In this document: one piece after another, positions 1 through 64,000 of the stretch | Position numbering within the stretch: the first letter of the stretch is position 1 | Layout of the letters: the number at the start of each line of letters is the position of its first letter | Assembly: GCA_910574835.1 (NCBI GenBank) | Contig: CAJTDE010000011.1 | Location: 62,001-126,000, forward strand | Reading direction: 5' to 3' | Source: Clostridia bacterium | GTDB taxonomy: Bacteria > Bacillota > Clostridia > Lachnospirales > Lachnospiraceae | Length of the DNA: 64,000 nt | Translations under genes and position numbers: made by a program | Notes under the pieces: generated by a model | What the model was told of the DNA's origin: nothing | The model's input: the letters and a program-made list of their open reading frames with translations, nothing else | The model's database searches: none

Positions 1-475
1 TATAGCCCTGCTCTGCCCGACGGTCTATCATTCCCCGGAACATGCTGTCCATCCCCGGATGGTTGGATTCCTCCCATTTTTCCCGGTAGGAAAACTCCCA
101 GTGTGTATCTCCCAGCCAGAAAAAGGGCGTCCCGTCTGCATAGGTAAAGTAACGCTTATCCCTGCTGATTTTTAAAAATCCATGAAGGTAAAGAGCAAGC
201 TCTCCCTGGTAGGGCACACATTCCACCTGCCCCTTCGCTCCGTCAAAGCCTGTCTCACCCGGAGCATTTACCGCATAGCTCCAGATTCCTTCCTCTGTGG
301 GCGCAAAGGCCACGCGGTAAACATTCTCTCCGTCCCAGTAGGCTTCCCGAACAATGGTCTGTCCCGACGGCCCTGTGAAAACCGCTTTCACGCAGCAGTC
401 CAGAAAGGGATTGGCAAACATCTTTTCGCTTTCAAAGGTCAGAATCAGAACCCTGTACCTCTCTGTCCGCTCCAT
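1..475 (-). CDS. DUF5060/DUF4038 glycoside hydrolase (GH140-like), N-terminal part
   Basis: The frame is open from the ATG at 475 to the window edge (158 codons); the rest of the gene lies outside. Residues 1 to about 75 look like the DUF5060 beta-sandwich (Y-W-D-G-E-N and G-I-W-S-Y motifs). A DUF4038 barrel follows, opening with YFTYADGTPFFWLGDTHWEF. DUF4038 proteins include GH140 apiosidases and related plant-polysaccharide glycosidases; the substrate here is not determined. The ATG overlaps the TGA of the upstream alpha/beta hydrolase (TGATG), so the two are probably translationally coupled. No signal peptide is visible, which suggests a cytoplasmic enzyme acting on imported oligosaccharides. 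Confidence 0.82.
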   Translation of the reverse strand, partial: MERTERYRVLILTFESEKMFANPFLDCCVKAVFTGPSGQTIVREAYWDGENVYRVAFAPTEEGIWSYAVNAPGETGFDGAKGQVECVPYQGELALYLHGFLKISRDKRYFTYADGTPFFWLGDTHWEFSYREKWEESNHPGMDSMFRGMIDRRAEQGY

Positions 476-1947
476 CACACAAGCCCCCTTTTCTTTGCAA
501 GTAAGACTGCCATCCGAACCAGCGCTTCCCCATCCTCCTTACAAAGGAAGCCTTTGGAAATCTGCTCTTTGGTATCCTCCCGGCACAGCTCTTCATAGTG
601 CGCCAGACTGCCGTAAAGCTCTTTTAAAAATGCGGGAGAAAATGCCTCCTGATAGCCGAACAGAGGGTCCACCGAAGAACCGGGGTCCACAAAGCTCTGT
701 CCCGGCTCTATGTCGCTTGCGGAATGATAACGCCCGGTGGGGTAATTTAAGAGGCAGGTGCGTAAGCCTCCCTTTGTATTCCCAAACACATCCTTGCGGT
801 TTCTTCCACATTCATCAACCGGAATCCGTCCGCAGGAATTGGGCCCCGCCCCCTCTCTCACCCACCGGAAGAGATTGCGGAAGGCAGCGGCAAACAGAAA
901 CTGGGACGGGTAATCATTTCCTTCCTCATGCTTTCCTATATAAGCAGGCAAATGGTTGATGCGCTTCAAATCCTCGTCATTTTTGTAATAATTCACATAG
1001 CTGAACATGGTATCATGGCTGGCTCCCGTAACCTCATATTCCCGATATAGAAAATGAGAATAATCACTGTCCCCGCGCTTGGTGCGGAAGGCATCCCAAA
1101 GGCCGTTCTCACTCTCTGTCTGAACGGAAATATAAGGCTCTTCCACATGCTCAATCCTCCGCAGACGGAAATCATAGTCCATAACGGCCTCATACTGGTT
1201 CACCGGAACAATCAAATTCCGCACACCGCCTCCGGCCAGGTAGCCGTCGAATACCCTTTTGTCCCTTTTTACCTCATCCCGGTAGGCAAAGCTGTTCACA
1301 TAACGGAAGAGATAGCAGGCCGACTGGGACCATCCGGTCAGATAGAGAAAGCTATGATCATAGGAGCGGATGGGATTCTGCTCTTCCTCACCCCGCAGCA
1401 GCCAGGCCAGATCCGTCAGCATATCCCAGAACAGACCTGTCTCATAGTGAATATCAATATCCGGCAGCAAGCCCCTCTCCCTTGTTTCCTCTATGGTAAA
1501 CGGAAACGGCTCATCCTCCCGGGGATTCGGCCAGGACAGACGGCCGTAGCGCTCCCTGTCAAACTCCTCCATTTTTGCAATGGTATTGGGCTTGCTTGTA
1601 ATGCCTATATAAATATCTCCGTCCCTCATAAACTTTTCATAGCCCAGAATCCACATGCGGTCAATCTCCATAAAAGAGGTGGGGTTGATAATCTCCACCA
1701 CTACATTTCCGCTGGACTTGCCGGGGTTCTTCGGCGCTCTGACAATGATGCGGTTTATGTATGCCGTATCTTTATATTTTACCTTAACAGCGCCCGTATT
1801 TCCAACACTTTCATAAACATTGGCCGTGCCCTCCAGATAGTATTCCTTTTCCTCGTAGCCGTATTTCTCAAAATCCAGGTAGCGGGCAGCGCTTGCAAAA
1901 GGATAGCTTGAGGGGCTTACCGGAATTTCCTTTACACAATTTATCAT
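475..1947 (-). CDS. Alpha/beta hydrolase (Abhydrolase_10-like)
   Basis: A 490-residue protein with the architecture of the large alpha/beta hydrolase domain family. The nucleophile elbow GWSQS sits at about residues 205-209 (Ser207), followed by a long C-terminal half. There is no signal peptide. Start: ATG with GAGGTGTGAG just upstream. It overlaps the next gene by one base (TGATG), so it is the first gene of a coupled pair with the DUF4038 glycosidase. An esterase acting on acylated plant glycans would fit, but this is inference; no substrate motif is visible. A U1 hairpin repeat (1963-2061) lies immediately upstream of its ribosome site. Confidence 0.75.
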   Translation of the reverse strand: MINCVKEIPVSPSSYPFASAARYLDFEKYGYEEKEYYLEGTANVYESVGNTGAVKVKYKDTAYINRIIVRAPKNPGKSSGNVVVEIINPTSFMEIDRMWILGYEKFMRDGDIYIGITSKPNTIAKMEEFDRERYGRLSWPNPREDEPFPFTIEETRERGLLPDIDIHYETGLFWDMLTDLAWLLRGEEEQNPIRSYDHSFLYLTGWSQSACYLFRYVNSFAYRDEVKRDKRVFDGYLAGGGVRNLIVPVNQYEAVMDYDFRLRRIEHVEEPYISVQTESENGLWDAFRTKRGDSDYSHFLYREYEVTGASHDTMFSYVNYYKNDEDLKRINHLPAYIGKHEEGNDYPSQFLFAAAFRNLFRWVREGAGPNSCGRIPVDECGRNRKDVFGNTKGGLRTCLLNYPTGRYHSASDIEPGQSFVDPGSSVDPLFGYQEAFSPAFLKELYGSLAHYEELCREDTKEQISKGFLCKEDGEALVRMAVLLAKKRGLV

Positions 1948-1962
1948 CTCACACCTCTATTC

Positions 1963-2061
1963 CAGTTCCGTATCCCCCTCCCAGCGCCGTTTATTAGAAC
2001 AATTTCCGGTCACAAGTCCATGTGCCCGTAAATCGTTCTGGCTCTGTTCCGGGGGATACTG
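1963..2061 (-). repeat. U1 hairpin repeat, single copy
   Basis: Single copy of the U1 family that is tandem at 16917-17280 and 63607-63850. It starts with CAGTTCCG and ends in TACTG. The terminal stem GTATCCCCC (1970-1978) pairs perfectly with GGGGGATAC (2051-2059). The core keeps the family motifs AATTTCCGGTCACAA and TGTGCCCGTAAATCG. The stem sequence differs from other copies but still pairs. The element ends about 15 bp before the start codon of the alpha/beta hydrolase. Confidence 0.85.
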
Positions 2062-2071
2062 TTTCCTACTT

Positions 2072-2106
2072 TAATAAAAGAGGGCGCCCTTAAGCAGACG
2101 CCCTCC
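2072..2106 (-). terminator. Intrinsic terminator of the PTS operon
   Basis: Read on the minus strand, GAGGGCG (2099-2105) pairs with CGCCCTC (2080-2086), followed by TTTTATT. It lies just after the EIIBC stop codon. Confidence 0.85.
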
Positions 2107-2117
2107 TCTTCCTTACT

Positions 2118-3542
2118 TTAGGCTTTCTTAAGAGCCTTTTTTCCCTTATAATTTTTCAATCCGTCTCCGTCACCGAATCCAATAACAATTCCTACGGCCA
2201 GAGCTGCCACAAAAGCAACCGCACAGGCAATACCCGCATAGATAAGATTGGAACCCGGACCGCCGGCATACTGTAATATGGTCAGGAAATTGGAAGCTCC
2301 CATCGTATACACAGCCACGCCAAAGATACCGCCTACCAGACCGCCGATAAAGCCTCCGATAATCTGGCAAATCATAGCACGCTTATTTCTAAGCAGAATA
2401 CCGAACAGCGTAGGTTCGGAAATACCGCCCACAATCAGCGTAACCACATTGGCGCTTGCCATCTGCTTTTCCTCTCCCTTTGTACGCAGGAAGTAAGCAA
2501 GAGTCATACCCATCAGCGCATAGTTGGCAATGTTTGCACCTGCCAGCACAATCGGGTCAAAGCCCAAAGTCGTAATATTGATCAGTGCAATCTGCACAAT
2601 CGCCACGTGCATTCCCGTAGCAACAAAGAAAGGCCAAAAAGCGCCGAGAAGAGCAATTGCCAGAGGACCGGCTACGTTGTACAAGCCTTCGAAGAATGCA
2701 CTTAAAAGCATACCAATCCAGTTTCCGATCGGAGCCAGTACGCAGAACATCAGCGGAACCATTACAACCAGTGTACAGAAGGGAACGCCGATAATCTTGA
2801 TTACCTTCGGAACATACTTGTCAAAGAACTTAAATACATAGGACAGTGCAAACACCATCAGCAGGGACGGCAGTACCGACTGTGTATAATTGTTCAGCTG
2901 CATCGGAATAATTCCATAGACACTAAAAGGCTCTCCGGCTGTCACAATATTTAAAATATTCGGGTCAATCAGAAGACAGCTCAGCAACATAGCTAAAGCA
3001 ACGCTGGTATTGAGCTTCTTTGCGGCTCCCCATGCCACGAAAATCGGCATAAAATAAAATCCTGCATTTCCCACGATGTAAAGGGTCTGCATCAGAGGCG
3101 ACTCATTTGCCATCAGATTCAGCAAATCCGGCCCCAGAATTGCATAAAACATCTTGAAAAATCCGGCGCCCATCATAATCGAAAGGGTCGGTGCAATCGA
3201 ACCGGAAACATAATCCAGTATCTTTGCCGGAACCTTCTTAATATCAAAGGGCTCCTTATTGTCCAGATTTTCATCAATAGCCGCAGTCTGTCCTAAGCCT
3301 GCAATACCGCAGAACTCCGGATAAACCTCCGACACATGCTGTCCGATAATAATCTGGAACTGCTCGCCGGAAAACTGAGCGCCGAGCACGCCTTTGATTC
3401 CCTTAACCGCATCCATATCCACCTGTGACCTGTCCTTCAGATTCAGCCGCAGCCTGGTCATACAGTGAACTGCCTGGGAAACATTCTCCTTCCCGCCTAC
3501 GTTTTCGAGAATCTGATTGCATAAATCCGTATACTTTGCCAT
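2118..3542 (-). CDS. PTS beta-glucoside-type EIIBC
   Basis: 474-residue membrane permease of the glucose superfamily of PTS. The N-terminal EIIB domain (about 1-85) carries the phosphorylated Cys27 in the motif VHCMTRLRL. The EIIC domain (about 105-465) has multiple hydrophobic helices and takes up the sugar with phosphorylation. The C-terminal EIIA domain is absent; EIIA is supplied by the separate gene at 4608-5066. Start: ATG behind AGAGGAG. It is the last gene of the operon EIIA-licT-EIIBC and ends at a strong terminator. The likely substrates are beta-glucosides, judged from the LicT regulator and the GH1 neighbour; the exact sugar is unknown. Confidence 0.9.
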   Translation of the reverse strand: MAKYTDLCNQILENVGGKENVSQAVHCMTRLRLNLKDRSQVDMDAVKGIKGVLGAQFSGEQFQIIIGQHVSEVYPEFCGIAGLGQTAAIDENLDNKEPFDIKKVPAKILDYVSGSIAPTLSIMMGAGFFKMFYAILGPDLLNLMANESPLMQTLYIVGNAGFYFMPIFVAWGAAKKLNTSVALAMLLSCLLIDPNILNIVTAGEPFSVYGIIPMQLNNYTQSVLPSLLMVFALSYVFKFFDKYVPKVIKIIGVPFCTLVVMVPLMFCVLAPIGNWIGMLLSAFFEGLYNVAGPLAIALLGAFWPFFVATGMHVAIVQIALINITTLGFDPIVLAGANIANYALMGMTLAYFLRTKGEEKQMASANVVTLIVGGISEPTLFGILLRNKRAMICQIIGGFIGGLVGGIFGVAVYTMGASNFLTILQYAGGPGSNLIYAGIACAVAFVAALAVGIVIGFGDGDGLKNYKGKKALKKA

Positions 3543-3576
3543 ATCACTACTCTCCTCTTTCTCTCTGTTTTTATAT

Positions 3577-3600
3577 ACAGGAAATCCGTATTTCCTGTGC
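3577..3600 (-). other. Short hairpin in the licT-EIIBC gap
   Basis: Between licT and EIIBC (3543-3752) a perfect 9 bp stem, ACAGGAAAT / ATTTCCTGT with a 4-base loop, lies about 35 bp before the EIIBC start. It could act as an mRNA processing or stability element. The rest of this gap holds nothing I recognise. Confidence 0.45.
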
Positions 3601-3752
3601 CGTCAGAACGGGATGCGCGCTCCCCCGTCCTGTCAAAGCCTGTTTTGATTCCACGAAGTCAACTCCTTCACGGAAACAAAAAACCCGACACTATCCCAGA
3701 CCGCCAGAAATCTGCCGGACGAAACAAAGTGCCAGGTAAAGCCCCTTTCGGG

Positions 3753-4583
3753 TTACAATCCATCTTCCCTTGCGCAGAGCCGGTTGATATGTATCATCAG
3801 ATACAGTATTTCTTCCTTCGCCGGTTCTACCAACAAGGTTGCAGCTATATACTCTTTAATTTTTTCTCCAACTCGTTTTAACTCCGGAAACTCTTCGCAT
3901 ACACTCTCATAGAGCTTCTCATTTTCCGACTCCGGCACATCCAGGCTGCCAGAGCGTTTCAGCAGATATTTCAAATGTGTCACAAACCTGGAATAGCTGA
4001 AGCTGTCCCGGTCAATAATCACATTCATTCCGCTCTCCACAATATCCGTAATATCCTCCACGAAATGCTCAATGTCATTCCGCTCTGACGCCTGCTTTAC
4101 CTGCTGCTCCGCATTGATAAAATGCATGGCAATATTTCCCGCCTCGCTCTGAGGAAGCCGTATGGACAGCCGCTTGCCGATATGCTTAACGGCCCATTCC
4201 CCCAAACGCATCTCCTTCTCATAAAAATGCCGTATCTCATTTGTCATAGGGTTCTTTAAGACAAGCCCCTTTTTCGTATTCTCAATGGCAAAATTGATAT
4301 GATCACAAAGCGAAAACCAGAATATGGTATTAAATTCCATCTTAAGGTAGGCGCTTCCCTTACGGACAATCTCGTTGGTAACATCCAAAATATCCTCAGG
4401 AAGCTCATTCAGTAACGTAATATAATGCGGTTCCAGGTTATAGTAGGTTCGGTCAATTTGCGATAACGCAATCTCATAGGGCGCTTTCTGAAAGCCAATC
4501 CCCTTGCCAAATGCAATCACTTCATGATTGTTATCATCCAGGCAGACTGCCACATTGTTATTGATATTCCGAATAACCTTCAT
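3753..4583 (-). CDS. licT: BglG/LicT-family transcription antiterminator
   Basis: 276 residues, the normal family length. The N-terminal CAT RNA-binding domain (1-55, beginning MKVIRNINNNVAVC) is followed by PRD1 (about 65-170) and PRD2 (about 171-276). Conserved PRD histidines are visible in LCDHINFAIE, NIAMHFINAE, VTHLKYLLK and MIHINRL. In this family phosphorylation by EIIB and HPr on these histidines sets dimer state and RNA binding. The target is visible upstream of the operon: a RAT sequence at 5341-5368 overlapping a terminator. Start: ATG behind AAAGGGGGAG. Located between EIIA and EIIBC. Confidence 0.93.
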   Translation of the reverse strand: MKVIRNINNNVAVCLDDNNHEVIAFGKGIGFQKAPYEIALSQIDRTYYNLEPHYITLLNELPEDILDVTNEIVRKGSAYLKMEFNTIFWFSLCDHINFAIENTKKGLVLKNPMTNEIRHFYEKEMRLGEWAVKHIGKRLSIRLPQSEAGNIAMHFINAEQQVKQASERNDIEHFVEDITDIVESGMNVIIDRDSFSYSRFVTHLKYLLKRSGSLDVPESENEKLYESVCEEFPELKRVGEKIKEYIAATLLVEPAKEEILYLMIHINRLCAREDGL

Positions 4584-4607
4584 CTCTCCCCCTTTGTCCG
4601 CCGCCTG

Positions 4608-5066
4608 TTAAACCAGTGTCTCTCCCGAGGCCACCGTTCTCTTTCCCAAGTCAAAGGCATGATCATAGCCGGAAGGGAAAACCACCATAGTCGTAAGCTT
4701 ATACCCTTTTTGCTCCAAAGCCTCTTTATCAAAATTCACAATCGGCTCGCCGGCCTTCACCTTGGCCCCCTGCTGAATCAGAGGATGAAAACCCTCCCCA
4801 TTCAGTTCCACCGTATCCAGGCCGATATGTACGATACACTCAATTCCGTCCTTCGTCTTAATGCCTACCGCATGTCCGGTGGGGAATACTGTCTCCGCCG
4901 TGCCGCTCAGCGGCGCACAAACCGCTCCGTTAGCCGGAATTACCGCAAAGCCATCCCCCATAATCTTCTCCGAAAACACTCCGTCCGCAACCTCCGCAAG
5001 CGGAATCAGCTCGCCGTCAACCGGGGCCACAATCTTAAATTCCTCTTTCTTAAACAAGCCAAACAT
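4608..5066 (-). CDS. PTS glucose-type EIIA (free-standing)
   Basis: 152 residues, a complete single-domain EIIA of the Crr fold. The active-site histidine is in CIVHIGLDTVELNGEGF (about residue 80), with the second family motif FPTGHAVGIKTKDG just before it. It receives phosphate from HPr and passes it to the EIIB domain of the permease at 2118-3542, which lacks its own EIIA. First gene of the operon; start ATG behind ATAGGAGGATGAAAG. Its leader carries the RAT/terminator (5296-5368) and a U2 repeat, so its expression is probably conditional on LicT. Confidence 0.92.
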   Translation of the reverse strand: MFGLFKKEEFKIVAPVDGELIPLAEVADGVFSEKIMGDGFAVIPANGAVCAPLSGTAETVFPTGHAVGIKTKDGIECIVHIGLDTVELNGEGFHPLIQQGAKVKAGEPIVNFDKEALEQKGYKLTTMVVFPSGYDHAFDLGKRTVASGETLV

Positions 5067-5087
5067 CTTTCATCCTCCTATTTTAAA

Positions 5088-5225
5088 TCGCTGCGCGATG
5101 GCACTAAAGGGTAAAGCCGCTTCGACGCACCTGTAACGAGAGGAACTTTTATTCGAAAGGACACTCATGAAAGTTCCTCTCATGCGCCTTTGCAATTATT
5201 ATAGTCGCTGCGCGGCAGCACTAAC
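5088..5225 (-). repeat. U2 long hairpin repeat, copy 1
   Basis: About 120-130 bp element, also present at 33228-33350. The core is the long stem AGAGGAACTTT / AAAGTTCCTCT around ATTCGAAAGG. The flanking GACGCAC and ATGCGCC arms extend the pairing. The element ends (minus sense) in TCGCGCAGCGA, only a few bases before the AGGAGG of the EIIA gene. At 5232-5282 a truncated U1 repeat adjoins it (ATTCCAGTTCCATAATATCC). Confidence 0.8.
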
Positions 5226-5295
5226 CGGACTATTCCAGTTCCATAATATCCTAATTATACACCTAACAAAACACAATTTCCATTCCAAAAGGTAT

Positions 5296-5368
5296 AAAAA
5301 AACTTCTTCACCGCATACCGAAAAAACCAAGAAAATTTTCGGGAAAGCCTTCGAAGAAGTTACAAACC
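5296..5368 (-). promoter_or_regulatory. LicT-type RAT overlapping an intrinsic terminator
   Basis: On the minus strand the segment from 5368 to 5341 begins GGTTTGTAACTTCTTCGAAG and ends GCTTTCCC. This resembles the ribonucleic antiterminator (RAT) of bgl/sac systems: GG, TTTGTAAC, then AAGGC. The 5' arm of a terminator, AACTTCTTC (5361-5353), lies inside it. It pairs with GAAGAAGTT (5309-5301), which is followed by a T run (5300-5296). RAT folding and terminator folding are therefore mutually exclusive, the classic LicT/SacY arrangement. It lies about 20 nt after the predicted transcription start. Confidence 0.82.
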
Positions 5369-5390
5369 TATTATTTCTTTCACTGCTACA

Positions 5391-5419
5391 ATAGTAACGC
5401 CTCCCGCTCCATTTGTCAA
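5391..5419 (-). promoter_or_regulatory. Promoter of the EIIA-licT-EIIBC operon
   Basis: Minus-strand TTGACA (5419-5414), 17 bp spacer, TACTAT (5396-5391). The gap 5067-5498 thus holds, in order of transcription: promoter, RAT/terminator, truncated U1, U2, ribosome site. Confidence 0.85.
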
Positions 5420-5498
5420 TACCCATATGGTAAAATTCATCAAAATCTTTACAAAATATTACCCAAATCCCGCCACTCTCCCAATTTTGCGGCAGAAC

Positions 5499-6953
<1,455 letters not shown>

Positions 6954-6981
6954 TTATTTTCATTGAGTAAGGTAAATCCCG

Positions 6982-8421
6982 TCACCTTACTATCCTAAAG
7001 CAGTCCATGTCGCATGCACCTGTTCCTTCCATTTGAAAATACAATCCATGTATTCCCCGTACATGCGCCAGCCGGGCGCTTCTCCAATTCCAGATACTTT
7101 CAGGCTTTATTTCAACCTCCGCCGCCTTCTCTCCTTCCGGATTATCCAGCAGCACTTTTACAATTCCATTAAAAGTTCCCCGAACGCAAATTTCTATCTT
7201 TTTCTCTTGTCCTTCAAATTCTAAGTACTTAAATCCACAGACAGCTCCGTCCTTCAAATTGTGAACAAACTGGTTTTGAAGAGACGCCGCGCCGTCTTCT
7301 GATTCCTGAGATATAAAAGGATGTGCGTCATTCCATTTTACACTGCTAGAATAATGCAAAATTCCCTCTTTGCTTCTCAAACAGCAGGCCAGATGGGAAG
7401 AATACTCTCCTTCCGCTCTCCAAGGCTTTCCCCCTGCCCCGCTGCTGGTTATCTCCACCTGCGCAATCATCCCGTCCCGATCCATGAAAACAGGCTCAAT
7501 ACACCCCTGTCTGCTGTATTGTATTCCATGTGTATGCCGGTGATAAAAAATGTACATTTTATCTTTTATCCGTACCAAACCTCCATGATTATTTCCAAGA
7601 TAATATACAGCCTCTTTCTCTGTCCTTCCGTCAAGCCCTACATCTCCATTTGACACAATGGTCCCCTGATAGATGAAAGCTCCGTCCGGCTTATCACTGA
7701 CTGCATAGCATAATTCATGTCCCAATTCGCTGGAATAGACAAGATAATACTTATCCCCATAATGCCTGATACTGGAGGCTTCCAAAAATGCATGACCTTC
7801 ATATCCCGTTCCGGATGCCTGAAGCCTGCCGGGTATGGTAGGCGCAGGCAGGCCGCAGATTGTAAGCATATCGTCTGCAAGCCGTGCGACATAACCGCCC
7901 ATATACGCCGCCTCCGGCAATCCTTTTACACGCTTTTGCATTGCAAAGCCATAATACACCCAGTTGCCGCTTTCTTCCGATAAAACCGCCGGATCAAAAG
8001 GCAGGCCATATCCGCATTCCGGCGACAATACTGTGCCGTCTTCAAACCGAACATCCCCAAGATATCTGTAATGCCCTGCCGGGCTTTCACACACAGCTAC
8101 CCCGATCTTTTCCATCCTCATAGAAAAGTAATAGAGATAATACCTCCCGTCCGGTCCCTGAGCCACATCCGGCGCAAATAGCAATACCTTCTCATCATAA
8201 TTCGGATCATCCGATTTTCGATAAATAACTCCCTCAAACGTCCATGAGGCCAAATCATCCTCCGGAGCGCTCCAACATACATAATCCCCCGTACAATAGG
8301 TTTTTCCTCTTGCCTCGTCATGAGAGCCATATACATAGACTCTTCCGTCAAACAGCTTAGGCTCTCCGTCCGGAACATATTCCCACCCCGGCAAATACGG
8401 ATTCTGTGTCTGTCGTTTCAT
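6982..8421 (-). CDS. GH43 family glycosidase with C-terminal beta-sandwich
   Basis: 479 residues. The N-terminal ~320 residues form the GH43 five-bladed propeller. Candidate catalytic residues are the Asp in GRVYVYGSHDE, the pKa-modulating Asp in FAPDVAQGPDGRYYLYY, and the acid Glu in GHAFLEASSIRHYG. The region after about 345 resembles a CBM6-like beta-sandwich. GH43 enzymes are mostly alpha-L-arabinofuranosidases or beta-xylosidases; which one cannot be told here. No signal peptide, so intracellular. Start: ATG behind CGGAGGATTGTAAGG. It lies after the terminator-like hairpin ending the rbs-type operon and before the GH1 gene, so read-through could link it to the pentose genes upstream. Confidence 0.85.
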   Translation of the reverse strand: MKRQTQNPYLPGWEYVPDGEPKLFDGRVYVYGSHDEARGKTYCTGDYVCWSAPEDDLASWTFEGVIYRKSDDPNYDEKVLLFAPDVAQGPDGRYYLYYFSMRMEKIGVAVCESPAGHYRYLGDVRFEDGTVLSPECGYGLPFDPAVLSEESGNWVYYGFAMQKRVKGLPEAAYMGGYVARLADDMLTICGLPAPTIPGRLQASGTGYEGHAFLEASSIRHYGDKYYLVYSSELGHELCYAVSDKPDGAFIYQGTIVSNGDVGLDGRTEKEAVYYLGNNHGGLVRIKDKMYIFYHRHTHGIQYSRQGCIEPVFMDRDGMIAQVEITSSGAGGKPWRAEGEYSSHLACCLRSKEGILHYSSSVKWNDAHPFISQESEDGAASLQNQFVHNLKDGAVCGFKYLEFEGQEKKIEICVRGTFNGIVKVLLDNPEGEKAAEVEIKPESIWNWRSARLAHVRGIHGLYFQMEGTGACDMDCFRIVR

Positions 8422-8463
8422 CCTTACAATCCTCCGGTTAATCTGCTAAACATTGCGGCTTCG

Positions 8464-8508
8464 AATAAAATAGCGCCGGCAGCCGGGATATGCGTCCGGC
8501 CGCCGGAA
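8464..8508 (-). terminator. Terminator-like hairpin after rbsD
   Basis: Minus strand: CCGGCGGCCGG (8506-8496) pairs with CCGGCTGCCGG (8486-8476) with one mismatch, followed by CGCTATTTTATT. The T tract is interrupted, so read-through to GH43 is possible. Confidence 0.6.
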
Positions 8509-8517
8509 AAAATATTT

Positions 8518-8919
8518 TTAAGCCGGGAAGGCCACGCCTGCCCGAAGGATAATATTGGGATAGGGAGTAAATTCTCCTGTCCGAATGGCAAATCGTACGT
8601 TTGCCGACATCTTCTTAAGCTCCGTATGGGGAATAAATTCATGTCCTACCCCAGGGAGCTTCTCCTGGATATAGGCAAGAAGCTTGGGATTCTTTTCATG
8701 AATCTCCTCAGCCAGCGTGTAAAATTCCACCTCAGCCTCATAAAGAACCGCATCCATAGTCTGGATAAAGGTAGGAACGCCGCCGCAAAGAGCCAGATCC
8801 ACCACCGGCACGCCTTCGGGTATGGGCATTCCGGCATCACCTATCATAAATGTATCCATATGTCCAAGAGCCGCAATGTATGCGGATAACCGGGCATTTA
8901 AAATTCCTCTTTTTTTCAT
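8518..8919 (-). CDS. rbsD: D-ribose pyranase / RbsD-FucU family mutarotase
   Basis: 133 residues from the ATG at 8919 (MKKRGILNARLSAYIAALGH). An in-frame upstream extension to 8970 would overlap rbsC and lacks a ribosome site, whereas TAGGAGAGAG precedes 8919. Catalytic-type His in LGHMDTFMIGDAGMPIP. The family interconverts pyranose and furanose (or anomeric) forms of imported pentoses or 6-deoxyhexoses. Last gene of the transporter operon. A truncated U1 repeat (ATTCCGCAATATCCC, 8939-8953) sits directly before its ribosome site. Confidence 0.92.
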   Translation of the reverse strand: MKKRGILNARLSAYIAALGHMDTFMIGDAGMPIPEGVPVVDLALCGGVPTFIQTMDAVLYEAEVEFYTLAEEIHEKNPKLLAYIQEKLPGVGHEFIPHTELKKMSANVRFAIRTGEFTPYPNIILRAGVAFPA

Positions 8920-8956
8920 CTGCTCTCTCCTATTATAAATTCCGCAATATCCCTTA

Positions 8957-10000
8957 TTATTTGCTCTCATTTCTGGCCTTCAATGCCATCTTAGCCTGAA
9001 GATTTCTCTGGAACTGGTCAATAATAACAGCCAGTACGATTACCATTCCTTTGATTACCATCTGCCAGAACTCGGACACGCCGCACATAACCATTCCGTC
9101 ATTGATAACGCCGATTACGAAAGCGCCTACAATAGTTCCGCCGATGGTTCCGATTCCGCCCGCCATAGAGGTTCCGCCCAATACTGCGGAGGCGATGGCG
9201 TTCATTTCCCAGGATTCACCGGTTGCCGGATGGGAAGCCGCCAGCTGGGAGGAAGCAATAATTCCCACAATGGAAGAGCAGATACCGGAAATCATATAAA
9301 CCAGGATTTTCACTTTATCCACCTTTACACCGGAAAGCTTTGCGGCCTTCTCATTTCCTCCGATAGCAAATACATGCCAGCCAAAAGCAGTTTTCTTCAA
9401 AAGAACCGCAAAAATCAAGGCCAGAATTACCAGAATCAAAAGGCCCACAGGGATACCGGCCACACTGGAGCCGAAGAAACCCCAGCCCTGATTTCCAAGA
9501 GCCTCGTAGCCCTTCAAATCGGAGTAGGTTGCACCGTTGGAATGAATGTTGGCGCAGCCTCTTGCCACATACATCATACCCAAGGTGGCAATAAAGGGCG
9601 CTACGTTGAATTTGGTGATAATAAGACCGTTAATCACACCAATAAGGGCGCCGATAAGTACGGTAATCAGCACAACTGCCGGCACGTTGAAATACAGGGT
9701 AACGCCGAACATTTTTAAGGTAAGGCCCTTTTGCAGAAGTCCGCCTGCAATCATACCGGCCAGACCTACGATGGCGCCTACGGACAGGTCAATACCGCCG
9801 GTGATGATGACATAGGTCATACCAATAGCAAGGATGCCGTACAGGGCTACGTGCTTACCGATAAGCAGAGCCGTATTCATATTCAGGAAGTTATTTGCTG
9901 CTATACTGAAAAATATCAGCAGTACGATCAATACAATAAAGGTTCTTCCTTTTAACAAAGTCATTACCAATGTATTATTATTGGAATTTTTCTTATCCAT
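8957..10000 (-). CDS. rbsC: Ribose-type ABC transporter permease
   Basis: 347 residues, about ten hydrophobic helices, with the family motifs ITGGIDLSVGAIVGLAGM and GGTSMAGGIGTIGGTIVGA. Forms the membrane channel of the sugar importer with the ATPase encoded upstream. Start: ATG behind ATAGGAGTAAAG. The stop lies 37 bp before the rbsD start. The C-terminus is slightly longer than in classic RbsC (FQRNLQAKMALKARNESK). The sugar may not be ribose. Confidence 0.93.
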   Translation of the reverse strand: MDKKNSNNNTLVMTLLKGRTFIVLIVLLIFFSIAANNFLNMNTALLIGKHVALYGILAIGMTYVIITGGIDLSVGAIVGLAGMIAGGLLQKGLTLKMFGVTLYFNVPAVVLITVLIGALIGVINGLIITKFNVAPFIATLGMMYVARGCANIHSNGATYSDLKGYEALGNQGWGFFGSSVAGIPVGLLILVILALIFAVLLKKTAFGWHVFAIGGNEKAAKLSGVKVDKVKILVYMISGICSSIVGIIASSQLAASHPATGESWEMNAIASAVLGGTSMAGGIGTIGGTIVGAFVIGVINDGMVMCGVSEFWQMVIKGMVIVLAVIIDQFQRNLQAKMALKARNESK

Positions 10001-10030
10001 ATTCTTTACTCCTATTTCACATAAATTTTA

Positions 10031-11566
10031 TCAGTGGCCGTGATGCCCCTTGTAGGAGGCAAGCACCAGGGATTCTTCCTGTATCTCGTCGCCGCTCAGC
10101 TCGCCGGTCTTGATTCCGTTGGAGAGAACCACTACGCGGTCTGCGATGGCAATGATTTCCTTCAGCTCCGAGGAAATAACGATAATGGAAAGTCCCTGTT
10201 CCGCATACTGATTGATAATGTCAAATACCTCTGTCTTGGCTCCGATATCAATACCGCGGCTTGGTTCATCCATCAAAAGGATCTTCGGGTCAGTCAGTAT
10301 ACCCTTACCGATAACAACCTTCTGCTGATTTCCGCCGGAAAGGGAAAGGATGGGAAGCCGCTTGTCCGCCACCTTAATATGAATATCCCGAATCTCTTCC
10401 TCCACCTTCTCATTTTCCTTGTTAAAATCCACAAAGCCTGCCTTGGTATAGCGGGTAAGCGCGGACAGAGAGCAGTTGCGGCCGATGTCCATCGTCTGCA
10501 CCAGACCTTCCCTCTGACGATCCTCCGGCACCAGAGCAAAGCCCTTGTCAATCTGACCGGAAATGGACTTGATATCCATCTTCTCCCCTTCCAGATAAAT
10601 CTCTCCTGTGTGCTCCGGACGAAGTCCCATAATGCACTCAAAAACTTCCGTACGCCCCGCGCCCATCAAGCCGTAGATTCCAAGGATTTCTCCCTTTTTC
10701 AAGTCAAAATTTACATCCTTCAAAAGATAACCGCCGCCGCTTTTTGGCAAAGTCAGATTCTTCACTTCCAGAACCTTTTCCTGCTTAGCCCAATCAATTT
10801 CACGGTCCTTCTTCGGATAGGACTTGCCCTCTCCTGTCATCTGCTTTACAATCCAGGGCACATCGATGTCCTTTACGTCTGCGTCCGCCACATACTTTCC
10901 GTCACGGAGAATGGTTACATGGTCCCCGATCTGCATAATCTCTTCCAGACGATGCGATATGTATACAATGGAAATTCCCTGAGCCGTCAGCTCCCGCATA
11001 ATCTTGAAAAGCACCTGCACCTCCTGCTCGGACAGGGAGGAGGTTGGCTCATCCATAATGAGAATCTTTAAATCGTCCTCTACCAGATTTCTTGCAATCT
11101 CAATCATCTGCTGCTGACCTACTCTAAGCTCTCCGACAAGCGTGTCCACAGGAATCTCATGCTCCAGCTTCTTCAGAACCTCCGCCGCTTTCTCCCGGTG
11201 GTATTTATTGTCCATTCCAAAGCCCTTTTTCTTCTCCCTGGCCACAAATATGTTCTGGTAAACAGGAAGATTGGGAAACAGGTTCAGCTCCTGGTGGATG
11301 ATTCCGATCCCATGACTTCTTGCCTCCGTGGTATTGCGGAAATGAACTTCCTTTCCGTCCATATAGAGCTTACCCTCGCTGGGCTGCTCAATGCCGGCTA
11401 TCATTTTCATCAACGTGGATTTTCCTGCTCCGTTCTCGCCGATCAGTACGTTGACCTTGCCGGTTAGCAGATCAAAGTCCACATTGTCCAGAGCCTTTGT
11501 TCCGGGATAAATCTTGCTGATCCCTTCCGCGTGAAAGCACACGCCCTCTCTGTTCTTATTTTCCAT
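10031..11566 (-). CDS. rbsA: Ribose-type ABC transporter ATP-binding protein (double ATPase)
   Basis: 511 residues with two ATPase domains. The first has Walker A GENGAGKST, signature LRVGQQQ and Walker B LKILIMDEPTSSL. The second has the degenerate P-loop GLMGAGRTE normal for RbsA/MglA and the signature LSGGNQQK. The ATG at 11566 is chosen over the in-frame TTG at 11572 because GCAGGAGGG lies 10 nt upstream of the ATG and only 4 from the TTG. It energises import through RbsC. Confidence 0.94.
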   Translation of the reverse strand: MENKNREGVCFHAEGISKIYPGTKALDNVDFDLLTGKVNVLIGENGAGKSTLMKMIAGIEQPSEGKLYMDGKEVHFRNTTEARSHGIGIIHQELNLFPNLPVYQNIFVAREKKKGFGMDNKYHREKAAEVLKKLEHEIPVDTLVGELRVGQQQMIEIARNLVEDDLKILIMDEPTSSLSEQEVQVLFKIMRELTAQGISIVYISHRLEEIMQIGDHVTILRDGKYVADADVKDIDVPWIVKQMTGEGKSYPKKDREIDWAKQEKVLEVKNLTLPKSGGGYLLKDVNFDLKKGEILGIYGLMGAGRTEVFECIMGLRPEHTGEIYLEGEKMDIKSISGQIDKGFALVPEDRQREGLVQTMDIGRNCSLSALTRYTKAGFVDFNKENEKVEEEIRDIHIKVADKRLPILSLSGGNQQKVVIGKGILTDPKILLMDEPSRGIDIGAKTEVFDIINQYAEQGLSIIVISSELKEIIAIADRVVVLSNGIKTGELSGDEIQEESLVLASYKGHHGH

Positions 11567-11585
11567 GCTCAAAATCCCTCCTGCT

Positions 11586-12221
11586 TTACTTTGCCTCCAG
11601 TTTTACCACGGTAATTAAAAGCTCGTCGTCGCTGTCCGCCGTAAAGGTTCCCACAAAATCAATGGTCTTTCCCTGAAGGCTCGCCGGATCAGCAGGCTGA
11701 ATCACATTGGCGTCAATCTGGCTGTGAAGCTCCTGGGAAACCGCCGCCCACTCTTCCTGGTTGGTGTAATCACCGAAACGGATGATGTCCAGAGTGTCAC
11801 GGGTGGAGGAACCCTTGTAAATGCTTCCAATTTGGATCTTAATGACTTCCGGTCCGTCATAACCATCCAGCTTTACGGTCATATAGCCTGCTTTTTTCTC
11901 CTGATTGACCTCTTCCACCACGCCGGAGCCTTTTACGGCATAGCTGATGCTTCCCGAGGTTCCCATAGAATATTTTCCGTATTTGTCTACCAGAGATTTG
12001 AGATCTCCGCCTGCCTCGCCTAAAAAGGCGGGAAGATCTACTGCCTTTTCTTCAATATTTGCCTCTGCGCTCTCCCACATGCCCTGTACGCTGTCGGTGG
12101 CGTTAAATTCCTGCTTTCCGGTAAGCTGTGCTTCCTCACCTATCTTTACAACCTTTACACACCCGGTAAGGGAAACGGCCATTGCCAGGGTGAGACTTAA
12201 GGCTAACAATTTCTTTATCAT
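11586..12221 (-). CDS. DUF2291 lipoprotein
   Basis: 211 residues. The N-terminal lipoprotein signal peptide MIKKLLALSLTLAMAVSLTGC has a lipobox (LTGC). The rest is a DUF2291-type beta-rich domain with the segment GKTIDFVGTF near the C-terminus. DUF2291 genes recur inside rbs-type ABC operons; the function is not established, and an accessory role to the binding protein at the membrane is inferred from location. Start: ATG behind ATAGGAGAGCG. Confidence 0.85.
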   Translation of the reverse strand: MIKKLLALSLTLAMAVSLTGCVKVVKIGEEAQLTGKQEFNATDSVQGMWESAEANIEEKAVDLPAFLGEAGGDLKSLVDKYGKYSMGTSGSISYAVKGSGVVEEVNQEKKAGYMTVKLDGYDGPEVIKIQIGSIYKGSSTRDTLDIIRFGDYTNQEEWAAVSQELHSQIDANVIQPADPASLQGKTIDFVGTFTADSDDELLITVVKLEAK

Positions 12222-12289
12222 AACGCTCTCCTATCTATTTTTGTATACTTATTTTCCCTTGATCTACTACAAAACTATCATTTTAGAAG

Positions 12290-12316
12290 AATAGGGGCCT
12301 TTAAAAAGGCCCCTAC
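12290..12316 (-). terminator. Attenuating hairpin after the binding-protein gene
   Basis: Perfect stem AGGGGCCTTT (12293-12302) / AAAGGCCCCT (12305-12314), followed on the minus strand by ATTCTTCT. A hairpin at this position commonly leaves the binding-protein mRNA more abundant than the permease mRNA; read-through is expected. Confidence 0.65.
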
Positions 12317-12336
12317 TTTCTTTGCCTCACGTTTTT

Positions 12337-13404
12337 TTATTCGCTGTATACGAAAGCGCTCAGCTTATCAACATTCTCAAGGGTGATTGCAACACAGTCT
12401 ACAAGCTGCTTCTCTTCTAAGCCTGTGGTGCCTTCCTTTAAGTACTTATCTGCCTGCTCAACAGCCATCTCAGCCATCAGAGCACACTGCTGCAATGCGG
12501 TACCGGTCATTTCCTCAGCCTTAATCAGAGCTGCTGCCTCGTCGGAGCCGTCAACGCCGATGATCTTGATGTCGCTTCTTCCTGCTGCTTTACAAGCCTC
12601 TGCCGCTCCTACTGCCATTGTGTCGTTTCCGCAGATGATACCGGTGATTTCCGGATTGGACTGAAGGATGGTCTCTGTCTTCTCATAGCCTTCGGTCTGC
12701 TCCCAGTTTGCGGTCTGCTGTGCTACCATCTCTAAAGTATCATACTGGTCAATTACTTCATGGAATGCGGAAGAACGAACGCCTGCGTTGGTGTCGGACT
12801 CTTTTCCGAGAAGCTCTGCGTACTTTCCTTCCTCGCCCATAGCCTCTACCCATTCCTCAGCGATAGCCTTTGCGCCCTGGTAGTTGTTTGCAACGATCTG
12901 GGAAATAGCTACGCCGTCCGCATTGATCTCACGGTCAATGAGGAAGGTGGGGATTCCGGCATCTCTTGCCTTCTGAACAGCCTCAACGGTTGCGTCTGCG
13001 CCTGCATTGTCGCAGATGATAGCTGCTGCCTTGTCTGCAATTGCATTGTCAAACAGCTCGGACTGCTTGGTTGCATCGTCGTCATGGGAAACAGCCTTTA
13101 CCTCATATCCAAGCTCCTCTGCCTTTGCAGTTGCCGTATCAGCCTCTGTCTTGAAGAACGGATTGGAATGAGACGGTGTGATTACATAAATGATATTGGA
13201 GCCGCCGCCCGGAAGAGCCTCTGCAGCAGGTGCTTCTGTCTCCGCAGGTGTCTCCTCGGGTGCCTCTGCCTCCGGTGCTTCCGCAGGCTCTTCGGTTTCT
13301 GCCGGAGCCTCAGCCGGTGCCTCTGCCTCTTTGCTTCCACAGCCGCCCAGCATGGACACTGTCATTGCTGCACAGAGAAGTACAGCCAACACTTTTCGTT
13401 TCAT
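12337..13404 (-). CDS. Sugar ABC transporter substrate-binding lipoprotein (RbsB-like)
   Basis: 355 residues. Lipoprotein signal MKRKVLAVLLCAAMTVSMLGGC, then an unusual linker (about residues 25-68) made almost only of Glu, Ala, Pro and Thr. The type I periplasmic-binding fold starts at IIYVITPSHSNPFFKTEADT, with later family motifs FLIDREINADG, ICGNDTMAVGA and IKIIGVDGSDEA. It captures the sugar outside the membrane for RbsAC. Start: ATG behind AAGGAGG. The SNPFF aromatic pair and DRE motif match ribose/allose-type binding proteins; the ligand is unknown. Confidence 0.92.
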   Translation of the reverse strand: MKRKVLAVLLCAAMTVSMLGGCGSKEAEAPAEAPAETEEPAEAPEAEAPEETPAETEAPAAEALPGGGSNIIYVITPSHSNPFFKTEADTATAKAEELGYEVKAVSHDDDATKQSELFDNAIADKAAAIICDNAGADATVEAVQKARDAGIPTFLIDREINADGVAISQIVANNYQGAKAIAEEWVEAMGEEGKYAELLGKESDTNAGVRSSAFHEVIDQYDTLEMVAQQTANWEQTEGYEKTETILQSNPEITGIICGNDTMAVGAAEACKAAGRSDIKIIGVDGSDEAAALIKAEEMTGTALQQCALMAEMAVEQADKYLKEGTTGLEEKQLVDCVAITLENVDKLSAFVYSE

Positions 13405-13514
13405 AATGTTTTCCTCCTTAAAATGAAATAGTTTTGTATTTGACTGCTTTCGTTATAAAAACAGCCAGGATTACGGACTTTCGTCCGGAAACCTCTTTAA
13501 TAATAAATCCGCAT

Positions 13515-14993
13515 TTATTTCGTAAGGGTTCTTGAAACAGCTTCCTTCCAGCCTCCGTACCTTTTTGCTCTCTCCGTATCTTCCATAGACGGCGTAAAGC
13601 TTGTTCGCTTGTCGTTTCCGAAAAGCCATTCCTTTTGATACAAGCCCACGGCCAGTCCCGCCGCATAAGCTGCTCCGATTCCGGACAGCTCCTCATCTGC
13701 CGGGATGCGCACCGGGATACTTGCCATATCGCTCTGGAACTGCATTAGATAACCGTTCTTTGTCGGTCCGCCGTCTACCCGAAGCTCCTGAATCTCAATT
13801 CCGGACTCTTCCTCCATCGCCCGTATCACATCCGTGATCTGGTAGGCGATGCTCTCCAGCCCGGCTTTTACAAGCTCGGCGCGCCTGGTAGTTCGCGACA
13901 TTCCATAGAATACGGCTCTGGCTTCACTGTCCCAGTAGGGCGCTCCAAGGCCGGAAAATGCCGGAACCAGGTAGGTTTCATCCTGGGGATTTGCCTGTTT
14001 TGCCAGCTCACCCGTCTCTGCCGGGGAAGAAATCAGCTTCAGTTCGTCCTTCATCCAGGTGATAACGGCTCCCGTATAGTTGATATTCCCTTCCAGCACG
14101 TAGCTTACGGTTCCGTCCATTCCCCAGGCTAAAGAAGTCACAACCCGGTTGCTGAACACCGGCTGGCTGCCAATATTCATCATAACAGAAGAACCTGTAC
14201 CATAAGTGGTTTTTGTCATACCTTTTCTCAGGCATCCTTGTCCGAAAAGCGCTCCGTGGGAATCCCCCATAACGCCCCGGATGGGAATGGGTTTTTCAAA
14301 AAATCCCTCGAAATCCGTCTCACCGTAGAAGCCGTTGGAATCCGTCACCTCCGCCAGACAGGAAACCGGAATCTTAAAAAGCCCGCATACTTCCTTGTCC
14401 CAGGCAAGTTCCTTAATGTTGAACATCTGGGTCCTCGAAGCATTGGAGTAATCCGTGCGAAACTCTCTGCCGCCGGTGAGCTTATATACAAGCCAGCTGT
14501 CGATAGTTCCGCAGCACAGTTCTCCCTTCGCCGCTTTTTCTGCCGCTCCCTCTACGTTTTCCAGTACCCAGGCTATCTTTGCTGCGGAAAAATAGGGGGA
14601 CAGCGGCAATCCCGTGCGGGCGCGCACCAGTTCGGCCTTTTTCTGAGCCTCTAAGCCCTCACAGATTTTTGCACCTCTGGCGCACTGCCATACTACCGCA
14701 TTATAAATGGGACGGCCGGCGCTTCGATCCCAGACCAGAGCGGTTTCCCGCTGATTGCTGATTCCGAGCGCGCGGATATCTCCCTTTTCAATTCCCGATT
14801 TTTCTACCAGAAGCTTAACAACCTCTATGGTATTGCGGTAAATCTCTTCCGGGTCATGCTCCACCCATCCCTTGTCATCCACCATCTGCCGGTGAGGCAG
14901 ATCTGCCCGTTCCAAAAGGCGCCCCGTATTGTCAAACAGCAGAGCTTTTGTCCCCTGAGTGCTCTGATCAATCCCCAATATGTAATCAGCCAT
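13515..14993 (-). CDS. FGGY-family sugar kinase of glycerol-kinase type, probably not glycerol
   Basis: 492 residues from the ATG at 14993 (MADYILGIDQSTQGTKALLF), behind TAGGAG; a longer frame to 15050 lacks support. Overall order and motifs follow glycerol kinase: NQRETALVW, PYFSAAKIAW, DYSNASRTQMFNI, TYGTG. Two glycerol contacts are changed: the residue after the catalytic Asp (E. coli Gln246) is Ser in GDSHGALFGQ, and E. coli Phe270 is Ser in TYGTGSS. This points to another polyol or ketose. In this operon (isomerase, split transketolase, pentose importer) a pentulose or apulose kinase is plausible but inferred. A truncated U1 repeat (15021-15038) precedes its ribosome site. Confidence 0.85.
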   Translation of the reverse strand: MADYILGIDQSTQGTKALLFDNTGRLLERADLPHRQMVDDKGWVEHDPEEIYRNTIEVVKLLVEKSGIEKGDIRALGISNQRETALVWDRSAGRPIYNAVVWQCARGAKICEGLEAQKKAELVRARTGLPLSPYFSAAKIAWVLENVEGAAEKAAKGELCCGTIDSWLVYKLTGGREFRTDYSNASRTQMFNIKELAWDKEVCGLFKIPVSCLAEVTDSNGFYGETDFEGFFEKPIPIRGVMGDSHGALFGQGCLRKGMTKTTYGTGSSVMMNIGSQPVFSNRVVTSLAWGMDGTVSYVLEGNINYTGAVITWMKDELKLISSPAETGELAKQANPQDETYLVPAFSGLGAPYWDSEARAVFYGMSRTTRRAELVKAGLESIAYQITDVIRAMEEESGIEIQELRVDGGPTKNGYLMQFQSDMASIPVRIPADEELSGIGAAYAAGLAVGLYQKEWLFGNDKRTSFTPSMEDTERAKRYGGWKEAVSRTLTK

Positions 14994-15020
14994 CTCTATA
15001 CATTCTCCTATTATAATTTC

Positions 15021-15124
15021 GCAATTCCACAATATCCCACACAGCACCATATTGTCAAGAAGAATTTCAGGTACGCAGCAGCCTGTATGGGATACTTGTT
15101 ACTCTTCACTCCGCGACCGGTAAC
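15021..15124 (-). repeat. Truncated U1 repeat plus 27 bp palindrome
   Basis: The gap between the transketolase B and kinase genes holds a U1-like end (GCAATTCCACAATATCCC, 15021-15038) close to the kinase ribosome site. It also holds a 27 bp imperfect hairpin (15098-15124) whose ends are GTTACTCTTCAC and CGCGACCGGTAAC. Similar hairpins lie at 20378-20404, 46778-46804 and 48998-49024. Confidence 0.65.
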
Positions 15125-15138
15125 GGACACTTCGCTTT

Positions 15139-16068
15139 TTACAAATTCTCTTTTACGGTTTTGACAATTCCCTCTCCGTTCAGTCCGTAGTAATCAAAGA
15201 CTTCTTTTGAGGTTCCTGTGATAACCGGCGCATCCGGAAGCGCAAGGTTTACAACCTTCTTCGGGCACTCTCCTGCCACTACCTGGCTCACCATAGAACC
15301 AAGGCCGCCGAAAGGCGCATGCTCTTCTACGGTAACCACAAGCTTTGCATTTCCTGCTGCTTTTACAATTGCTTCTTTATCCAAAGGCTTCACGCAGTAC
15401 ATATCAACTACGGATGCGCTGATTCCCTCTGCCTTCAAAAGCTCTGCCGCCTGTACGGCCGGACCTACCATCTCTCCGCAGGCGATGATCGCCACGTCGG
15501 TTCCTTCGGTGATCACAGTCGCCTTATCCATCTCAAAAGGACAGTTTTCTTCCGTATATACGTCCTCTACCGGATTCCTGCCTACACGGATGTAAGCCGG
15601 CTTCTCATCCTTCAGAAGCGCTTCTATCAGCTTTGCTGTCTGGAAGCGGTCGCTGGGAAGATAAACGCGCATATTGGGAATGGCTGACATGGCCGCAATG
15701 TCCTGTGCGGAATGATGGCTCATGCCCAGGGCGCCGTAGCTGATGCCGCCGCTGATGCCGATTAAGGTTACATTGGTATTGGAGTAAGCGCAGTCTACCT
15801 TTGCCTGCTCGTAGCTTCTTGTGGACAGGAAACAGGCCGGGGATGCCGCAAAGGGCTTCTTTTTGCATTTTGCAAGACCTGCGGCAATGCTCACCAGGTT
15901 CTGCTCCGCAATTCCTACCTCCACAAACTGCTTTGGATACTCATTCGCAAAGGGCGTTAAAGATGCACTTCCTCTGGAGTCGCTGCACAGTACAACAATG
16001 TCTTTGTCCTCTTTTGCTTTTTCCATTAATACTTCGCAGATTGCCTGCCGGTTTGGTATCTTATTCAT
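15139..16068 (-). CDS. Transketolase, C-terminal subunit
   Basis: 309 residues covering the pyrimidine-binding and C-terminal transketolase domains. The motif EVGIAEQNLVSIAAGLAKC carries the glutamate that activates the thiamine ring; TYGALGMSHHSAQD and VTVEEHAPFGGLGS follow. It needs the N-terminal subunit encoded directly upstream (8 bp overlap, 16061-16068). Start: ATG behind AAAGGAGG. Split transketolases occur in dedicated sugar pathways, for example apulose-4-phosphate transketolase AptA/AptB. The housekeeping enzyme is normally one chain, but split forms exist too, so the substrate is not fixed by the split. Confidence 0.9.
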   Translation of the reverse strand: MNKIPNRQAICEVLMEKAKEDKDIVVLCSDSRGSASLTPFANEYPKQFVEVGIAEQNLVSIAAGLAKCKKKPFAASPACFLSTRSYEQAKVDCAYSNTNVTLIGISGGISYGALGMSHHSAQDIAAMSAIPNMRVYLPSDRFQTAKLIEALLKDEKPAYIRVGRNPVEDVYTEENCPFEMDKATVITEGTDVAIIACGEMVGPAVQAAELLKAEGISASVVDMYCVKPLDKEAIVKAAGNAKLVVTVEEHAPFGGLGSMVSQVVAGECPKKVVNLALPDAPVITGTSKEVFDYYGLNGEGIVKTVKENL

Positions 16069-16891
16069 GAAGCGCCGCCTCCTTTCCTGCTTCCAGATCT
16101 TTCATAATCTGTGCATATTCCTCCGCATTCGGCACCTTGTGATGCCAGCCCGCCTTATTTTCCATAACGGGGGAGCCACAGCCTTTGACGGTATTGGCGA
16201 TGATTACGGTGGGAGCGCCCTTTACGGTCTTTGCCTCGTCGAAGGCTGCTTTCAGTTCCTTGTAATCGTTGCCGTTGATGGAAATCACATGCCATCCGAA
16301 GGAACTCCAGCGCTCTTCCTGGCTGTCGTGAGCCATTACATCCTCGGTACAGCCGGAAATCTGAAGACGGTTCCGGTCTACAATGGCGCAGAGATTGTCA
16401 AGCTTGTACTGATGGGCTGCCATTGCGCCCTCCCATACGGAGCCTTCCGCCAGCTCACCGTCACCCATAACGGTATAAACGCGGTAATCTCTCTCATCCA
16501 TCTTTCCTGCCAGCGCCATTCCCACACATACGGGGAGTCCGTGTCCCAGGGAACCGGAGTTCATCTCAATGCCCGGAAGCTTGTTGTTGGGATGACCGAT
16601 AAATTTGCTGCCGAATTTGGAAAATTCTTTAATGACCTGCTCAATAGGGAAAAAGCCTTTGGCTGCCAGTACTGCGTACAGCGCTTCCACGGAGTGGCCC
16701 TTGCTCATTACGAAGCGGTCTCTGTCCGGATCGTCCATATTTTCGGGGCTGATATTCATTTGTTCAAAATAAAGCTCTACCAAAATGTCCATTACGCTCA
16801 TGTCGCCGCCGATGTGGCCGCCCTTGCCTTCCACTATCATGTCGATGACGTTTTTTCTGAGATCGTAGGACAATGCTTTTAAGTTCTGCAT
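16061..16891 (-). CDS. Transketolase, N-terminal (thiamine diphosphate-binding) subunit
   Basis: 276 residues. The TPP/Mg site is GDGELAEGSVWEGAM plus the later Asn in IVDRNRLQISG. Histidines in GKGGHIGG and GSLGHGLPV match the conserved active-site histidines of transketolase. Forms a heterodimeric unit with the gene downstream, whose start it overlaps by 8 bp. Start: ATG at 16891 behind ATAGGAG, at a long spacing of about 13 nt. Directly upstream lies a 360 bp block of U1 hairpins separating it from the isomerase gene. Confidence 0.9.
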   Translation of the reverse strand: MQNLKALSYDLRKNVIDMIVEGKGGHIGGDMSVMDILVELYFEQMNISPENMDDPDRDRFVMSKGHSVEALYAVLAAKGFFPIEQVIKEFSKFGSKFIGHPNNKLPGIEMNSGSLGHGLPVCVGMALAGKMDERDYRVYTVMGDGELAEGSVWEGAMAAHQYKLDNLCAIVDRNRLQISGCTEDVMAHDSQEERWSSFGWHVISINGNDYKELKAAFDEAKTVKGAPTVIIANTVKGCGSPVMENKAGWHHKVPNAEEYAQIMKDLEAGKEAALHE

Positions 16892-16916
16892 ATTATGTAA
16901 ACATCTCCTATTCTTA

Positions 16917-17299
16917 TTCCAGTTCCGTAATATCTCTTCCGGTACACTTTATCTAAATCAATTTCCAGTCACAAATAGATGTGTCTGTAAATCGATTTGT
17001 GCACTGTAAGAGATATTACTGTTTTATTCCAGTTCCGTAATATCTCTTCCGGTACACTTTATCTAAATCAATTTCCAGTCACAAATAGATGTGTCTGTAA
17101 ATCGATTTGTGCACTGTAAGAGATATTACTGTTTTATTCCAGTTCCGTAATATCTCTTCCGGTACACTTTATCTAAATCAATTTCCGGTCACAAATAGAT
17201 GTGTCTGTAAATCGATTTGTGCACTGTAAGAGATATTACTGTTTTATTCCAGTTCCGTAATATCAAGAGATATTACTGTTTTTTATTCCGGTTCCGCAA
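16917..17299 (-). repeat. Tandem U1 hairpin repeats (three full copies plus one internally deleted)
   Basis: Three near-identical 110 bp units start at 16921, 17031 and 17141. A fourth (17251-17280) keeps only the two stem arms, the internal ~80 bp being deleted. Each unit has the stem GTAATATCTCTT / AAGAGATATTAC (12 bp perfect, e.g. 16927-16938 with 17008-17019). The interior carries AAATCAATTTCC, CACAAATAGATGTG and TAAATCGATTTGTGCACTG. A further U1 end (ATTCCGGTTCCGCAATC) abuts the isomerase stop. The block lies inside an operon and ends near the ribosome site of the transketolase gene. The 408 bp gap holds nothing else. Confidence 0.93.
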
Positions 17300-18700
17300 T
17301 CACTCGCCCCGAAGGTAAGCTTTTACATCCTCCTCAATGGGGTCATACAAATCGGCCTTGATTCCCAGGTACTTACATGCTTCATATAATACCGGAACTA
17401 CATTTTCATGGATTCCTACACAGTGATGGATGTAAGGGCCTTCCACAATCTTTGCTTCCAGACGCTTGATGTTCTCCACCTCTACCCATAAGTAGGTGCC
17501 CATACCCTTAGGTCCTTCCACGCCCTTTGCATTTCCAAGGAGCAGGGAGTACTCGCCGTTGTCGCCGTCGAATCTTGCCAGCGTCACCTGGCCGTGCTTT
17601 GCTTCGGCGGTAATGCTGCCCGGATGGTCAAAGGCCAGGGGATATGTAAGCTTCGGAGTCTCCTTTGCCACGGAAATCGGCCAGGGACCGCAGTGCTGCA
17701 GAAGCTCTCCGTTGGCAATATCCGGATGACGGATGGTCCAGTCTGCGAAGAAGCTACGCTTCTCTCCCATTCCGGCTGCCTCTACCAGAAGTGCGGTGAT
17801 GGCTCCGTGAATATCTGTTTCACAGACTACGGGGATTCCTTCCTCGTTCATCAGGGCGTTAGCTGCACAGGGCATAATGCCAATCTCTGACTGGAGCTGA
17901 TTCCAGCACTGGATAGCCGCTGCTTTGCAGCCGTATTTTTTCACCAGATGCATCATGGCTACCTTGAGAGCTGCCACATTCTCCAATTCGTTTTCTTTGA
18001 TTTGGATCTCCATATGCTCCCGGCAGTAACGGATGACCTCAGCAACCTCGGCGCCCTCCTCCTTTGCTTTCTTCATCTCATCCGTAAGCTCAGGCATGGG
18101 AATGGGGGAAAGCTGAATATTGAACTTCTCCAGAAGCTCGCCCTCGTTGCACATAGTGGACCAGAACTCAAAGGGCCGGGTGGATATCTGAAGAATCCGG
18201 ATATTCCGGAAGGTCTTAACCACATTACATACGGCCAGGAAATCTCTTAAACCGCGCTCAAATACGGGATCGCTTAAGCGGCAGTTGGTCATATAAGTGA
18301 AGGGGATACGGAAGCGGCGAAGTACCTTGCCGGTAGCAAAAAGGCCGCACTGTGTATCGCGGAGTCTTGTTCCGTCCGGCTCCGGCCGCTCATCCAAAGG
18401 ACCCCAGAGAAGCACGGGAACGCCAAGCTCCTTTGCCAGTCTTGCACATTCAAATTCTGTTCCGAAGTTGCAGTGGGGCAGAAAAAGGCCGTCCACCTTC
18501 TCCTTCTTAAATTTCTCTGCAATTTTATACATATCTTCATCATTGTAGAGAAGTCCCTCTTCATTGATGTCGGTAATATCCACAAAGTCAATTCCAAGCT
18601 CTTCTAAGCGCTTTGCCGTCAGTCCGCGGTACTTGATGGCATCCGGTGCACTGAAAATGCTTCTTCTGGTTGGTGCATAACCGATTTTGATCTTTTCCAT
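17300..18700 (-). CDS. L-fucose/arabinose isomerase-family sugar isomerase
   Basis: 466 residues from the ATG at 18700 (MEKIKIGYAPTRRSIFS), with AAGGAGGA 6 nt upstream; the in-frame extension to 18745 lacks a ribosome site. It shows the fold of FucI/AraA-type isomerases. The metal-ligand segment VVCETDIHGAITALL carries the Glu and Asp, and a C-terminal His lies in GPYIHHCVGIHENVVP. These enzymes convert an aldose to a ketose using Mn2+. First gene of the operon and closest to the divergent LacI regulator. Its ketose product would feed the FGGY kinase and then the split transketolase. The exact aldose is unknown; D-arabinose-like and branched pentoses are candidates. Confidence 0.83.
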   Translation of the reverse strand: MEKIKIGYAPTRRSIFSAPDAIKYRGLTAKRLEELGIDFVDITDINEEGLLYNDEDMYKIAEKFKKEKVDGLFLPHCNFGTEFECARLAKELGVPVLLWGPLDERPEPDGTRLRDTQCGLFATGKVLRRFRIPFTYMTNCRLSDPVFERGLRDFLAVCNVVKTFRNIRILQISTRPFEFWSTMCNEGELLEKFNIQLSPIPMPELTDEMKKAKEEGAEVAEVIRYCREHMEIQIKENELENVAALKVAMMHLVKKYGCKAAAIQCWNQLQSEIGIMPCAANALMNEEGIPVVCETDIHGAITALLVEAAGMGEKRSFFADWTIRHPDIANGELLQHCGPWPISVAKETPKLTYPLAFDHPGSITAEAKHGQVTLARFDGDNGEYSLLLGNAKGVEGPKGMGTYLWVEVENIKRLEAKIVEGPYIHHCVGIHENVVPVLYEACKYLGIKADLYDPIEEDVKAYLRGE

Positions 18701-18883
18701 TTTTGTCCTCCTTATTGATGGTTCCAGGCCGTCCGGGTATCTCATCCTTATCCGGATGAAGCCTTGATCTCAGCGGGATTCGCCCGCATATTCATCCGCA
18801 TATTCTAATAAGGTGTTCTATCCGGTTTTACTGTTATTCATCCCCTATAAACCGAAACATTCATAGAGTGATGTACTATCTGT

Positions 18884-18912
18884 AATATAGCTTTATTTGG
18901 TCTTAATAGCAA
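18884..18912 (-). promoter_or_regulatory. Promoter of the isomerase-transketolase-kinase-ABC operon
   Basis: Minus-strand TTGCTA (18912-18907), 17 bp spacer, TATATT (18889-18884). The transcript has a leader of about 175 nt before the isomerase ATG. The palindromic operator begins 3 bp upstream of the -35. Confidence 0.75.
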
Positions 18913-18914
18913 TA

Positions 18915-18943
18915 AAAAATAAAGTAATTTTTACTTTATTTTT
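18915..18943. promoter_or_regulatory. Perfect 13+13 bp palindrome, likely LacI operator
   Basis: AAAAATAAAGTAA (18915-18927), 3-base spacer TTT, TTACTTTATTTTT (18931-18943): a perfect inverted repeat. A further half-site (TTTACTTT) follows at 18941. It lies between the two divergent promoters, abutting the -35 of the operon. It is the best candidate site for the regulator at 19046. Confidence 0.78.
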
Positions 18944-18954
18944 ACTTTACCTAC

Positions 18955-18982
18955 TTGTTTTTTTTCTAAATCTGTTTATAAT
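18955..18982 (+). promoter_or_regulatory. Promoter of the LacI-family gene
   Basis: TTGTTT (18955-18960), 16 bp spacer, TATAAT (18977-18982), 63 bp before the start codon. The gap 18701-19045 is thus a divergent control region. Confidence 0.7.
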
Positions 18983-19045
18983 AGGTGGAAAGCAAGGATG
19001 TAATTTGAGAACTGTCACATGACTAATACCGGGAGAATATAAGAC

Positions 19046-20077
19046 ATGGCAATTACCGCAAAAGAACTGGCCAAAAAACTGAATCTTTCTGCCACAGCCG
19101 TATCTATGGCCCTGAATAATAAACCCGGAGTGAGCACCGCCACCCGGGATCAGGTAATTAAGGCCGCGGAGAAATACGGATATGATTTCACGCGCCTTTC
19201 CTTAAAGAACGGACATTCAGGAGATATTTACTGTATTATCTACCGTGCCCACAATGCAATTTTGAATTATATGCCGATTTTTTCAGAGCTGACAGACGGA
19301 ATTGAGCAGGAATGCCGGAACCAAGGATATCAGCTTAAGCTTGTTCAGATTAATGAAAATCGGGACGATCTCCAAAAACGGATTGAGGATCTGCGGATTG
19401 CCAACTGCGCCGGAATCATTCTTCTGGGAACGGAAACCAGTATTCATGTATGCAAAATGTTCCTTCAGCTTTCGGTGCCGGTTCTACTGCTGGATTCTCA
19501 TTTTGACTCTTTGGGGTGCAGCAGTGTGCTGATCAATAACCGTCAGGGAGCTTACCTTGCAACAAGTCTGCTCATTAACCAATGCGGCAGTCAGCCGGGG
19601 TATATGCGTTCCTCCTATCGTATTAGGAACTTCGAAGAACGGCGCACCGGCTTTGATACGGCGCTTCGGGAGCACGGAATGTCGCCCTCCAATTCGGTAA
19701 TTCATGAGCTGCCGCCCTCGATTGACGGAGCGCTTTCGGATATGCTGGAGATTATTGACCGGAAGGCAGCTTTGGCGAAATGCTATTTTGCGGATAATGA
19801 TTTAATTGCCATCGGCGCTATGAAGGCTTTGAAATTGCGTGGATATCGGATTCCGGAGGATGTGGCGATTGCAGGCTTTGACAATATTTCCGAGAGCCGG
19901 ATTGTAGAGCCTTCTTTGTCTACCATTGATATTCCCAGAACCTTTATGGGGCAGACCGCGGCAAGACAGTTGATCCATCAGATAACAACGCCGGTGCCTC
20001 ATACGGTAAAGATTGAGATTTCTACAAAATTGGTAAAACGGTTCTCCGTGCAGAGCGCTGCAGGAGCGGCGGTTTAA
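19046..20077 (+). CDS. LacI/GalR-family transcriptional regulator
   Basis: 343 residues. Helix-turn-helix at 4-23 (TAKELAKKLNLSATAVSMAL), hinge helix about 45-60, then a periplasmic-binding-like effector domain. Typical motifs are IILLGTETS, CYFADNDLIAIGAMKAL and IPEDVAIAGFDNI. Transcribed away from the isomerase operon, so it most likely controls that operon and responds to its sugar or phosphate intermediate. The perfect palindrome at 18915-18943 is the likely operator. Confidence 0.92.
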   Translation: MAITAKELAKKLNLSATAVSMALNNKPGVSTATRDQVIKAAEKYGYDFTRLSLKNGHSGDIYCIIYRAHNAILNYMPIFSELTDGIEQECRNQGYQLKLVQINENRDDLQKRIEDLRIANCAGIILLGTETSIHVCKMFLQLSVPVLLLDSHFDSLGCSSVLINNRQGAYLATSLLINQCGSQPGYMRSSYRIRNFEERRTGFDTALREHGMSPSNSVIHELPPSIDGALSDMLEIIDRKAALAKCYFADNDLIAIGAMKALKLRGYRIPEDVAIAGFDNISESRIVEPSLSTIDIPRTFMGQTAARQLIHQITTPVPHTVKIEISTKLVKRFSVQSAAGAAV

Positions 20078-20443
20078 AATGGGGGTGTCAGAATTTTTAC
20101 GACTGAATAGTCATTGAAACGGACAGGTCAAAAAGCGCAGACGCAGCGGTGATTATCTTAATAACAAGTATCGCGCGAAGTATGGAGGGACTCTTAGGAT
20201 TTACGGCGGGGCTTTTTGGCTTGTGTTGTCTGAGATATCACCATATCCTGTGTTTGCGTTCGGAAAATTCTGTAAAATCTCGCTTGCAATTTGGAAAAAT
20301 ATGTTATATACTACCTCTATCAAAGGATTCTAATTATGTTCGGACATTTCCGTCAGAAAAATCCATGAGATGAAAAAGTTACTGAGCACGGAGTACACAG
20401 TAACTGAAAACAACTAATAACATTTAACAAGGAAAGAAAGATA
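20078..20443. other. Gene-poor spacer upstream of the Rpn gene
   Basis: No convincing gene. One candidate promoter (TTGCAA 20284-20289, 17 bp, TATACT 20307-20312) and a copy of the 27 bp palindrome (20378-20404, GTTACTGAGCAC...CAGTAAC) are visible. A 74-codon open frame at 20149-20373 lacks a ribosome site and is probably spurious. Confidence 0.5.
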
Positions 20444-20472
20444 TTGTATCAGATCAGGAAATCCTTTATAAT
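20444..20472 (+). promoter_or_regulatory. Promoter of the Rpn nuclease gene
   Basis: TTGTAT (20444-20449), 17 bp spacer, TATAAT (20467-20472). The U3 repeats follow within the predicted leader. Confidence 0.72.
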
Positions 20473-20507
20473 AAAGTCGGATATACTGCTATTCTTATCT
20501 TTCTTTC

Positions 20508-20660
20508 AAGGCATACCTGCATGCTCTAAACATGAGCGGAGCAAGGAAACACCCTTCGGGCATACCTATATGCTCTAAAAACATGAGCGAATCAAGGAAA
20601 CACCCTTCGGGTATACCTATATGCTCTAAAAACATGAGCGAATCAAGGAAAGGAGAACGC
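20508..20660 (+). repeat. U3 tandem repeats (about three 50 bp units)
   Basis: Units of 49-51 bp, with CATACCT/TATACCT landmarks at 20512, 20561 and 20612. Each contains AAACACCCTTCGGG, GTATACC and a small hairpin GCTC...GAGC, then AAGGAAA. The last unit runs from AAGGAAA into GGAGAACG, the ribosome site of the Rpn gene, so the repeat itself contributes the Shine-Dalgarno. The same family occurs on the other strand before ligA and the RluF-like gene. Confidence 0.85.
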
Positions 20661-20664
20661 AGTA

Positions 20665-21675
20665 TTGAGTAATGAACAGACATTTTTAATGAAGCCAAAG
20701 GTAGACTTCTGCTTCAAGGAACTGATGGAGGATGCGGAAGTCCGGAGGGGATTTATCTCCGCATTGTTAGACATAAAGCCGGAAGAAATTATGTGGTCAA
20801 GGCTTCTGCCTACACATTTAAGGAAAGAGCGTCCGGAGGATAAGCTGGGAATCCTGGATATCCGGGTTTCCATTTCCGAGCAGGTGAACGAGGCGGACGA
20901 CGCCCAGGAAAAAGAGACCCAGCTGGACCTGGAAATTCAGCTTGCGCCCTTCCCCCTGTGGCCGGAACGCTCCGCTTTTTATCTGGCAAAAATGTTTACG
21001 GGAGAAATTCATAAGGGAGACGGCTTTGAGGTGCTTAAAAAATGCATCCATGTAGGGATTCTGGATTTTATACTCTTTGAGGATGACAAGGAATTTTACT
21101 CCTGCTTTCATCTTTGGGAGGATCACCGGCGCCGGATGTATACGGACAAACTGGAGATTCATATTCTGGAGCTTCCCAAGCTTAAGGAGTGCAATTACCC
21201 TCATACCGAGCTTTTGAATTGGGCCTGTTTTTTCAATGCGGAACAGAAGGAGGAATTTGAAATGGCGGCAGAGTCAAGTCCACATGTGGAAAAAGCTTAT
21301 GAACGGTTAATGGATATCAGCGCAGATGAAGAAAAGCGCCTGGAGTATGAAGCGCGGGAAAAAGCCATCCGGGATCACAATTACCTGATGGATTATAATC
21401 TGAAACGAGGCTTGGAGGAAGGCCGGAAAAAAGGGATGGAGCTGGGTATCAAGCAAGGTATTAAACAAGGCATCGAACAAGGTATCGAACAAGGTATCGA
21501 ACAAGGCGTAGAGCAGGGAATCAAGCAGGGGATGGATCGAGGTGCAAAAGCCATCATCGAAATATGCCAAGAGGATTCCCGTTCCAGAGAAGAAACGGCT
21601 TCCCGGCTAATCAAGCGCCTTTCCCTTTCTCCCGAAGCAGCGGAAGCTTACTTAAAAAAATACTGGAAGGTATAA
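20665..21675 (+). CDS. Rpn-family (PD-(D/E)XK) recombination-promoting nuclease
   Basis: 336 residues starting at TTG (20665) with AAAGGAGA 8 nt upstream. The N-terminal domain starts KPKVDFCFKELM, typical of Rpn/transposase_31 proteins. The nuclease core is GILDIRVSISEQ followed by TQLDLEIQL (Asp, then E-x-Q). A C-terminal run of four-residue repeats, GIKQ/GIEQ/GVEQ (about residues 258-289), is encoded by near-identical 12-base units and may vary in length by slippage. The family includes RecA-independent recombination nucleases and anti-phage proteins. It stands alone behind its own promoter and U3 repeats. Confidence 0.88.
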   Translation: MSNEQTFLMKPKVDFCFKELMEDAEVRRGFISALLDIKPEEIMWSRLLPTHLRKERPEDKLGILDIRVSISEQVNEADDAQEKETQLDLEIQLAPFPLWPERSAFYLAKMFTGEIHKGDGFEVLKKCIHVGILDFILFEDDKEFYSCFHLWEDHRRRMYTDKLEIHILELPKLKECNYPHTELLNWACFFNAEQKEEFEMAAESSPHVEKAYERLMDISADEEKRLEYEAREKAIRDHNYLMDYNLKRGLEEGRKKGMELGIKQGIKQGIEQGIEQGIEQGVEQGIKQGMDRGAKAIIEICQEDSRSREETASRLIKRLSLSPEAAEAYLKKYWKV

Positions 21676-21926
21676 ACGTTTCTCCAAAATGCATGGCTTC
21701 ATCTAAATTACAATATCTAAATCGAGCAAAAAGAGCTGTTACAAAATAAGATAACGGACATTTCCAAACGCATCCGGACATCCTCCGGGCATGGGTTATA
21801 AAAATGTCTTCCTGCTTATTTTGCAGCAGCTCCTTTTCTTTCTTACCGGACCATTTGGCCGGCCTCCTCCTGCCAAAATCTATCCTGCCTGCTTACGTCC
21901 TTTTGTCATGCGGTTCAAGATATGCC

Positions 21927-22280
21927 TTACAGGATTTCTCCCTTTTTCTCCAGAATCGCCTCCACAGCCACGCAAGCCGGGCAGTCACAGTATTTCCCTC
22001 CTGCTTCTTTGATAGCTTTGCCATGAGCCGCCACCTCTCCTGCCTTGTCCCCAAAAACGCCGGCGCCCGCTTCGGATTCAGCAAAGGCAATGAGCTGCTC
22101 AACCGGCATCAAATCCTCCTCAAGCTCCGCAACCAAATTCTTTGCCGTCTCCGCTTCCTTATCTGTCCCAACGGCATCTAACCACGCCTGAGCCGCTTCT
22201 CTGGCTTCTGCGCAGCAGGTATGGGAATTAATCAGCTCCTTTGTCCTTTCTATTACATATTCTTTTTCTGTCTGACTCAT
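21927..22280 (-). CDS. Small protein of unknown function
   Basis: 117 residues, helical and acidic. Cysteines sit near the N-terminus (HTCCAEAREAAQAWLDAVG) and in a C-terminal CDCPAC motif that could bind metal or form disulfides. I do not recognise a defined family. Start: ATG behind GGATGGAG. It is the last gene of the operon running from the RluF-like gene, 43 bp after mscS. The 251 bp between it and the Rpn gene hold no feature I can name. Confidence 0.72.
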   Translation of the reverse strand: MSQTEKEYVIERTKELINSHTCCAEAREAAQAWLDAVGTDKEAETAKNLVAELEEDLMPVEQLIAFAESEAGAGVFGDKAGEVAAHGKAIKEAGGKYCDCPACVAVEAILEKKGEIL

Positions 22281-22323
22281 AAATCTCCATCCTTTCTACT
22301 TTTTTGCTTATTAAATGCTACCC

Positions 22324-23190
22324 TCACTCTTCCCGGATATGCACATCCACCTGGTTAAAGGGAATCTCAATCCCCTCCGCGTCAAAGGCAAGCTTCACCG
22401 CCTCCGTCATATCCCACTTTACACTCCAGTAATCCTCAGGCTTCACCCAGAAGCGCAGCTTCAGGATCACAGCACTGTCCGCCAGCTCGGAAACCACCAC
22501 CATGTGTTCCTCCTCCTTCAGCACACGTTCCTCCCGCTCCAAAAGCTTCATACTGGTTTCCTTGGCCTTTTTCAAATCTGCCGTATAGGAGATTCCCACG
22601 TCTATGTCAAGACGCCGTTTCTCCTGGGCCGTTACATTGATGAGACTGTTGTCAGCCAGCTTGCCGTTGGGAATAACGACCTTCCGGTTATCCGGGGTCA
22701 GCAGATAGGTATAGATCATCTGGATCTCGGAAACCGTTCCCTCCAAATCTCCCTGAATAATATAATCCCCCACCTTAAAGGGCCGCACCATAAGCAGGAG
22801 AACACCCCCTGCAAAGTTGGCCAGACTGCCTTGCAGCGCCAGACCTGCGGCCAGACCTGCGGACCCCACCAGGGCCACAACTGAGGTGGTATCCACTCCG
22901 AAGCTTGAGGCTATCAGCATCACCAGTACAAAATACAGAAAAGCCTTTAAGATGGAATCAATAAACTGCATCACGCCCACATCCGCACCGGCCCGCTCCA
23001 TAGAACGGCGCACAATGCGGCGCAGTAGCTTAATGAGACGAGAGCCTATAAAGAACAGCACAAGAGCCATCAGTACCCGCAGGCCAAAGGCTACGACTCC
23101 CGGCAGATATTCGTCAATATATCGTTGAAATCGGTCTATTTCCTCTGTGATTGCTTCTATTTCCTGCGGCGTATCCGTGTTCTCCAGCAT
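22324..23190 (-). CDS. mscS: MscS-family small-conductance mechanosensitive channel
   Basis: 288 residues with three N-terminal membrane segments. The pore helix GSAGLAAGLALQGSLANFAG is typical, then the beta domain VRPFKVGDYI and the C-terminal alpha/beta domain ending in FNQVDVHIREE. It opens under membrane tension to release solutes on hypo-osmotic shock. It follows glgB by 31 bp in the same operon. Confidence 0.94.
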   Translation of the reverse strand: MLENTDTPQEIEAITEEIDRFQRYIDEYLPGVVAFGLRVLMALVLFFIGSRLIKLLRRIVRRSMERAGADVGVMQFIDSILKAFLYFVLVMLIASSFGVDTTSVVALVGSAGLAAGLALQGSLANFAGGVLLLMVRPFKVGDYIIQGDLEGTVSEIQMIYTYLLTPDNRKVVIPNGKLADNSLINVTAQEKRRLDIDVGISYTADLKKAKETSMKLLEREERVLKEEEHMVVVSELADSAVILKLRFWVKPEDYWSVKWDMTEAVKLAFDAEGIEIPFNQVDVHIREE

Positions 23191-23221
23191 GTCTTTTCCT
23201 CTACTTTATTCTTGGATGCTA

Positions 23222-25660
23222 CTATTTATTCTTTGTTGCTGATTTTTTCGCTGTGGAAGGTTTCTTTGCTGTGGCTTTAGCTTCCTGCTTTGCCGCGGTT
23301 CCCGCTGTCTTGGAAGACTTTTCTGCTTTCAGAACTTTTTGCTCTGTTGCTGCATTTTTCACCTTAACAGTTTCTTGCTCTGCTACGGTTTTTTCTGCCT
23401 TCACAGCCTTTTTCTCTGCTTTCCCGGCCTTCCCTTTCTTCACCGGAATCTTCTCGGGCGTACAGGCGAATACGGCAATTCCCATCGGCGGAACCGTAAT
23501 CTCAATGGAATTTTCCCGTCCGTCGCACTCGGACTTCTTGGACAGCTTCGCCCGCTTGTTCCGCACATCACTTCCGCCGAACTCCTCGCTGTCACTGTTG
23601 AAAATCTCCTTATACCTTCCCTCAAAGGGCACGCCAATCTTATGCTTCTCATAAACCAGCGGCGAGAAGTTGCACACAACAAGCAATGTCTCCTTCGCTT
23701 TCTTTGCCTTCCTTAAGAACACGAGCATATTTTCATTGGCGGAAATGTTGTTGATCCACTCAAAGCCCTCCGGCTCATGATCCTGCTCATAAAGCGCCGG
23801 ATGCTCCCGCAGAAAAACATTCAAAGCCTTCACATAATCTCTCATATTGCCGTGATCCTGGTACTGAAGAAGCTCCCAGTCCAGGCCCACATTTTCATTC
23901 CACTCCTCAAAGGGGGCGTACTCCTGTCCCATAAAAAGCAGCTTTTTCCCCGGATGAGCCATCATATAGCCGTAGGCCGCCCGCAGATTGTTGAGCTGGG
24001 AATCCCGATCCCCCGGCATCTTTCCAACTAAGGACGCCTTGCCGTGAACCACCTCGTCATGAGAAAGGCTTAAGATAAAATTCTCACTGTAGGCATAAAT
24101 CATACTAAAGGTCAGCTCTCCGTGATGATAAGCCCGAAATACCGGGTCATAGTGCATATACCCTATAAAGTCATTCATCCAGCCCATATTCCACTTAAAG
24201 TCAAAGCCAAGGCCGTCCTCCTCCACGGCTCCTGTGATCCTGGGCCATGCGGTGGATTCCTCCGCAATAAGCAGGGCGCCGTCCTTGCGCTTCTTGAAAA
24301 TGGAATTCAGGTGCTTTAAGAACTCCACGGCCTCCAGGTTTTCTTTGCCGCCGTAAATATTAGCCACCCACTCGCCGTCATTTTTCCCGTAATCCAGGTA
24401 CAGCATGGAGGCTACGGCGTCCATACGAATACCGTCCGCATGGTAAACCTCCGTCCAGAACAGGGCATTTGCAATCAGGAAGTTCTTTACCTGGGGCCGC
24501 CCGTAATTATAGATAAGAGTCCCCCAGTGCGGATGGGAACCCTGTCTGGGGTCCCAGTGCTCATAGAGACATGTCCCGTCAAAGGCCGCCAGTCCAAAGG
24601 TATCCCTCGGAAAATGGGCCGGCACCCAGTCCAGGATCACGCCGATCCCCTGACCGTGCATATAGTCCATAAAATACATAAAATCCTCCGGCGTTCCGTA
24701 CCGGGCCGTAGGCGCATAATAGCCTGTCACCTGATATCCCCAGGAGGCATCAAAGGGATGCTCCATCACCGGCATCAGCTCCACATGGGTGTAGCCCATT
24801 TCCTTCACATAGGGAGCAAGCTCTTGTGCAATCTCCCGGTAATTGTAAAATTCCCGGCCGGACTCTTCCTCAGGCTTCTTCCAGGAGCCTAAGTGAAGCT
24901 CATAGATCAGCATGGGAGCCTTTTTATAATCTGTCTTTTTGCGCTGTTCAAGCCATGCCTTGTCCGTCCATGAAAATCCGGTCAAATCCCGGACCACCGA
25001 AGCCGTATTGGGCCGAAGCTCCGCACCGTTGGCATAAGGGTCCGCTTTCAGCATGGGCAGGCGGCTCTTTGTTTTAATCTCATATTTGTAGGTTTCCCCG
25101 GCTTTCACTCCTGGGATAAACAATTCAAAAATACCGGACTCCTTAAGCTTACGCATGGGATGGCGGCGTCCGTCCCAGAGGTTGAAATCTCCCACCACGC
25201 TCACCCTGGCAGCATTGGGCGCCCAGACCGCAAAGTAAGTGCCCTCTGTGCCCCGAATGGTCATGGGATGTGCACCCAGCTTTTCGTAAATGGTATAATG
25301 GATGCCTGCCTCAAACTTGTCCGCGTCATTCCGGGTAAATACCTTGGGCGCAAAGGCGTAAGGGTCCGCAAGCTCTTCCTCGGTCCCGTTGTCGTACTCT
25401 ACCTGATAGGTGTACTCGGGGATCGTCTTTCCCGGCAGAAGAACCGCGTAAAAGCCGTTCTCGTCCGCCTGCTCCATCGGGTAAGTCTTGCCGTCCTTTA
25501 CGGCCACCGTAACCTTCATGGCCGTAGGCAAAAAAGCCTGAATCAAAATTCCCCCTGCCACCTTGTGGGGTCCGAGAATTTCCTGGGGTTCATCCTCCTC
25601 GGAATAGACCAATGCCTCAATCCTGGGCCAGTTCATCAAATCATACAATTTTCCATCCAT
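23222..25660 (-). CDS. glgB: 1,4-alpha-glucan branching enzyme with Lys/Ala-rich tail
   Basis: 812 residues. N-terminal CBM48-like domains (about 20-210), GH13 barrel with HFPRDTFGLAAFDG, nucleophile Asp in DGIRMDAVASML, acid Glu in LLIAEESTAWP and LSHDEVVHG, then the C-terminal beta domain. It creates alpha-1,6 branches in glycogen. Odd feature: residues about 737-812 form an extra tail. By my count 23 of 76 residues are Lys and 16 are Ala, with motifs such as AKKPSTAKKSATKNK; it resembles eukaryotic histone H1 tails and is not part of the enzyme fold. No other glycogen gene is nearby. It starts 18 bp after the HAD gene. Confidence 0.93.
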   Translation of the reverse strand: MDGKLYDLMNWPRIEALVYSEEDEPQEILGPHKVAGGILIQAFLPTAMKVTVAVKDGKTYPMEQADENGFYAVLLPGKTIPEYTYQVEYDNGTEEELADPYAFAPKVFTRNDADKFEAGIHYTIYEKLGAHPMTIRGTEGTYFAVWAPNAARVSVVGDFNLWDGRRHPMRKLKESGIFELFIPGVKAGETYKYEIKTKSRLPMLKADPYANGAELRPNTASVVRDLTGFSWTDKAWLEQRKKTDYKKAPMLIYELHLGSWKKPEEESGREFYNYREIAQELAPYVKEMGYTHVELMPVMEHPFDASWGYQVTGYYAPTARYGTPEDFMYFMDYMHGQGIGVILDWVPAHFPRDTFGLAAFDGTCLYEHWDPRQGSHPHWGTLIYNYGRPQVKNFLIANALFWTEVYHADGIRMDAVASMLYLDYGKNDGEWVANIYGGKENLEAVEFLKHLNSIFKKRKDGALLIAEESTAWPRITGAVEEDGLGFDFKWNMGWMNDFIGYMHYDPVFRAYHHGELTFSMIYAYSENFILSLSHDEVVHGKASLVGKMPGDRDSQLNNLRAAYGYMMAHPGKKLLFMGQEYAPFEEWNENVGLDWELLQYQDHGNMRDYVKALNVFLREHPALYEQDHEPEGFEWINNISANENMLVFLRKAKKAKETLLVVCNFSPLVYEKHKIGVPFEGRYKEIFNSDSEEFGGSDVRNKRAKLSKKSECDGRENSIEITVPPMGIAVFACTPEKIPVKKGKAGKAEKKAVKAEKTVAEQETVKVKNAATEQKVLKAEKSSKTAGTAAKQEAKATAKKPSTAKKSATKNK

Positions 25661-25678
25661 GCTTTTTTGCTCCTTATC

Positions 25679-26473
25679 TCAAATTAATCCGTATCGTTTA
25701 AGCCCTAAGTAAATTCCGTCCTCCCATATCCCTTCGGTCTTATATTTTGCCGTCTTAAACACGCTGTCCTCGGAATTTCCCATAGCCGTTCCGTACTGTA
25801 CATATTGTAACATTTCTAAGTCGTTTGGTCCATCCCCAAATGCATATGTATGAGAACGCGGAATCCCCAGATGTGTAATCAAGGTCTCAATTCCGTCTGC
25901 CTTGTTGATTCCGGCGGGCATCATTTCCACAAAAGGAAACTGCTGATAGCGGACAACGGAAAAATCCGCCCGAAGCTCCGGAACCATAGCGTCAAAAGCC
26001 TCCGGATCTCCAAGCTGAGCCGATAATTTGCAGGCTTCATCCCTCCCCGGTTCCATCTCCTTTATCCGATGGGGATATTCCCTGTGAAGCCTTCCGAGCA
26101 CGCTGTAATAGAGAGGCGCCTTTCCTGCCTTTCGATAACTCAGATACTCCGGCCCCTCCAGAACAACGGAACAGTCAATGGACTCCATACGAGGTACCGT
26201 CCGCTCCACCAGCTCATGCTCCAAAAATACATTGCGCAGAACCTTCCCCTCATATTCCACATAGGTTCCCGCGCCCCCGATGATTCCCGGAAAATCCAAG
26301 TCCAAAATCTCCGGAAATAAGGTTGAAATAGGACGTCCCGAACATACAATGGGAATATGCCCCCGCTCCTTCAAACGCTTTAGGGACTCTATGGTGCTCT
26401 CCGGCGTCCCCTTTCCTGTCTCAAAAATCGTACCGTCGATATCGAAAAATACGATACATCTGTCCTTTTTCAT
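25679..26473 (-). CDS. HAD-superfamily phosphatase (Cof type)
   Basis: 264 residues. Motif I FFDIDGTIFETG (nucleophile and acid Asp), motif II CSGRP, and motif IV FGDGPNDLEMLQYV; the C2-type cap lies between. Cof-type HAD enzymes dephosphorylate sugar phosphates or similar metabolites. Its ATG overlaps the ligA stop (ATGA), so expression is coupled to ligA. Location before glgB suggests, but does not prove, a sugar phosphate substrate. Confidence 0.9.
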   Translation of the reverse strand: MKKDRCIVFFDIDGTIFETGKGTPESTIESLKRLKERGHIPIVCSGRPISTLFPEILDLDFPGIIGGAGTYVEYEGKVLRNVFLEHELVERTVPRMESIDCSVVLEGPEYLSYRKAGKAPLYYSVLGRLHREYPHRIKEMEPGRDEACKLSAQLGDPEAFDAMVPELRADFSVVRYQQFPFVEMMPAGINKADGIETLITHLGIPRSHTYAFGDGPNDLEMLQYVQYGTAMGNSEDSVFKTAKYKTEGIWEDGIYLGLKRYGLI

Positions 26474-28428
26474 AATGTCAAAAACTCCTCTTCCGAAATA
26501 ATCGCCACCCCCAGCTCTTTCGCCTTTTTATTTTTTGAAGAACCGGAGGTTGTATCATTGTTGATTAAGTAATCTGTCTTACCTGTTACGCTTCCTGTCA
26601 CCTTCCCTCCCCTGGATTCAATCAGCTCCTTAAGCTCCGTGCGGTTAGAAAAATGATTGAGGCTTCCGGTAATGACAAACACCTTCCCTTTTAAGGTCTG
26701 CTGCTCTTCGTCCGCCCGCTCCTCCTGTGCAATGACAAGCTCTGACAGCAGATTGAAAAAGCGCTCTCTTTTTCCTTCATCCTGAAAATATGTGACAAAG
26801 CTTTCGGCAATCACATCACCCACCCGGTCTATGGCCGCCAATTCTTCCGGTTTTGCTTTCAGCATATCATCCACTTGATTGCCGAACTCCCGGCAGATAA
26901 GCTTTGCCCCGGCCAGGCCGATATTGGGAATGCCCAGGCTGTAAATCACCTTAGCCAAGGTAGTATTTCTGGCCTTTTCCACATTTGCCATAAGATTCTC
27001 GTAGGACTTTTCCCCAAAGCCCTCCAGCTCCACCATCTCTTCCCGATGGCGATCCAGTCGAAAAATATCCGCAGGTTCATGAATAAAACCCCTGGCAATA
27101 AATTTTTCCAAAGTAGCTTCGGAAAGCCCCTCAATATTCAGTGCATCCCGGCTGACCATCAAAGTGAAGGACTTGATTTTCTTAGCCTGACATTCGTTGT
27201 TGGTGCAGTAGAGGGACTCCGCATCGTTGACCTTGCGAACCTCCGTGGCGCCTCCGCAGACAGGACAGACTCCCGGAATCTCCACGGTTCCGCTTCGGGT
27301 CTGATTTTCGGCTATCTGGGGGATGATCATATTGGCCTTGTAAACCTCAATGGTATCGCCGATTCCAAGCTCCAGCGCCTTCAAAATGCTGATATTGTGG
27401 ACGCTGGCCCGGCTTACGGTGGTGCCCTCCAGCTCTACCGGCTCAAAGATGGCCACCGGATTGATAAGCCCCGTCCGGGAGGGACTCCACTCAATTTCAC
27501 GAAGCTTTGTTTCGCGAATCTCGTCAGCCCATTTAAAGGCCATAGAATCCCGCGGGAATTTTGAGGTCCGGCCAAGAGATTTTCCATAGGAAATGTCGTC
27601 GTAGACGGCTACCAGACCGTCCGAAGGGAAATCATTTTCCGAAATATGATCGGAAAACCAGCGGACGGCTTCCTCCAGATTTTCCGCCGTTACCACGCGG
27701 TATTCCACCACGTCAAAGCCCTGATCCCGAAGCCAGAGAAATTCTTTTTCGCGGGAATTTTCAAAATCCGCCTCTGCTGCGGATACCAGGGAAAAGGCAA
27801 AAAAGTTTACGCTGCGCTTTGCGGTTATCTCGTTGTTTAGCTGACGGACGGAACCGCTGCACAGATTCCGCGGATTTTTATATCTGGCGTCCGCGTCCTC
27901 GATCTCTTCGTTAATACGGGCAAACTCTTTGTAGCCGATTACAGCCTCGCCCCGTAGGATCAGCTCGCCCTGATAGGGAATGTGCAGGGGGATATTCCGG
28001 AATACTCTGGCATTGTTGGTAATGACCTCGCCTACCTCGCCGTTTCCCCGGGTAACCGCCTTGAAGAGCCGTCCCTCCCGGTAGGTCAGTACAATAGTCA
28101 GACCGTCCAGCTTCCAGGAGAGAAGGGTCTTATGGTCTCCCACCCATTCTTTGAGATCCTCAACCTCCTTTGTTTTGTCCAGGGAAAGCATGGGGGTTTC
28201 ATGCCGCTCCTTGGGGAGATCGCTTAAAACCTCATAGCCTACATGAACCGTAGGACTTCCCGACAGCGTAGTTCCTGTCTCCTTTTCCAGATTTAGAAGC
28301 TCATCGTAGAGCTTATCATATTCGTAATTATCCATGATCTCACGGGCTTCCTGGTAATAGGCCCGGCCTGCCCGGTTCAGAAGCTCTACCAGTTCCCGCA
28401 TTCTCGCCTTTTTTTCATCCATTGCCAT
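26470..28428 (-). CDS. ligA: NAD-dependent DNA ligase
   Basis: 652 residues, close to full family length. N-terminal Ia domain with RAYYQEAREIMDNYEYDKLY for NAD binding, adenylation motif SWKLDGLTIVL (Lys nucleophile), OB fold, four-cysteine zinc finger (CPVCGG...YCTNNEC), helix-hairpin-helix region and a C-terminal BRCT domain (GKVFVITGSLNHFSNR). Seals nicks in replication and repair. The first ATG is 9 nt after AAGGA; MDEKK two codons later is also possible. A single U3 repeat lies immediately upstream. Confidence 0.95.
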   Translation of the reverse strand: MAMDEKKARMRELVELLNRAGRAYYQEAREIMDNYEYDKLYDELLNLEKETGTTLSGSPTVHVGYEVLSDLPKERHETPMLSLDKTKEVEDLKEWVGDHKTLLSWKLDGLTIVLTYREGRLFKAVTRGNGEVGEVITNNARVFRNIPLHIPYQGELILRGEAVIGYKEFARINEEIEDADARYKNPRNLCSGSVRQLNNEITAKRSVNFFAFSLVSAAEADFENSREKEFLWLRDQGFDVVEYRVVTAENLEEAVRWFSDHISENDFPSDGLVAVYDDISYGKSLGRTSKFPRDSMAFKWADEIRETKLREIEWSPSRTGLINPVAIFEPVELEGTTVSRASVHNISILKALELGIGDTIEVYKANMIIPQIAENQTRSGTVEIPGVCPVCGGATEVRKVNDAESLYCTNNECQAKKIKSFTLMVSRDALNIEGLSEATLEKFIARGFIHEPADIFRLDRHREEMVELEGFGEKSYENLMANVEKARNTTLAKVIYSLGIPNIGLAGAKLICREFGNQVDDMLKAKPEELAAIDRVGDVIAESFVTYFQDEGKRERFFNLLSELVIAQEERADEEQQTLKGKVFVITGSLNHFSNRTELKELIESRGGKVTGSVTGKTDYLINNDTTSGSSKNKKAKELGVAIISEEEFLTL

Positions 28429-28430
28429 TG

Positions 28431-28495
28431 CTTCCTTTCCTTAAGATCTGTGCATGCCTTCTGCACGTAAAGGTATGCCGGAGGGTGTTTCTATG
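28431..28495 (-). repeat. U3 repeat, single copy before ligA
   Basis: Minus sense: AAACACCCTCCGG, CATACC, the hairpin GTGCAGAAGGCATGCAC, then TTAAGGAAAGGA, which acts as the ligA ribosome site. Same layout as 20508-20660 and 29255-29425 but with a different hairpin stem. Confidence 0.78.
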
Positions 28496-28504
28496 ACCTG
28501 TATT

Positions 28505-29245
28505 TTATCCTGCTGATCCCCTGAGCAGCTCCATGAGTTCTTTTAATTCTTTGTCTGTCACTTTCCGCCATGTTCCGGGGCGCATGCCTTTCAGCTCAAT
28601 ATTCAGAACCCGCACCCGCTTTAAATGAGTCACCTGGTAGCCAAGGGCCTCGCACATGCGCCGGATCTGCCGGTTCAGGCCCTGGGTCAGAATGATACGG
28701 AAGCTGCATCTTCCCAGCTTTTCCACCTGGCAGGGTCTTGTCATAGCGTCTAAGAGCACTTCGCCCTTCTCCTCCTTGCGTATGCGCACCCCCTTTGCCA
28801 TCCGCTCCAGAAAAGCATCCGTTACCGGCTTATGGACGGTAACCAGGTATTCCTTCTCGTGATAATTGACGGAGCGCATCATTTTGTTGACCAGACTTCC
28901 GATGTTTGTCATCAGGATCAGTCCTTCGGAATCCTTGTCCAGACGCCCGATGGGGTAAATGCGGACAGGATAGCCCACAAAATCCACGATATTGCGCTTC
29001 TCTCTCCGGTCAGTGGTGCAGACAACGCCCTCCGGCTTGTACACGGCCAGAAGCACTTCCTCTTCACGCTCCATTGAGATAAGTTTCTTTCCCACTTTGA
29101 TTTCCTGATCCGGACGCACGCGCATACCCGTCTCGGCTTTCCTGCCGTCTACGGTGATGCGGCCTTCCTCAATCATTCTGTCCGCTTCACGCCGGGAGCA
29201 TACGCCGGCCTCGCTTAAGAATTTATTTAAACGGATTTCTTCCAT
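28505..29245 (-). CDS. RNA pseudouridine synthase, RsuA/RluB/RluF family
   Basis: 246 residues. N-terminal S4 RNA-binding domain (1-60, MEEIRLNKFLSEAGVCSRREAD), then the synthase core with catalytic Asp in YPIGRLDKDSEGLILMTN and later GLNRQIRRMCEALGY. The spacing and G-x-x-P-G-T-W-R end fit the RluF-like branch that modifies 23S rRNA. First gene of a probable operon (this gene, ligA, HAD, glgB, mscS, small protein) driven by the promoter at 29483-29511. Confidence 0.92.
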   Translation of the reverse strand: MEEIRLNKFLSEAGVCSRREADRMIEEGRITVDGRKAETGMRVRPDQEIKVGKKLISMEREEEVLLAVYKPEGVVCTTDRREKRNIVDFVGYPVRIYPIGRLDKDSEGLILMTNIGSLVNKMMRSVNYHEKEYLVTVHKPVTDAFLERMAKGVRIRKEEKGEVLLDAMTRPCQVEKLGRCSFRIILTQGLNRQIRRMCEALGYQVTHLKRVRVLNIELKGMRPGTWRKVTDKELKELMELLRGSAG

Positions 29246-29254
29246 ATGATGTGA

Positions 29255-29425
29255 TCCTTTCCTTAATATTGCACATGTTTTCTGTGCATGATGGTATACC
29301 CGCAGGGTGTTTCCTTAATATTGCACATGTTTTCTGTACATGATGGTATACCCGCAGGGTGTTTCCTTAATATTGCACATATCTTTTGTACATAGTGGTG
29401 TGTCCACAGGGTATTTCTTTAATCC
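29255..29425 (-). repeat. U3 tandem repeats (three 52 bp units plus a decayed end)
   Basis: Period 52 bp (GGTATACCC at 29293 and 29345). In minus sense each unit reads AAACACCCTGCGGG, TATACC, a hairpin such as TGCACAGAAAACATGTGCA, then TTAAGG. The unit nearest the gene ends in TTAAGGAAAGGA, the ribosome site of the RluF-like gene. The distal unit (29394-29425) is degenerate. Confidence 0.87.
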
Positions 29426-29482
29426 ACAGATATTTTTAGTACGTAATGGTTTTAGATTCAAAATACATTAGTAATGAACCTT

Positions 29483-29511
29483 ATTATAGAGGATCTTAAT
29501 GGGACTTGCAA
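29483..29511 (-). promoter_or_regulatory. Promoter of the rluF-ligA-HAD-glgB-mscS operon
   Basis: Minus-strand TTGCAA (29511-29506), 17 bp, TATAAT (29488-29483). With the U3 repeats this gives a leader of about 230 nt. The gap 29246-29610 also contains the upstream region of the plus-strand gene at 29611. Confidence 0.82.
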
Positions 29512-29610
29512 GAAAATTGAATACAAATTGAATACGGAGCAAGCATTGCTATTTCTCGTAAAAGACGATAAAATAAGAACATAAACTTTTGCAAAGGATG
29601 TGCAATAAAA

Positions 29611-29934
29611 GTGTCAAACGCATTAAAAATATGGCTTTGGTTTTTATCTGTAATGAACGGCATGCAATGTCTCTTCATTGACCTGCTAAGATCCCGCTAT
29701 CCCCTTCCCTGGGTCCTTTTTTGGCTGCCTGTCCTTCGTCTGGCTGGTATCTATCTCATTATATTTAAACGAAAAAAATGCGGCCTCTACATTCAATGCA
29801 TCACCTACGTCATTGCCGCCAGCCTTTATAGCTTATTACCAAGTCGAAGCTTCTTTTTGGAACTTCTCCAATCCATGCCAGTCCTTCTAATCACATGGCT
29901 GCTTATTCGCAAATCTTGGAAACACTTTGATTAA
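29611..29934 (+). CDS. Small integral membrane protein of unknown function
   Basis: 107 residues from a GTG start preceded by AAAGGATG about 12 nt away. Three to four hydrophobic segments (about 5-23, 30-52, 57-75, 82-99) separated by basic loops (FKRKKC, RKSWKHFD). I recognise no family. It stands alone on the plus strand between two minus-strand operons. A hairpin follows its stop. Confidence 0.6.
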   Translation: MSNALKIWLWFLSVMNGMQCLFIDLLRSRYPLPWVLFWLPVLRLAGIYLIIFKRKKCGLYIQCITYVIAASLYSLLPSRSFFLELLQSMPVLLITWLLIRKSWKHFD

Positions 29935-29945
29935 ACAAAATATTC

Positions 29946-29990
29946 TACAGCCTTTCTACACTGCAAGCTTTATGATGTAAAAAGGCTGTA
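29946..29990. terminator. Hairpin between convergent genes
   Basis: TACAGCCTTT (29946-29955) pairs perfectly with AAAGGCTGTA (29981-29990). It lies between the plus-strand gene ending at 29934 and the minus-strand gene ending at 30020. Tails are only A/T-rich, so it is a moderate bidirectional terminator candidate. Confidence 0.5.
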
Positions 29991-30019
29991 AAAATCTTGA
30001 TTCTTAATTTATTATATTA

Positions 30020-30640
30020 TCACAAGTTCACCACATTCATCGGCTTTCCTGCCAAAAATGATTCTAGATTCCTCACCGCTGTATCCATCAACCGCTGCCG
30101 GCTTTCCTTAGAGGCCCAGGCAATATGAGGCGTAATCAGACAGTTTTTAGCTGTAAGCAGAGGATTGTCCTTCCTAATAGGCTCTGTGGACACCACATCC
30201 AGTCCGGCTGCATACACCTTTCCACAATTCAAGGCATCAGCCAAATCCTGTTCCACAATCAAGGGGCCCCGCCCCGTATTGAGTATCACCACACCATCCT
30301 TCATTCTGCTGATGCTCTCTTTGTTAACCAACCCTTCTGTGGCCGGAAATAAAGGGCAATGCAGGGATATTATATCAGACTGAGCAAAAAGCTCCTCCAG
30401 TTCTGTATAACGGCAAACATCCGTCTCAAGTTCCAGTCTTCTGTGTACTGCATAAGCCAATATCTTCATACCAAAAGCATTTGCCAATCTGCCCACAGCC
30501 TGCCCAATGCGGTTTTCTATCTCCTTTACATCCTTTACCGGAGTACGATCATAGAGCGTCACCTCGCCAAGCCGCTCAAATCCTTCCCAGCTTAAATCAC
30601 CGGGATTTTCCGTATAACCATCCAGAATTACAATTTTCAT
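30020..30640 (-). pseudogene. D-2-hydroxyacid dehydrogenase with large internal deletion
   Basis: 206 residues where the family has about 315-320. The first ~42 residues match the N-terminus (MKIVILDGYTENPGDLSWEG) and the rest the C-terminal half (GQAVGRLANAFGMK, NTGRGPLIVEQDLADAL, GLDVVSTEP, ITPHIAW). About 110 residues are missing between VKEI and RIGQ, including part of the catalytic domain and the first glycines of the Rossmann G-x-G-x-x-G. The catalytic Arg, Glu and His remain. The frame is intact, so the gene may still be translated (ATG behind GAGG), but activity is unlikely. It follows the dipeptide epimerase by 50 bp. Confidence 0.85.
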
Positions 30641-30690
30641 TTACTGTACCTCATCTTATTCCTGCTTATTTCTCCATACATATGAAAAAA

Positions 30691-31782
30691 TCACTCCAGA
30701 TACTTCAATCCCTCAATCCCCCGAATCCCAAGCCCCGGCTCCTGAGACACGGTAATATTCTTTTCCTCAAACACAGATCCGCCCAAAATCGGGTCTTCAC
30801 TGCAGAGCACCGGCCCGTCCAGGTCAATCTTCGTAATAATATTCTTGGCACAGGCAAGGTGAACCGCCGCATTCACGCTGATCTTAGCCTCCAGCATACA
30901 GCCAATCATACACTCCACACCGTAAAGCTCCGCTGCCGTGGCAATTTTAAGCGCGTTGTAAAGTCCTCCGCATTTCATCAGCTTAATATTAATAAGGTCC
31001 GCCGCTCCCATCTGCATAATCTTCACCGCATCCGCGGGAGAAAATACGCTCTCGTCCGCCAGAACCGGCACATAGGAACGCTCGGTTACAAACTTTAAGC
31101 CCTCAAAATCATGAGCCGGCACCGGCTGCTCCACCAGCTCAATCCCCAGACCCTTTTCCTGCATCTGATTCAGAAGCCGTACCGCCTGCTTTGGGCTCCA
31201 TGCCTGATTCGCATCTATGCGGATCTGCCGATCCGGTCCGGCCGCCTCACGCACGGCTGTCAGACGGGCCAGATCCAGATCCGGATTCATACCCACCTTC
31301 ACCTTCAGCGTATCATAACCGCGCTCCACCGCATTTTTCGTATCCTCCGCCATAACCTCCGGATCATTCACACTAATTGTAATATCCGTCACAATTTTTT
31401 TACGGCTTCCGCCGAAGAGCTTGTAGACAGGAAGCTTGTAGAGCTGGCCGTACAGATCGTACAGCGCCATATCAACTGCGGCCTTTGCGCTTGTATTCTT
31501 TACGATACAGCCGTTTACTGCCTGAATCAGCTCTTCAAAATCATCCACATCCCTGCCAACAATGGTTTTGATCAGGTGATCCTTAAGAGCGCCGATAATA
31601 GCCCCCGTAGTATCTCCGGTGATAGCTCCGGTAGGCGGCGCCTCTCCATAACCTACCTGTCCCGAATCCGTGTGAATCTCCACAATAATATCCTCCACAC
31701 TTGACACGGAACGCAAAGCCGTCTTAAATGGCACCCGCAGAGGCACCGACAAAATTCCCAGTCTCACTTCTGTAATCTTCAT
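30691..31782 (-). CDS. Dipeptide epimerase (enolase superfamily, muconate-lactonizing type)
   Basis: 363 residues. N-terminal capping domain, then barrel with the K-x-K base pair in TLKVKVGM, metal ligands Asp in IRIDANQAW, Glu in ELVEQPVPAHD and Asp in VLADESVF, and the opposing Lys in INIKLMKCGG. This pattern matches L-Ala-D/L-Glu epimerases and relatives that epimerise dipeptides, often from peptidoglycan. Start: ATG behind AAAAGGAGTA. Third gene after the DUF819 transporter and the transglutaminase-like gene, suggesting uptake and use of peptides. The exact dipeptide is unknown. Confidence 0.88.
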   Translation of the reverse strand: MKITEVRLGILSVPLRVPFKTALRSVSSVEDIIVEIHTDSGQVGYGEAPPTGAITGDTTGAIIGALKDHLIKTIVGRDVDDFEELIQAVNGCIVKNTSAKAAVDMALYDLYGQLYKLPVYKLFGGSRKKIVTDITISVNDPEVMAEDTKNAVERGYDTLKVKVGMNPDLDLARLTAVREAAGPDRQIRIDANQAWSPKQAVRLLNQMQEKGLGIELVEQPVPAHDFEGLKFVTERSYVPVLADESVFSPADAVKIMQMGAADLINIKLMKCGGLYNALKIATAAELYGVECMIGCMLEAKISVNAAVHLACAKNIITKIDLDGPVLCSEDPILGGSVFEEKNITVSQEPGLGIRGIEGLKYLE

Positions 31783-31802
31783 AGCTATACTCCTTTTTTA
31801 TA

Positions 31803-33215
31803 TTATTTTTCCTGTCCCAGCTCCGTACACTCCAAAACCTCTTTGCTGCGCTCAAACTCTCCATACCGAAGCCCCCGCTTGGCCGTCTCCATCTCCCCGA
31901 GCTGATTGTCATAAGGGTCTGTCCGCCAGTGCTCTTTCTCTATGGTAAACGGCGCCTGAAATCCATTGTTCGCCACCATCCGGTATGCATCCAGATTCCC
32001 GAAATAGAACCTCCGGCGCTCCTCATTCTCCGCCCGCACCGCCGCAATACCATAGGACGGGTCCGCATACAGCCACCCGTGAGGCGCCGCATAAAACCGC
32101 ACCCAATCATGTGCTCCGCAGAAATCCGGCTCCGCCGTAAGACCGCTCTGCCAGCAGGCCGGAATCCCCGCGCACCGGCAGAGTGTTAAAAAGAGCAGGG
32201 CAAACACACCGCAGTCCCCCGTAAAATTCCGCGCACAGGATTCCGCAATCTGCTCCAGTCCAAAATAAGCCGGCATAAAGGTGTACTTCATCCGCAGGGT
32301 TATAAAATCATAAAACCGGCGCGCCTTTTCCAGAGGTCCGCAGGCTCCCTTTGCAAGCTCCGCCGCCAGCTCCTTAATATAAGGCGTAAACAGAATATGA
32401 GGCGCCTCCTCACCCGTAAAAAACTCCGGCTGCGCACAGGTAAGGGAAATCCCTTCCTCCTGCATCCCGTCCACATCGTGATAACGGGCCGTATGTACAT
32501 AGGAATACTCCACACAGAACTCCCGGTTCTCCTCCAAATACGTCTCCCAGCAAATGGTTCTCTGAAGCGCATCCTCCGGCGCAATCCTTCCGCCCTCCGG
32601 AAATACCTTCTCAATCACAATCTCACTCTGCTGTTCACAGGCCGCCGGAACAGGCAGATGGGCACGCACAAACATCCCCGGCCTGAAAATCTCATCCTTC
32701 ATACGCACGGAAGCCCGAATACGGATACGGTTGCTCATGCTCCCTCTCTCCCGCATCAGACGGGCGCTGCGATCCAGCCGGCCTTCTCCCGCCGATCCCT
32801 TTCCTGCACTCTCCACTCCCGGAAGCCGTACCCCGGCCCGAACTCCGAAGGCCGGCTCTGACTTGCACATGCTTTGGAAAAATCGGTTAAAAAAGCGCCT
32901 CTCCCCATTCACATAAATCCAGCCGATCTTTCCGGCATCCACACGCTCCTCAAATTCCTCCTCCGAGAAATCGGAAATATGCTCCCGAACCACGGCCAGA
33001 GCCTCCCCCTTTGTGAAGGGATAATCTTCCGTTCTGCGCAGAATCATTTCCCGCTGCGCCGTAAGGCAGCAGCGCAACGCCTCCGGTACGGTGTCCGTCT
33101 TAAGCCGCCTGTCAATCAGCCTTACGGCTCCTTCCAAGTCTCCGGCAAGCTTCCGCTGCAGGATATCATCCGGCAGTCCCGCATGAAGATAACGAAAGCA
33201 TTCATTCATATGCAT
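31803..33215 (-). CDS. Transglutaminase-like domain protein
   Basis: 470 residues, no signal peptide. The papain-like transglutaminase core lies in the C-terminal half: Cys in NFTGDCGVFALLFLTLC, His in FCGAHDWVRFYA, Asp in WLYADPSYGIA. The N-terminal ~250 residues are an uncharacterised region. Bacterial members can be proteases or amidases. Beside a dipeptide epimerase and DUF819 transporter, a role in cleaving small peptides is plausible. Start: first ATG behind TAGGAGG (a second ATG two codons on is possible). U2 copy 2 ends directly at its ribosome site. Confidence 0.82.
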   Translation of the reverse strand: MHMNECFRYLHAGLPDDILQRKLAGDLEGAVRLIDRRLKTDTVPEALRCCLTAQREMILRRTEDYPFTKGEALAVVREHISDFSEEEFEERVDAGKIGWIYVNGERRFFNRFFQSMCKSEPAFGVRAGVRLPGVESAGKGSAGEGRLDRSARLMRERGSMSNRIRIRASVRMKDEIFRPGMFVRAHLPVPAACEQQSEIVIEKVFPEGGRIAPEDALQRTICWETYLEENREFCVEYSYVHTARYHDVDGMQEEGISLTCAQPEFFTGEEAPHILFTPYIKELAAELAKGACGPLEKARRFYDFITLRMKYTFMPAYFGLEQIAESCARNFTGDCGVFALLFLTLCRCAGIPACWQSGLTAEPDFCGAHDWVRFYAAPHGWLYADPSYGIAAVRAENEERRRFYFGNLDAYRMVANNGFQAPFTIEKEHWRTDPYDNQLGEMETAKRGLRYGEFERSKEVLECTELGQEK

Positions 33216-33227
33216 ATTTTCCTCCTA

Positions 33228-33350
33228 ACTAAGTCGCTGCGCGACGGCACTGAAGGATAAAGTCACTTCGGCGCACCTGTAATAAGAGAAACTTTTATTC
33301 GAAAGGGCACTCATAAAAGTTCCTCTCGTGCGCCTTTGCGACTTTACCGG
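33228..33350 (-). repeat. U2 long hairpin repeat, copy 2
   Basis: Same element as 5088-5225. Long stem AGAGAAACTTTT / AAAAGTTCCTCT around ATTCGAAAGGG, extended by GGCGCAC / GTGCGCC and AGTC / GACT, so nearly the whole element folds on itself. In minus sense it ends TCGCGCAGCGACTTAG, a few bases before AGGAGG. A truncated form (5' part only) is at 38451-38490, before the EIIBCA gene. Confidence 0.82.
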
Positions 33351-33381
33351 TCGGCAGAAGGCAGAAATATCCGTATAAAAC

Positions 33382-33420
33382 ATTGGTTCTCCGCCCACCT
33401 TCTCAAGGACGAAGAACCAA
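33382..33420 (-). other. Hairpin downstream of the DUF819 gene
   Basis: TTGGTTCT and AGAACCAA flank about 22 bases between the DUF819 stop and the U2 repeat. There is no T run. It may be an intra-operon attenuator or processing site. Confidence 0.45.
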
Positions 33421-33492
33421 CGATATCCTATCCTGTCTGATTTTCAGCCGGGAACGCGCCGCTTTGTGATAACTGCTGCGCTTTCCCCTTAG

Positions 33493-34677
33493 CTAAATGA
33501 ACATCTGCATCAAATACCCCATAGCCAGACCGCAGAAATTGCCGACGGCCGCTCCCAGAACTCCCATCAATACACCAATGCCGGCATAGGAGGGATTGTA
33601 AGCGGATGCCACGATAGGCGCCGAAGCGCTTCCTCCGATATTCGCCAGGGATGCGGTGGAAACCATACAGCAGTCCCAGTGGAACAGCTTGGACAGAAGA
33701 TACATAATTCCAATGTGGATAATCATAACCACAAGACCAGCCACAATCCACAGAGGCGCGCTCACCAGATCCACCAGCGTCGCCGTAGACGCCAGCAGGG
33801 AAACAACTGCGTACAGATAAATATTGGACAGCTCTTCCACGGCCGGAAGCTTTCCGAGAGGACTTAAAGCGCAAATCAAACCAAGAATCGTCACAAATAC
33901 GGTGGTCAAAGTTCCCTTGTCAAACATGGCAAGGCCCACTTCCTTAAGAGCCGTATTGCCGGCCGCACCGACCGTCTGCGCAATGGCGGAAACCATCAAA
34001 GACAGACCAATCAGGAAAATCCAGTCGCTTGCCGTTGCTCTCTTCTTCTCCTTCTCAATCTCAGCATTGGCCGCATCCGCAACTTCCTGAAGCTTGGAAG
34101 TATCCGCCTTCACGGACTTGTCCCACTTGCCTGCGTAGCGAACCATAATCAGCAGCAGGGCAATCCATACGGAATAGTAAACCGTATCTACTGCCAGTGC
34201 ACAGCCGTATGCGCCGGCATCAATGGTAAATGCGGCCTCCATAGCCGCCATATTGGCAGAACCGCCGATCCAGGAGGCGCACAGAGCCGCCATAGCGCCC
34301 CAGATAGTTTCGCCGCCGCCCAGCGCGCCCTTGAATACCAGGAACGCAATAAAGAATCCAAGCATAATGGAAACGGCGCCTCCCATAAAGATCGCCACCA
34401 TACGTCCGCCCAGCTTGGCCAGCTTCCGGATATCGCAGCGCAGCAGCATAACGAAAATCATCGCATACAAAAGATTGTTCTTCAACACGCCGAAGGCTGC
34501 GGAACACCCTTCCGAATCAAACATTCCGATGGTGCAGAACAGCATATTCAGCACATAGATCCATACAAGCGGCGGAACGTAATTGAACACCTTCCACTTG
34601 GTATACTTCTCCGCGGCAAGCAGAATACCTGCCAGGAACATCAAAAACGCTATGTAGGTAAAACCGTTTGTAATCAT
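33493..34677 (-). CDS. DUF819-family membrane transporter
   Basis: 394 residues from the ATG at 34677 (MITNGFTYIAFLMFLAGILL), preceded by GGGAG; the open frame further upstream overlaps the promoter and is not coding. Around ten hydrophobic helices in two inverted halves, with the motif CASWIGGSANMAAMEAAF repeated as STASLANIGGSASAPIVASAY. A cytoplasmic loop (about 200-235) is rich in Lys and Glu. DUF819 (YjcL) proteins are transporter-like and of unproven substrate. Here first in an operon with a dipeptide epimerase, so peptide or amino-acid transport is the best guess. Confidence 0.85.
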   Translation of the reverse strand: MITNGFTYIAFLMFLAGILLAAEKYTKWKVFNYVPPLVWIYVLNMLFCTIGMFDSEGCSAAFGVLKNNLLYAMIFVMLLRCDIRKLAKLGGRMVAIFMGGAVSIMLGFFIAFLVFKGALGGGETIWGAMAALCASWIGGSANMAAMEAAFTIDAGAYGCALAVDTVYYSVWIALLLIMVRYAGKWDKSVKADTSKLQEVADAANAEIEKEKKRATASDWIFLIGLSLMVSAIAQTVGAAGNTALKEVGLAMFDKGTLTTVFVTILGLICALSPLGKLPAVEELSNIYLYAVVSLLASTATLVDLVSAPLWIVAGLVVMIIHIGIMYLLSKLFHWDCCMVSTASLANIGGSASAPIVASAYNPSYAGIGVLMGVLGAAVGNFCGLAMGYLMQMFI

Positions 34678-34743
34678 AACTCCACTCCCTTCATCTTGCA
34701 AAATGCACATAAATTTTTGTAAAACAAGCAACACATTGGTATA

Positions 34744-34773
34744 ATTATACAACACAGCAACACTCCATGTCAA
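34744..34773 (-). promoter_or_regulatory. Promoter of the DUF819-transglutaminase-epimerase operon
   Basis: Minus-strand TTGACA (34773-34768), 18 bp spacer, TATAAT (34749-34744), 67 bp before the ATG. Confidence 0.85.
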
Positions 34774-34812
34774 GCAGCGATTAAAAAAGCTTTCCGGACA
34801 ATTCCAAAAAGC

Positions 34813-35062
34813 GTTACAATTCGCACCCACGCCAGTTTTTGAAAAGTTTTTATTTGATAAGGGTGCGAATTGTAACAGGGACTGCCCATTTAAAGTCGCC
34901 TTCGGCGAGGGGCAGTCCCTTCGGCCCCATAACCGTATCGGCTCCACGCCAATCAGCGGAGTGATTGGCGTGGGTGTGAAAAATAACCAAAAAGCTGCAA
35001 GTTACCGCAAAATAAGGCCGCAGCCTTTTCCCTATGAAAATGACTGCGGCCTTATTTTGCGG
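34813..35062. repeat. Four consecutive perfect palindromes
   Basis: In 250 bp there are four perfect stems in series. GTTACAATTCGCACCC (34813-34828) pairs with 34861-34876. AGGGACTGCCC (34877-34887) pairs with 34910-34920 and encloses TCGCC-TTC-GGCGA. CCACGCCAATCA (34943-34954) pairs with 34961-34972. CCGCAAAATAAGGCCGCAG (35005-35023, 19 bp) pairs with 35044-35062. No T run follows. The block fills the gap between the GH1 gene and the DUF819 promoter; there is no gene in 34678-35079. Confidence 0.88.
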
Positions 35063-35079
35063 CTCCTCTTTATAAACCA

Positions 35080-38431
<3,352 letters not shown>

Positions 38432-38450
38432 TGATATCCCCTCCTGTTTA

Positions 38451-38490
38451 AAATTACTGCGCAGCAGCGCCAAAGAGTAAAGCCGGTGCG
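38451..38490 (-). repeat. Truncated U2 repeat before the EIIBCA gene
   Basis: The plus-strand segment TACTGCGCAGCAGCGCC and AGTAAAGCCGGTGCG matches the first 40 bp of U2 (5088-5130) loosely. As with full copies, it ends just before the ribosome site. Confidence 0.55.
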
Positions 38491-38518
38491 TCCGGGTCTC
38501 TTGTTCTTTGTTGCATTG

Positions 38519-38547
38519 AATATAGCATAGGGCTTTTTTCCCGGCAA
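38519..38547 (-). promoter_or_regulatory. Promoter of the EIIBCA-GH1 operon
   Basis: Minus-strand TTGCCG (38547-38542), 17 bp spacer, TATATT (38524-38519). The upstream segment TTTGAAACGATGGAAC may be the RpiR-type operator, which is inference. Confidence 0.7.
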
Positions 38548-38585
38548 TAAATCGAAAGGGGATAGTTCCATCGTTTCAAAATCCG

Positions 38586-38619
38586 CAAAAAAAGACCCCC
38601 GTATTTGTAACAGAGGTCC
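38586..38619 (-). terminator. Terminator of the rpiR-type gene
   Basis: Minus strand GACCTCTG pairs with CGGGGGTC (two G-T pairs), followed by a run of seven T. Located about 12 bp after the regulator stop codon. Confidence 0.8.
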
Positions 38620-38630
38620 AAATTTTTGTA

Positions 38631-39485
38631 TTACGGATTTTTATCTAGAAGAAGCTCCATATGCGTCAGCATTTCCAGGGAAGATTTTGCATGCTCCTCA
38701 TAGCGCTTTGCAAGCAGCAGGGAAAAGAAAATATCCAGCACATAGGTAACGGCGGAAAAGGAAGTAATCACATCCAGGCTTAAAAGAGAATCCCTGTTGG
38801 GAATTTCCACGATTTCATGACACCATTTTCGAATCACCTGATTATGAGGACCCAGCAGTCCGACTACGTAATTATTCGTCCCTTCTCTGAGATATTTCGC
38901 CATCCGAATCACGGTGCGGTTAGCCCCTGTAAAACTGATCAAAAAAGCTATGGTTTTCTTATTCTTTCGGGCCGCCAGATAATGGCCGTTGATGCTTTCA
39001 TAAGCCGAACACTCCAAACCCAGGGTGGCAAATTTAAACACTGCGGACTGGGCCAGTATGTAGCTGATTCCCGTGCCGTAGAGATCGATACATTCCGCTC
39101 TTTGAAGCACATTGTTGATACGGTTCATGGTATTCTTATCAAGTGCAAGCCGCGTGTTGGTCACCGCCTTGTCATACAGCACCGGAAGCGCGTGAATAAT
39201 ATCCGAGTAAGAGCTTTGATCGGTGATAGGTTCCCCTGCAAGCATCTGAGAAAGACGGTTTTTCTGGTTGATTTCCTCCACCAGCTTCAGCTTAAATTCC
39301 TGATAGCCTGCAAGACCCAGCTTCTGGCTTAGACGCACCACGGTTGCCTTGCTTGTAAAAGAAGCCTGGGCCAGCTCTTTGCTTGACATTCCCGGAATTT
39401 CCTCCGTATGCCCCAGGATATACTCCGCCACTTCTCTTTCATGATTGGTAAAATCAGCCTGCTCCTTTAACTTTTCCAACAGCAT
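38631..39485 (-). CDS. RpiR/MurR-family transcriptional regulator
   Basis: 284 residues. N-terminal helix-turn-helix (about 35-60, MSSKELAQASFTSKATVVRLSQKLG, broken here for length as MSSKELAQAS / TSKATVVRLSQ) and a C-terminal SIS sugar-phosphate domain (about 125-260; GTGISYILAQSAVFKF, FLISFTGANRTVIRMAKYL). SIS regulators sense phosphosugars. It sits directly before the EIIBCA-GH1 operon and most likely controls it in response to a glucoside phosphate. The ribosome site AGGAGG is at long spacing (about 11 nt). Confidence 0.9.
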   Translation of the reverse strand: MLLEKLKEQADFTNHEREVAEYILGHTEEIPGMSSKELAQASFTSKATVVRLSQKLGLAGYQEFKLKLVEEINQKNRLSQMLAGEPITDQSSYSDIIHALPVLYDKAVTNTRLALDKNTMNRINNVLQRAECIDLYGTGISYILAQSAVFKFATLGLECSAYESINGHYLAARKNKKTIAFLISFTGANRTVIRMAKYLREGTNNYVVGLLGPHNQVIRKWCHEIVEIPNRDSLLSLDVITSFSAVTYVLDIFFSLLLAKRYEEHAKSSLEMLTHMELLLDKNP

Positions 39486-39534
39486 AAAAACACGGCCCTC
39501 CTCCTAAGCTTCCCCGCGCTTTGCATCCCATAGC

Positions 39535-40845
39535 TTACTCAGCCGGATAATAAGTGTCCCCTTCCTTCCAAAAGGATTTTTGACATACCAGCTTTTGATT
39601 GTAATTGTCCATCACGGCAACCGTATAGTCCCCGATTACCGGCTCTTCCCACTGCCAAGCATCGGCTGCTTCCCGCTTTACCGCAAGCCCCTGCTCCAGA
39701 CGGCACACCTCATTCCTGCTCTCCTGACCGCCTAAGCCCGAGATAGAAAAAATCTGTGTCCCATCATTTACATAAATCGTATAGTCCCTTCCGGCTATCC
39801 ACTCTGTCAGCTGCTCTCCCCTCTTTACACTTCGAATCGAATCGCTGACAGCTTCCACCTGCCTTTTCGACAAAGGCGCATTGCCAAAATCATCCGGATA
39901 TAGCTCTTTGATGTCACTGCTGAGGCGAAGCGCCCCGTATGTATTCAGATGATTTGCATCCATAAAGCATTTCTTGTCATAAGTCGCAATCCAGTCTACG
40001 GTTATCCCCGGATAATCTGCTTTCAATCTGTCGTAAAACTCCTGATACTGCGCAATATATTCCTCCGTATAGCTTACATTTTCCGGATGGGGCAGTTTTA
40101 TAATGCGCACTTGAATCCCATGATCCACACACATTCCAATCAGCCTTCTGTAATAGTCTTCAAAAAGGGGATTTGCATAAAATTCCTCCAGCGCCGCCCT
40201 TTCACCCCCTTTAAATTCATCCGCTCCTCTGGCTACATACCGCCCTCTGTGCAGCTCGTCCATCTTCTGTGATTCCACATTCTGTTCATAGCGCTGGTTA
40301 AAGCCGGCATTCATTAGGGATGCAATGTATTTATTGGGGAGGCGAAGCTCATAGGAGATAAAATCTGTCCAATAATTTTCCGTAAGAAAGGTGACCTCCT
40401 GAAAAATCTCTGCGGTTCTTAGAATCTCCCTGCTTTGCTCTGTCCGAAACCGATGGGCATACATCGTTCTTGTCCAGAAGCAGTCCTGCATAACAAAATG
40501 AGCATCCTGAAAACTAATGTAACAGACCTTGGGCGCCGAATGTGTTCTAAGCCAGTCCTGCAATACATAATAATTTTCAACAGGCGTCATCCCGCCCAGT
40601 GATAAATTTATGGCCGTGTCCGACAATATTTCCGGCATATAAGCCGCATTTGCCATAGAATCCCCCAGGATAATCGTGTCGTAATAGAAGTCCTCCCCCG
40701 AATTAACGATTTCTTTATTCCAGAGATAATGAGGCGCCTCTTCATCCATATAGGCCAGAGGATTTACCCAGGTATAGATATAGATAACAATCATTGGCAG
40801 CATAACGCAGACACATTTGATTAACAGCTTGACGATATTCTTCAT
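39535..40845 (-). CDS. SGNH/AlgX-DltD-like membrane-anchored acyltransfer protein
   Basis: 436 residues. One N-terminal membrane helix (about 5-27), then an extracellular SGNH-type domain: GDS block in TIILGDSMANAAYMP and the Asp-His block in CFMDANHLNTYGALRL. A C-terminal ~100-residue segment may bind sugar. Such proteins pair with MBOAT acyltransferases to transfer acetyl groups to surface polysaccharides. The MBOAT gene is directly upstream (51 bp). Start: ATG behind GGGGGAG. Confidence 0.85.
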   Translation of the reverse strand: MKNIVKLLIKCVCVMLPMIVIYIYTWVNPLAYMDEEAPHYLWNKEIVNSGEDFYYDTIILGDSMANAAYMPEILSDTAINLSLGGMTPVENYYVLQDWLRTHSAPKVCYISFQDAHFVMQDCFWTRTMYAHRFRTEQSREILRTAEIFQEVTFLTENYWTDFISYELRLPNKYIASLMNAGFNQRYEQNVESQKMDELHRGRYVARGADEFKGGERAALEEFYANPLFEDYYRRLIGMCVDHGIQVRIIKLPHPENVSYTEEYIAQYQEFYDRLKADYPGITVDWIATYDKKCFMDANHLNTYGALRLSSDIKELYPDDFGNAPLSKRQVEAVSDSIRSVKRGEQLTEWIAGRDYTIYVNDGTQIFSISGLGGQESRNEVCRLEQGLAVKREAADAWQWEEPVIGDYTVAVMDNYNQKLVCQKSFWKEGDTYYPAE

Positions 40846-40896
40846 AGTTCTCCCCCGGCGCGCCGAAAAAGCTCATCCGCCTTGCGGCAAAAGCGC

Positions 40897-42360
40897 CTAA
40901 AATTGAAAGTATATAAATTCCTGTCCCATAATATCCAAAGAAAACGTAATGAGAAGCACCGCGCTCCAATATACGGCGTACCGGAAAAGAAAATTCTGCT
41001 CTGACAGCCATTCCATGATATTCCGCTTCCTTTCCCGCATCACGCCGCGCACTGCCAAAACAAGTAAGGCTATCAGTAAAACGGAGCAATTCCTTTCATT
41101 CAGTCCCAGCTCATATAGACCGTTATTCAAAAGAAGCCCCGTATTGGACAAATCAAAGGACTGCCGCAAAATCTGAAGGGCCGCCGGCAGCGTATCCGCC
41201 CGGAAAAAGATCCACGCAATGTCTACCAGGAAAAATGTCTTTAAAATCCGCAGACATTTCCATGAAAAATTCTCCCTGTTCACATGTAAGCTCCCGCAGC
41301 ACCTATTGAAAACCGGCTCCAGCGCTTCGCCGATAATCTGATACAGACCATGAAGCGCTCCCCAGAACACAAAAGTAATACTGGCTCCGTGCCATAAACC
41401 GCTTACCAAAAATGTGATTAAAATATTCCGATACTTAATTCCCTTTGTTCTCCGGCTTCCGCCCAAAGGAATGTAGAGATAATCCCGAAGCCAGGAACTT
41501 AAGGATATGTGCCATCTCCTCCAGAAATCTCTCACAGACACAGCAAAATAGGGCTGAGTAAAGTTCTCCATCAGCTCATATCCAAGAACCTTTGCCGCTC
41601 CCTTAGCAATCACGGAATATCCCATAAAGTCCCCGTAAATCTGAAATGCAAAAAGCACATTTGCCAAAATAATCTGAAAGCCCCGGTAAGATGCGTAATC
41701 ACCGTAAACAGTATTTACCAATATGGCACACCGGTCCGCAATCACCAGCTTCAGAAAGTATCCCCAAAGCATAAGAAGAAGTCCCTCTCTTACTCTGGCG
41801 TAATCAAATTTCTTCGGCTTTGCCAATTGCTTCAGCAAATTTTTGGAACGCTCAATGGGACCCGCCACAAGCTGCGGAAAAAAAGACACAAACAGGGCGT
41901 AGCGAAAGAAATTTTTCTCCGCGTAGATATCTCCCCGATATACATCCATCGTATAGCTGAGAGCCTGGAAAATATAAAAGGAAATTCCCACCGGCAACAG
42001 AATATCAAATACCGGAATCTCCAGTTCAATATGAACCGCCCTCAATATCTGCCCTGCAAGCTCCAGCAAAAAATTAATATATTTATAGTAAAACAGGATG
42101 CCCAGATTCAGCACAAAGCTTCCGGCTACTACCCATTTTTTGTAAGCAATATGCTCCTTTGCACGCTCCATCAGAATACCGCTTAAGTACGTAATAACGG
42201 TGGAGCTCAGCAGTAAAAATGCATATTTTGCATTCCAGCACATGTAAAAGTAATAGCTGGCCAAAAGCAGCCAAAAATTTTTCACGCGGCGCGGAAGCAG
42301 AAAATACATCAGGGTAACAAGGGGGAAAAAAATCAAAAAACTCATGGAATTAAACAGCAT
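40897..42360 (-). CDS. MBOAT-family O-acyltransferase
   Basis: 487 residues from the ATG at 42360 (MLFNSMSFLIFFPLVTLMYF), the typical family start. The open frame reaches 42435, but the promoter -10 lies at 42407-42412, inside that extension, which excludes it. About eleven membrane helices; catalytic His in FLVSGLWHGASITFVFWG, and the preceding RRWHISLSSWLRDYLYIPLGG (cut here: RRWHISLSSWLRDYL) motif. Moves acyl groups across the membrane to the SGNH partner for polysaccharide acetylation. No polysaccharide genes are in the window. Confidence 0.93.
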   Translation of the reverse strand: MLFNSMSFLIFFPLVTLMYFLLPRRVKNFWLLLASYYFYMCWNAKYAFLLLSSTVITYLSGILMERAKEHIAYKKWVVAGSFVLNLGILFYYKYINFLLELAGQILRAVHIELEIPVFDILLPVGISFYIFQALSYTMDVYRGDIYAEKNFFRYALFVSFFPQLVAGPIERSKNLLKQLAKPKKFDYARVREGLLLMLWGYFLKLVIADRCAILVNTVYGDYASYRGFQIILANVLFAFQIYGDFMGYSVIAKGAAKVLGYELMENFTQPYFAVSVRDFWRRWHISLSSWLRDYLYIPLGGSRRTKGIKYRNILITFLVSGLWHGASITFVFWGALHGLYQIIGEALEPVFNRCCGSLHVNRENFSWKCLRILKTFFLVDIAWIFFRADTLPAALQILRQSFDLSNTGLLLNNGLYELGLNERNCSVLLIALLVLAVRGVMRERKRNIMEWLSEQNFLFRYAVYWSAVLLITFSLDIMGQEFIYFQF

Positions 42361-42406
42361 AAGCGTTCCCAAGCCTTTCCATATATCATTTTGCAATTTG
42401 TCCTTT

Positions 42407-42435
42407 ATTCTAACATTTCTTTGGAATGGATTCAA
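42407..42435 (-). promoter_or_regulatory. Promoter of the MBOAT-SGNH genes
   Basis: Minus-strand TTGAAT (42435-42430), 17 bp spacer, TAGAAT (42412-42407). It fixes the MBOAT start at 42360. Confidence 0.72.
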
Positions 42436-42478
42436 GCAATTTACTATAGAAACGCCGAACCCTGCATAGAATCAGAAC

Positions 42479-42516
42479 CAAAAAGGCCGCCGCGGAAAAA
42501 AATTTCTGCGGCAGCT
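42479..42516 (-). terminator. Terminator after the HPr-like gene
   Basis: Minus strand GCTGCCGCAGAAA pairs with TTTCCGCGGCGGC (one mismatch, one wobble), followed by CTTTTTGG. Confidence 0.72.
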
Positions 42517-42535
42517 TCCCAATCAAATGAGGTTC

Positions 42536-42775
42536 TCAAATATTTTGCTGAAATTCTTTCAAATTCATCAAAAGCTCCCCAAGCTCTCCCTCTTCCCTGT
42601 AAATCCGAAGCTCCATCGGCTTCGAAATATCCAGGCTGAAAATACCCATAATGGATTTCGCATCAATTGTATACCGGCCCGATACCAGATCCACATCCCC
42701 CTCTACCTTAGATACCAAATCCACAAATCTTTTTACCTGGTCTATGGTAACCAGTGAAATCTTCAAAACTGTCAT
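42536..42775 (-). CDS. HPr-like protein lacking the phosphorylatable histidine
   Basis: 79 residues with HPr length and fold pattern. The regulatory-serine region is well kept (DAKSIMGIFSLDIS, compare LKSIMGVMSLGIA of HPr). The G-I/L-H-A-R-P active-site loop is replaced by TIDQVKRFVDLV, so there is no His15 and phosphotransfer to EIIA is not expected. Like Crh it might act only through HPr-kinase phosphorylation of the serine in catabolite control; this is inference. It is last in the operon with the GPH symporter and polyol dehydrogenase. Start: ATG behind AAGGAGG. Confidence 0.8.
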   Translation of the reverse strand: MTVLKISLVTIDQVKRFVDLVSKVEGDVDLVSGRYTIDAKSIMGIFSLDISKPMELRIYREEGELGELLMNLKEFQQNI

Positions 42776-42815
42776 TGAAATCCTCCTTGCCTAATCAAAG
42801 CTCTAAATCCGCTTC

Positions 42816-44180
42816 TTATTCCGCCTTCCTCTTTTGTATCTCTTGAATAATCTGGTTGTAAGCCTTCCGGTTCAGACGGTAGCAGAATAATACCGCCGCC
42901 GTGACAATCCATAATATTCCGGGAATCGTTGTAAAGGAATGTTTCATCACTGCCAGAACCGCTTCGTTCTGCTGCTGATTTGCCGCATAACCGCAGGCTC
43001 CAAGCACCGCCGCCAGAACCGAGGTCCCGATGGCCATTCCCACTTTATTTCCCAGGGAAATGAAGGCATACTGGAAACCGTCATTGCGAAGCCCTGTCTT
43101 CCACTCGCCGTACTCCACGCAGTCGGGAATGATTGCATAAATCGCCGTGTTGAATCCCGAAAAGAAGAACTGAGCCAGGCAGGAAAATACGTAAAAGGGC
43201 ACCGGCGCGCTTCCCACGCTGAAAAAGTACATACAGAACATGCTGATTCCCGTCAGCAGGGCGAAAATGGAAGCGGAACGCCCCTTGTTATTCGTAAGCT
43301 TAAATAAGGGCGGAAAGCAGGCTGCTCCAATTATGGAGGGAATGATGATGCAGAGGGAATAGGTACTGAATAAAGCCTGATTTCCTTCCACATAGGTAAA
43401 ATAATACAGGGCGTCCGCATTTCTTCCATACAGGGTCAGGCCGAACAGAAACTGGCCTGCCACGGCAATGAGATAGGGCTTGTTTTTTACGACTGCCGAC
43501 AGCTGGGTATTCAGAGATATTTTCTTCTTCTCCGGTATTTCTACGGCCTCTTTTGTCTTCGCAAAGCAGAAAATGTGGCAGGCGGCAAAGATGCACCCGT
43601 AAAGAAGGGCGGTCAGCAGATATCCCTTTTTATCGTTCCCATTTCCCAGGGAGGATATCAGCGGAACGGTGACAATGTTGATAATGCCGATGGCAATCAT
43701 GGCGCTTACGGAACGGAAGGTGTTGATCTTGGCGCGTTCCTCTATATTCTGTGTCATGGCGCCGCAGAGTGTGCCGTAAGGGATGTTGACGCAGGTGTAG
43801 CCCAATACCAGAATACAGTATGTAATTACCATGTACGTGATCTTTGCCCCGTTGGACCAGTCGGGATGCGCCCAGAAGGAAAGCACCAGAACCGCCGCCG
43901 TAAGGGGCGCCGCAATCAGAAGCCACGGGCGGTAGCGTCCCCATCTGCTGTGGGTTTTGTCGCTTAAGCTTCCGATAATCGGGTCGTTTATGGCGTCCCA
44001 GAACCGGGAAAACAGCATCAGAGCCGCCACCGCGCTCATACTGATTCCAAATACGTCCGTGTAAAATATCATCAAAAAATTGCCTACAAACATCCAGCTG
44101 AAATTACAGCCTACGTCGCCCATGCCGTATGCTATTTTGCTGAGCAACGGCACCTTGATATTGGTATCCTTATTTTCCAT
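42816..44180 (-). CDS. GPH-family (MelB-type) sugar:cation symporter
   Basis: 454 residues from the ATG at 44180 (MENKDTNIKVPLLSK) behind GCAGGAGG. Twelve membrane segments. The MelB-type motif in helix II is FSRFWDAINDPIIGSLSDKT, with the cation-site Asp pair, followed by RWGRYRPWLLI. The family imports glycosides, pentosides or hexuronides with Na+ or H+. In an operon with a polyol-type dehydrogenase and under the ROK regulator, its substrate may be a sugar alcohol or pentose. A truncated U1 end (AATTCCGCAATATCC, 44201-44215) precedes its ribosome site. Confidence 0.92.
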   Translation of the reverse strand: MENKDTNIKVPLLSKIAYGMGDVGCNFSWMFVGNFLMIFYTDVFGISMSAVAALMLFSRFWDAINDPIIGSLSDKTHSRWGRYRPWLLIAAPLTAAVLVLSFWAHPDWSNGAKITYMVITYCILVLGYTCVNIPYGTLCGAMTQNIEERAKINTFRSVSAMIAIGIINIVTVPLISSLGNGNDKKGYLLTALLYGCIFAACHIFCFAKTKEAVEIPEKKKISLNTQLSAVVKNKPYLIAVAGQFLFGLTLYGRNADALYYFTYVEGNQALFSTYSLCIIIPSIIGAACFPPLFKLTNNKGRSASIFALLTGISMFCMYFFSVGSAPVPFYVFSCLAQFFFSGFNTAIYAIIPDCVEYGEWKTGLRNDGFQYAFISLGNKVGMAIGTSVLAAVLGACGYAANQQQNEAVLAVMKHSFTTIPGILWIVTAAVLFCYRLNRKAYNQIIQEIQKRKAE

Positions 44181-44266
44181 CTCTGCCTCCTGCTTATTGA
44201 AATTCCGCAATATCCTGTATCATATTTTTTTACTTGGTACACACTCCCCGCTCCGCATTTCCTTTC

Positions 44267-45322
44267 CTATGCTTCTTCTGAAATCTTTATAACGGCCTTT
44301 ACGATATCCGCTTTGTTGTTCACGCTGTAGTCCATCGCTTTCTGCGCCTCTTCCAGCGGGAAAATATCGGTTACAATGCCTTTCAGATTTACCTTGCCGG
44401 AAGCTACCGCGTCGATGGCCAGGGGGTAAATGTGGCGGTAGCGGAATACGGTCTTAAAGGTCAGCTCCTTATCCAGTACCAGACTCATGGGAAGGGTCAT
44501 TTCTCCTGTTTTGCCGTAGCCTACCAGAACAATGTTGGAGCCTTTCTTTGCAATTCGGATAGCCTGGCGGGTGGTAATCTCCGTTCCTGCCGTCTCCACG
44601 ACCAAATCCATGCCTTTTCCGTCTGTCAGCTCCAGCGCACGCTTTTCCACGTCCTCCTGTGCTCCGTTGATAACGCCGTCGGCTCCCAGCTCCAGAGCCT
44701 TTTCCAGACGCTTTTCCATGATATCCACTACATAGACCTGAGATACGCCCCTTGCCTTTAATGCCATCATGGTCACCAGGCCGATGCATCCTGCTCCCAT
44801 GACAACTGCTTTTTGTCCCAGATGGGCATCTCCCTGAATCGCTGCGTGGAAGCCTACTGCCAGCGGCTCAATCAGGGCGCCCTCCAGGGTGCTTACGTTG
44901 TCCGGGAGCTTAAAGCACAGGTTTGCTTCGTGGGCTACGTATTCCTGAAATACGCCGTCTACCGGAGGTGTGGCAAAGAATACGACGTCGGGACACAGGT
45001 TGTATTTTCCTTCTTTGCAGAATTCACAGTGTCCGCAGGTTTTTCCCGGCTCCAGGGCAACCCGGTCTCCTGCCTTAAGATGGCGGACATTCTCCCCGAC
45101 CTCCACGACAACGCCTCCCGGCTCGTGACCCAGTACAAAGGGAGGCTTTACCACGTAATCCCCGATGGCGCCTGTCTCATAATAATGAAGATCCGAACCG
45201 CAGATTCCCACGTAATCCAGCTTCACCAGAACCTCGTCTGCTTTTGGTGTTGGGATGCTTCTTTCCTCAAATCCCATCTTTCCGATTCCTTCCATAACCG
45301 CTGTCTTCATTTTTCCTTCCAT
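44267..45322 (-). CDS. Zinc-dependent polyol dehydrogenase (sorbitol/xylitol type)
   Basis: 351 residues, MDR family. Catalytic zinc ligands in VGICGSDLHYYE and VLGHEPGGVVVEVG; structural zinc Cys in CGHCEFCKEGKYNLC; NAD fold at GAGCIGLVTMMA with an acidic residue (YVVDIMEKR), which favours NAD. It resembles sorbitol and xylitol dehydrogenases, oxidising a polyol to a ketose. First gene of the operon under the promoter/operator at 45362-45426. Start: first ATG behind CAGGAGGA. Confidence 0.9.
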   Translation of the reverse strand: MEGKMKTAVMEGIGKMGFEERSIPTPKADEVLVKLDYVGICGSDLHYYETGAIGDYVVKPPFVLGHEPGGVVVEVGENVRHLKAGDRVALEPGKTCGHCEFCKEGKYNLCPDVVFFATPPVDGVFQEYVAHEANLCFKLPDNVSTLEGALIEPLAVGFHAAIQGDAHLGQKAVVMGAGCIGLVTMMALKARGVSQVYVVDIMEKRLEKALELGADGVINGAQEDVEKRALELTDGKGMDLVVETAGTEITTRQAIRIAKKGSNIVLVGYGKTGEMTLPMSLVLDKELTFKTVFRYRHIYPLAIDAVASGKVNLKGIVTDIFPLEEAQKAMDYSVNNKADIVKAVIKISEEA

Positions 45323-45361
45323 GTCTTTCTTCCTCCTGTTTTTGTTCCCTTCGCCACTTAA

Positions 45362-45398
45362 TTTTATACTTAATTAAATAGTTTAATTATGTATAAAA
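45362..45398. promoter_or_regulatory. Near-perfect 17+17 bp palindrome, likely ROK operator
   Basis: TTTTATACTTAATTAAA (45362-45378), spacer TAG, TTTAATTATGTATAAAA (45382-45398): 16 of 17 positions pair. It begins exactly at the -10 and covers the transcription start of the dehydrogenase operon, an ideal place for repression by the ROK protein. Confidence 0.82.
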
Positions 45399-45426
45399 TA
45401 ATATTCCCTGCCACTACATTTGTCAA
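45398..45426 (-). promoter_or_regulatory. Promoter of the polyol dehydrogenase-GPH-HPr operon
   Basis: Minus-strand TTGACA (45426-45421), 17 bp spacer, TATTAT (45403-45398). Confidence 0.87.
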
Positions 45427-45498
45427 TGAATTTTCGATAGAAATTTTCTTTTCGGCAAAATAGCAAAATTCACTTATCCGTTTTTGGTAAATAAGCAC

Positions 45499-45527
45499 AA
45501 AAAAAGAGACTCCTTTCGGAATCTCTA
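45499..45527 (-). terminator. Terminator of the ROK regulator gene
   Basis: Minus strand AGAGATTCC, loop GAAA, GGAGTCTCT, then a seven-T run, 20 bp after the ROK stop. Confidence 0.88.
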
Positions 45528-45544
45528 AGTTTGTAAGACGCTCA

Positions 45545-46672
45545 TTACACTTGTTCTACAAATAATTCTATCACCTGCAAAGCCGCCCCAAGAGCTGCGG
45601 CTCCAACCTTGTGATTGCATACTCTGACAAAGCTTCCGTCCTCGGAAAAGGTATTTCGCTTTGATACGGTTTCTCGTATCTCTTCCATGTAAGGCTCCAG
45701 ACAGCTTCCTACGTATCCTCCCAGAACAACGTCACAGTCCAGAACCATGTGAATATTATTGATTGCAATTGCAAGATATTTTTTATATTCCTCCCAGGCC
45801 CGCACCAGATCCTCTTTTTTCTCCTTCAGCCCGGAAAAAAAGCTTTCCAGCTTTTTGTCTGTCAGATCTGACAGGCGCTTTGCCGCACAGTAGGCATCCA
45901 GGCAGCCTGCTTTTTTGCAGTAGCAGAGAAGACCGTCCGGCACTATGGTCATATGGCCCACCTCGCCGCAGCGGTATCCCTTTCCCTGCATCAGCCGCCC
46001 GTCATAGTACAAAGCCCCTCCTACGGTATTGCTGAGAGATAAATAGAAAAAAGGAGCTTTGGCATCGGAATAAATACCCTCTGCATAGGCGCCTGCGTTT
46101 GCATCATTGAGAAAGTAACAGGGATAGGAAAAGCAGTCCGCCACTTCTGCAAAGGGAAGAGACGTAACGCTCAATGCATGGGAATTGGCAATCTCCTTGT
46201 TCTGCAGATCCACAATTCCCGGAAATGAAATACCTATTCCAAGAATACGCTCCCTCTCTTCCCCGCCGGCCTCGATAAATGCCTGCAGCTTTTCACTTAC
46301 CTCCTGAAAATACTCCCTGCCTGGCCTGTATGGATAGGGTATCCTCTCATATTTCAGAATATCGCCGGTCAGATTGGTAAGAATCATTCCTATATGGTTC
46401 TGGGTAATATCAATCCCGGCTGCAAGACGGTATCCCGCAACGGCTGACAGCGCCTTTGCCCGTCTGCCTCCGGTGGATTGCAATTCCCCCGTTTCTCTGA
46501 CAAGCCCAAGCTCTATTAACTCCTTCGTATTCTGTGTTACGGTGGGAAGACTGAGCTTCAGGGCATAGGAGATATCCGGGTTTGAGATGGTTTTGCACTT
46601 GCGGATATAGCGGTAAATATGGTTTCGGTTCTTTCGCTTAACCTCCATATTCGTTATTTTTGTTTTTTCCAT
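45545..46672 (-). CDS. ROK-family transcriptional repressor (NagC/XylR type)
   Basis: 375 residues. N-terminal winged helix (about 15-70; NPDISYALKLSLPTVTQNTK), then a sugar-kinase-like ROK fold with the zinc motif CYCKKAGCLDAYC preceded by CGEVGHMTIVPDG and VVLGGYVG at the end. It likely represses the dehydrogenase-GPH operon downstream through the 17+17 bp palindrome, released by the imported sugar. It has its own promoter and terminator. The ribosome site is weak (GGTGAT). Confidence 0.92.
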   Translation of the reverse strand: MEKTKITNMEVKRKNRNHIYRYIRKCKTISNPDISYALKLSLPTVTQNTKELIELGLVRETGELQSTGGRRAKALSAVAGYRLAAGIDITQNHIGMILTNLTGDILKYERIPYPYRPGREYFQEVSEKLQAFIEAGGEERERILGIGISFPGIVDLQNKEIANSHALSVTSLPFAEVADCFSYPCYFLNDANAGAYAEGIYSDAKAPFFYLSLSNTVGGALYYDGRLMQGKGYRCGEVGHMTIVPDGLLCYCKKAGCLDAYCAAKRLSDLTDKKLESFFSGLKEKKEDLVRAWEEYKKYLAIAINNIHMVLDCDVVLGGYVGSCLEPYMEEIRETVSKRNTFSEDGSFVRVCNHKVGAAALGAALQVIELFVEQV

Positions 46673-46709
46673 AATATCACCATTTAGACTTTATTAAAGT
46701 ATTTTCTTT

Positions 46710-46738
46710 ACTATAACACGCTCCTTTCGGAATTGCAA
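46710..46738 (-). promoter_or_regulatory. Promoter of the ROK gene
   Basis: Minus-strand TTGCAA (46738-46733), 17 bp spacer, TATAGT (46715-46710). A near-palindrome ACTTTATTAAAGT (46688-46700) follows and could serve autoregulation. The 27 bp hairpin (46778-46804) lies upstream. Confidence 0.75.
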
Positions 46739-46777
46739 GAAGGTTCCCATGTCAGGATCTAAAAACAATCTGAAAAG

Positions 46778-46804
46778 GTTACTGTTCACTCCGTGACCAG
46801 TAAC
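46778..46804. repeat. 27 bp palindrome (GTTACTG...CAGTAAC family)
   Basis: GTTACTGTTCACT...GACCAGTAAC, with the flanking CGCTTCGCG also shared with the 15098 copy (CACTTCGC). Other copies: 15098-15124, 20378-20404 and 48998-49024. Confidence 0.65.
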
Positions 46805-46913
46805 ACGCTTCGCGATGCATAGAAACCGCAAAAAGATGCGATTTCGCGCTGAGAAACCTGGGATTTCCGCAGGGAAAAGTACGGCAGCACGGACACACAG
46901 GCTTCTTTTGCAT

Positions 46914-48905
46914 TTACTTTCTGTCAGAAATCTCACAAACTTCCCGAAGTGTGTGAACAGGCGGCATACAGCTATTTTTATGGCATATATAGTAAGTCGT
47001 TTTGCCGTCTTTCAGCGGGTATTCCGTCGTAGGCTGCTGTAATAGGATAATTACAGCCTCCGGCGGTATCCCAAGGGGCAGGTGTTCACTCTCTTCCTGT
47101 TCATCCGCCACCACCGTTACTTTCACCGGCGGTTCCATATACTCTAAAAACGCCGTCAGAAACATCCCGTAACCGGAAGGGTACTGCTCTGCAGCCGCCG
47201 AAAGGAACTTTAGCTGCTTCTCCGCTGCCTGCCGATACGTTTCACTTCCTGTAATCATGGACATTCTGACAAGATTCCAGGCCATCAGGGAATTACCGCT
47301 GGGAACCGCACCGTCGTAGGTTTCCTTGGGATGCAGGATAAGCTCCTCGCTGTCATGACCGTACAAATAAAACCCGCCTGCATCATCGGCAAAATCAAGC
47401 ATCACCCGCTCACACAGGCTGTCCGCCCTGTTAAGATATACCTGCTTCAAAGTGGCTCTGTAAAGGGCAAGCTGTGCAAAAATATATCCTGCATAATCAT
47501 CCAAAAATCCCCTGGCCCCATGCTCTCCCTTGCAGTAGCTTACATACAAACCGTCCTTTTCCCACAAATATTTCCGAATAAAAGCATCCGCCTGCTTCGC
47601 CGCATAAAGATACCGCTCCTCTTTACTGACAAGGTACAGCTCACACATGGCTCCGATCATAAGTCCGTTCCAGAAAGTAAGAACTTTATCATCCAAATGA
47701 AGATCATACCGCTCTTTCCGGTACTGCCGCAGCCGGGGCAGCATCGTTTCAAAGGCTTCCTCATTAAAATCCTGGCCCAGCAGATTGGGAATATTCTTTC
47801 CCTCAAAGTTTCCCCTTTTCGTTATCCCATAATGCCTGTTAAATGCCTCTCCGTCCTTTTGCCCAAGCACACGGATCATTTCATCCGGTGTAAACAAATA
47901 ATACTTTCCCTCCTCACCCTCACTGTCCGCATCCTGAGCGCTGTAGAAACCGCCTTCGGGACTTACCATCTCCCTTAAGATATAATCCGCCGTTTTTTCC
48001 GCTATTTTACGATACAAAATATTTTCAGCCGCCGTATATGCCTTGCAGCAGGCAAGAATCAGCAGCGCATTGTCATACAGCATTTTTTCAAAATGAGGAA
48101 CAAGAAACATCCTGTCCGTGGAATAACGGCAGAAGCCAAAGCCAATGTGATCAAACATTCCGCCGCGATACATCTGTAAAAGTGTATGCTCTGCCATTTC
48201 AAGACAGGAGCCTTTCTTATAACGTTCATAGTAATTAAGCAGAAACAAAAGGTTATGAGGCGTTGGGAACTTCGGCGCCTGGCCAAAGCCGCCGTATTGG
48301 GGATCATATCGACTCTCATAGTCCTCTGCGGCCAAATGAATCATCTGTTGAGCCAGAGTTCCTTCTTCCCCAGCTCTTTCTTCCAAATCTTCTTCTCTTA
48401 GATGCTCCATAATCCGCTTCGACTGCCGCAAAAGCACATCCCGTTCCTGCGTCCATATTTCGTGAAGCTTCAGAAGAAGCTCCCGCATCCCAATCCTGCC
48501 GCCTCCGGCTGTTCTCGGAAAATAGGTTCCTGCAAAAAAGGGCTTCTGATCCCATGTCATAAATATGCTGGTCGGCCATCCCCCGCTTCCTGTAAACGCC
48601 TGACATACTGACATATATACACTGTCAATATCCGGCCGTTCCTCCTTATCCACCTTAACAGAGATATAGTATTTGTTCAGCAGTTCCGCAATCTCCCGGT
48701 CTTCAAAGCTTTCATGCGCAAGCACGTGGCACCAGTGACAGGCGCTGTAGCCGATGCTCAGAAAGATGGGTTTGTCCTCCGCCCTTGCTTTCTCAAATGC
48801 TTCTTTACACCAAGGATACCAGTCAACAGGATTGTCCTTGTGCTGGAGCAGATACGGACTTGTCTCAAATTGTAATCGGTTGCTCAAGTTTACCGCCTCT
48901 TTCAT
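46914..48905 (-). CDS. Thioredoxin-domain protein of the YyaL/SPATA20 (DUF255) family
   Basis: About 663 residues from the ATG at 48905. N-terminal thioredoxin-like domain with CxxC in [18 protein letters not shown], then a long (alpha/alpha) barrel like that of glycan epimerases (for example [27 protein letters not shown]). Function not established. There is no clear ribosome site at 48905; a TTG at 48887 with GAGGCGG 6 nt upstream is an alternative start. An extended -10 (48937-48942) supports a start after about 48930. It stands alone. Confidence 0.85.
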
Positions 48906-48936
48906 TTTTCTGTTAGAATCTGCATTTGTATACTTG

Positions 48937-48942
48937 ATTATA
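48937..48942 (-). promoter_or_regulatory. Extended -10 promoter of the YyaL-type gene
   Basis: Minus-strand TGGTATAAT (TG-n-TATAAT); the -35 is poor (TCGGAA at 17 bp). The 27 bp palindrome at 48998-49024 lies upstream. Confidence 0.6.
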
Positions 48943-49050
48943 CCATGAGGTTTTATTCCTTCCGATCCTCCTGATCGTAGTACGAGAAAAAGCAAGGATT
49001 ACTGTTCGGTCTGTGGCCGGTAACAAATAAGGAACTGCGCCTGCAGTCCC

Positions 49051-49956
49051 TTACTCTGCTTTCATATCTACAATAAAGCCGGAAATCTTTGCCGAATTTC
49101 TCTTATATGCCGCCTGCGCTTTGGCGCGCTTTACCTTCCGTGCCTCCGGTGTCGCTTCAACCTCCGCACGTGTCTTCTTTCTTTCCTGTAAGAATGTCCT
49201 GTCCCTTTTTAACGCCTCTTGAATTGCTATTTCTTTTGCTTTATCTACAGGCGCTTTATCTACAGGCGCTTTATCTGCCGACGCTTCCTCCACCGTGCTC
49301 TCCGCTTCGGTCACATTTTCCGCCGGCTCTTTCTCCCCGGCATTTTCCTCCGTATCCTTGATTCCAAGCTCGGCCTCTTTCCACTCCTTAAGCTCCTTCT
49401 CTGCCTCCAGCTTTTCTGCTTCCGTAGGAAGCTGGGCATATTCTCCGCTCTCCACAAATTTTTTAATGGTTTCTTCCATAACCATATTTTTCTGAAGCTC
49501 CTGCCAGATCAGCCCAAGCTTTGCTCCCTCAGGTATGGCGGGATTGTTCTTTACATTGTTTACGACACTTAAAGAAGCAGCTACGCGGTTTGTCCTTACC
49601 CGCTGTACATCTTCCTTCGTCTTACAGTTTTTCAGCTCTTTTTCATAGCTCTTCTGCTCGGCTTCGATGGCTTTCACCTTCTGATAGGTGGGAAGATCAT
49701 TTTTCTGCAGATAATCCATTTCCTCCTGCGTCAGCTTTTTGCCTGCTGCAAGCTTTGTACGGATCTGAGATAAAAGCTTGGCCGAACCGTCTGCCTGGGA
49801 TCTGCGGATCTCCTCCGCCTGCCGCGCCGTCGGATCGCTCCATTTGGTGCTTCCGTCCGCAGTAAAGTCATTATCCTCCTTCTTCTTCTGCCACTTCATC
49901 TGCATTTCCATATTTTTTGTATAGGTTCCAATTGACTGAATCATTGAAAAATCCAA
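49051..49956 (-). CDS. Uncharacterised hydrophilic coiled-coil protein
   Basis: 301 residues from the TTG at 49956, chosen because GGGAGG lies 7 nt upstream; the longer frame to 50001 would have the ribosome site inside it. Rich in Lys, Glu and Ala with predicted long helices (about 55-130, 165-205, 240-290). An acidic stretch (about 205-245) contains a duplicated APVDK segment (DKAPVDKAPVDKAKE). No signal peptide or membrane segment. I recognise no domain. It stands alone. Confidence 0.75.
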   Translation of the reverse strand: MDFSMIQSIGTYTKNMEMQMKWQKKKEDNDFTADGSTKWSDPTARQAEEIRRSQADGSAKLLSQIRTKLAAGKKLTQEEMDYLQKNDLPTYQKVKAIEAEQKSYEKELKNCKTKEDVQRVRTNRVAASLSVVNNVKNNPAIPEGAKLGLIWQELQKNMVMEETIKKFVESGEYAQLPTEAEKLEAEKELKEWKEAELGIKDTEENAGEKEPAENVTEAESTVEEASADKAPVDKAPVDKAKEIAIQEALKRDRTFLQERKKTRAEVEATPEARKVKRAKAQAAYKRNSAKISGFIVDMKAE

Positions 49957-50114
49957 ACGCCGCACCTCCCAATCGCTGCCGGTATTCCCCTCAGTGGACA
50001 AGGGAACACACGATCCACTAAGGATAACATCTTATAATTAGAATATCGGAAAAATCCGGCAGCTCTTAACCTTCTTTCAGATTTAGAAAAAATTTATCTT
50101 TTATTTTCCATCAC

Positions 50115-50879
50115 TTACCTCATTTCTTTTTTTCCAAAACATTTCACCGCCGCCGTAAGCGCCAACGCAAAAACCAGAATTGCACATGGTAAAAACGGAA
50201 ACAGGTTAAAACCGGCGCTAACGCCCTTTGCCGTAAAATCATGCCGGGAACAGGAAACCAGATAACCGCTGTAACAATAAGGGTAGACAACCCAAAGCGG
50301 CGTATTTGCCGCTAATACTCCGGGGATAACAAGGAGCAGGTTTAAGCCCACGGACAGCAATGGTTTTTCAAATAGCACCGTAATCGCCCACATTGCCGCC
50401 GCACCAGGGAGCATTGTAAAAAATAATCCGGCGCACCACTTCAATAAATACATAATCGGCAATGCTTCCGTAATTCCTGTACTGCCCGCTGCAATCAAGC
50501 CTGTTATCACAAAAACAACAAGAAAAACAGCCATTTCCATAAATAAGTAAAAGAGAAGTACGCAAAATTTTGCGGCTGACAGGGCATAGCGGCTGACGGG
50601 CAAGGCTAACATTTTCAAAATTCCGTTGTTCCCCGTTTCGCGTCCCGCAATCATCACGCATACAACTATCATGCTGAACGGGAGCAGATAATAGGCATAA
50701 ACCAATGCACTCTGAATAAACATAGCCGCCCATGCGTTTGTATATTCCGGCGAAAAATAATTTTGCAAACTTGCCACGCCGGAAGCCACGACCAGCAGCG
50801 GAGCTATAAAAATCAGAGGTATCATTTTGCCTCGCTTTACTTTCATAAACTCGATTTTAAGCAGTTCTAAAAAGCTCAT
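50115..50879 (-). CDS. Lantibiotic-immunity-like ABC permease (MutG/NisG type)
   Basis: 254 residues, six hydrophobic segments. Begins FLELLKIEFMKVKRGKMIPLIF, typical of the ABC-2 permeases in bacitracin and lantibiotic protection systems. Follows the first permease by 13 bp. With the ATPase it would form a three-gene exporter protecting the membrane. There is no bacteriocin gene in the window, so a defence or stress role against foreign peptides is more likely than self-immunity. Confidence 0.85.
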   Translation of the reverse strand: MSFLELLKIEFMKVKRGKMIPLIFIAPLLVVASGVASLQNYFSPEYTNAWAAMFIQSALVYAYYLLPFSMIVVCVMIAGRETGNNGILKMLALPVSRYALSAAKFCVLLFYLFMEMAVFLVVFVITGLIAAGSTGITEALPIMYLLKWCAGLFFTMLPGAAAMWAITVLFEKPLLSVGLNLLLVIPGVLAANTPLWVVYPYCYSGYLVSCSRHDFTAKGVSAGFNLFPFLPCAILVFALALTAAVKCFGKKEMR

Positions 50880-50892
50880 ATCCTACACCTCC

Positions 50893-51618
50893 CTATTCGC
50901 AGCGCAGGTATTTTGCAGCCCATAATCCGAAGGAAAGGAAAACGGCTGTCTCAACCAGCGAAAACATCACAACTATCATATCCGGCTGTGCGCTCATGGC
51001 AGCAGCGGGTTTCAGCATAATCACAAAGGGATGTATGCAGAACAGAACATGATCCGCCGCAGCCAATGCCATGCCGCTTAAAAATCCCGCAACGCCGATG
51101 CCAAGAGGCACCCACATATTGGAGCAGCGGGAAGATATGAAAACCATAAAAGATAATACGGGCATTGACGTTATAAATGAATATCCGGCAAAAGCCAGCA
51201 TAGCCTCAAATTCAAATGCGCCCTGTGGTAAATCCGTCAGACCTATTTTTGTAAGCGCCAAATTCTGAAAAGCGATTGCAAGAAAGAGCATAATTGTTAA
51301 TATCAGAAATTTGCAAAAGTACATCACCGGAACACTCATAGGGAGCATATACATTTTTTTAACGGCACTTCCCTTAAATTCCATATTGTAAATCATACAG
51401 GCGGCGGCTATAATACCGAACATATTCAGAACCATAATCACGCCGTACATCTGTGTAAGCAGCACGTCCATAGGCGCTAACGGCAGATTTAAGAGAGTAT
51501 CCTTTTGCACAAGAAAAAAAGCAAAGGCGTATGCCGCCCCCAAAATACCGACCGCAAGCATGAACGGAATAATACCCGTGCGCTTTTCTTTTCTGAGTTC
51601 CATTGTAAATGTCCTCAT
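50893..51618 (-). CDS. Lantibiotic-immunity-like ABC permease (MutE/NisE type)
   Basis: 241 residues, six hydrophobic segments. Begins MRTFTMELRKEKRTGIIPFM, the usual start of the E-type immunity permease. Its ATG overlaps the stop of the ATPase gene by four bases (51615-51618), so the genes are coupled. Sequence divergence from the neighbouring permease is normal for E/G pairs. Confidence 0.85.
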   Translation of the reverse strand: MRTFTMELRKEKRTGIIPFMLAVGILGAAYAFAFFLVQKDTLLNLPLAPMDVLLTQMYGVIMVLNMFGIIAAACMIYNMEFKGSAVKKMYMLPMSVPVMYFCKFLILTIMLFLAIAFQNLALTKIGLTDLPQGAFEFEAMLAFAGYSFITSMPVLSFMVFISSRCSNMWVPLGIGVAGFLSGMALAAADHVLFCIHPFVIMLKPAAAMSAQPDMIVVMFSLVETAVFLSFGLWAAKYLRCE

Positions 51619-52379
51619 AACTTCGCCCTCCGCTTTCTGGCTGCATTGTCCTGCTCAACCATAGACAGAAACATATCTTCCAGATGATCCGCAGCAAATC
51701 CCGACTGCAATGCATTCTGCTGCAATTCCTCCAGGCTGCCCTCAAACAGTAGATGACCGTGATTGAGTATTCCTATATCGTCTGCCATCAGTTCGATTTC
51801 AGACAGCATATGGGAAGAAATAAGAACCGTGCAATCGTAAAGACCGGGCAGCGATTTAATCAAATTTCGGATTTCATGTATGCCGGAGGGGTCAAGTCCA
51901 TTTGTAGGTTCATCCAAAATCAAAATAGGCGGTCTGCCAAGCAAAGCTCCGGCAAGTCCCAGCCGCTGCTTCATACCCAGGGAGTATTTTTTTGCAAGCC
52001 GCCCGCCAAATTCAGAAAGCCCCACAAGCTCCAGTGCGTCCGTAACGGAACTTTTGGGAAGTCCCAAAATGCGGCGGATAATGTCAAGGTTTTCTTTGCC
52101 TGTGAGATTTGCATAAAAAGAGGGCGATTCGATAAAGGAACCTACTTCTCTCAAAATGGAAAGGCGGTCATCGGGAAATTGCTTTCCATCAATTGTAAAA
52201 CTGCCTTTTGTGGGCGCAGTCAATCCCAAGAGCATTTTCATAGTAGTGGATTTCCCCGCACCGTTGGGCCCCAGAAAGCCGTAAATACTGCCTTTGCGAA
52301 TATTCAGCGAAACGTTATTAACAGCGACAAAAGATTTGTATTTTTTAGTCAGCTGTTTTGTTGTGATCATGTAATCCAT
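51615..52379 (-). CDS. ABC transporter ATPase of the lantibiotic/bacitracin-protection type
   Basis: 254 residues from the ATG at 52379 behind CAAGGAGATA. Walker A GPNGAGKSTTMKMLLG, signature YSLGMKQRLGLAGALLG, Walker B ILILDEPTNGLDP, H-loop SSHMLSE. Matches the BcrA/NisF-type ATPases. First gene of the ATPase-permease-permease operon and divergent from the two-component genes, which probably control it. Confidence 0.93.
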   Translation of the reverse strand: MDYMITTKQLTKKYKSFVAVNNVSLNIRKGSIYGFLGPNGAGKSTTMKMLLGLTAPTKGSFTIDGKQFPDDRLSILREVGSFIESPSFYANLTGKENLDIIRRILGLPKSSVTDALELVGLSEFGGRLAKKYSLGMKQRLGLAGALLGRPPILILDEPTNGLDPSGIHEIRNLIKSLPGLYDCTVLISSHMLSEIELMADDIGILNHGHLLFEGSLEELQQNALQSGFAADHLEDMFLSMVEQDNAARKRRAKL

Positions 52380-52509
52380 AAAAATATCTCCTTGTATCAT
52401 GTATTTAGGTTGTTCGAGGGATACCTATAAACCCTTGCATCTGCTTCCTTACATCTCCTTTCATTTCTTACATGATACCGGAACAGCCTTGCGACAACAT
52501 TCTCTCTGC

Positions 52510-52569
52510 CTTACATTTACCTTACATTTTCAGAAATCCCCTAAAAAATTCGCAATTATATGGTAAAAT
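52510..52569 (+). promoter_or_regulatory. Candidate response-regulator box and promoter in the divergent control region
   Basis: Two adjacent 11-base direct repeats, CTTACATTTAC (52510-52520) and CTTACATTTTC (52521-52531), end 9 bp before a weak -35 position and 32 bp before a -10 TAAAAT (52564-52569). Eleven-base tandem repeats are typical of OmpR-family binding. The gap 52380-52696 lies between the ABC operon and the response regulator and may serve both directions; a further CTTACAT occurs near 52448 and 52468. Confidence 0.62.
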
Positions 52570-52696
52570 AACGAAGAAAATACGGAGCATGCCTGCATGA
52601 AGCCGTCAGGAGCCAGCGAAACCAGTGTGCACCGCAAAGTGCTGCCATGCCGTAAGACATAAAATGGAATGATGCACTGTGAAAGGAGCTTGTACA

Positions 52697-53401
52697 ATGA
52701 ATGAAGATTATCTGCTGAATAAACGTATCCTTCTCGTTGATGATGAACAGGAGCTTTTAGATATGGTTTTGTCCATTTTAACGGAATACGGATTTCAAAA
52801 TGTCAAAACAGCAAAAAATGTGAAAGAAGCTCTGGAACAGGCTGAAAAATCCCGCCCGGAATTAGCAATACTTGATGTAATGCTTCCGGACGGGAACGGA
52901 TTTGAGTTAATGGAACACTTAAGGAAAGGCGGCGATTACCCCATTCTCTTTCTTACTGCCCGCGGCGAAGATAATGATAAATTCAAAGGCTTTGGTTTAG
53001 GGGCGGATGATTATATCGTAAAACCCTTTTTGCCAAAAGAGCTTTTGTTTCGCGTCATGGCAATTTTACGCAGAAGCTACAAAGACGAAAATCCTCTTGT
53101 ATGCTTACACGACAGCCAAATTGACTTTTCCCGTGCTGAAATCATAAAAAATAATGAACACATCCCATTGACGGCAAAAGAACATGATTTGCTGTCTGCC
53201 TTATACCGCAATGCCGGACGTATTGTGACAATTGACGCCTTGTGCGAAGCAGCATGGGGCGACAATCCCTATGGATATGAAAATTCACTAATGGCGCATA
53301 TTCGCCGTATCCGGGAAAAAATAGAACAAAATCCCTCGCACCCCGTTTCGCTGGTTACGGTCAAGGGATTGGGTTATAAGTTAATGATAAAGGGGAAATA
53401 G
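52697..53401 (+). CDS. OmpR-family response regulator
   Basis: 234 residues from the ATG at 52697 behind AAAGGAG; the frame starting at 52679 overlaps that site. Receiver domain with the acidic pair LLVDDEQE, phosphoacceptor Asp60 in LAILDVMLPDG, and Lys in YIVKPF. C-terminal winged helix (about 135-234) ends VTVKGLGYKLMIKGK. The plus-strand pair with the kinase faces the immunity-type ABC operon, the usual layout for antimicrobial-peptide sensing. Confidence 0.94.
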   Translation: MNEDYLLNKRILLVDDEQELLDMVLSILTEYGFQNVKTAKNVKEALEQAEKSRPELAILDVMLPDGNGFELMEHLRKGGDYPILFLTARGEDNDKFKGFGLGADDYIVKPFLPKELLFRVMAILRRSYKDENPLVCLHDSQIDFSRAEIIKNNEHIPLTAKEHDLLSALYRNAGRIVTIDALCEAAWGDNPYGYENSLMAHIRRIREKIEQNPSHPVSLVTVKGLGYKLMIKGK

Positions 53402-53402
53402 C

Positions 53403-54788
53403 ATGAAAAGTATTCCAAAACTAATACGCCGCTTTGTGGGAATCATGACCTTAAGCACAATACTTCTTATTATCCTGAATCTTACTTTTTTTGCGGTAGT
53501 CTTTGTAAGAAATACGTCAACATTTTCTCCCTGGGATATGGCGGAGCATGCGGCAGCCGCATTGCAGTTGACAGACGGCGGCTATTCCATATCAGATGAT
53601 GTATCGGCCAAACTAAAAGAAGAAAATGCCTGGGCTTTCCTTATTGACAATGATACGCGGCAGGTTGTATGGCAGACAGATCACCTGCCCGATAATATCC
53701 CTACGCAGTATACATTGCCGGATATAGCGGAGCTGACCCGCGGCTATATAGACGGATATCCCACTTTTACGGGAGAAGCCCAAAACGGATTATTGGTATT
53801 AGGCTTCCCAAAAGACAGATTTTGGAAGCATACAAGGGCAAGCTGGGACTATCACTTTATTGCAAATTTACCCAAAAACACAATGATTATTTTGGCTGTC
53901 AATATTGTCTTAATTTTCTTCATATATGCTGCTGTTGATTCAAAGCTACTGCGTTCCATCAGGCCGCTCACAAATGGAATACAGAATTTGTCAGACGGCA
54001 GTCCTGTCCGCATGAAAGAAAAAGGCGTGTTTTCTGAAATAGCCGAAAAAATCAATAAAACATCGGAAATATTACAAATGCAGGCGGAACAGTTGCGAAA
54101 AAAAGAAACCGCAAGGGCAAACTGGATCGCCGGCGTTTCCCATGATATCAGAACACCGCTGTCAATGATTATGGGGTACGCCGGACAGTTGGAAAATTCA
54201 GAAAATCTGTCGGAAATAGAGCGCAAAAAAGCCGCTGTCATTGTAAAGCAAAGCAGCCGAATGAAAGACTTGATTAACAACCTCAATCTCGCTTCCAAGC
54301 TTGAATATGACATGCAGCCTCTGACAATGAAACAGGAAAATGCAGTATCGATTGTCCGGCAGGTTATTGTGGATTTTATGAACACAAATATTGATGATAA
54401 ATTTCCGATTGAATGGAAAACCGCCGATACCCTGTCCGCCTGTTACATTAACGCTGATAAGGACTTGCTGAAACGTGCGGTATCAAACCTTATTCAGAAC
54501 AGCATAAACCACAATGAAAACGGATGTGTGATTTATGTGTCCGTTGATGAGGATAACAATACTTGTAAGATTCTCATTGAAGATAACGGTGCAGGAGCTT
54601 CCGGCGAACAGATTGACAGGTTAAACAATACGCCCCATTATATGATTTGTGATACGAATACCGCCGAACAGCGGCACGGTTTGGGGCTGCTTATTGTGAA
54701 ACAGATTATAAAAGGGCATAACGGAGACATTTTAATCGGCCGCAGCGAATACGGCGGATTCAAAGTCGTATTAAATATACCAAAATAA
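53403..54788 (+). CDS. Sensor histidine kinase
   Basis: 461 residues. TM1 about 14-36, extracellular domain 37-158, TM2 about 159-177, HAMP-like linker, phosphoacceptor His247 in GVSHDIRTPLSM, then the ATPase domain with N-box NLIQNSINHNENG, G1 EDNGAG and G2 HGLGLLIVKQI. The extracellular domain of ~120 residues contrasts with the loop-less BceS type and suggests direct ligand sensing. Starts one base after the regulator stop. The 79 bp after it contain no clear terminator. Confidence 0.93.
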   Translation: MKSIPKLIRRFVGIMTLSTILLIILNLTFFAVVFVRNTSTFSPWDMAEHAAAALQLTDGGYSISDDVSAKLKEENAWAFLIDNDTRQVVWQTDHLPDNIPTQYTLPDIAELTRGYIDGYPTFTGEAQNGLLVLGFPKDRFWKHTRASWDYHFIANLPKNTMIILAVNIVLIFFIYAAVDSKLLRSIRPLTNGIQNLSDGSPVRMKEKGVFSEIAEKINKTSEILQMQAEQLRKKETARANWIAGVSHDIRTPLSMIMGYAGQLENSENLSEIERKKAAVIVKQSSRMKDLINNLNLASKLEYDMQPLTMKQENAVSIVRQVIVDFMNTNIDDKFPIEWKTADTLSACYINADKDLLKRAVSNLIQNSINHNENGCVIYVSVDEDNNTCKILIEDNGAGASGEQIDRLNNTPHYMICDTNTAEQRHGLGLLIVKQIIKGHNGDILIGRSEYGGFKVVLNIPK

Positions 54789-54867
54789 TTTTACCTTATT
54801 GATGAAACAATCCATCTTTTTGCATAAATACAAACTACAAATACAAATTACAAGCAAAGATTCATTT

Positions 54868-56190
54868 TCAAACACCTTGTAAAAGCTCTCCCAGGGACCG
54901 CACATTTCCGCCATCTGTATTCATCCGGTAAAACGGATGAGGGCGATCCCCGGTATATACCTCTACCACAATCTCATCCCCGCTGATTTCCGGTATCAAA
55001 GTCAGATAACAAGGGCGATATTCCCAAACCTCCTGTCCCGCCTCAGGAAGCAGATATTCATATACCAGCTCCCGCTCTGTCCCGTCCGGATTTATCCGGT
55101 ACAGCCGTATCCCAATCTCCTCCTCGGCTTCCGCAATCTGTTCCTGCCCGTCACATACCTCTTTATAACGGATCATTTCCGATACATACGTAGAATAATA
55201 AATTTTATCCTTATAAAAAATCACATGATCGATACCCGATTTTTCTTCCGCTATCACGGACACCGTCTTATCCTGCCAGCCATATCCTGCCAAATAAGTG
55301 CTTTCGGACTCTTCCCTTGAAAATGTATAAAGCACCCCCTTTTCATCACAGTCAGCAAACCAGGAAACACTGTCAGGCAGACATACCGACGCTTCCTCCA
55401 GTTCTATGCCGTCCGCAATCTCAACCTCCTCCACCGTCCAATCCGCAGCACGCTTTGGCGCGAGTTCCCGCCGCATACCCGCCTGATAAATCGTGAAAGC
55501 ATCATCCAAGGGAATCTCATAAGCCAAATCATACTCCGGCTTATCCTTTTCCATCTCCTCAAAACTGTCACTTCGCCGATTACGAGTACCGATACCCTTC
55601 TCCCAGTCATTTACGGAATATTCTGTGGTACAGCCAAAAACAAACCCATATATATTTTCCGAATAAACCAAATACCATTCCCCGCCTTTATAGGCATAAG
55701 TAAACTGCTCCTTCCACCTCCAATTGCTTCCTCCGTCAGCCCGGGTTGTAAAAGAAACGCCCTCTGCCGAAAGCGGCCCGTAGGGATCTCCATTGATGCC
55801 TCCCTCGTCACTGGTCCGAATCAAATTGCAATCCTGAAAATCCAATTCATACCGTCCCTCCCCATTACTGGCAACAGCAAATAAAATACGCGGCCACCAC
55901 TCTTCCAAACCAGGATTCGACTTCTCCAATACCCCCACATAATCCGTAATTCCATCCTGATTAAAATCCAATTCCCCGCTGTCCAGCAGCTCCCACCCCT
56001 CCGGTACAAAATCCAGGAGCCGCTCTCCCGAAGCCGCCAGCTTCGGAACCTCAGCCGCACCGTCAGATTCCATACCGGACTTTTCCTCCGGTACATCCTG
56101 CACCTTTGCCGCAGAAAAATTGCAGCCGCTAAAAAGCGCCAGACACAATCCCCCCAACAAAGCTGCCGTCAAGCTTCTCTTACCCCTCAT
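54868..56190 (-). CDS. Large lipoprotein of unknown function
   Basis: 440 residues. Signal peptide with lipobox FSGC (Cys23), then a linker and a region with an FG-GAP/calcium-type motif (DFNQDGITDYVGV) also used in VCBS repeats. The C-terminal half is beta-rich with repeated YRINPDG and YRMNTDGG segments, as in beta-propellers. No known family recognised. Extracellular, attached to the membrane. Start: ATG behind AGGGAGGG. Confidence 0.78.
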   Translation of the reverse strand: MRGKRSLTAALLGGLCLALFSGCNFSAAKVQDVPEEKSGMESDGAAEVPKLAASGERLLDFVPEGWELLDSGELDFNQDGITDYVGVLEKSNPGLEEWWPRILFAVASNGEGRYELDFQDCNLIRTSDEGGINGDPYGPLSAEGVSFTTRADGGSNWRWKEQFTYAYKGGEWYLVYSENIYGFVFGCTTEYSVNDWEKGIGTRNRRSDSFEEMEKDKPEYDLAYEIPLDDAFTIYQAGMRRELAPKRAADWTVEEVEIADGIELEEASVCLPDSVSWFADCDEKGVLYTFSREESESTYLAGYGWQDKTVSVIAEEKSGIDHVIFYKDKIYYSTYVSEMIRYKEVCDGQEQIAEAEEEIGIRLYRINPDGTERELVYEYLLPEAGQEVWEYRPCYLTLIPEISGDEIVVEVYTGDRPHPFYRMNTDGGNVRSLGELLQGV

Positions 56191-56326
56191 ATTCCCTCCC
56201 TGTTTTCCAAATCCACGTAAAGCCGTCCAAAAACTATTTTTATCATTCTAAACCAAGCATGCGTCAAAACAGCATCATCCGGCACGAAAAACCATCCATA
56301 TGCAAAGCAACAGCCCCGTTCATCCT

Positions 56327-57217
56327 TTACAAATCCTGTTTTTCTCCAATTCCCACCATCTGAAAACCTTCCCCATGCACTTCATTAGATTCCAACACAA
56401 CCAAAAAAGCCTGAGGATCTTCTTTCTTCACCGCACGCTGAACCAAAAACATTTCCTTATTGCTGCAAGCACACATAACCACCTGTTTTTTTTCACCGCA
56501 ATATCCGCCATAAGCACTAAGAATCGTAGTACCCCGCCGACAGCACTCATCAATCACCTGACATATTCTTTTCCCATGTTCCGTTACAATCAACGCCATT
56601 TTCCCCGCATTTATTCCATACATAAACTTATCCACAGCCACGGCAAAAATATAATTCACAATCATTCCATAAATAATCCCTTCCACATCACGAAACAAAA
56701 TCCCCCCTGCAAGAATAATTCCCACATCCGACCAAAACGCAATAATCCCCAGCGAAAGATGAGGTTTCACCGCCTTAACCGACATAATAACAAAATCCGA
56801 CCCTCCGGTAGACGAGTTTTTCGAATAAATCAATGCATACCCAATCCCTCCAAACACACCGGTACAAAGCGCAGCCAACAACCGATCCCCATCAAAAACA
56901 GGAAACAAAGGCGCCACATAATCAATCAAAACAGAAGACAAAACCATACAGCGAATTGAGCTTACAAAAAACTTCCTCCCCAAAAGTCGATAACACAAAA
57001 TCGCAACAGGAATATTCAATCCAATCGTCAAAAGCCCAATCGGAACATCAAACAAACGATATAAAATCAATGCAATCCCAGAAAATCCGGTCATCGGAAA
57101 TTTAGCCTGTACCGCAAAATTATAAATCCCGGCCGCAATAAAAATGCTCCCTATTAACTCCCAAAAGAGTTGAAAAGAAAAATTTCTAACACTCCTTAAA
57201 GACAAAAATTTCCTCAT
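56327..57217 (-). CDS. YitT-family membrane protein with DUF2179 domain
   Basis: 296 residues from the ATG at 57217 (MRKFLSLRSVRNFSFQLFWE) behind GGAGGGTGA; the frame extending to 57388 runs across the promoter and terminator and is rejected. Five to six N-terminal helices (DUF161/YitT: TGFSGIALILY, STGGSDFVIMSVKA) and a C-terminal DUF2179 domain (about 210-290). Function not established. A promoter followed by a strong terminator-like hairpin precedes it. Confidence 0.88.
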   Translation of the reverse strand: MRKFLSLRSVRNFSFQLFWELIGSIFIAAGIYNFAVQAKFPMTGFSGIALILYRLFDVPIGLLTIGLNIPVAILCYRLLGRKFFVSSIRCMVLSSVLIDYVAPLFPVFDGDRLLAALCTGVFGGIGYALIYSKNSSTGGSDFVIMSVKAVKPHLSLGIIAFWSDVGIILAGGILFRDVEGIIYGMIVNYIFAVAVDKFMYGINAGKMALIVTEHGKRICQVIDECCRRGTTILSAYGGYCGEKKQVVMCACSNKEMFLVQRAVKKEDPQAFLVVLESNEVHGEGFQMVGIGEKQDL

Positions 57218-57247
57218 ATTATTCACCCTCCATAATAAAATTAAGAC

Positions 57248-57296
57248 AAAAAAAGAGCAACAGCGTATTATACCAAAATATAATACGCTGCCGCTC
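57248..57296 (-). terminator. Terminator/attenuator hairpin in the yitT leader
   Basis: Minus strand: GAGC, GG, CAGCGTATTATA, loop TTTTGG, TATAATACGCTG, TT, GCTC, then a seven-T run. Stem positions are 57279-57290 with 57261-57272. It lies between the predicted start (about 57300) and the yitT ribosome site, so it can attenuate yitT. It can also stop transcripts arriving from azlCD. Confidence 0.83.
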
Positions 57297-57305
57297 TTAA
57301 ACGAA

Positions 57306-57334
57306 AGACTATCATACGAAATCAAATCTGTCAA
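57306..57334 (-). promoter_or_regulatory. Promoter of the yitT gene
   Basis: Minus-strand TTGACA (57334-57329), 17 bp spacer, TAGTCT (57311-57306). The -10 is moderate. Confidence 0.65.
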
Positions 57335-57352
57335 CAAAATAGTCCCTAAAAT

Positions 57353-57643
57353 TATCAAGTGAAAATTATCAGGAAAAAATTTCCCCAACCCAATCAGGAC
57401 ATGGCAATCGATATCATTATGCCAAGCCCAAAAACCTTACCGGCGGAGGGGAGGAGGGCCGCCCCGATCAGGGGTGGCGGTACCTGCCCGCAGCCTGCAC
57501 AGCTTTCCGGCTCCCTCGCAAACCAAAATCCCCCCATATCGCCCCACCCAATCCCCTAAATCCTCACACAATCCTACTCCCTTCCCCCTAACAACCACAT
57601 GATTTCACCCATTCACTCTACCAACAACCTAATGTCCATCATC
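57353..57643. other. Gene-free, strand-skewed spacer
   Basis: No gene supported. The plus strand is strikingly poor in G and rich in A and C over 57500-57643. It also contains a G-rich/C-rich block (57440-57480, GGCGGAGGGGAGGAGGG then CCGCC). A 47-codon minus-strand frame here has no family match I can see. Confidence 0.5.
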
Positions 57644-57970
57644 CTAAAACACCACCTGCACCAACAGCATATAACAAGCGGTCCCTCCCGCTATAGAAAC
57701 CAGCATCTGCCGCCTCCAAAGGTGAAGCCCCGCCACAACCCCAATGCTAACAAGCTCCGGCACCCCCCGGCTTCCCGCAAACAAGCTCACATTTTTAAGA
57801 CAATAAACCACCAAAAGCCCAAACACAGCCGGCGGAAGCACCTTCCCAAGATACCGTACATACCTTGGAGTAGGCTTCCCCGCCGGAAAAATCAAAAACG
57901 GCAGAAACCGGGTCAGCACCGTCCCCAGAACCACCATCCCAATCGTAATCATCTGCTCCGCAAACGTCAT
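57644..57970 (-). CDS. azlD: AzlD-family branched-chain amino acid exporter subunit
   Basis: 108 residues from the ATG at 57970, four membrane helices ([15 protein letters not shown] motif of the family). Partner of AzlC in export of branched-chain amino acids or analogues. Start uncertain: a TTG at 57985 with AGGATAGGA just upstream is possible, giving 113 residues. It follows azlC by 15-30 bp. Confidence 0.88.
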
Positions 57971-58000
57971 AACATCATATCCCAATCCTATCCTTTTTTA

Positions 58001-58714
58001 TCAATCCCCGCACTCTCCCCGTCTCTCAAGGGGCTTCCGAAGAAACGTAAGCACCCCAAGAATCACAGCCATAGCCGGAATCAAAAAGCGGTCCGCCCCA
58101 AAAGCAACGAGACACAAAAGCGTAACCCCGACCCCCACAAGAGAGCTTACATGCTCTTTCTCCTTCATCCACTGCTCCATAAAAATCGCAACAAACATTG
58201 CTGTCATCACAAAATCCAGGCCCTCCGTATCAAACCGAATCAAAGAACCGAAGATTCCGCCAAGGGCCGCCCCGAAAAACCAGTAAAAATGATTCAGCAG
58301 CGTCACAAAAAACATAAACCATCCCCTGTCAATCCCTTCGGGAATCCTGGCCGTATAATTAATAGAAAAACTCTCATCACACATGCCGAAAATCAAATAA
58401 AAATCCTTCCACCCATTTCCCCGATATTTATCAAGCATGGACAGACCGTAAAATAAATGCCGGGCGTTGATCATCAGCGTCATGGCCAGCACCTGGAACG
58501 GATTAAAAGCCCCAAGCAGCAGATTCACGGCCACAAACTCCACGGACCCGGCAAAAATAGTCAAACTCATCAGCATCGGATACCAAAAAGGAAAACCCGA
58601 CACATTCATATAAATTCCATAAGTCATTCCCAGAAACCAGAACCCGGCAAAAATGGGAATTGTATGGGGAAATGCGGCCTTAAATGCTTTTCCTCGCCTT
58701 CCTCTCTCTGACAT
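58001..58714 (-). CDS. azlC: AzlC-family branched-chain amino acid exporter
   Basis: 237 residues from the ATG at 58714 behind TAGGGGG; an ATG at 58741 would overlap the upstream gene. Family motifs FAGSVEFVAVNLLLG and MTLMINARHLFYGLSML; about seven helices. Together with AzlD it forms the export complex. It follows the NSS transporter by 11 bp and is probably cotranscribed with it. Confidence 0.92.
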   Translation of the reverse strand: MSERGRRGKAFKAAFPHTIPIFAGFWFLGMTYGIYMNVSGFPFWYPMLMSLTIFAGSVEFVAVNLLLGAFNPFQVLAMTLMINARHLFYGLSMLDKYRGNGWKDFYLIFGMCDESFSINYTARIPEGIDRGWFMFFVTLLNHFYWFFGAALGGIFGSLIRFDTEGLDFVMTAMFVAIFMEQWMKEKEHVSSLVGVGVTLLCLVAFGADRFLIPAMAVILGVLTFLRKPLERRGECGD

Positions 58715-58725
58715 CCCAAAGCCCC

Positions 58726-60123
58726 CTACATGGAAATCCATCCAAGCACGCTTGCAATGGAGCTTAATAAAATCACCGCAATGCAGACAGGTGCCAAAAA
58801 CCGCATAAACAGGCTGTACATTCCCTTGCGGCGAAAACGGGAGGACTGCTCCACCTCCTTTGCAATCCGATCAAGCCCCACCACGCGGGTAACCAGAAAG
58901 CAGGTAGCCAGAGCCGCCACCGGCATCATCAGAGAATTTGTGAGAAAATCAAAAAAGTCAAGAATGGACATTCCCAATATCTTCACAAAATCCAGCACAC
59001 CGAAGCCAAGGGCCGAAGCGGAGCCGAATACCACCATAATTCCCCCCATTAAAAGGGTAGCTTTATGACGGCTCCATCCGAGCTGATCCTCAAAGGTGGA
59101 CACACCGGATTCCGCCAGAGAAATCGCACTGGTAAGGGCCGCAAGAAGCACCAGAAGGAAGAACATCACACCTGCCCCGGTTCCAAAGCCCATACTTGCA
59201 AATACCTTGGGAATCGTAATAAACATCAGCGACGGACCTGCCTGCAGTGTCTCCGGTTCCCCGCCGGAAAAAGCAAAGACCGCCGGGATAATCATCAGTC
59301 CCGCAAGCATGGCAATGGCCGTGTCAAAAATTTCCACCTGATTCGTGGATTTTTCAATATCCACATCTTCCTTAATATAAGAACCGTAGGTATACAGAAT
59401 CCCCATAGCAATCGACAGGGAATAAAACATCTGTCCCATAGCCGCAACTACCGTCATCCAGGAGAAGTCTTCAAGCTTGGGAACCAGAAAATATTTAACG
59501 CCCTCAAAAGCTCCGGGCCGGGTCATGGAATAGCCTGCCACAAATATCGCCAAAATCACAAGCACCGGCATCATTACCTTAGAAACACGCTCCACGCCCT
59601 GCTTCACGCCTGCAAAAAGAACTGCAATAACAACCAGACTGAAGAGCAGGAACCAAAGCTCCGCGGAAAAGCCTTCCCCAATAAAGCCGGTAAAATAATT
59701 TCCCTCCGCCAGCGCAGCCGTATTTCCTTTCAAGTACTCAAAAAGATACTTTGTCACCCATCCGCCGATAACACTGTAATAAGGCACAATCAGCATGGGA
59801 ATTACCGCGTTGATCCATCCTCCGAAGCGAAACGCCAAGCCCTTTCCAAAGGCTCCGAAGGCTCCCACCGGGCTTTTCTTTGTCATGCGCCCAAGGGCTG
59901 TCTCCGATACGATCAGCGCATAACCAAAGGTCATCATCAGAATCAGATACACCAGAAGAAAAATGCCTCCTCCGTATTTTGCTGCCAGATAGGGAAAACG
60001 CCAGATATTCCCCAGACCTACGGCTGAACCGGCAACTGCCAGAACATAGCCCATTTTTCCCGAAAAGCTGCTTCGGGATCTTCCTACGTGCAGCAGCGCT
60101 CCTGTATTTCCACCTTCCCTCAT
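58726..60123 (-). CDS. Sodium-dependent amino acid transporter (NSS/SNF family)
   Basis: 465 residues from the ATG at 60123, six nt after AAGGAGG; the first ATG (60127-60129) lies too close to that site. LeuT-like fold: GYVLAVAGSAVGLGNIWRFP (helix 1, Na+ and substrate site) and GVMFFLLVLLAALTSAISLAE (cut: LAALTSAISLAE, helix 8). The C-terminus is short, as in bacterial members with 11-12 helices. Imports an amino acid with Na+. Operon with azlCD: an importer beside an exporter, perhaps to balance pools. Confidence 0.92.
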   Translation of the reverse strand: MREGGNTGALLHVGRSRSSFSGKMGYVLAVAGSAVGLGNIWRFPYLAAKYGGGIFLLVYLILMMTFGYALIVSETALGRMTKKSPVGAFGAFGKGLAFRFGGWINAVIPMLIVPYYSVIGGWVTKYLFEYLKGNTAALAEGNYFTGFIGEGFSAELWFLLFSLVVIAVLFAGVKQGVERVSKVMMPVLVILAIFVAGYSMTRPGAFEGVKYFLVPKLEDFSWMTVVAAMGQMFYSLSIAMGILYTYGSYIKEDVDIEKSTNQVEIFDTAIAMLAGLMIIPAVFAFSGGEPETLQAGPSLMFITIPKVFASMGFGTGAGVMFFLLVLLAALTSAISLAESGVSTFEDQLGWSRHKATLLMGGIMVVFGSASALGFGVLDFVKILGMSILDFFDFLTNSLMMPVAALATCFLVTRVVGLDRIAKEVEQSSRFRRKGMYSLFMRFLAPVCIAVILLSSIASVLGWISM

Positions 60124-60228
60124 TTTCATCCTCCTTGTAATTTTCTTATATTCATCCTTACCTTTTTATCACTTTGAGCGGTATATTTCTTTTACTCTGT
60201 CGTTAAAAAGATAACGCTATGTCTTTCT

Positions 60229-60257
60229 ATTGTATCGGAACCGGTGGAGGAACGCAA
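60229..60257 (-). promoter_or_regulatory. Promoter of the NSS-azlCD operon
   Basis: Minus-strand TTGCGT (60257-60252), 17 bp spacer, TACAAT (60234-60229). Confidence 0.72.
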
Positions 60258-60320
60258 GCTTTTTAGCAGGTGAAATTTGGTAAAAGGTAAAACAGCGCAA
60301 ATCTGTTATCGCTTGGGTAT

Positions 60321-61241
60321 TTACTGCTTTCTTCGTTCTCTAAAATAGCTTATTCCAAGAAATGATACTGCCAATATTAAAATAATGAGAGCGTTTAATT
60401 GATTGAATGACTGTTCGATGTGGGTTCTTTTTATATATCCGTCTATTATAAGATTGATTCCATATTCTTCCGCAAACATCAGGAAGCATATCAGGGAAAG
60501 AGCAAAATATTTTTTTCTGCTCCAGATGTGCGTGAGGATGCCGTAGAGACCCCATATTCCCAAAAGCGCTGCAACTGCAATGCACATTCCCATCGTGCGC
60601 AGAAGCGGAACTTGCAAAAGAACGTTTAAAACGGCCAGGTAAGGAAAAATCATCAGGCTTAATGCAAGCAGGCTTTTGCAGATTCGTTTCTTCTGTGCCT
60701 GGAAAAGAGGCGTAAGGATTCCCCAGGCAGCTATCAGGGACGCGAGCACAATCCGGGACCAGGATAATTCTCCCGAGACGGCAAAATTGCAGATGAGGCA
60801 TACAATGGCGGCGAGGAAGAAGCCGGCGCTCATTCCTATGAACAGTATATCCCATAACTTTTTTACCCTCTGGTCGGCTGATTTGCGGGAATACTTTAAT
60901 GCTTCATTTATCAGGGTTTCTGTCTCTTCTTTATTTTCTGTTCCATCCGTAAACTCTGTCTGTTCCTCTTCCACCGTTTTGGCTGCAATTGGTGTCTCAT
61001 TATCCGGGTCCATTTCCATTTTTTCACCGCTGAGAAGCTCTCCTGTGGATACTCCCAGGGCTTTTGCAAGCGGAATCAACAAACTGATATCCGGGCTGCT
61101 GACAGCCCTCTCCCATTTGGAAACGGCTTTATCTGTCACTCCCAGCTTTCCTGCCAGATCCTTTTGGGTTAAATTTCTGGCTTTTCTCATTTTCAATATG
61201 AAATCAGCCATCTTTTTTTGTTCATATAATTCATGTTCCAT
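60321..61241 (-). CDS. XRE-type HTH regulator with membrane domain
   Basis: 306 residues. Helix-turn-helix at about 15-70 (RKARNLTQKDLAGKLGVTDKAVSKWER, shown as NLTQKDLAGKLGVTDKAV), an acidic linker (75-115), then five to six hydrophobic helices (about 132-300). Such proteins are probably membrane-tethered regulators. The target is unknown. No partner gene adjoins. Confidence 0.88.
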   Translation of the reverse strand: MEHELYEQKKMADFILKMRKARNLTQKDLAGKLGVTDKAVSKWERAVSSPDISLLIPLAKALGVSTGELLSGEKMEMDPDNETPIAAKTVEEEQTEFTDGTENKEETETLINEALKYSRKSADQRVKKLWDILFIGMSAGFFLAAIVCLICNFAVSGELSWSRIVLASLIAAWGILTPLFQAQKKRICKSLLALSLMIFPYLAVLNVLLQVPLLRTMGMCIAVAALLGIWGLYGILTHIWSRKKYFALSLICFLMFAEEYGINLIIDGYIKRTHIEQSFNQLNALIILILAVSFLGISYFRERRKQ

Positions 61242-61296
61242 ACATTAATCCTTTCCTGCCGTGCTGCGAAGTATTTTTCATGTAGTATGATAAAGA

Positions 61297-61336
61297 GCTG
61301 CCGGGAAATAAGACTGAACACTTATTTCCCGGCAGC
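61297..61336 (-). terminator. Perfect 16 bp hairpin between yczE and the XRE gene
   Basis: GCTGCCGGGAAATAAG (61297-61312) and CTTATTTCCCGGCAGC (61321-61336) with an 8-base loop. In minus sense it is followed by TCTTTATCAT, a weak T tract. Confidence 0.7.
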
Positions 61337-61459
61337 CCCATAACCTCAACTCTCTTTCAGTATAAAGGACTTTTTTAGGAAGAACAACCGATTTATAGTT
61401 TAGAAACGCAGTTCTACCGTTGGTTTAGTTGATAAATAAACTTTCCGCAAAACGGCCGG

Positions 61460-62107
61460 CTAAGAAAGCAGTTTATTCACCAATTTTTCGCTCCTGGGCA
61501 GGAAAAATCCTGCCACCGGCCCTACCAGGCAGGCGCAGACAATCGTGCCGATTCCAAAAGAGCCTCCCAGCAAAAAGCCCACAGCCACGAAACCTACATC
61601 CACAATAACACGCACAATGCTGAACTTAAAATGGCTCTTATCACTGATTACAAGCGCCACCAGATCATTCGGGCCCGTTCCGGCATCTGATTTGATCACT
61701 ATCGTCATGCCGAAAGCCAGAATCACACAGCCAGCCGCCAAAACGGGAAGCTTAAACCACAAAGACCGCTCCGCCGCAAACAGAAATCCCATAAAATATG
61801 TAAAAAAGTCAATGATCGGTCCGCCGCAAATCATACAGAGAAGGGTTCCGATTTTAATATAACTCCTGTCCACAAATAAAAGCACCGCAATAATCAGAAA
61901 GCATATGGCAATATGCGTATAGCCATGCGTCAGCGCCTCCCATCCGGTCCCTTCGCTCACCGTCCGGAAAATTCCCTGCACCAGTACATTAAAAGGATCT
62001 GCCCCCAGATCGGCAAGCAGGAACAAGGTCACGCCCAGATGGGCAATCGTAAGTCCTGCAAGTAAAATCAACACCCTCAGCAGCGTTTCTCTCACAGTTC
62101 TTTTCAT
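61460..62107 (-). CDS. YczE/YyaS-family membrane protein
   Basis: 215 residues, five to six membrane helices. Motifs GLTIAHLGVTLFLLADLGADPFNV (shown as LADLGADPFNVL) and SDAGTGPNDLVAL are family hallmarks (COG2364). Function not established. Start: ATG behind GGGAGGGTG. Stands alone. Confidence 0.86.
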   Translation of the reverse strand: MKRTVRETLLRVLILLAGLTIAHLGVTLFLLADLGADPFNVLVQGIFRTVSEGTGWEALTHGYTHIAICFLIIAVLLFVDRSYIKIGTLLCMICGGPIIDFFTYFMGFLFAAERSLWFKLPVLAAGCVILAFGMTIVIKSDAGTGPNDLVALVISDKSHFKFSIVRVIVDVGFVAVGFLLGGSFGIGTIVCACLVGPVAGFFLPRSEKLVNKLLS

Positions 62108-62229
62108 AATCTCTACACCCTCCCTACAATTAATACGCTAAACACAGCAATCACATTCCACTCCGACAGGGTGTGTATGAGCCGCCCAATTCGGCATCTT
62201 CTCCGGACACAGCTTGAAACTGCATAAGC

Positions 62230-62877
62230 TTATTTCAAATCCTCCAAAAGCCGCTCCCACGCATCTTCATGCTCCACATAATACAGCGGACAGGGTTTGC
62301 CGCCCGCGTCATAGTGGCGCAGCACATCCTCAGGCTGCAAATCATATTCATACAGCAGCCAATCTACCAAATGCAGAAGAGATTGATACGTAGCACCCGT
62401 AAAGCTTCCGTCTTCCGCAAGGTGACAGCACTCAATGGAAATAGAATCGTAATTTCTCCCCTTCACCGCATAGGCAATCTCCTCCCGGGGGATGCACTGT
62501 ATAATCTCCCCGTCATACCCGATAATAAAGTGAGAGCTTGCCGATGTCTCCTGGGTATCCTTCAGATTTTCAAAATAATTCCTGTTCTCCTCCGCCGAGG
62601 TCCCCGGATTGGCCGTGTAGTGGACAAAGATATTTTTCACCTTCTCCAATGCCTCCCCCGGCCTGGAATATGGATTCTCCGTCAACAGCATTTCCATAAT
62701 CTCCGGCGGATCAACCGGCTCTCTTGCAGCTTTTCGAATGATTTTGTGGATTCCAAAGCCCAGTCCCACCCCAAAGAGCAATACCACTAAAAGAGCAAAA
62801 CCGCGGGCAAAAATTGCCCTTCTCCTCTGCCGCTTCTTCCTGTGCTCCCACTCTCTTCGGCTCATTCGTCTGCGCAT
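62230..62877 (-). CDS. N-acetylmuramoyl-L-alanine amidase (amidase_2) with membrane anchor
   Basis: About 215 residues from the ATG at 62877 (MRRRMSRREWEHRKKRQ), behind AAAGGA at 10 nt. An in-frame start at 62973 would overlap trkA by 29 bp and has poorer spacing. A basic N-terminus precedes one membrane helix (about 22-42), then the amidase domain: zinc His in NIFVHYTANPGT, later HFIIGYDGEIIQCIPREEIAY and VLRHYDAGGKPCPLYY. Cleaves the peptide from the glycan in peptidoglycan outside the cell. Confidence 0.87.
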   Translation of the reverse strand: MRRRMSRREWEHRKKRQRRRAIFARGFALLVVLLFGVGLGFGIHKIIRKAAREPVDPPEIMEMLLTENPYSRPGEALEKVKNIFVHYTANPGTSAEENRNYFENLKDTQETSASSHFIIGYDGEIIQCIPREEIAYAVKGRNYDSISIECCHLAEDGSFTGATYQSLLHLVDWLLYEYDLQPEDVLRHYDAGGKPCPLYYVEHEDAWERLLEDLK

Positions 62878-62944
62878 CCTCTTAGATTCCTTTGGCTGTC
62901 CTTCACCCGGACTTTGCTTCCCCAAAACCCGTTTTTCTTCCCCG

Positions 62945-63595
62945 TCACATTCTGTGTAAGATCTTGTCAACATCCTTCTTCTTTCCGATCACCATCAAAT
63001 GCTGATCCTTTTCAAATATATGATCTGCCGACGGGAGCAGGTTCAAGTCCTTCCCTGTCTTGATTCCAAGGATACTTACCTGATACCGCACGCGGAAATT
63101 CAGAGCCCGGATGCTGTGTCCCAGCCATTCCTTAAGAAGCGGAATCTCGTAAATGCCATAGTCATCCGTCAGTTCCAGATAATCAAAAACATGATCGGAA
63201 CTGAACTTCTTCGCCGCCCGCTCCGCCGTGTCTCTCTCCGGATAAATCACCTCGTCCGCCCCGTTGCGCAGCAAAAACTTTGCCTGTATATCCCGCTCAG
63301 CCTTGCTGACCACATAGGAGGCGCCAAGCTCTTTTAACAAGCTTGTAATCTCCAGACTATTCTGAAAATTGCCGCTGATGCAGACGAAGCACACATCAAA
63401 ATTGCGGATGCCAAGGCTTTTTAACACCTCCACATTGGTACAGTCGCCAATTTGAGCGCTTGTCACAATGGGCAGCAGATCCGCCAGGCGCTCCTCATCC
63501 TCATCCACAATCATAATTTCATTGTCCAATTCCGCCATATTCATGCAGAGCAGATGGCCAAATTTTCCCATTCCTATCATTAAAATTGATTTCAT
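62945..63595 (-). CDS. TrkA/KtrA-family potassium channel regulatory subunit
   Basis: 216 residues. N-terminal RCK Rossmann domain (GMGKFGHLLCMNMAELDNEI, acidic residue in VDEDEE) for nucleotide binding and a C-terminal TrkA_C domain (about 135-216). Gates the K+ channel subunit whose C-terminus is encoded at 63858-64000. Start: ATG behind ATAGGATAGAG. A U1 repeat block separates the two genes and ends close to this ribosome site. Confidence 0.92.
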   Translation of the reverse strand: MKSILMIGMGKFGHLLCMNMAELDNEIMIVDEDEERLADLLPIVTSAQIGDCTNVEVLKSLGIRNFDVCFVCISGNFQNSLEITSLLKELGASYVVSKAERDIQAKFLLRNGADEVIYPERDTAERAAKKFSSDHVFDYLELTDDYGIYEIPLLKEWLGHSIRALNFRVRYQVSILGIKTGKDLNLLPSADHIFEKDQHLMVIGKKKDVDKILHRM

Positions 63596-63606
63596 ATCTC
63601 TATCCT

Positions 63607-63850
63607 ATTCCAGTTCCGTAAAATTCTTCCCAGTACACTCACATGAAATCAATTTCCAACCACAAAACCATGTGCTTGTAAATCGATTTGTGCACTGTGA
63701 AGTATTTTACTGTATCCAGTTCCGTAAAATTCTTCCCAGTACACTCATATGAAATCAATTTCCAACCACAAAACCATGTGCTTGTAAATCGATTTGTGCA
63801 CTGTGAAGTATTTTACTGTATCCAGTTCCGTAAAATTCTTCCCAGTTACA
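63607..63850 (-). repeat. Tandem U1 hairpin repeats before trkA (two full copies plus a fragment)
   Basis: Full units start at 63611 and 63717 (period 106 bp) and a fragment at 63823. Stem GTAAAATTCTTC (63618-63629) / GAAGTATTTTAC (63699-63710) has one mismatch. The interior shares GAAATCAATTTCC, CCATGTG and TAAATCGATTTGTGCACTG with the block at 16917. The stem differs from the other blocks but still pairs. Same strand relation to the following gene as all other U1 copies. Confidence 0.92.
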
Positions 63851-63857
63851 TAATCCC

Positions 63858-64000
63858 TCACCCCACGGGAATCCGCTCCGTGGGCTTCTGAGCCGGTGAT
63901 GTCTGACGGTTCTCCGTGAAAATCAGGGCAAAAGTCAGGCTTCCCATTCTGCCGCAGTACATCAGAAGCATCAAAATCAGCTTGCTCACCGTCTTAAGGC
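63858..64000 (-). CDS. TrkH/KtrB-family potassium transporter, C-terminal end
   Basis: The last 46 codons to TGA at 63858, with the rest outside the window. The sequence SKLILMLLMYCGRMGSLTFA matches the final pore-domain helix of TrkH/KtrB (usually L-M-F-x-G-R-x-G-P-L-T). It precedes the regulatory trkA gene with the U1 block between, a normal K+ uptake pair. Confidence 0.8.
   Translation of the reverse strand, partial: LKTVSKLILMLLMYCGRMGSLTFALIFTENRQTSPAQKPTERIPVG

Follow-up and report, generated by a model that had tools for sequence, protein, structure and literature searches.

Short hairpin repeats that probably insert in one orientation at Shine–Dalgarno sequences in a Lachnospiraceae genome

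Gene junctions in this Lachnospiraceae genome carry three families of short, non-coding hairpin repeats, here called U1, U2 and U3, which are probably mobile and insert in one orientation at the Shine–Dalgarno sequence (SD) of the downstream gene. The elements are about 52–175 bp in size, and all three families have the layout M-(H-M)n-SD, where M is a short SD-proximal motif and H a hairpin unit repeated n times, with unit lengths of 51–52, about 106–110 and about 120 nt. This layout is an addition to what a sequence-only reading of the window (the whole stretch of 64,000 nt analysed) had observed, and the copies described there as truncated correspond to the n=0 form, or scar. U1 forms a single imperfect palindrome whose ends are CAG and CTG; terminal inverted repeats were not seen by eye in U2. 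An incoming element would enter 3' of the upstream stop codon, or within the last part of the upstream gene, and 5' of GGAG; its own 3' end would rebuild the SD.

Each site named in that reading was inspected, and the identities of the downstream genes were checked by Pfam. The claim that U1, U2 and U3 all end at the ribosome-binding site of the next gene was borne out at the sites named. U1 forms arrays 5' of the transketolase N-half gene (16913..17301, minus strand; a 5' M, one mini-hairpin and three 110-bp units) and of trkA (63606..63837, minus; M and two 106-bp units), which has a weak SD, GGAT, and is present as one diverged unit on the 5' side of an alpha/beta hydrolase gene (CAGTATCCCCC..GGGGGATACGGAACTGGAATA; 1958..2061, minus). 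U1 remnants lie in the gap from the upstream stop to the rbsD SD (8931..8953, minus), 5' of the FGGY kinase gene (GGGATATTGTGGAATTGCGAAATTATAATA; 15009..15038, minus) and 5' of the MFS_2/GPH symporter gene (AGGATATTGCGGAATTTCAATAAGCAGGAGG; 44196..44216, minus), where AATAAGCAGGAGG comes next and places the remnant near the SD rather than flush with it. The gene for EIIA is preceded by a U1 motif M (GGATATTATGGAACTGGAATA; 5231..5251, minus), an n=0 scar, and by a U2 element nested 3' of it with its terminus at the EIIA SD (5079..5230, minus). Such nesting at the same spot recurs as an AATAG|TCCGGC junction after the M of U1 or U2. Another U2 element precedes a transglutaminase-like gene (33226..33373, minus), and a U2 M remnant lies 5' of a PTS EIIBCA gene (38445..38475, minus). 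U3 is found as an array of 51-bp units with an AAGGAAA end, then GGAG, before a PDDEXK_2 gene (20508..20651, plus), as a second array, of 52-bp units, 5' of a pseudouridine synthase gene (29257..29417, minus) and as one diverged unit 5' of ligA (28436..28491, minus). Rfam gave no match in the window at the gathering threshold, no tRNA was found there, and the U1 array had no match in a plasmid collection.

Placement was counted in a sample of 864 kb (17% of the genome), with start codons from a simple purpose-made gene caller rather than from annotation. Genome-wide, ATTACGGAACTGGAANNGGAG is matched 165 times at up to 3 mismatches, and the reversed pattern once. In the sample, TTACGGAACTGGAA with 2 substitutions allowed has 87 matches, 12 within called genes and 75 intergenic, and all 75 of the latter face a gene of the same sense. 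Ten of the 49 U1 arrays lie within called genes; the 39 intergenic ones are all same-sense, 31 of them terminating 11–26 nt 5' of a called start, and in 33/39 the next 16 nt include SD-like sequence (GGAG, GAGG or AGGA). The remaining eight, which as arrays away from a called start count against the insertion reading, were explained by eye from the next 40 nt: two are U1 remnants followed by U2, three run on into further U1-like sequence, and three have an ATG at most 30 nt away that the gene caller did not take, with a clear SD only at C1:5905. U2 arrays number 32, with one in a gene; 30 of the 31 intergenic arrays are same-sense and end 16–24 nt before a start, SD-like sequence follows all 31, and the exception, a U2x3 array at C9:71578, faces an opposing gene. 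Random intergenic placement would give 54% same-sense copies and 3.9% that are both same-sense and at 9–26 nt; the observed placement is sharply unlike this, and convergent genes do not have copies on their 3' side equally often, so that in this sample neither of the two refuting outcomes set by the sequence-only reading was seen. When motif M was sought among 741 genes at 6 mismatches, that of U1 was present at 43 and that of U2 at 31, with 0 and 1 for the controls. For U3 the head motif was chosen, because the end motif at 5 substitutions proved too loose, giving 21 matches that were mostly chance, 13 of them in genes; in a relative 20/20 fetched U3 copies were placed likewise before an SD.

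Ordinary MITE-like repeats might instead land at random, strong purifying selection sparing only copies immediately 5' of an SD with a fixed orientation. Coding insertions are indeed expected to be purged, and most sites lie in co-directional gene pairs, with little other non-coding space. However, other repeats persist in all intergenic types: in a mixed contrast set of 25 regions (13 with one palindromic type, 5 with another, 7 with neither), 6 lie between convergent genes, and in 1 a repeat ends close to a start to which it points. Neutral sites therefore exist, yet U1 and U2 are almost never there. Among 79 linked intergenic regions forming the one BLAST component that contains U1 and U2, 2 are convergent, namely the U2x3 exception and a chance link without an array. 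An orientation that is same-sense in 69/70 U1 and U2 arrays, and a U2 copy lying inside an SD itself (below), also speak against random landing, which was already disfavoured and which we regard as highly improbable.

The sequence-only reading had offered two interpretations, a shared function in translation or RNA processing and insertion targeted to this spot, and it is the second that agrees with orthologous junctions. These are empty, scarred, or filled by U1, U2 or both; empty and filled sites have the SD and much of the 3' sequence in common, and different families fill the same junction across species. The transketolase junction holds three U1 units in the source genome, one in L183, a U1 scar and U2 in L184, U1-like sequence in L181 and L185, and no element in L180 and L182. 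At the FGGY kinase junction L181 and L183 are empty and L180 and L184 have a full U1; the rbsD site is empty in L181; and the stretch inspected before ligA in L180 has one full U3 unit and part of another. At the RnfC, kinase, rbsD and other junctions the contents vary and the SD is conserved.

Presence and absence are seen at base level in one clean pair, between the source genome and G158, a relative 96–98% identical to it. At C1:329487-329662 of the source genome a 173-bp U2 splits the SD as CAG^GAGG, and the SD is rebuilt; AG alone is common to both junctions, and the tail of the upstream gene changes from LQED-stop to LQSG-stop with a new stop (translated manually in the frame that the source-genome gene call gives). 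The polarity of this single gain/loss pair, assigned by parsimony from these two genomes, would be insertion. Most element-bearing junctions of the two genomes are filled in both, a counterpoint to insertion: 30 are shared, 2 are filled in the source genome only and 3 in G158 only, some of the single-genome cases being weak pattern matches. Turnover within elements is directly observed between these genomes, with two cases of 3 versus 2 units, one of 1 versus 0, hairpin tip deletions, a hairpin collapse and changes in U3 units. Slippage between the M direct repeats may make arrays grow and shrink, and loss of H would leave n=0 scars.

The CAG^GAGG junction could also point to a transposase with DNA specificity for GGAGG-like targets, for which the SD position would be a by-product; in 22/31 matches to the U2 left end the two preceding bases are AG, some of the other matches being chance ones. 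In the 864-kb sample, however, 161 of 377 intergenic GGAGG and 47 of 173 AGGAGG occurrences lie off an SD, yet arrays off an SD are almost absent, and such an enzyme would require a longer context, with an A/T-rich 5' side and spacing to the ATG. We consider this account very unlikely. Under the favoured insertion at the SD, the place would be set by recognition of the SD region and not by selection alone, although exact placement could also come from selection for function.

Selection is central to a further alternative, in which U1, U2 and U3 are 5'-UTR regulatory modules whose hairpins and M are bound or processed (e.g. by CsrA, S1 or an RNase), tuning downstream translation, and which spread as useful while copies elsewhere were lost. 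The U1 hairpin is conserved, with strong covariation: 22/33 pairs of the RNAalifold structure change on both sides, and 0/500 shuffles reach any of five measures. In one copy of each family folding is better on the sense strand than on the antisense (z -8.3/-7.4 for U1, -4.9/-2.0 for U2, -2.8/-1.3 for U3), but a second U2 copy has a weaker fold (z -1.8). The G.U versus A.C comparison between strands is suggestive in 68 ungapped U1 units (136 to 24), which were chosen by an outer-arm pairing that permits G.T; in 27 one-per-array units it stands at 55 to 15 over all pairs and, without two positions of fixed or frequent G.U, at 23 to 13, which is not significant (p 0.13).

U1 leaders have a predicted SD accessibility of 0.63 against 0.52 after shuffling, the native value being the higher in 22/31, while the values are 0.44 versus 0.39 in U2 leaders (n=30) and 0.43 versus 0.44 in element-free genes (58 of 70 drawn, 12 without an SD-like motif being left out). 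Because predicted accessibility is not lowered, an SD-sequestering switch or thermometer was rejected as a general model. Motif M of U1 contains GGA three times at 6-nt spacing, a pattern we take to be CsrA-like, and a CsrA gene is present in 8/8 genus genomes with U1 and U2 and in 1/8 of the others; U2, however, has only one GGA next to the start, and the CsrA pattern may just follow a clade. Occupancy is moreover not conserved between orthologous genes, the downstream genes examined have no function in common, and the predicted fold leaves the SD unhidden, so that the common role proposed in the sequence-only reading gains no support here. We regard regulatory modules as rather unlikely to account for the pattern, although U1 covariation and the better folding of the sense strand make some role at the RNA level possible.

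Of the 16 genus genomes, the same 8 hold both U1 and U2. Among 150 genomes sampled from the family, with no more than 5 candidates scored in each, the two were present only in the source genome and G013; U3 is found in the same 8 genus genomes, with single weak matches in 2 more. This co-distribution may only mark one clade. One shared machinery might move all three families. The search for a mobilising enzyme or an autonomous copy found neither. The sampled DNA revealed no long U2 carrying a coding insert: 23 U2 left ends were followed in the source sample and the first two G158 batches, and the 3 without a right end within 260 nt are a chance match in coding DNA, a collapsed scar (C1:48548) and a truncated copy. 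For U1 the left-end pattern was too loose for this purpose, since 87/136 matches lacked a right end and those inspected were mostly chance. The Y1 transposase PF01797 is encoded in 8/16 genus genomes, the source genome included; as a partner it is unsupported, being absent from U1-rich G158. A bolder proposal is that a single putative machinery recognises the ribosome-binding site as such and inserts three unrelated hairpin RNAs there, perhaps via mRNA or the ribosome and reverse transcription rather than via DNA sequence. It would explain why three families have the same position, orientation and host range, but we hold it to be quite doubtful.

Insertion would be tolerated inside tight operons, since the SD and spacer are preserved and stop codons come with the element. 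Overlapping junctions, or junctions of roughly 10 nt, would become hairpin spacers of 70–400 nt, and for this reason the translation of operon neighbours is probably uncoupled. If insertion at the SD is right, a large share of genes here have a variable hairpin leader or scar that arrived in this way, forming a natural matched set of genes with and without structured leaders. It would also be one way for operon neighbours to lose translational coupling, and it raises the issue of how such a repeat locates ribosome-binding sites.

Several known repeat families invite comparison. BOX elements of pneumococcus are modular, A-B(n)-C, with variable copy number, as U1, U2 and U3 are in the form M-(H-M)n; to our knowledge, BOX has not been described as fixed in one orientation at the SD. 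REP/REPIN sequences, short extragenic palindromic repeats forming hairpins, are associated with RAYT (Y1) transposases and are, as far as we know, not tied to SDs; in contrast, U1-bearing G157, G158 and G164 had no Y1 transposase in the PF01797 search. Mycobacterial MIRUs occur in tandem copies with their orientation fixed relative to the downstream gene, as do 39/39 U1 and 30/31 U2 arrays. In the titles and abstract openings of the open-access papers searched (PMC10969869 included), SD-abutting hairpin repeats in Lachnospiraceae did not appear, and MIRUs and TAACTGA repeats came nearest. The latter are tandem direct repeats of marine Beggiatoaceae and some cyanobacteria and Bacteroidetes, mostly forward and just 5' of starts with no functional class, whose 7-nt units overlap the expected SD position where canonical SDs are rare (PMC4679880). 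The present units, of 52–120 nt, are structured and differ in sequence from this heptamer, and SD-like sequence nearly always comes next (33/39 U1, 31/31 U2). MIRUs are short, apparently mobile repeats at gene junctions that do little damage to the downstream gene and insert at start codons, with an internal ORF coupled at -4 nt (PMC12548453). U1, U2 and U3 are likewise short, apparently mobile, at gene junctions and of little harm to the gene downstream, but, compared by description only, U1 and U2 stop at the SD, 11–26 nt before the start and not at the start codon; U1 forms a strong hairpin, and one site is common to three unrelated families. We read U1, U2 and U3 as resembling MIRUs in effect, but at another site.

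Copies of U1, U2 and U3, three unrelated families of short hairpin-forming repeats first noticed in a sequence-only reading, are present in the window where that reading placed them, ahead of genes unrelated in function. In U1 a motif M, GATATTACGGAACTGGAA(TA), alternates with a hairpin H of ~88 nt starting CAGTAATATC, giving arrays of the layout M-(H-M)n-GGAG, with 1 to 5 copies of M per array among those sampled; the form lacking H is here called a scar. U2 comprises, in order, a left hairpin starting TCCGGCTAAG, a long hairpin GGTAAAGTCGC..GCGACTTTACC, a short hairpin GTCGC-GCA-GCGAC and then AATAGGAGG, and U3 is built of 51-52 nt units joined at AAGGAAA. In all three families the last unit continues into the Shine-Dalgarno (SD) sequence of the next gene. 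At C1:48548 (C numbers denote contigs of the source genome) a collapsed U2 scar, GGAACCGGAATAGTCCGGCTAAAAAAGGAGG, lies behind a U1 motif. Ahead of the U3 array that precedes a PDDEXK_2 gene lies a leader of which ~150 nt recur at a second locus (window 20077-20664 and C5:169191-169556).

The source genome (5.0 Mb in 133 contigs, the window being G000:C11:62001-126000) yielded at least 79 BLAST matches to U1 (40 of 145 candidates scored), at least 117 to U2 (40 of 170) and 19 to U3 (18 of 18); the U1 and U2 counts take in opposite-strand matches of the palindrome, and each list tails off into weak matches. The assembly is fragmented, with contamination estimated by a tool at 4.6%, and tandem copy numbers may be wrong in it. 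The pattern made by joining GGAG to the end motif of U1 was found 165 times genome-wide, against once when reversed (up to 3 mismatches), such counts varying with the number of mismatches allowed.

Because picking by eye was to be avoided, placement was scored in 800 kb from contigs C1, C9, C2 and C5 plus the window (17% of the genome), with gene starts resting on a simple home-made hexamer/SD script that called 745 genes. The gene ahead is same-sense for all 39 intergenic U1 arrays, and for 31 of them, though not for the other eight, its called start lies 11-26 nt beyond the array end; both hold for 30 of the 31 intergenic U2 arrays, with 16-24 nt to the start. These counts leave out 10 U1 matches and one U2 match within called genes, several of which are chance matches in coding DNA and at least one (C1:278948) part of an array. 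With random intergenic placement, 54% would be same-sense and 3.9% would in addition lie at 9-26 nt. The sole clear U2 exception, a three-copy array at C9:71578-71838 with TAATAGGATG at its end, has an opposing gene in front of it. For U3, the six head-motif matches, in three arrays of the sample, are all same-sense, and at 11 of the 12 loci read among the 19 BLAST loci the unit end is followed by GAAAGGA and an ORF; at the twelfth (L066) the ORF found begins within the repeat. The relative G156 has 55 U3 matches, and in 20 of 20 copies fetched AAGGAAAGG or a close variant precedes an ORF of 60 or more codons.

Other repeats in the same sample behave differently. They link 25 intergenic regions of all types, 6 of them convergent, and a repeat end lies near a start to which it points in one of the 25. 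The set is mixed by pattern: 13 regions carry one palindromic type, 5 another and 7 neither. About 13 contain large palindromic repeats with ends like TATCCGGTGTCCGGCTGTTCGCG, found in every intergenic type (e.g. C2:33939-34251, C2:90345-90717 and C9:73134-74203). A further dispersed repeat centred on GTTACTGTTCACTCCGTGACCAGTAAC is linked to this group by BLAST (window 46773-46871 and 15098-15135; C9:85601-86003 and C9:108668-109125).

Close-relative evidence comes from one strain, G158, which is 96-98% identical to the source genome over long matches in a 20-kb stretch, one 503-nt match being 91% identical. At 86 co-directional junctions both flanks are collinear; an element occurs in both genomes at 30 of these and in neither at 51. 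The single-genome cases (two in the source genome, three in G158) include weak pattern matches, which are not counted as real differences. One case is firm. At C1:329487-329662 the source genome has 173 bp more than G158: in G158 GCAGAGTTTTTACAG is directly followed by GAGGATTAGAACATG, and in the source genome GCAGAGTTTTTACAG is followed by TCCGGCTAAG...CTTAAAATAG and then GAGGATTAGAGCATG. The insert sits within the SD and restores it; since AG is common to both junctions, a duplication of 0-2 nt is allowed. In G158 the upstream gene finishes LQED-stop, its final codons including this SD; in the source genome the element terminates that gene as LQSG-stop. The left junction of this insert recurs in nested U2 copies, where AATAG is joined to TCCGGC behind a motif of U1 or U2.

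This exact junction, together with the place, orientation, structure and variable occupancy of the repeats, suggests insertion targeted at the SD. A bare GGAGG is insufficient as a target, because 161 of 377 intergenic GGAGG in the sample are not SDs. Selection might instead have removed every copy not at an SD; given that other repeats persist elsewhere in intergenic DNA and that the junction of the clean pair lies inside the SD, we favour the reading of a ribosome-binding-site context.

Occupancy varies among relatives too. At the junction before the transketolase gene, whose named orthologues include those of Bacterium 1XD21-13 and mouse-gut isolates, the source genome has three U1 units and locus L183 one; in L184 U2 comes after a U1 scar, the sequence in L181 and L185 is diverged and U1-like, and L180 and L182 have no element. 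GGAGATGTTTACATAATATG is conserved there in the source genome, L180, L181 and L184 despite these differing contents. The rbsD and kinase junctions follow the same pattern, empty sites having at most ~16 nt from stop codon to GGAG. In the RnfC/Rnf-Nqr operon, the junction before C9:96406 measures 355 nt with U1 in the source genome, 249 in G158 and 81 with U1 in G156, and holds a 69-nt scar in G154; element-free, it is 12 nt in G164 and 15 in G157, and the genes overlap by 4 in G153 and by 1 in G155. Some element-free junctions are constant (18 nt in 6/6 genomes, 19 nt in 5/5, -8 in 7/7 at one junction and 6/8 at another), and others vary, e.g. from 77 to 223 nt.

Between the source genome and G158, repeat number also differs, for U1 at C9:95008, 96052 and 97007 and for U3 at L068, L069 and L076, hairpin tips differ at C9:91852 and 64480, and a hairpin has collapsed at C2:197879. 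The U2 element at C1:323723-323914 corresponds in G158 (contig C1, L289-L300) to a chimera of a U1 left half and a U2 right half, with the SD still at its end. Slippage between M repeats would lose H and leave scars. Units within one U1 array are mostly near-identical with arm changes in common, which suggests concerted evolution. In the C9:96052 array the G158 units are altered in both arms in a matching way (AGCAACGCC/GGGGTTGC in the source genome, AGCAGCGCC/GGGGCTGC in G158). Across 27 source-genome U1 units, one per array, chosen by end motif, 103 nt length and CAG left end and not by pairing, 22 of the 33 hairpin pairs change on both sides; none of 500 shuffles reaches any of five measures, and the signal is lost when pairing partners are slid. 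In one copy of each family, folding favours the sense strand over the antisense, with weaker folding in a second U2 copy (z -1.8), and predicted SD openness in the leaders equals or exceeds that of shuffled leaders.

Of 16 genus genomes, the same eight hold U1 and U2; these eight also have U3, for which G150 and G152 each gave one weak match. In a family sample of 150 genomes, with at most five candidates scored in each, both U1 and U2 were found in the source genome and G013 only. CsrA is encoded by all eight genus genomes with U1 and U2 and by one of the eight without, a split that may reflect either a clade or a functional tie with the GGA-rich motif of U1; many genes would split likewise if the eight form a clade.

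No mobilising enzyme was found when a Y1 transposase was looked for in the U1-rich G158 and a coding insert in the U2 copies of the sampled DNA, and no Rfam family matches within the window at gathering score. Two known systems bear comparison. MIRU elements, described as entering start codons while doing the gene little damage (PMC12548453), are alike in effect, but U1, U2 and U3 do not share the start-codon position. TAACTGA repeats resemble U1, U2 and U3 in lying before start codons, but their sequence and SD-poor context are not those seen here (PMC4679880).
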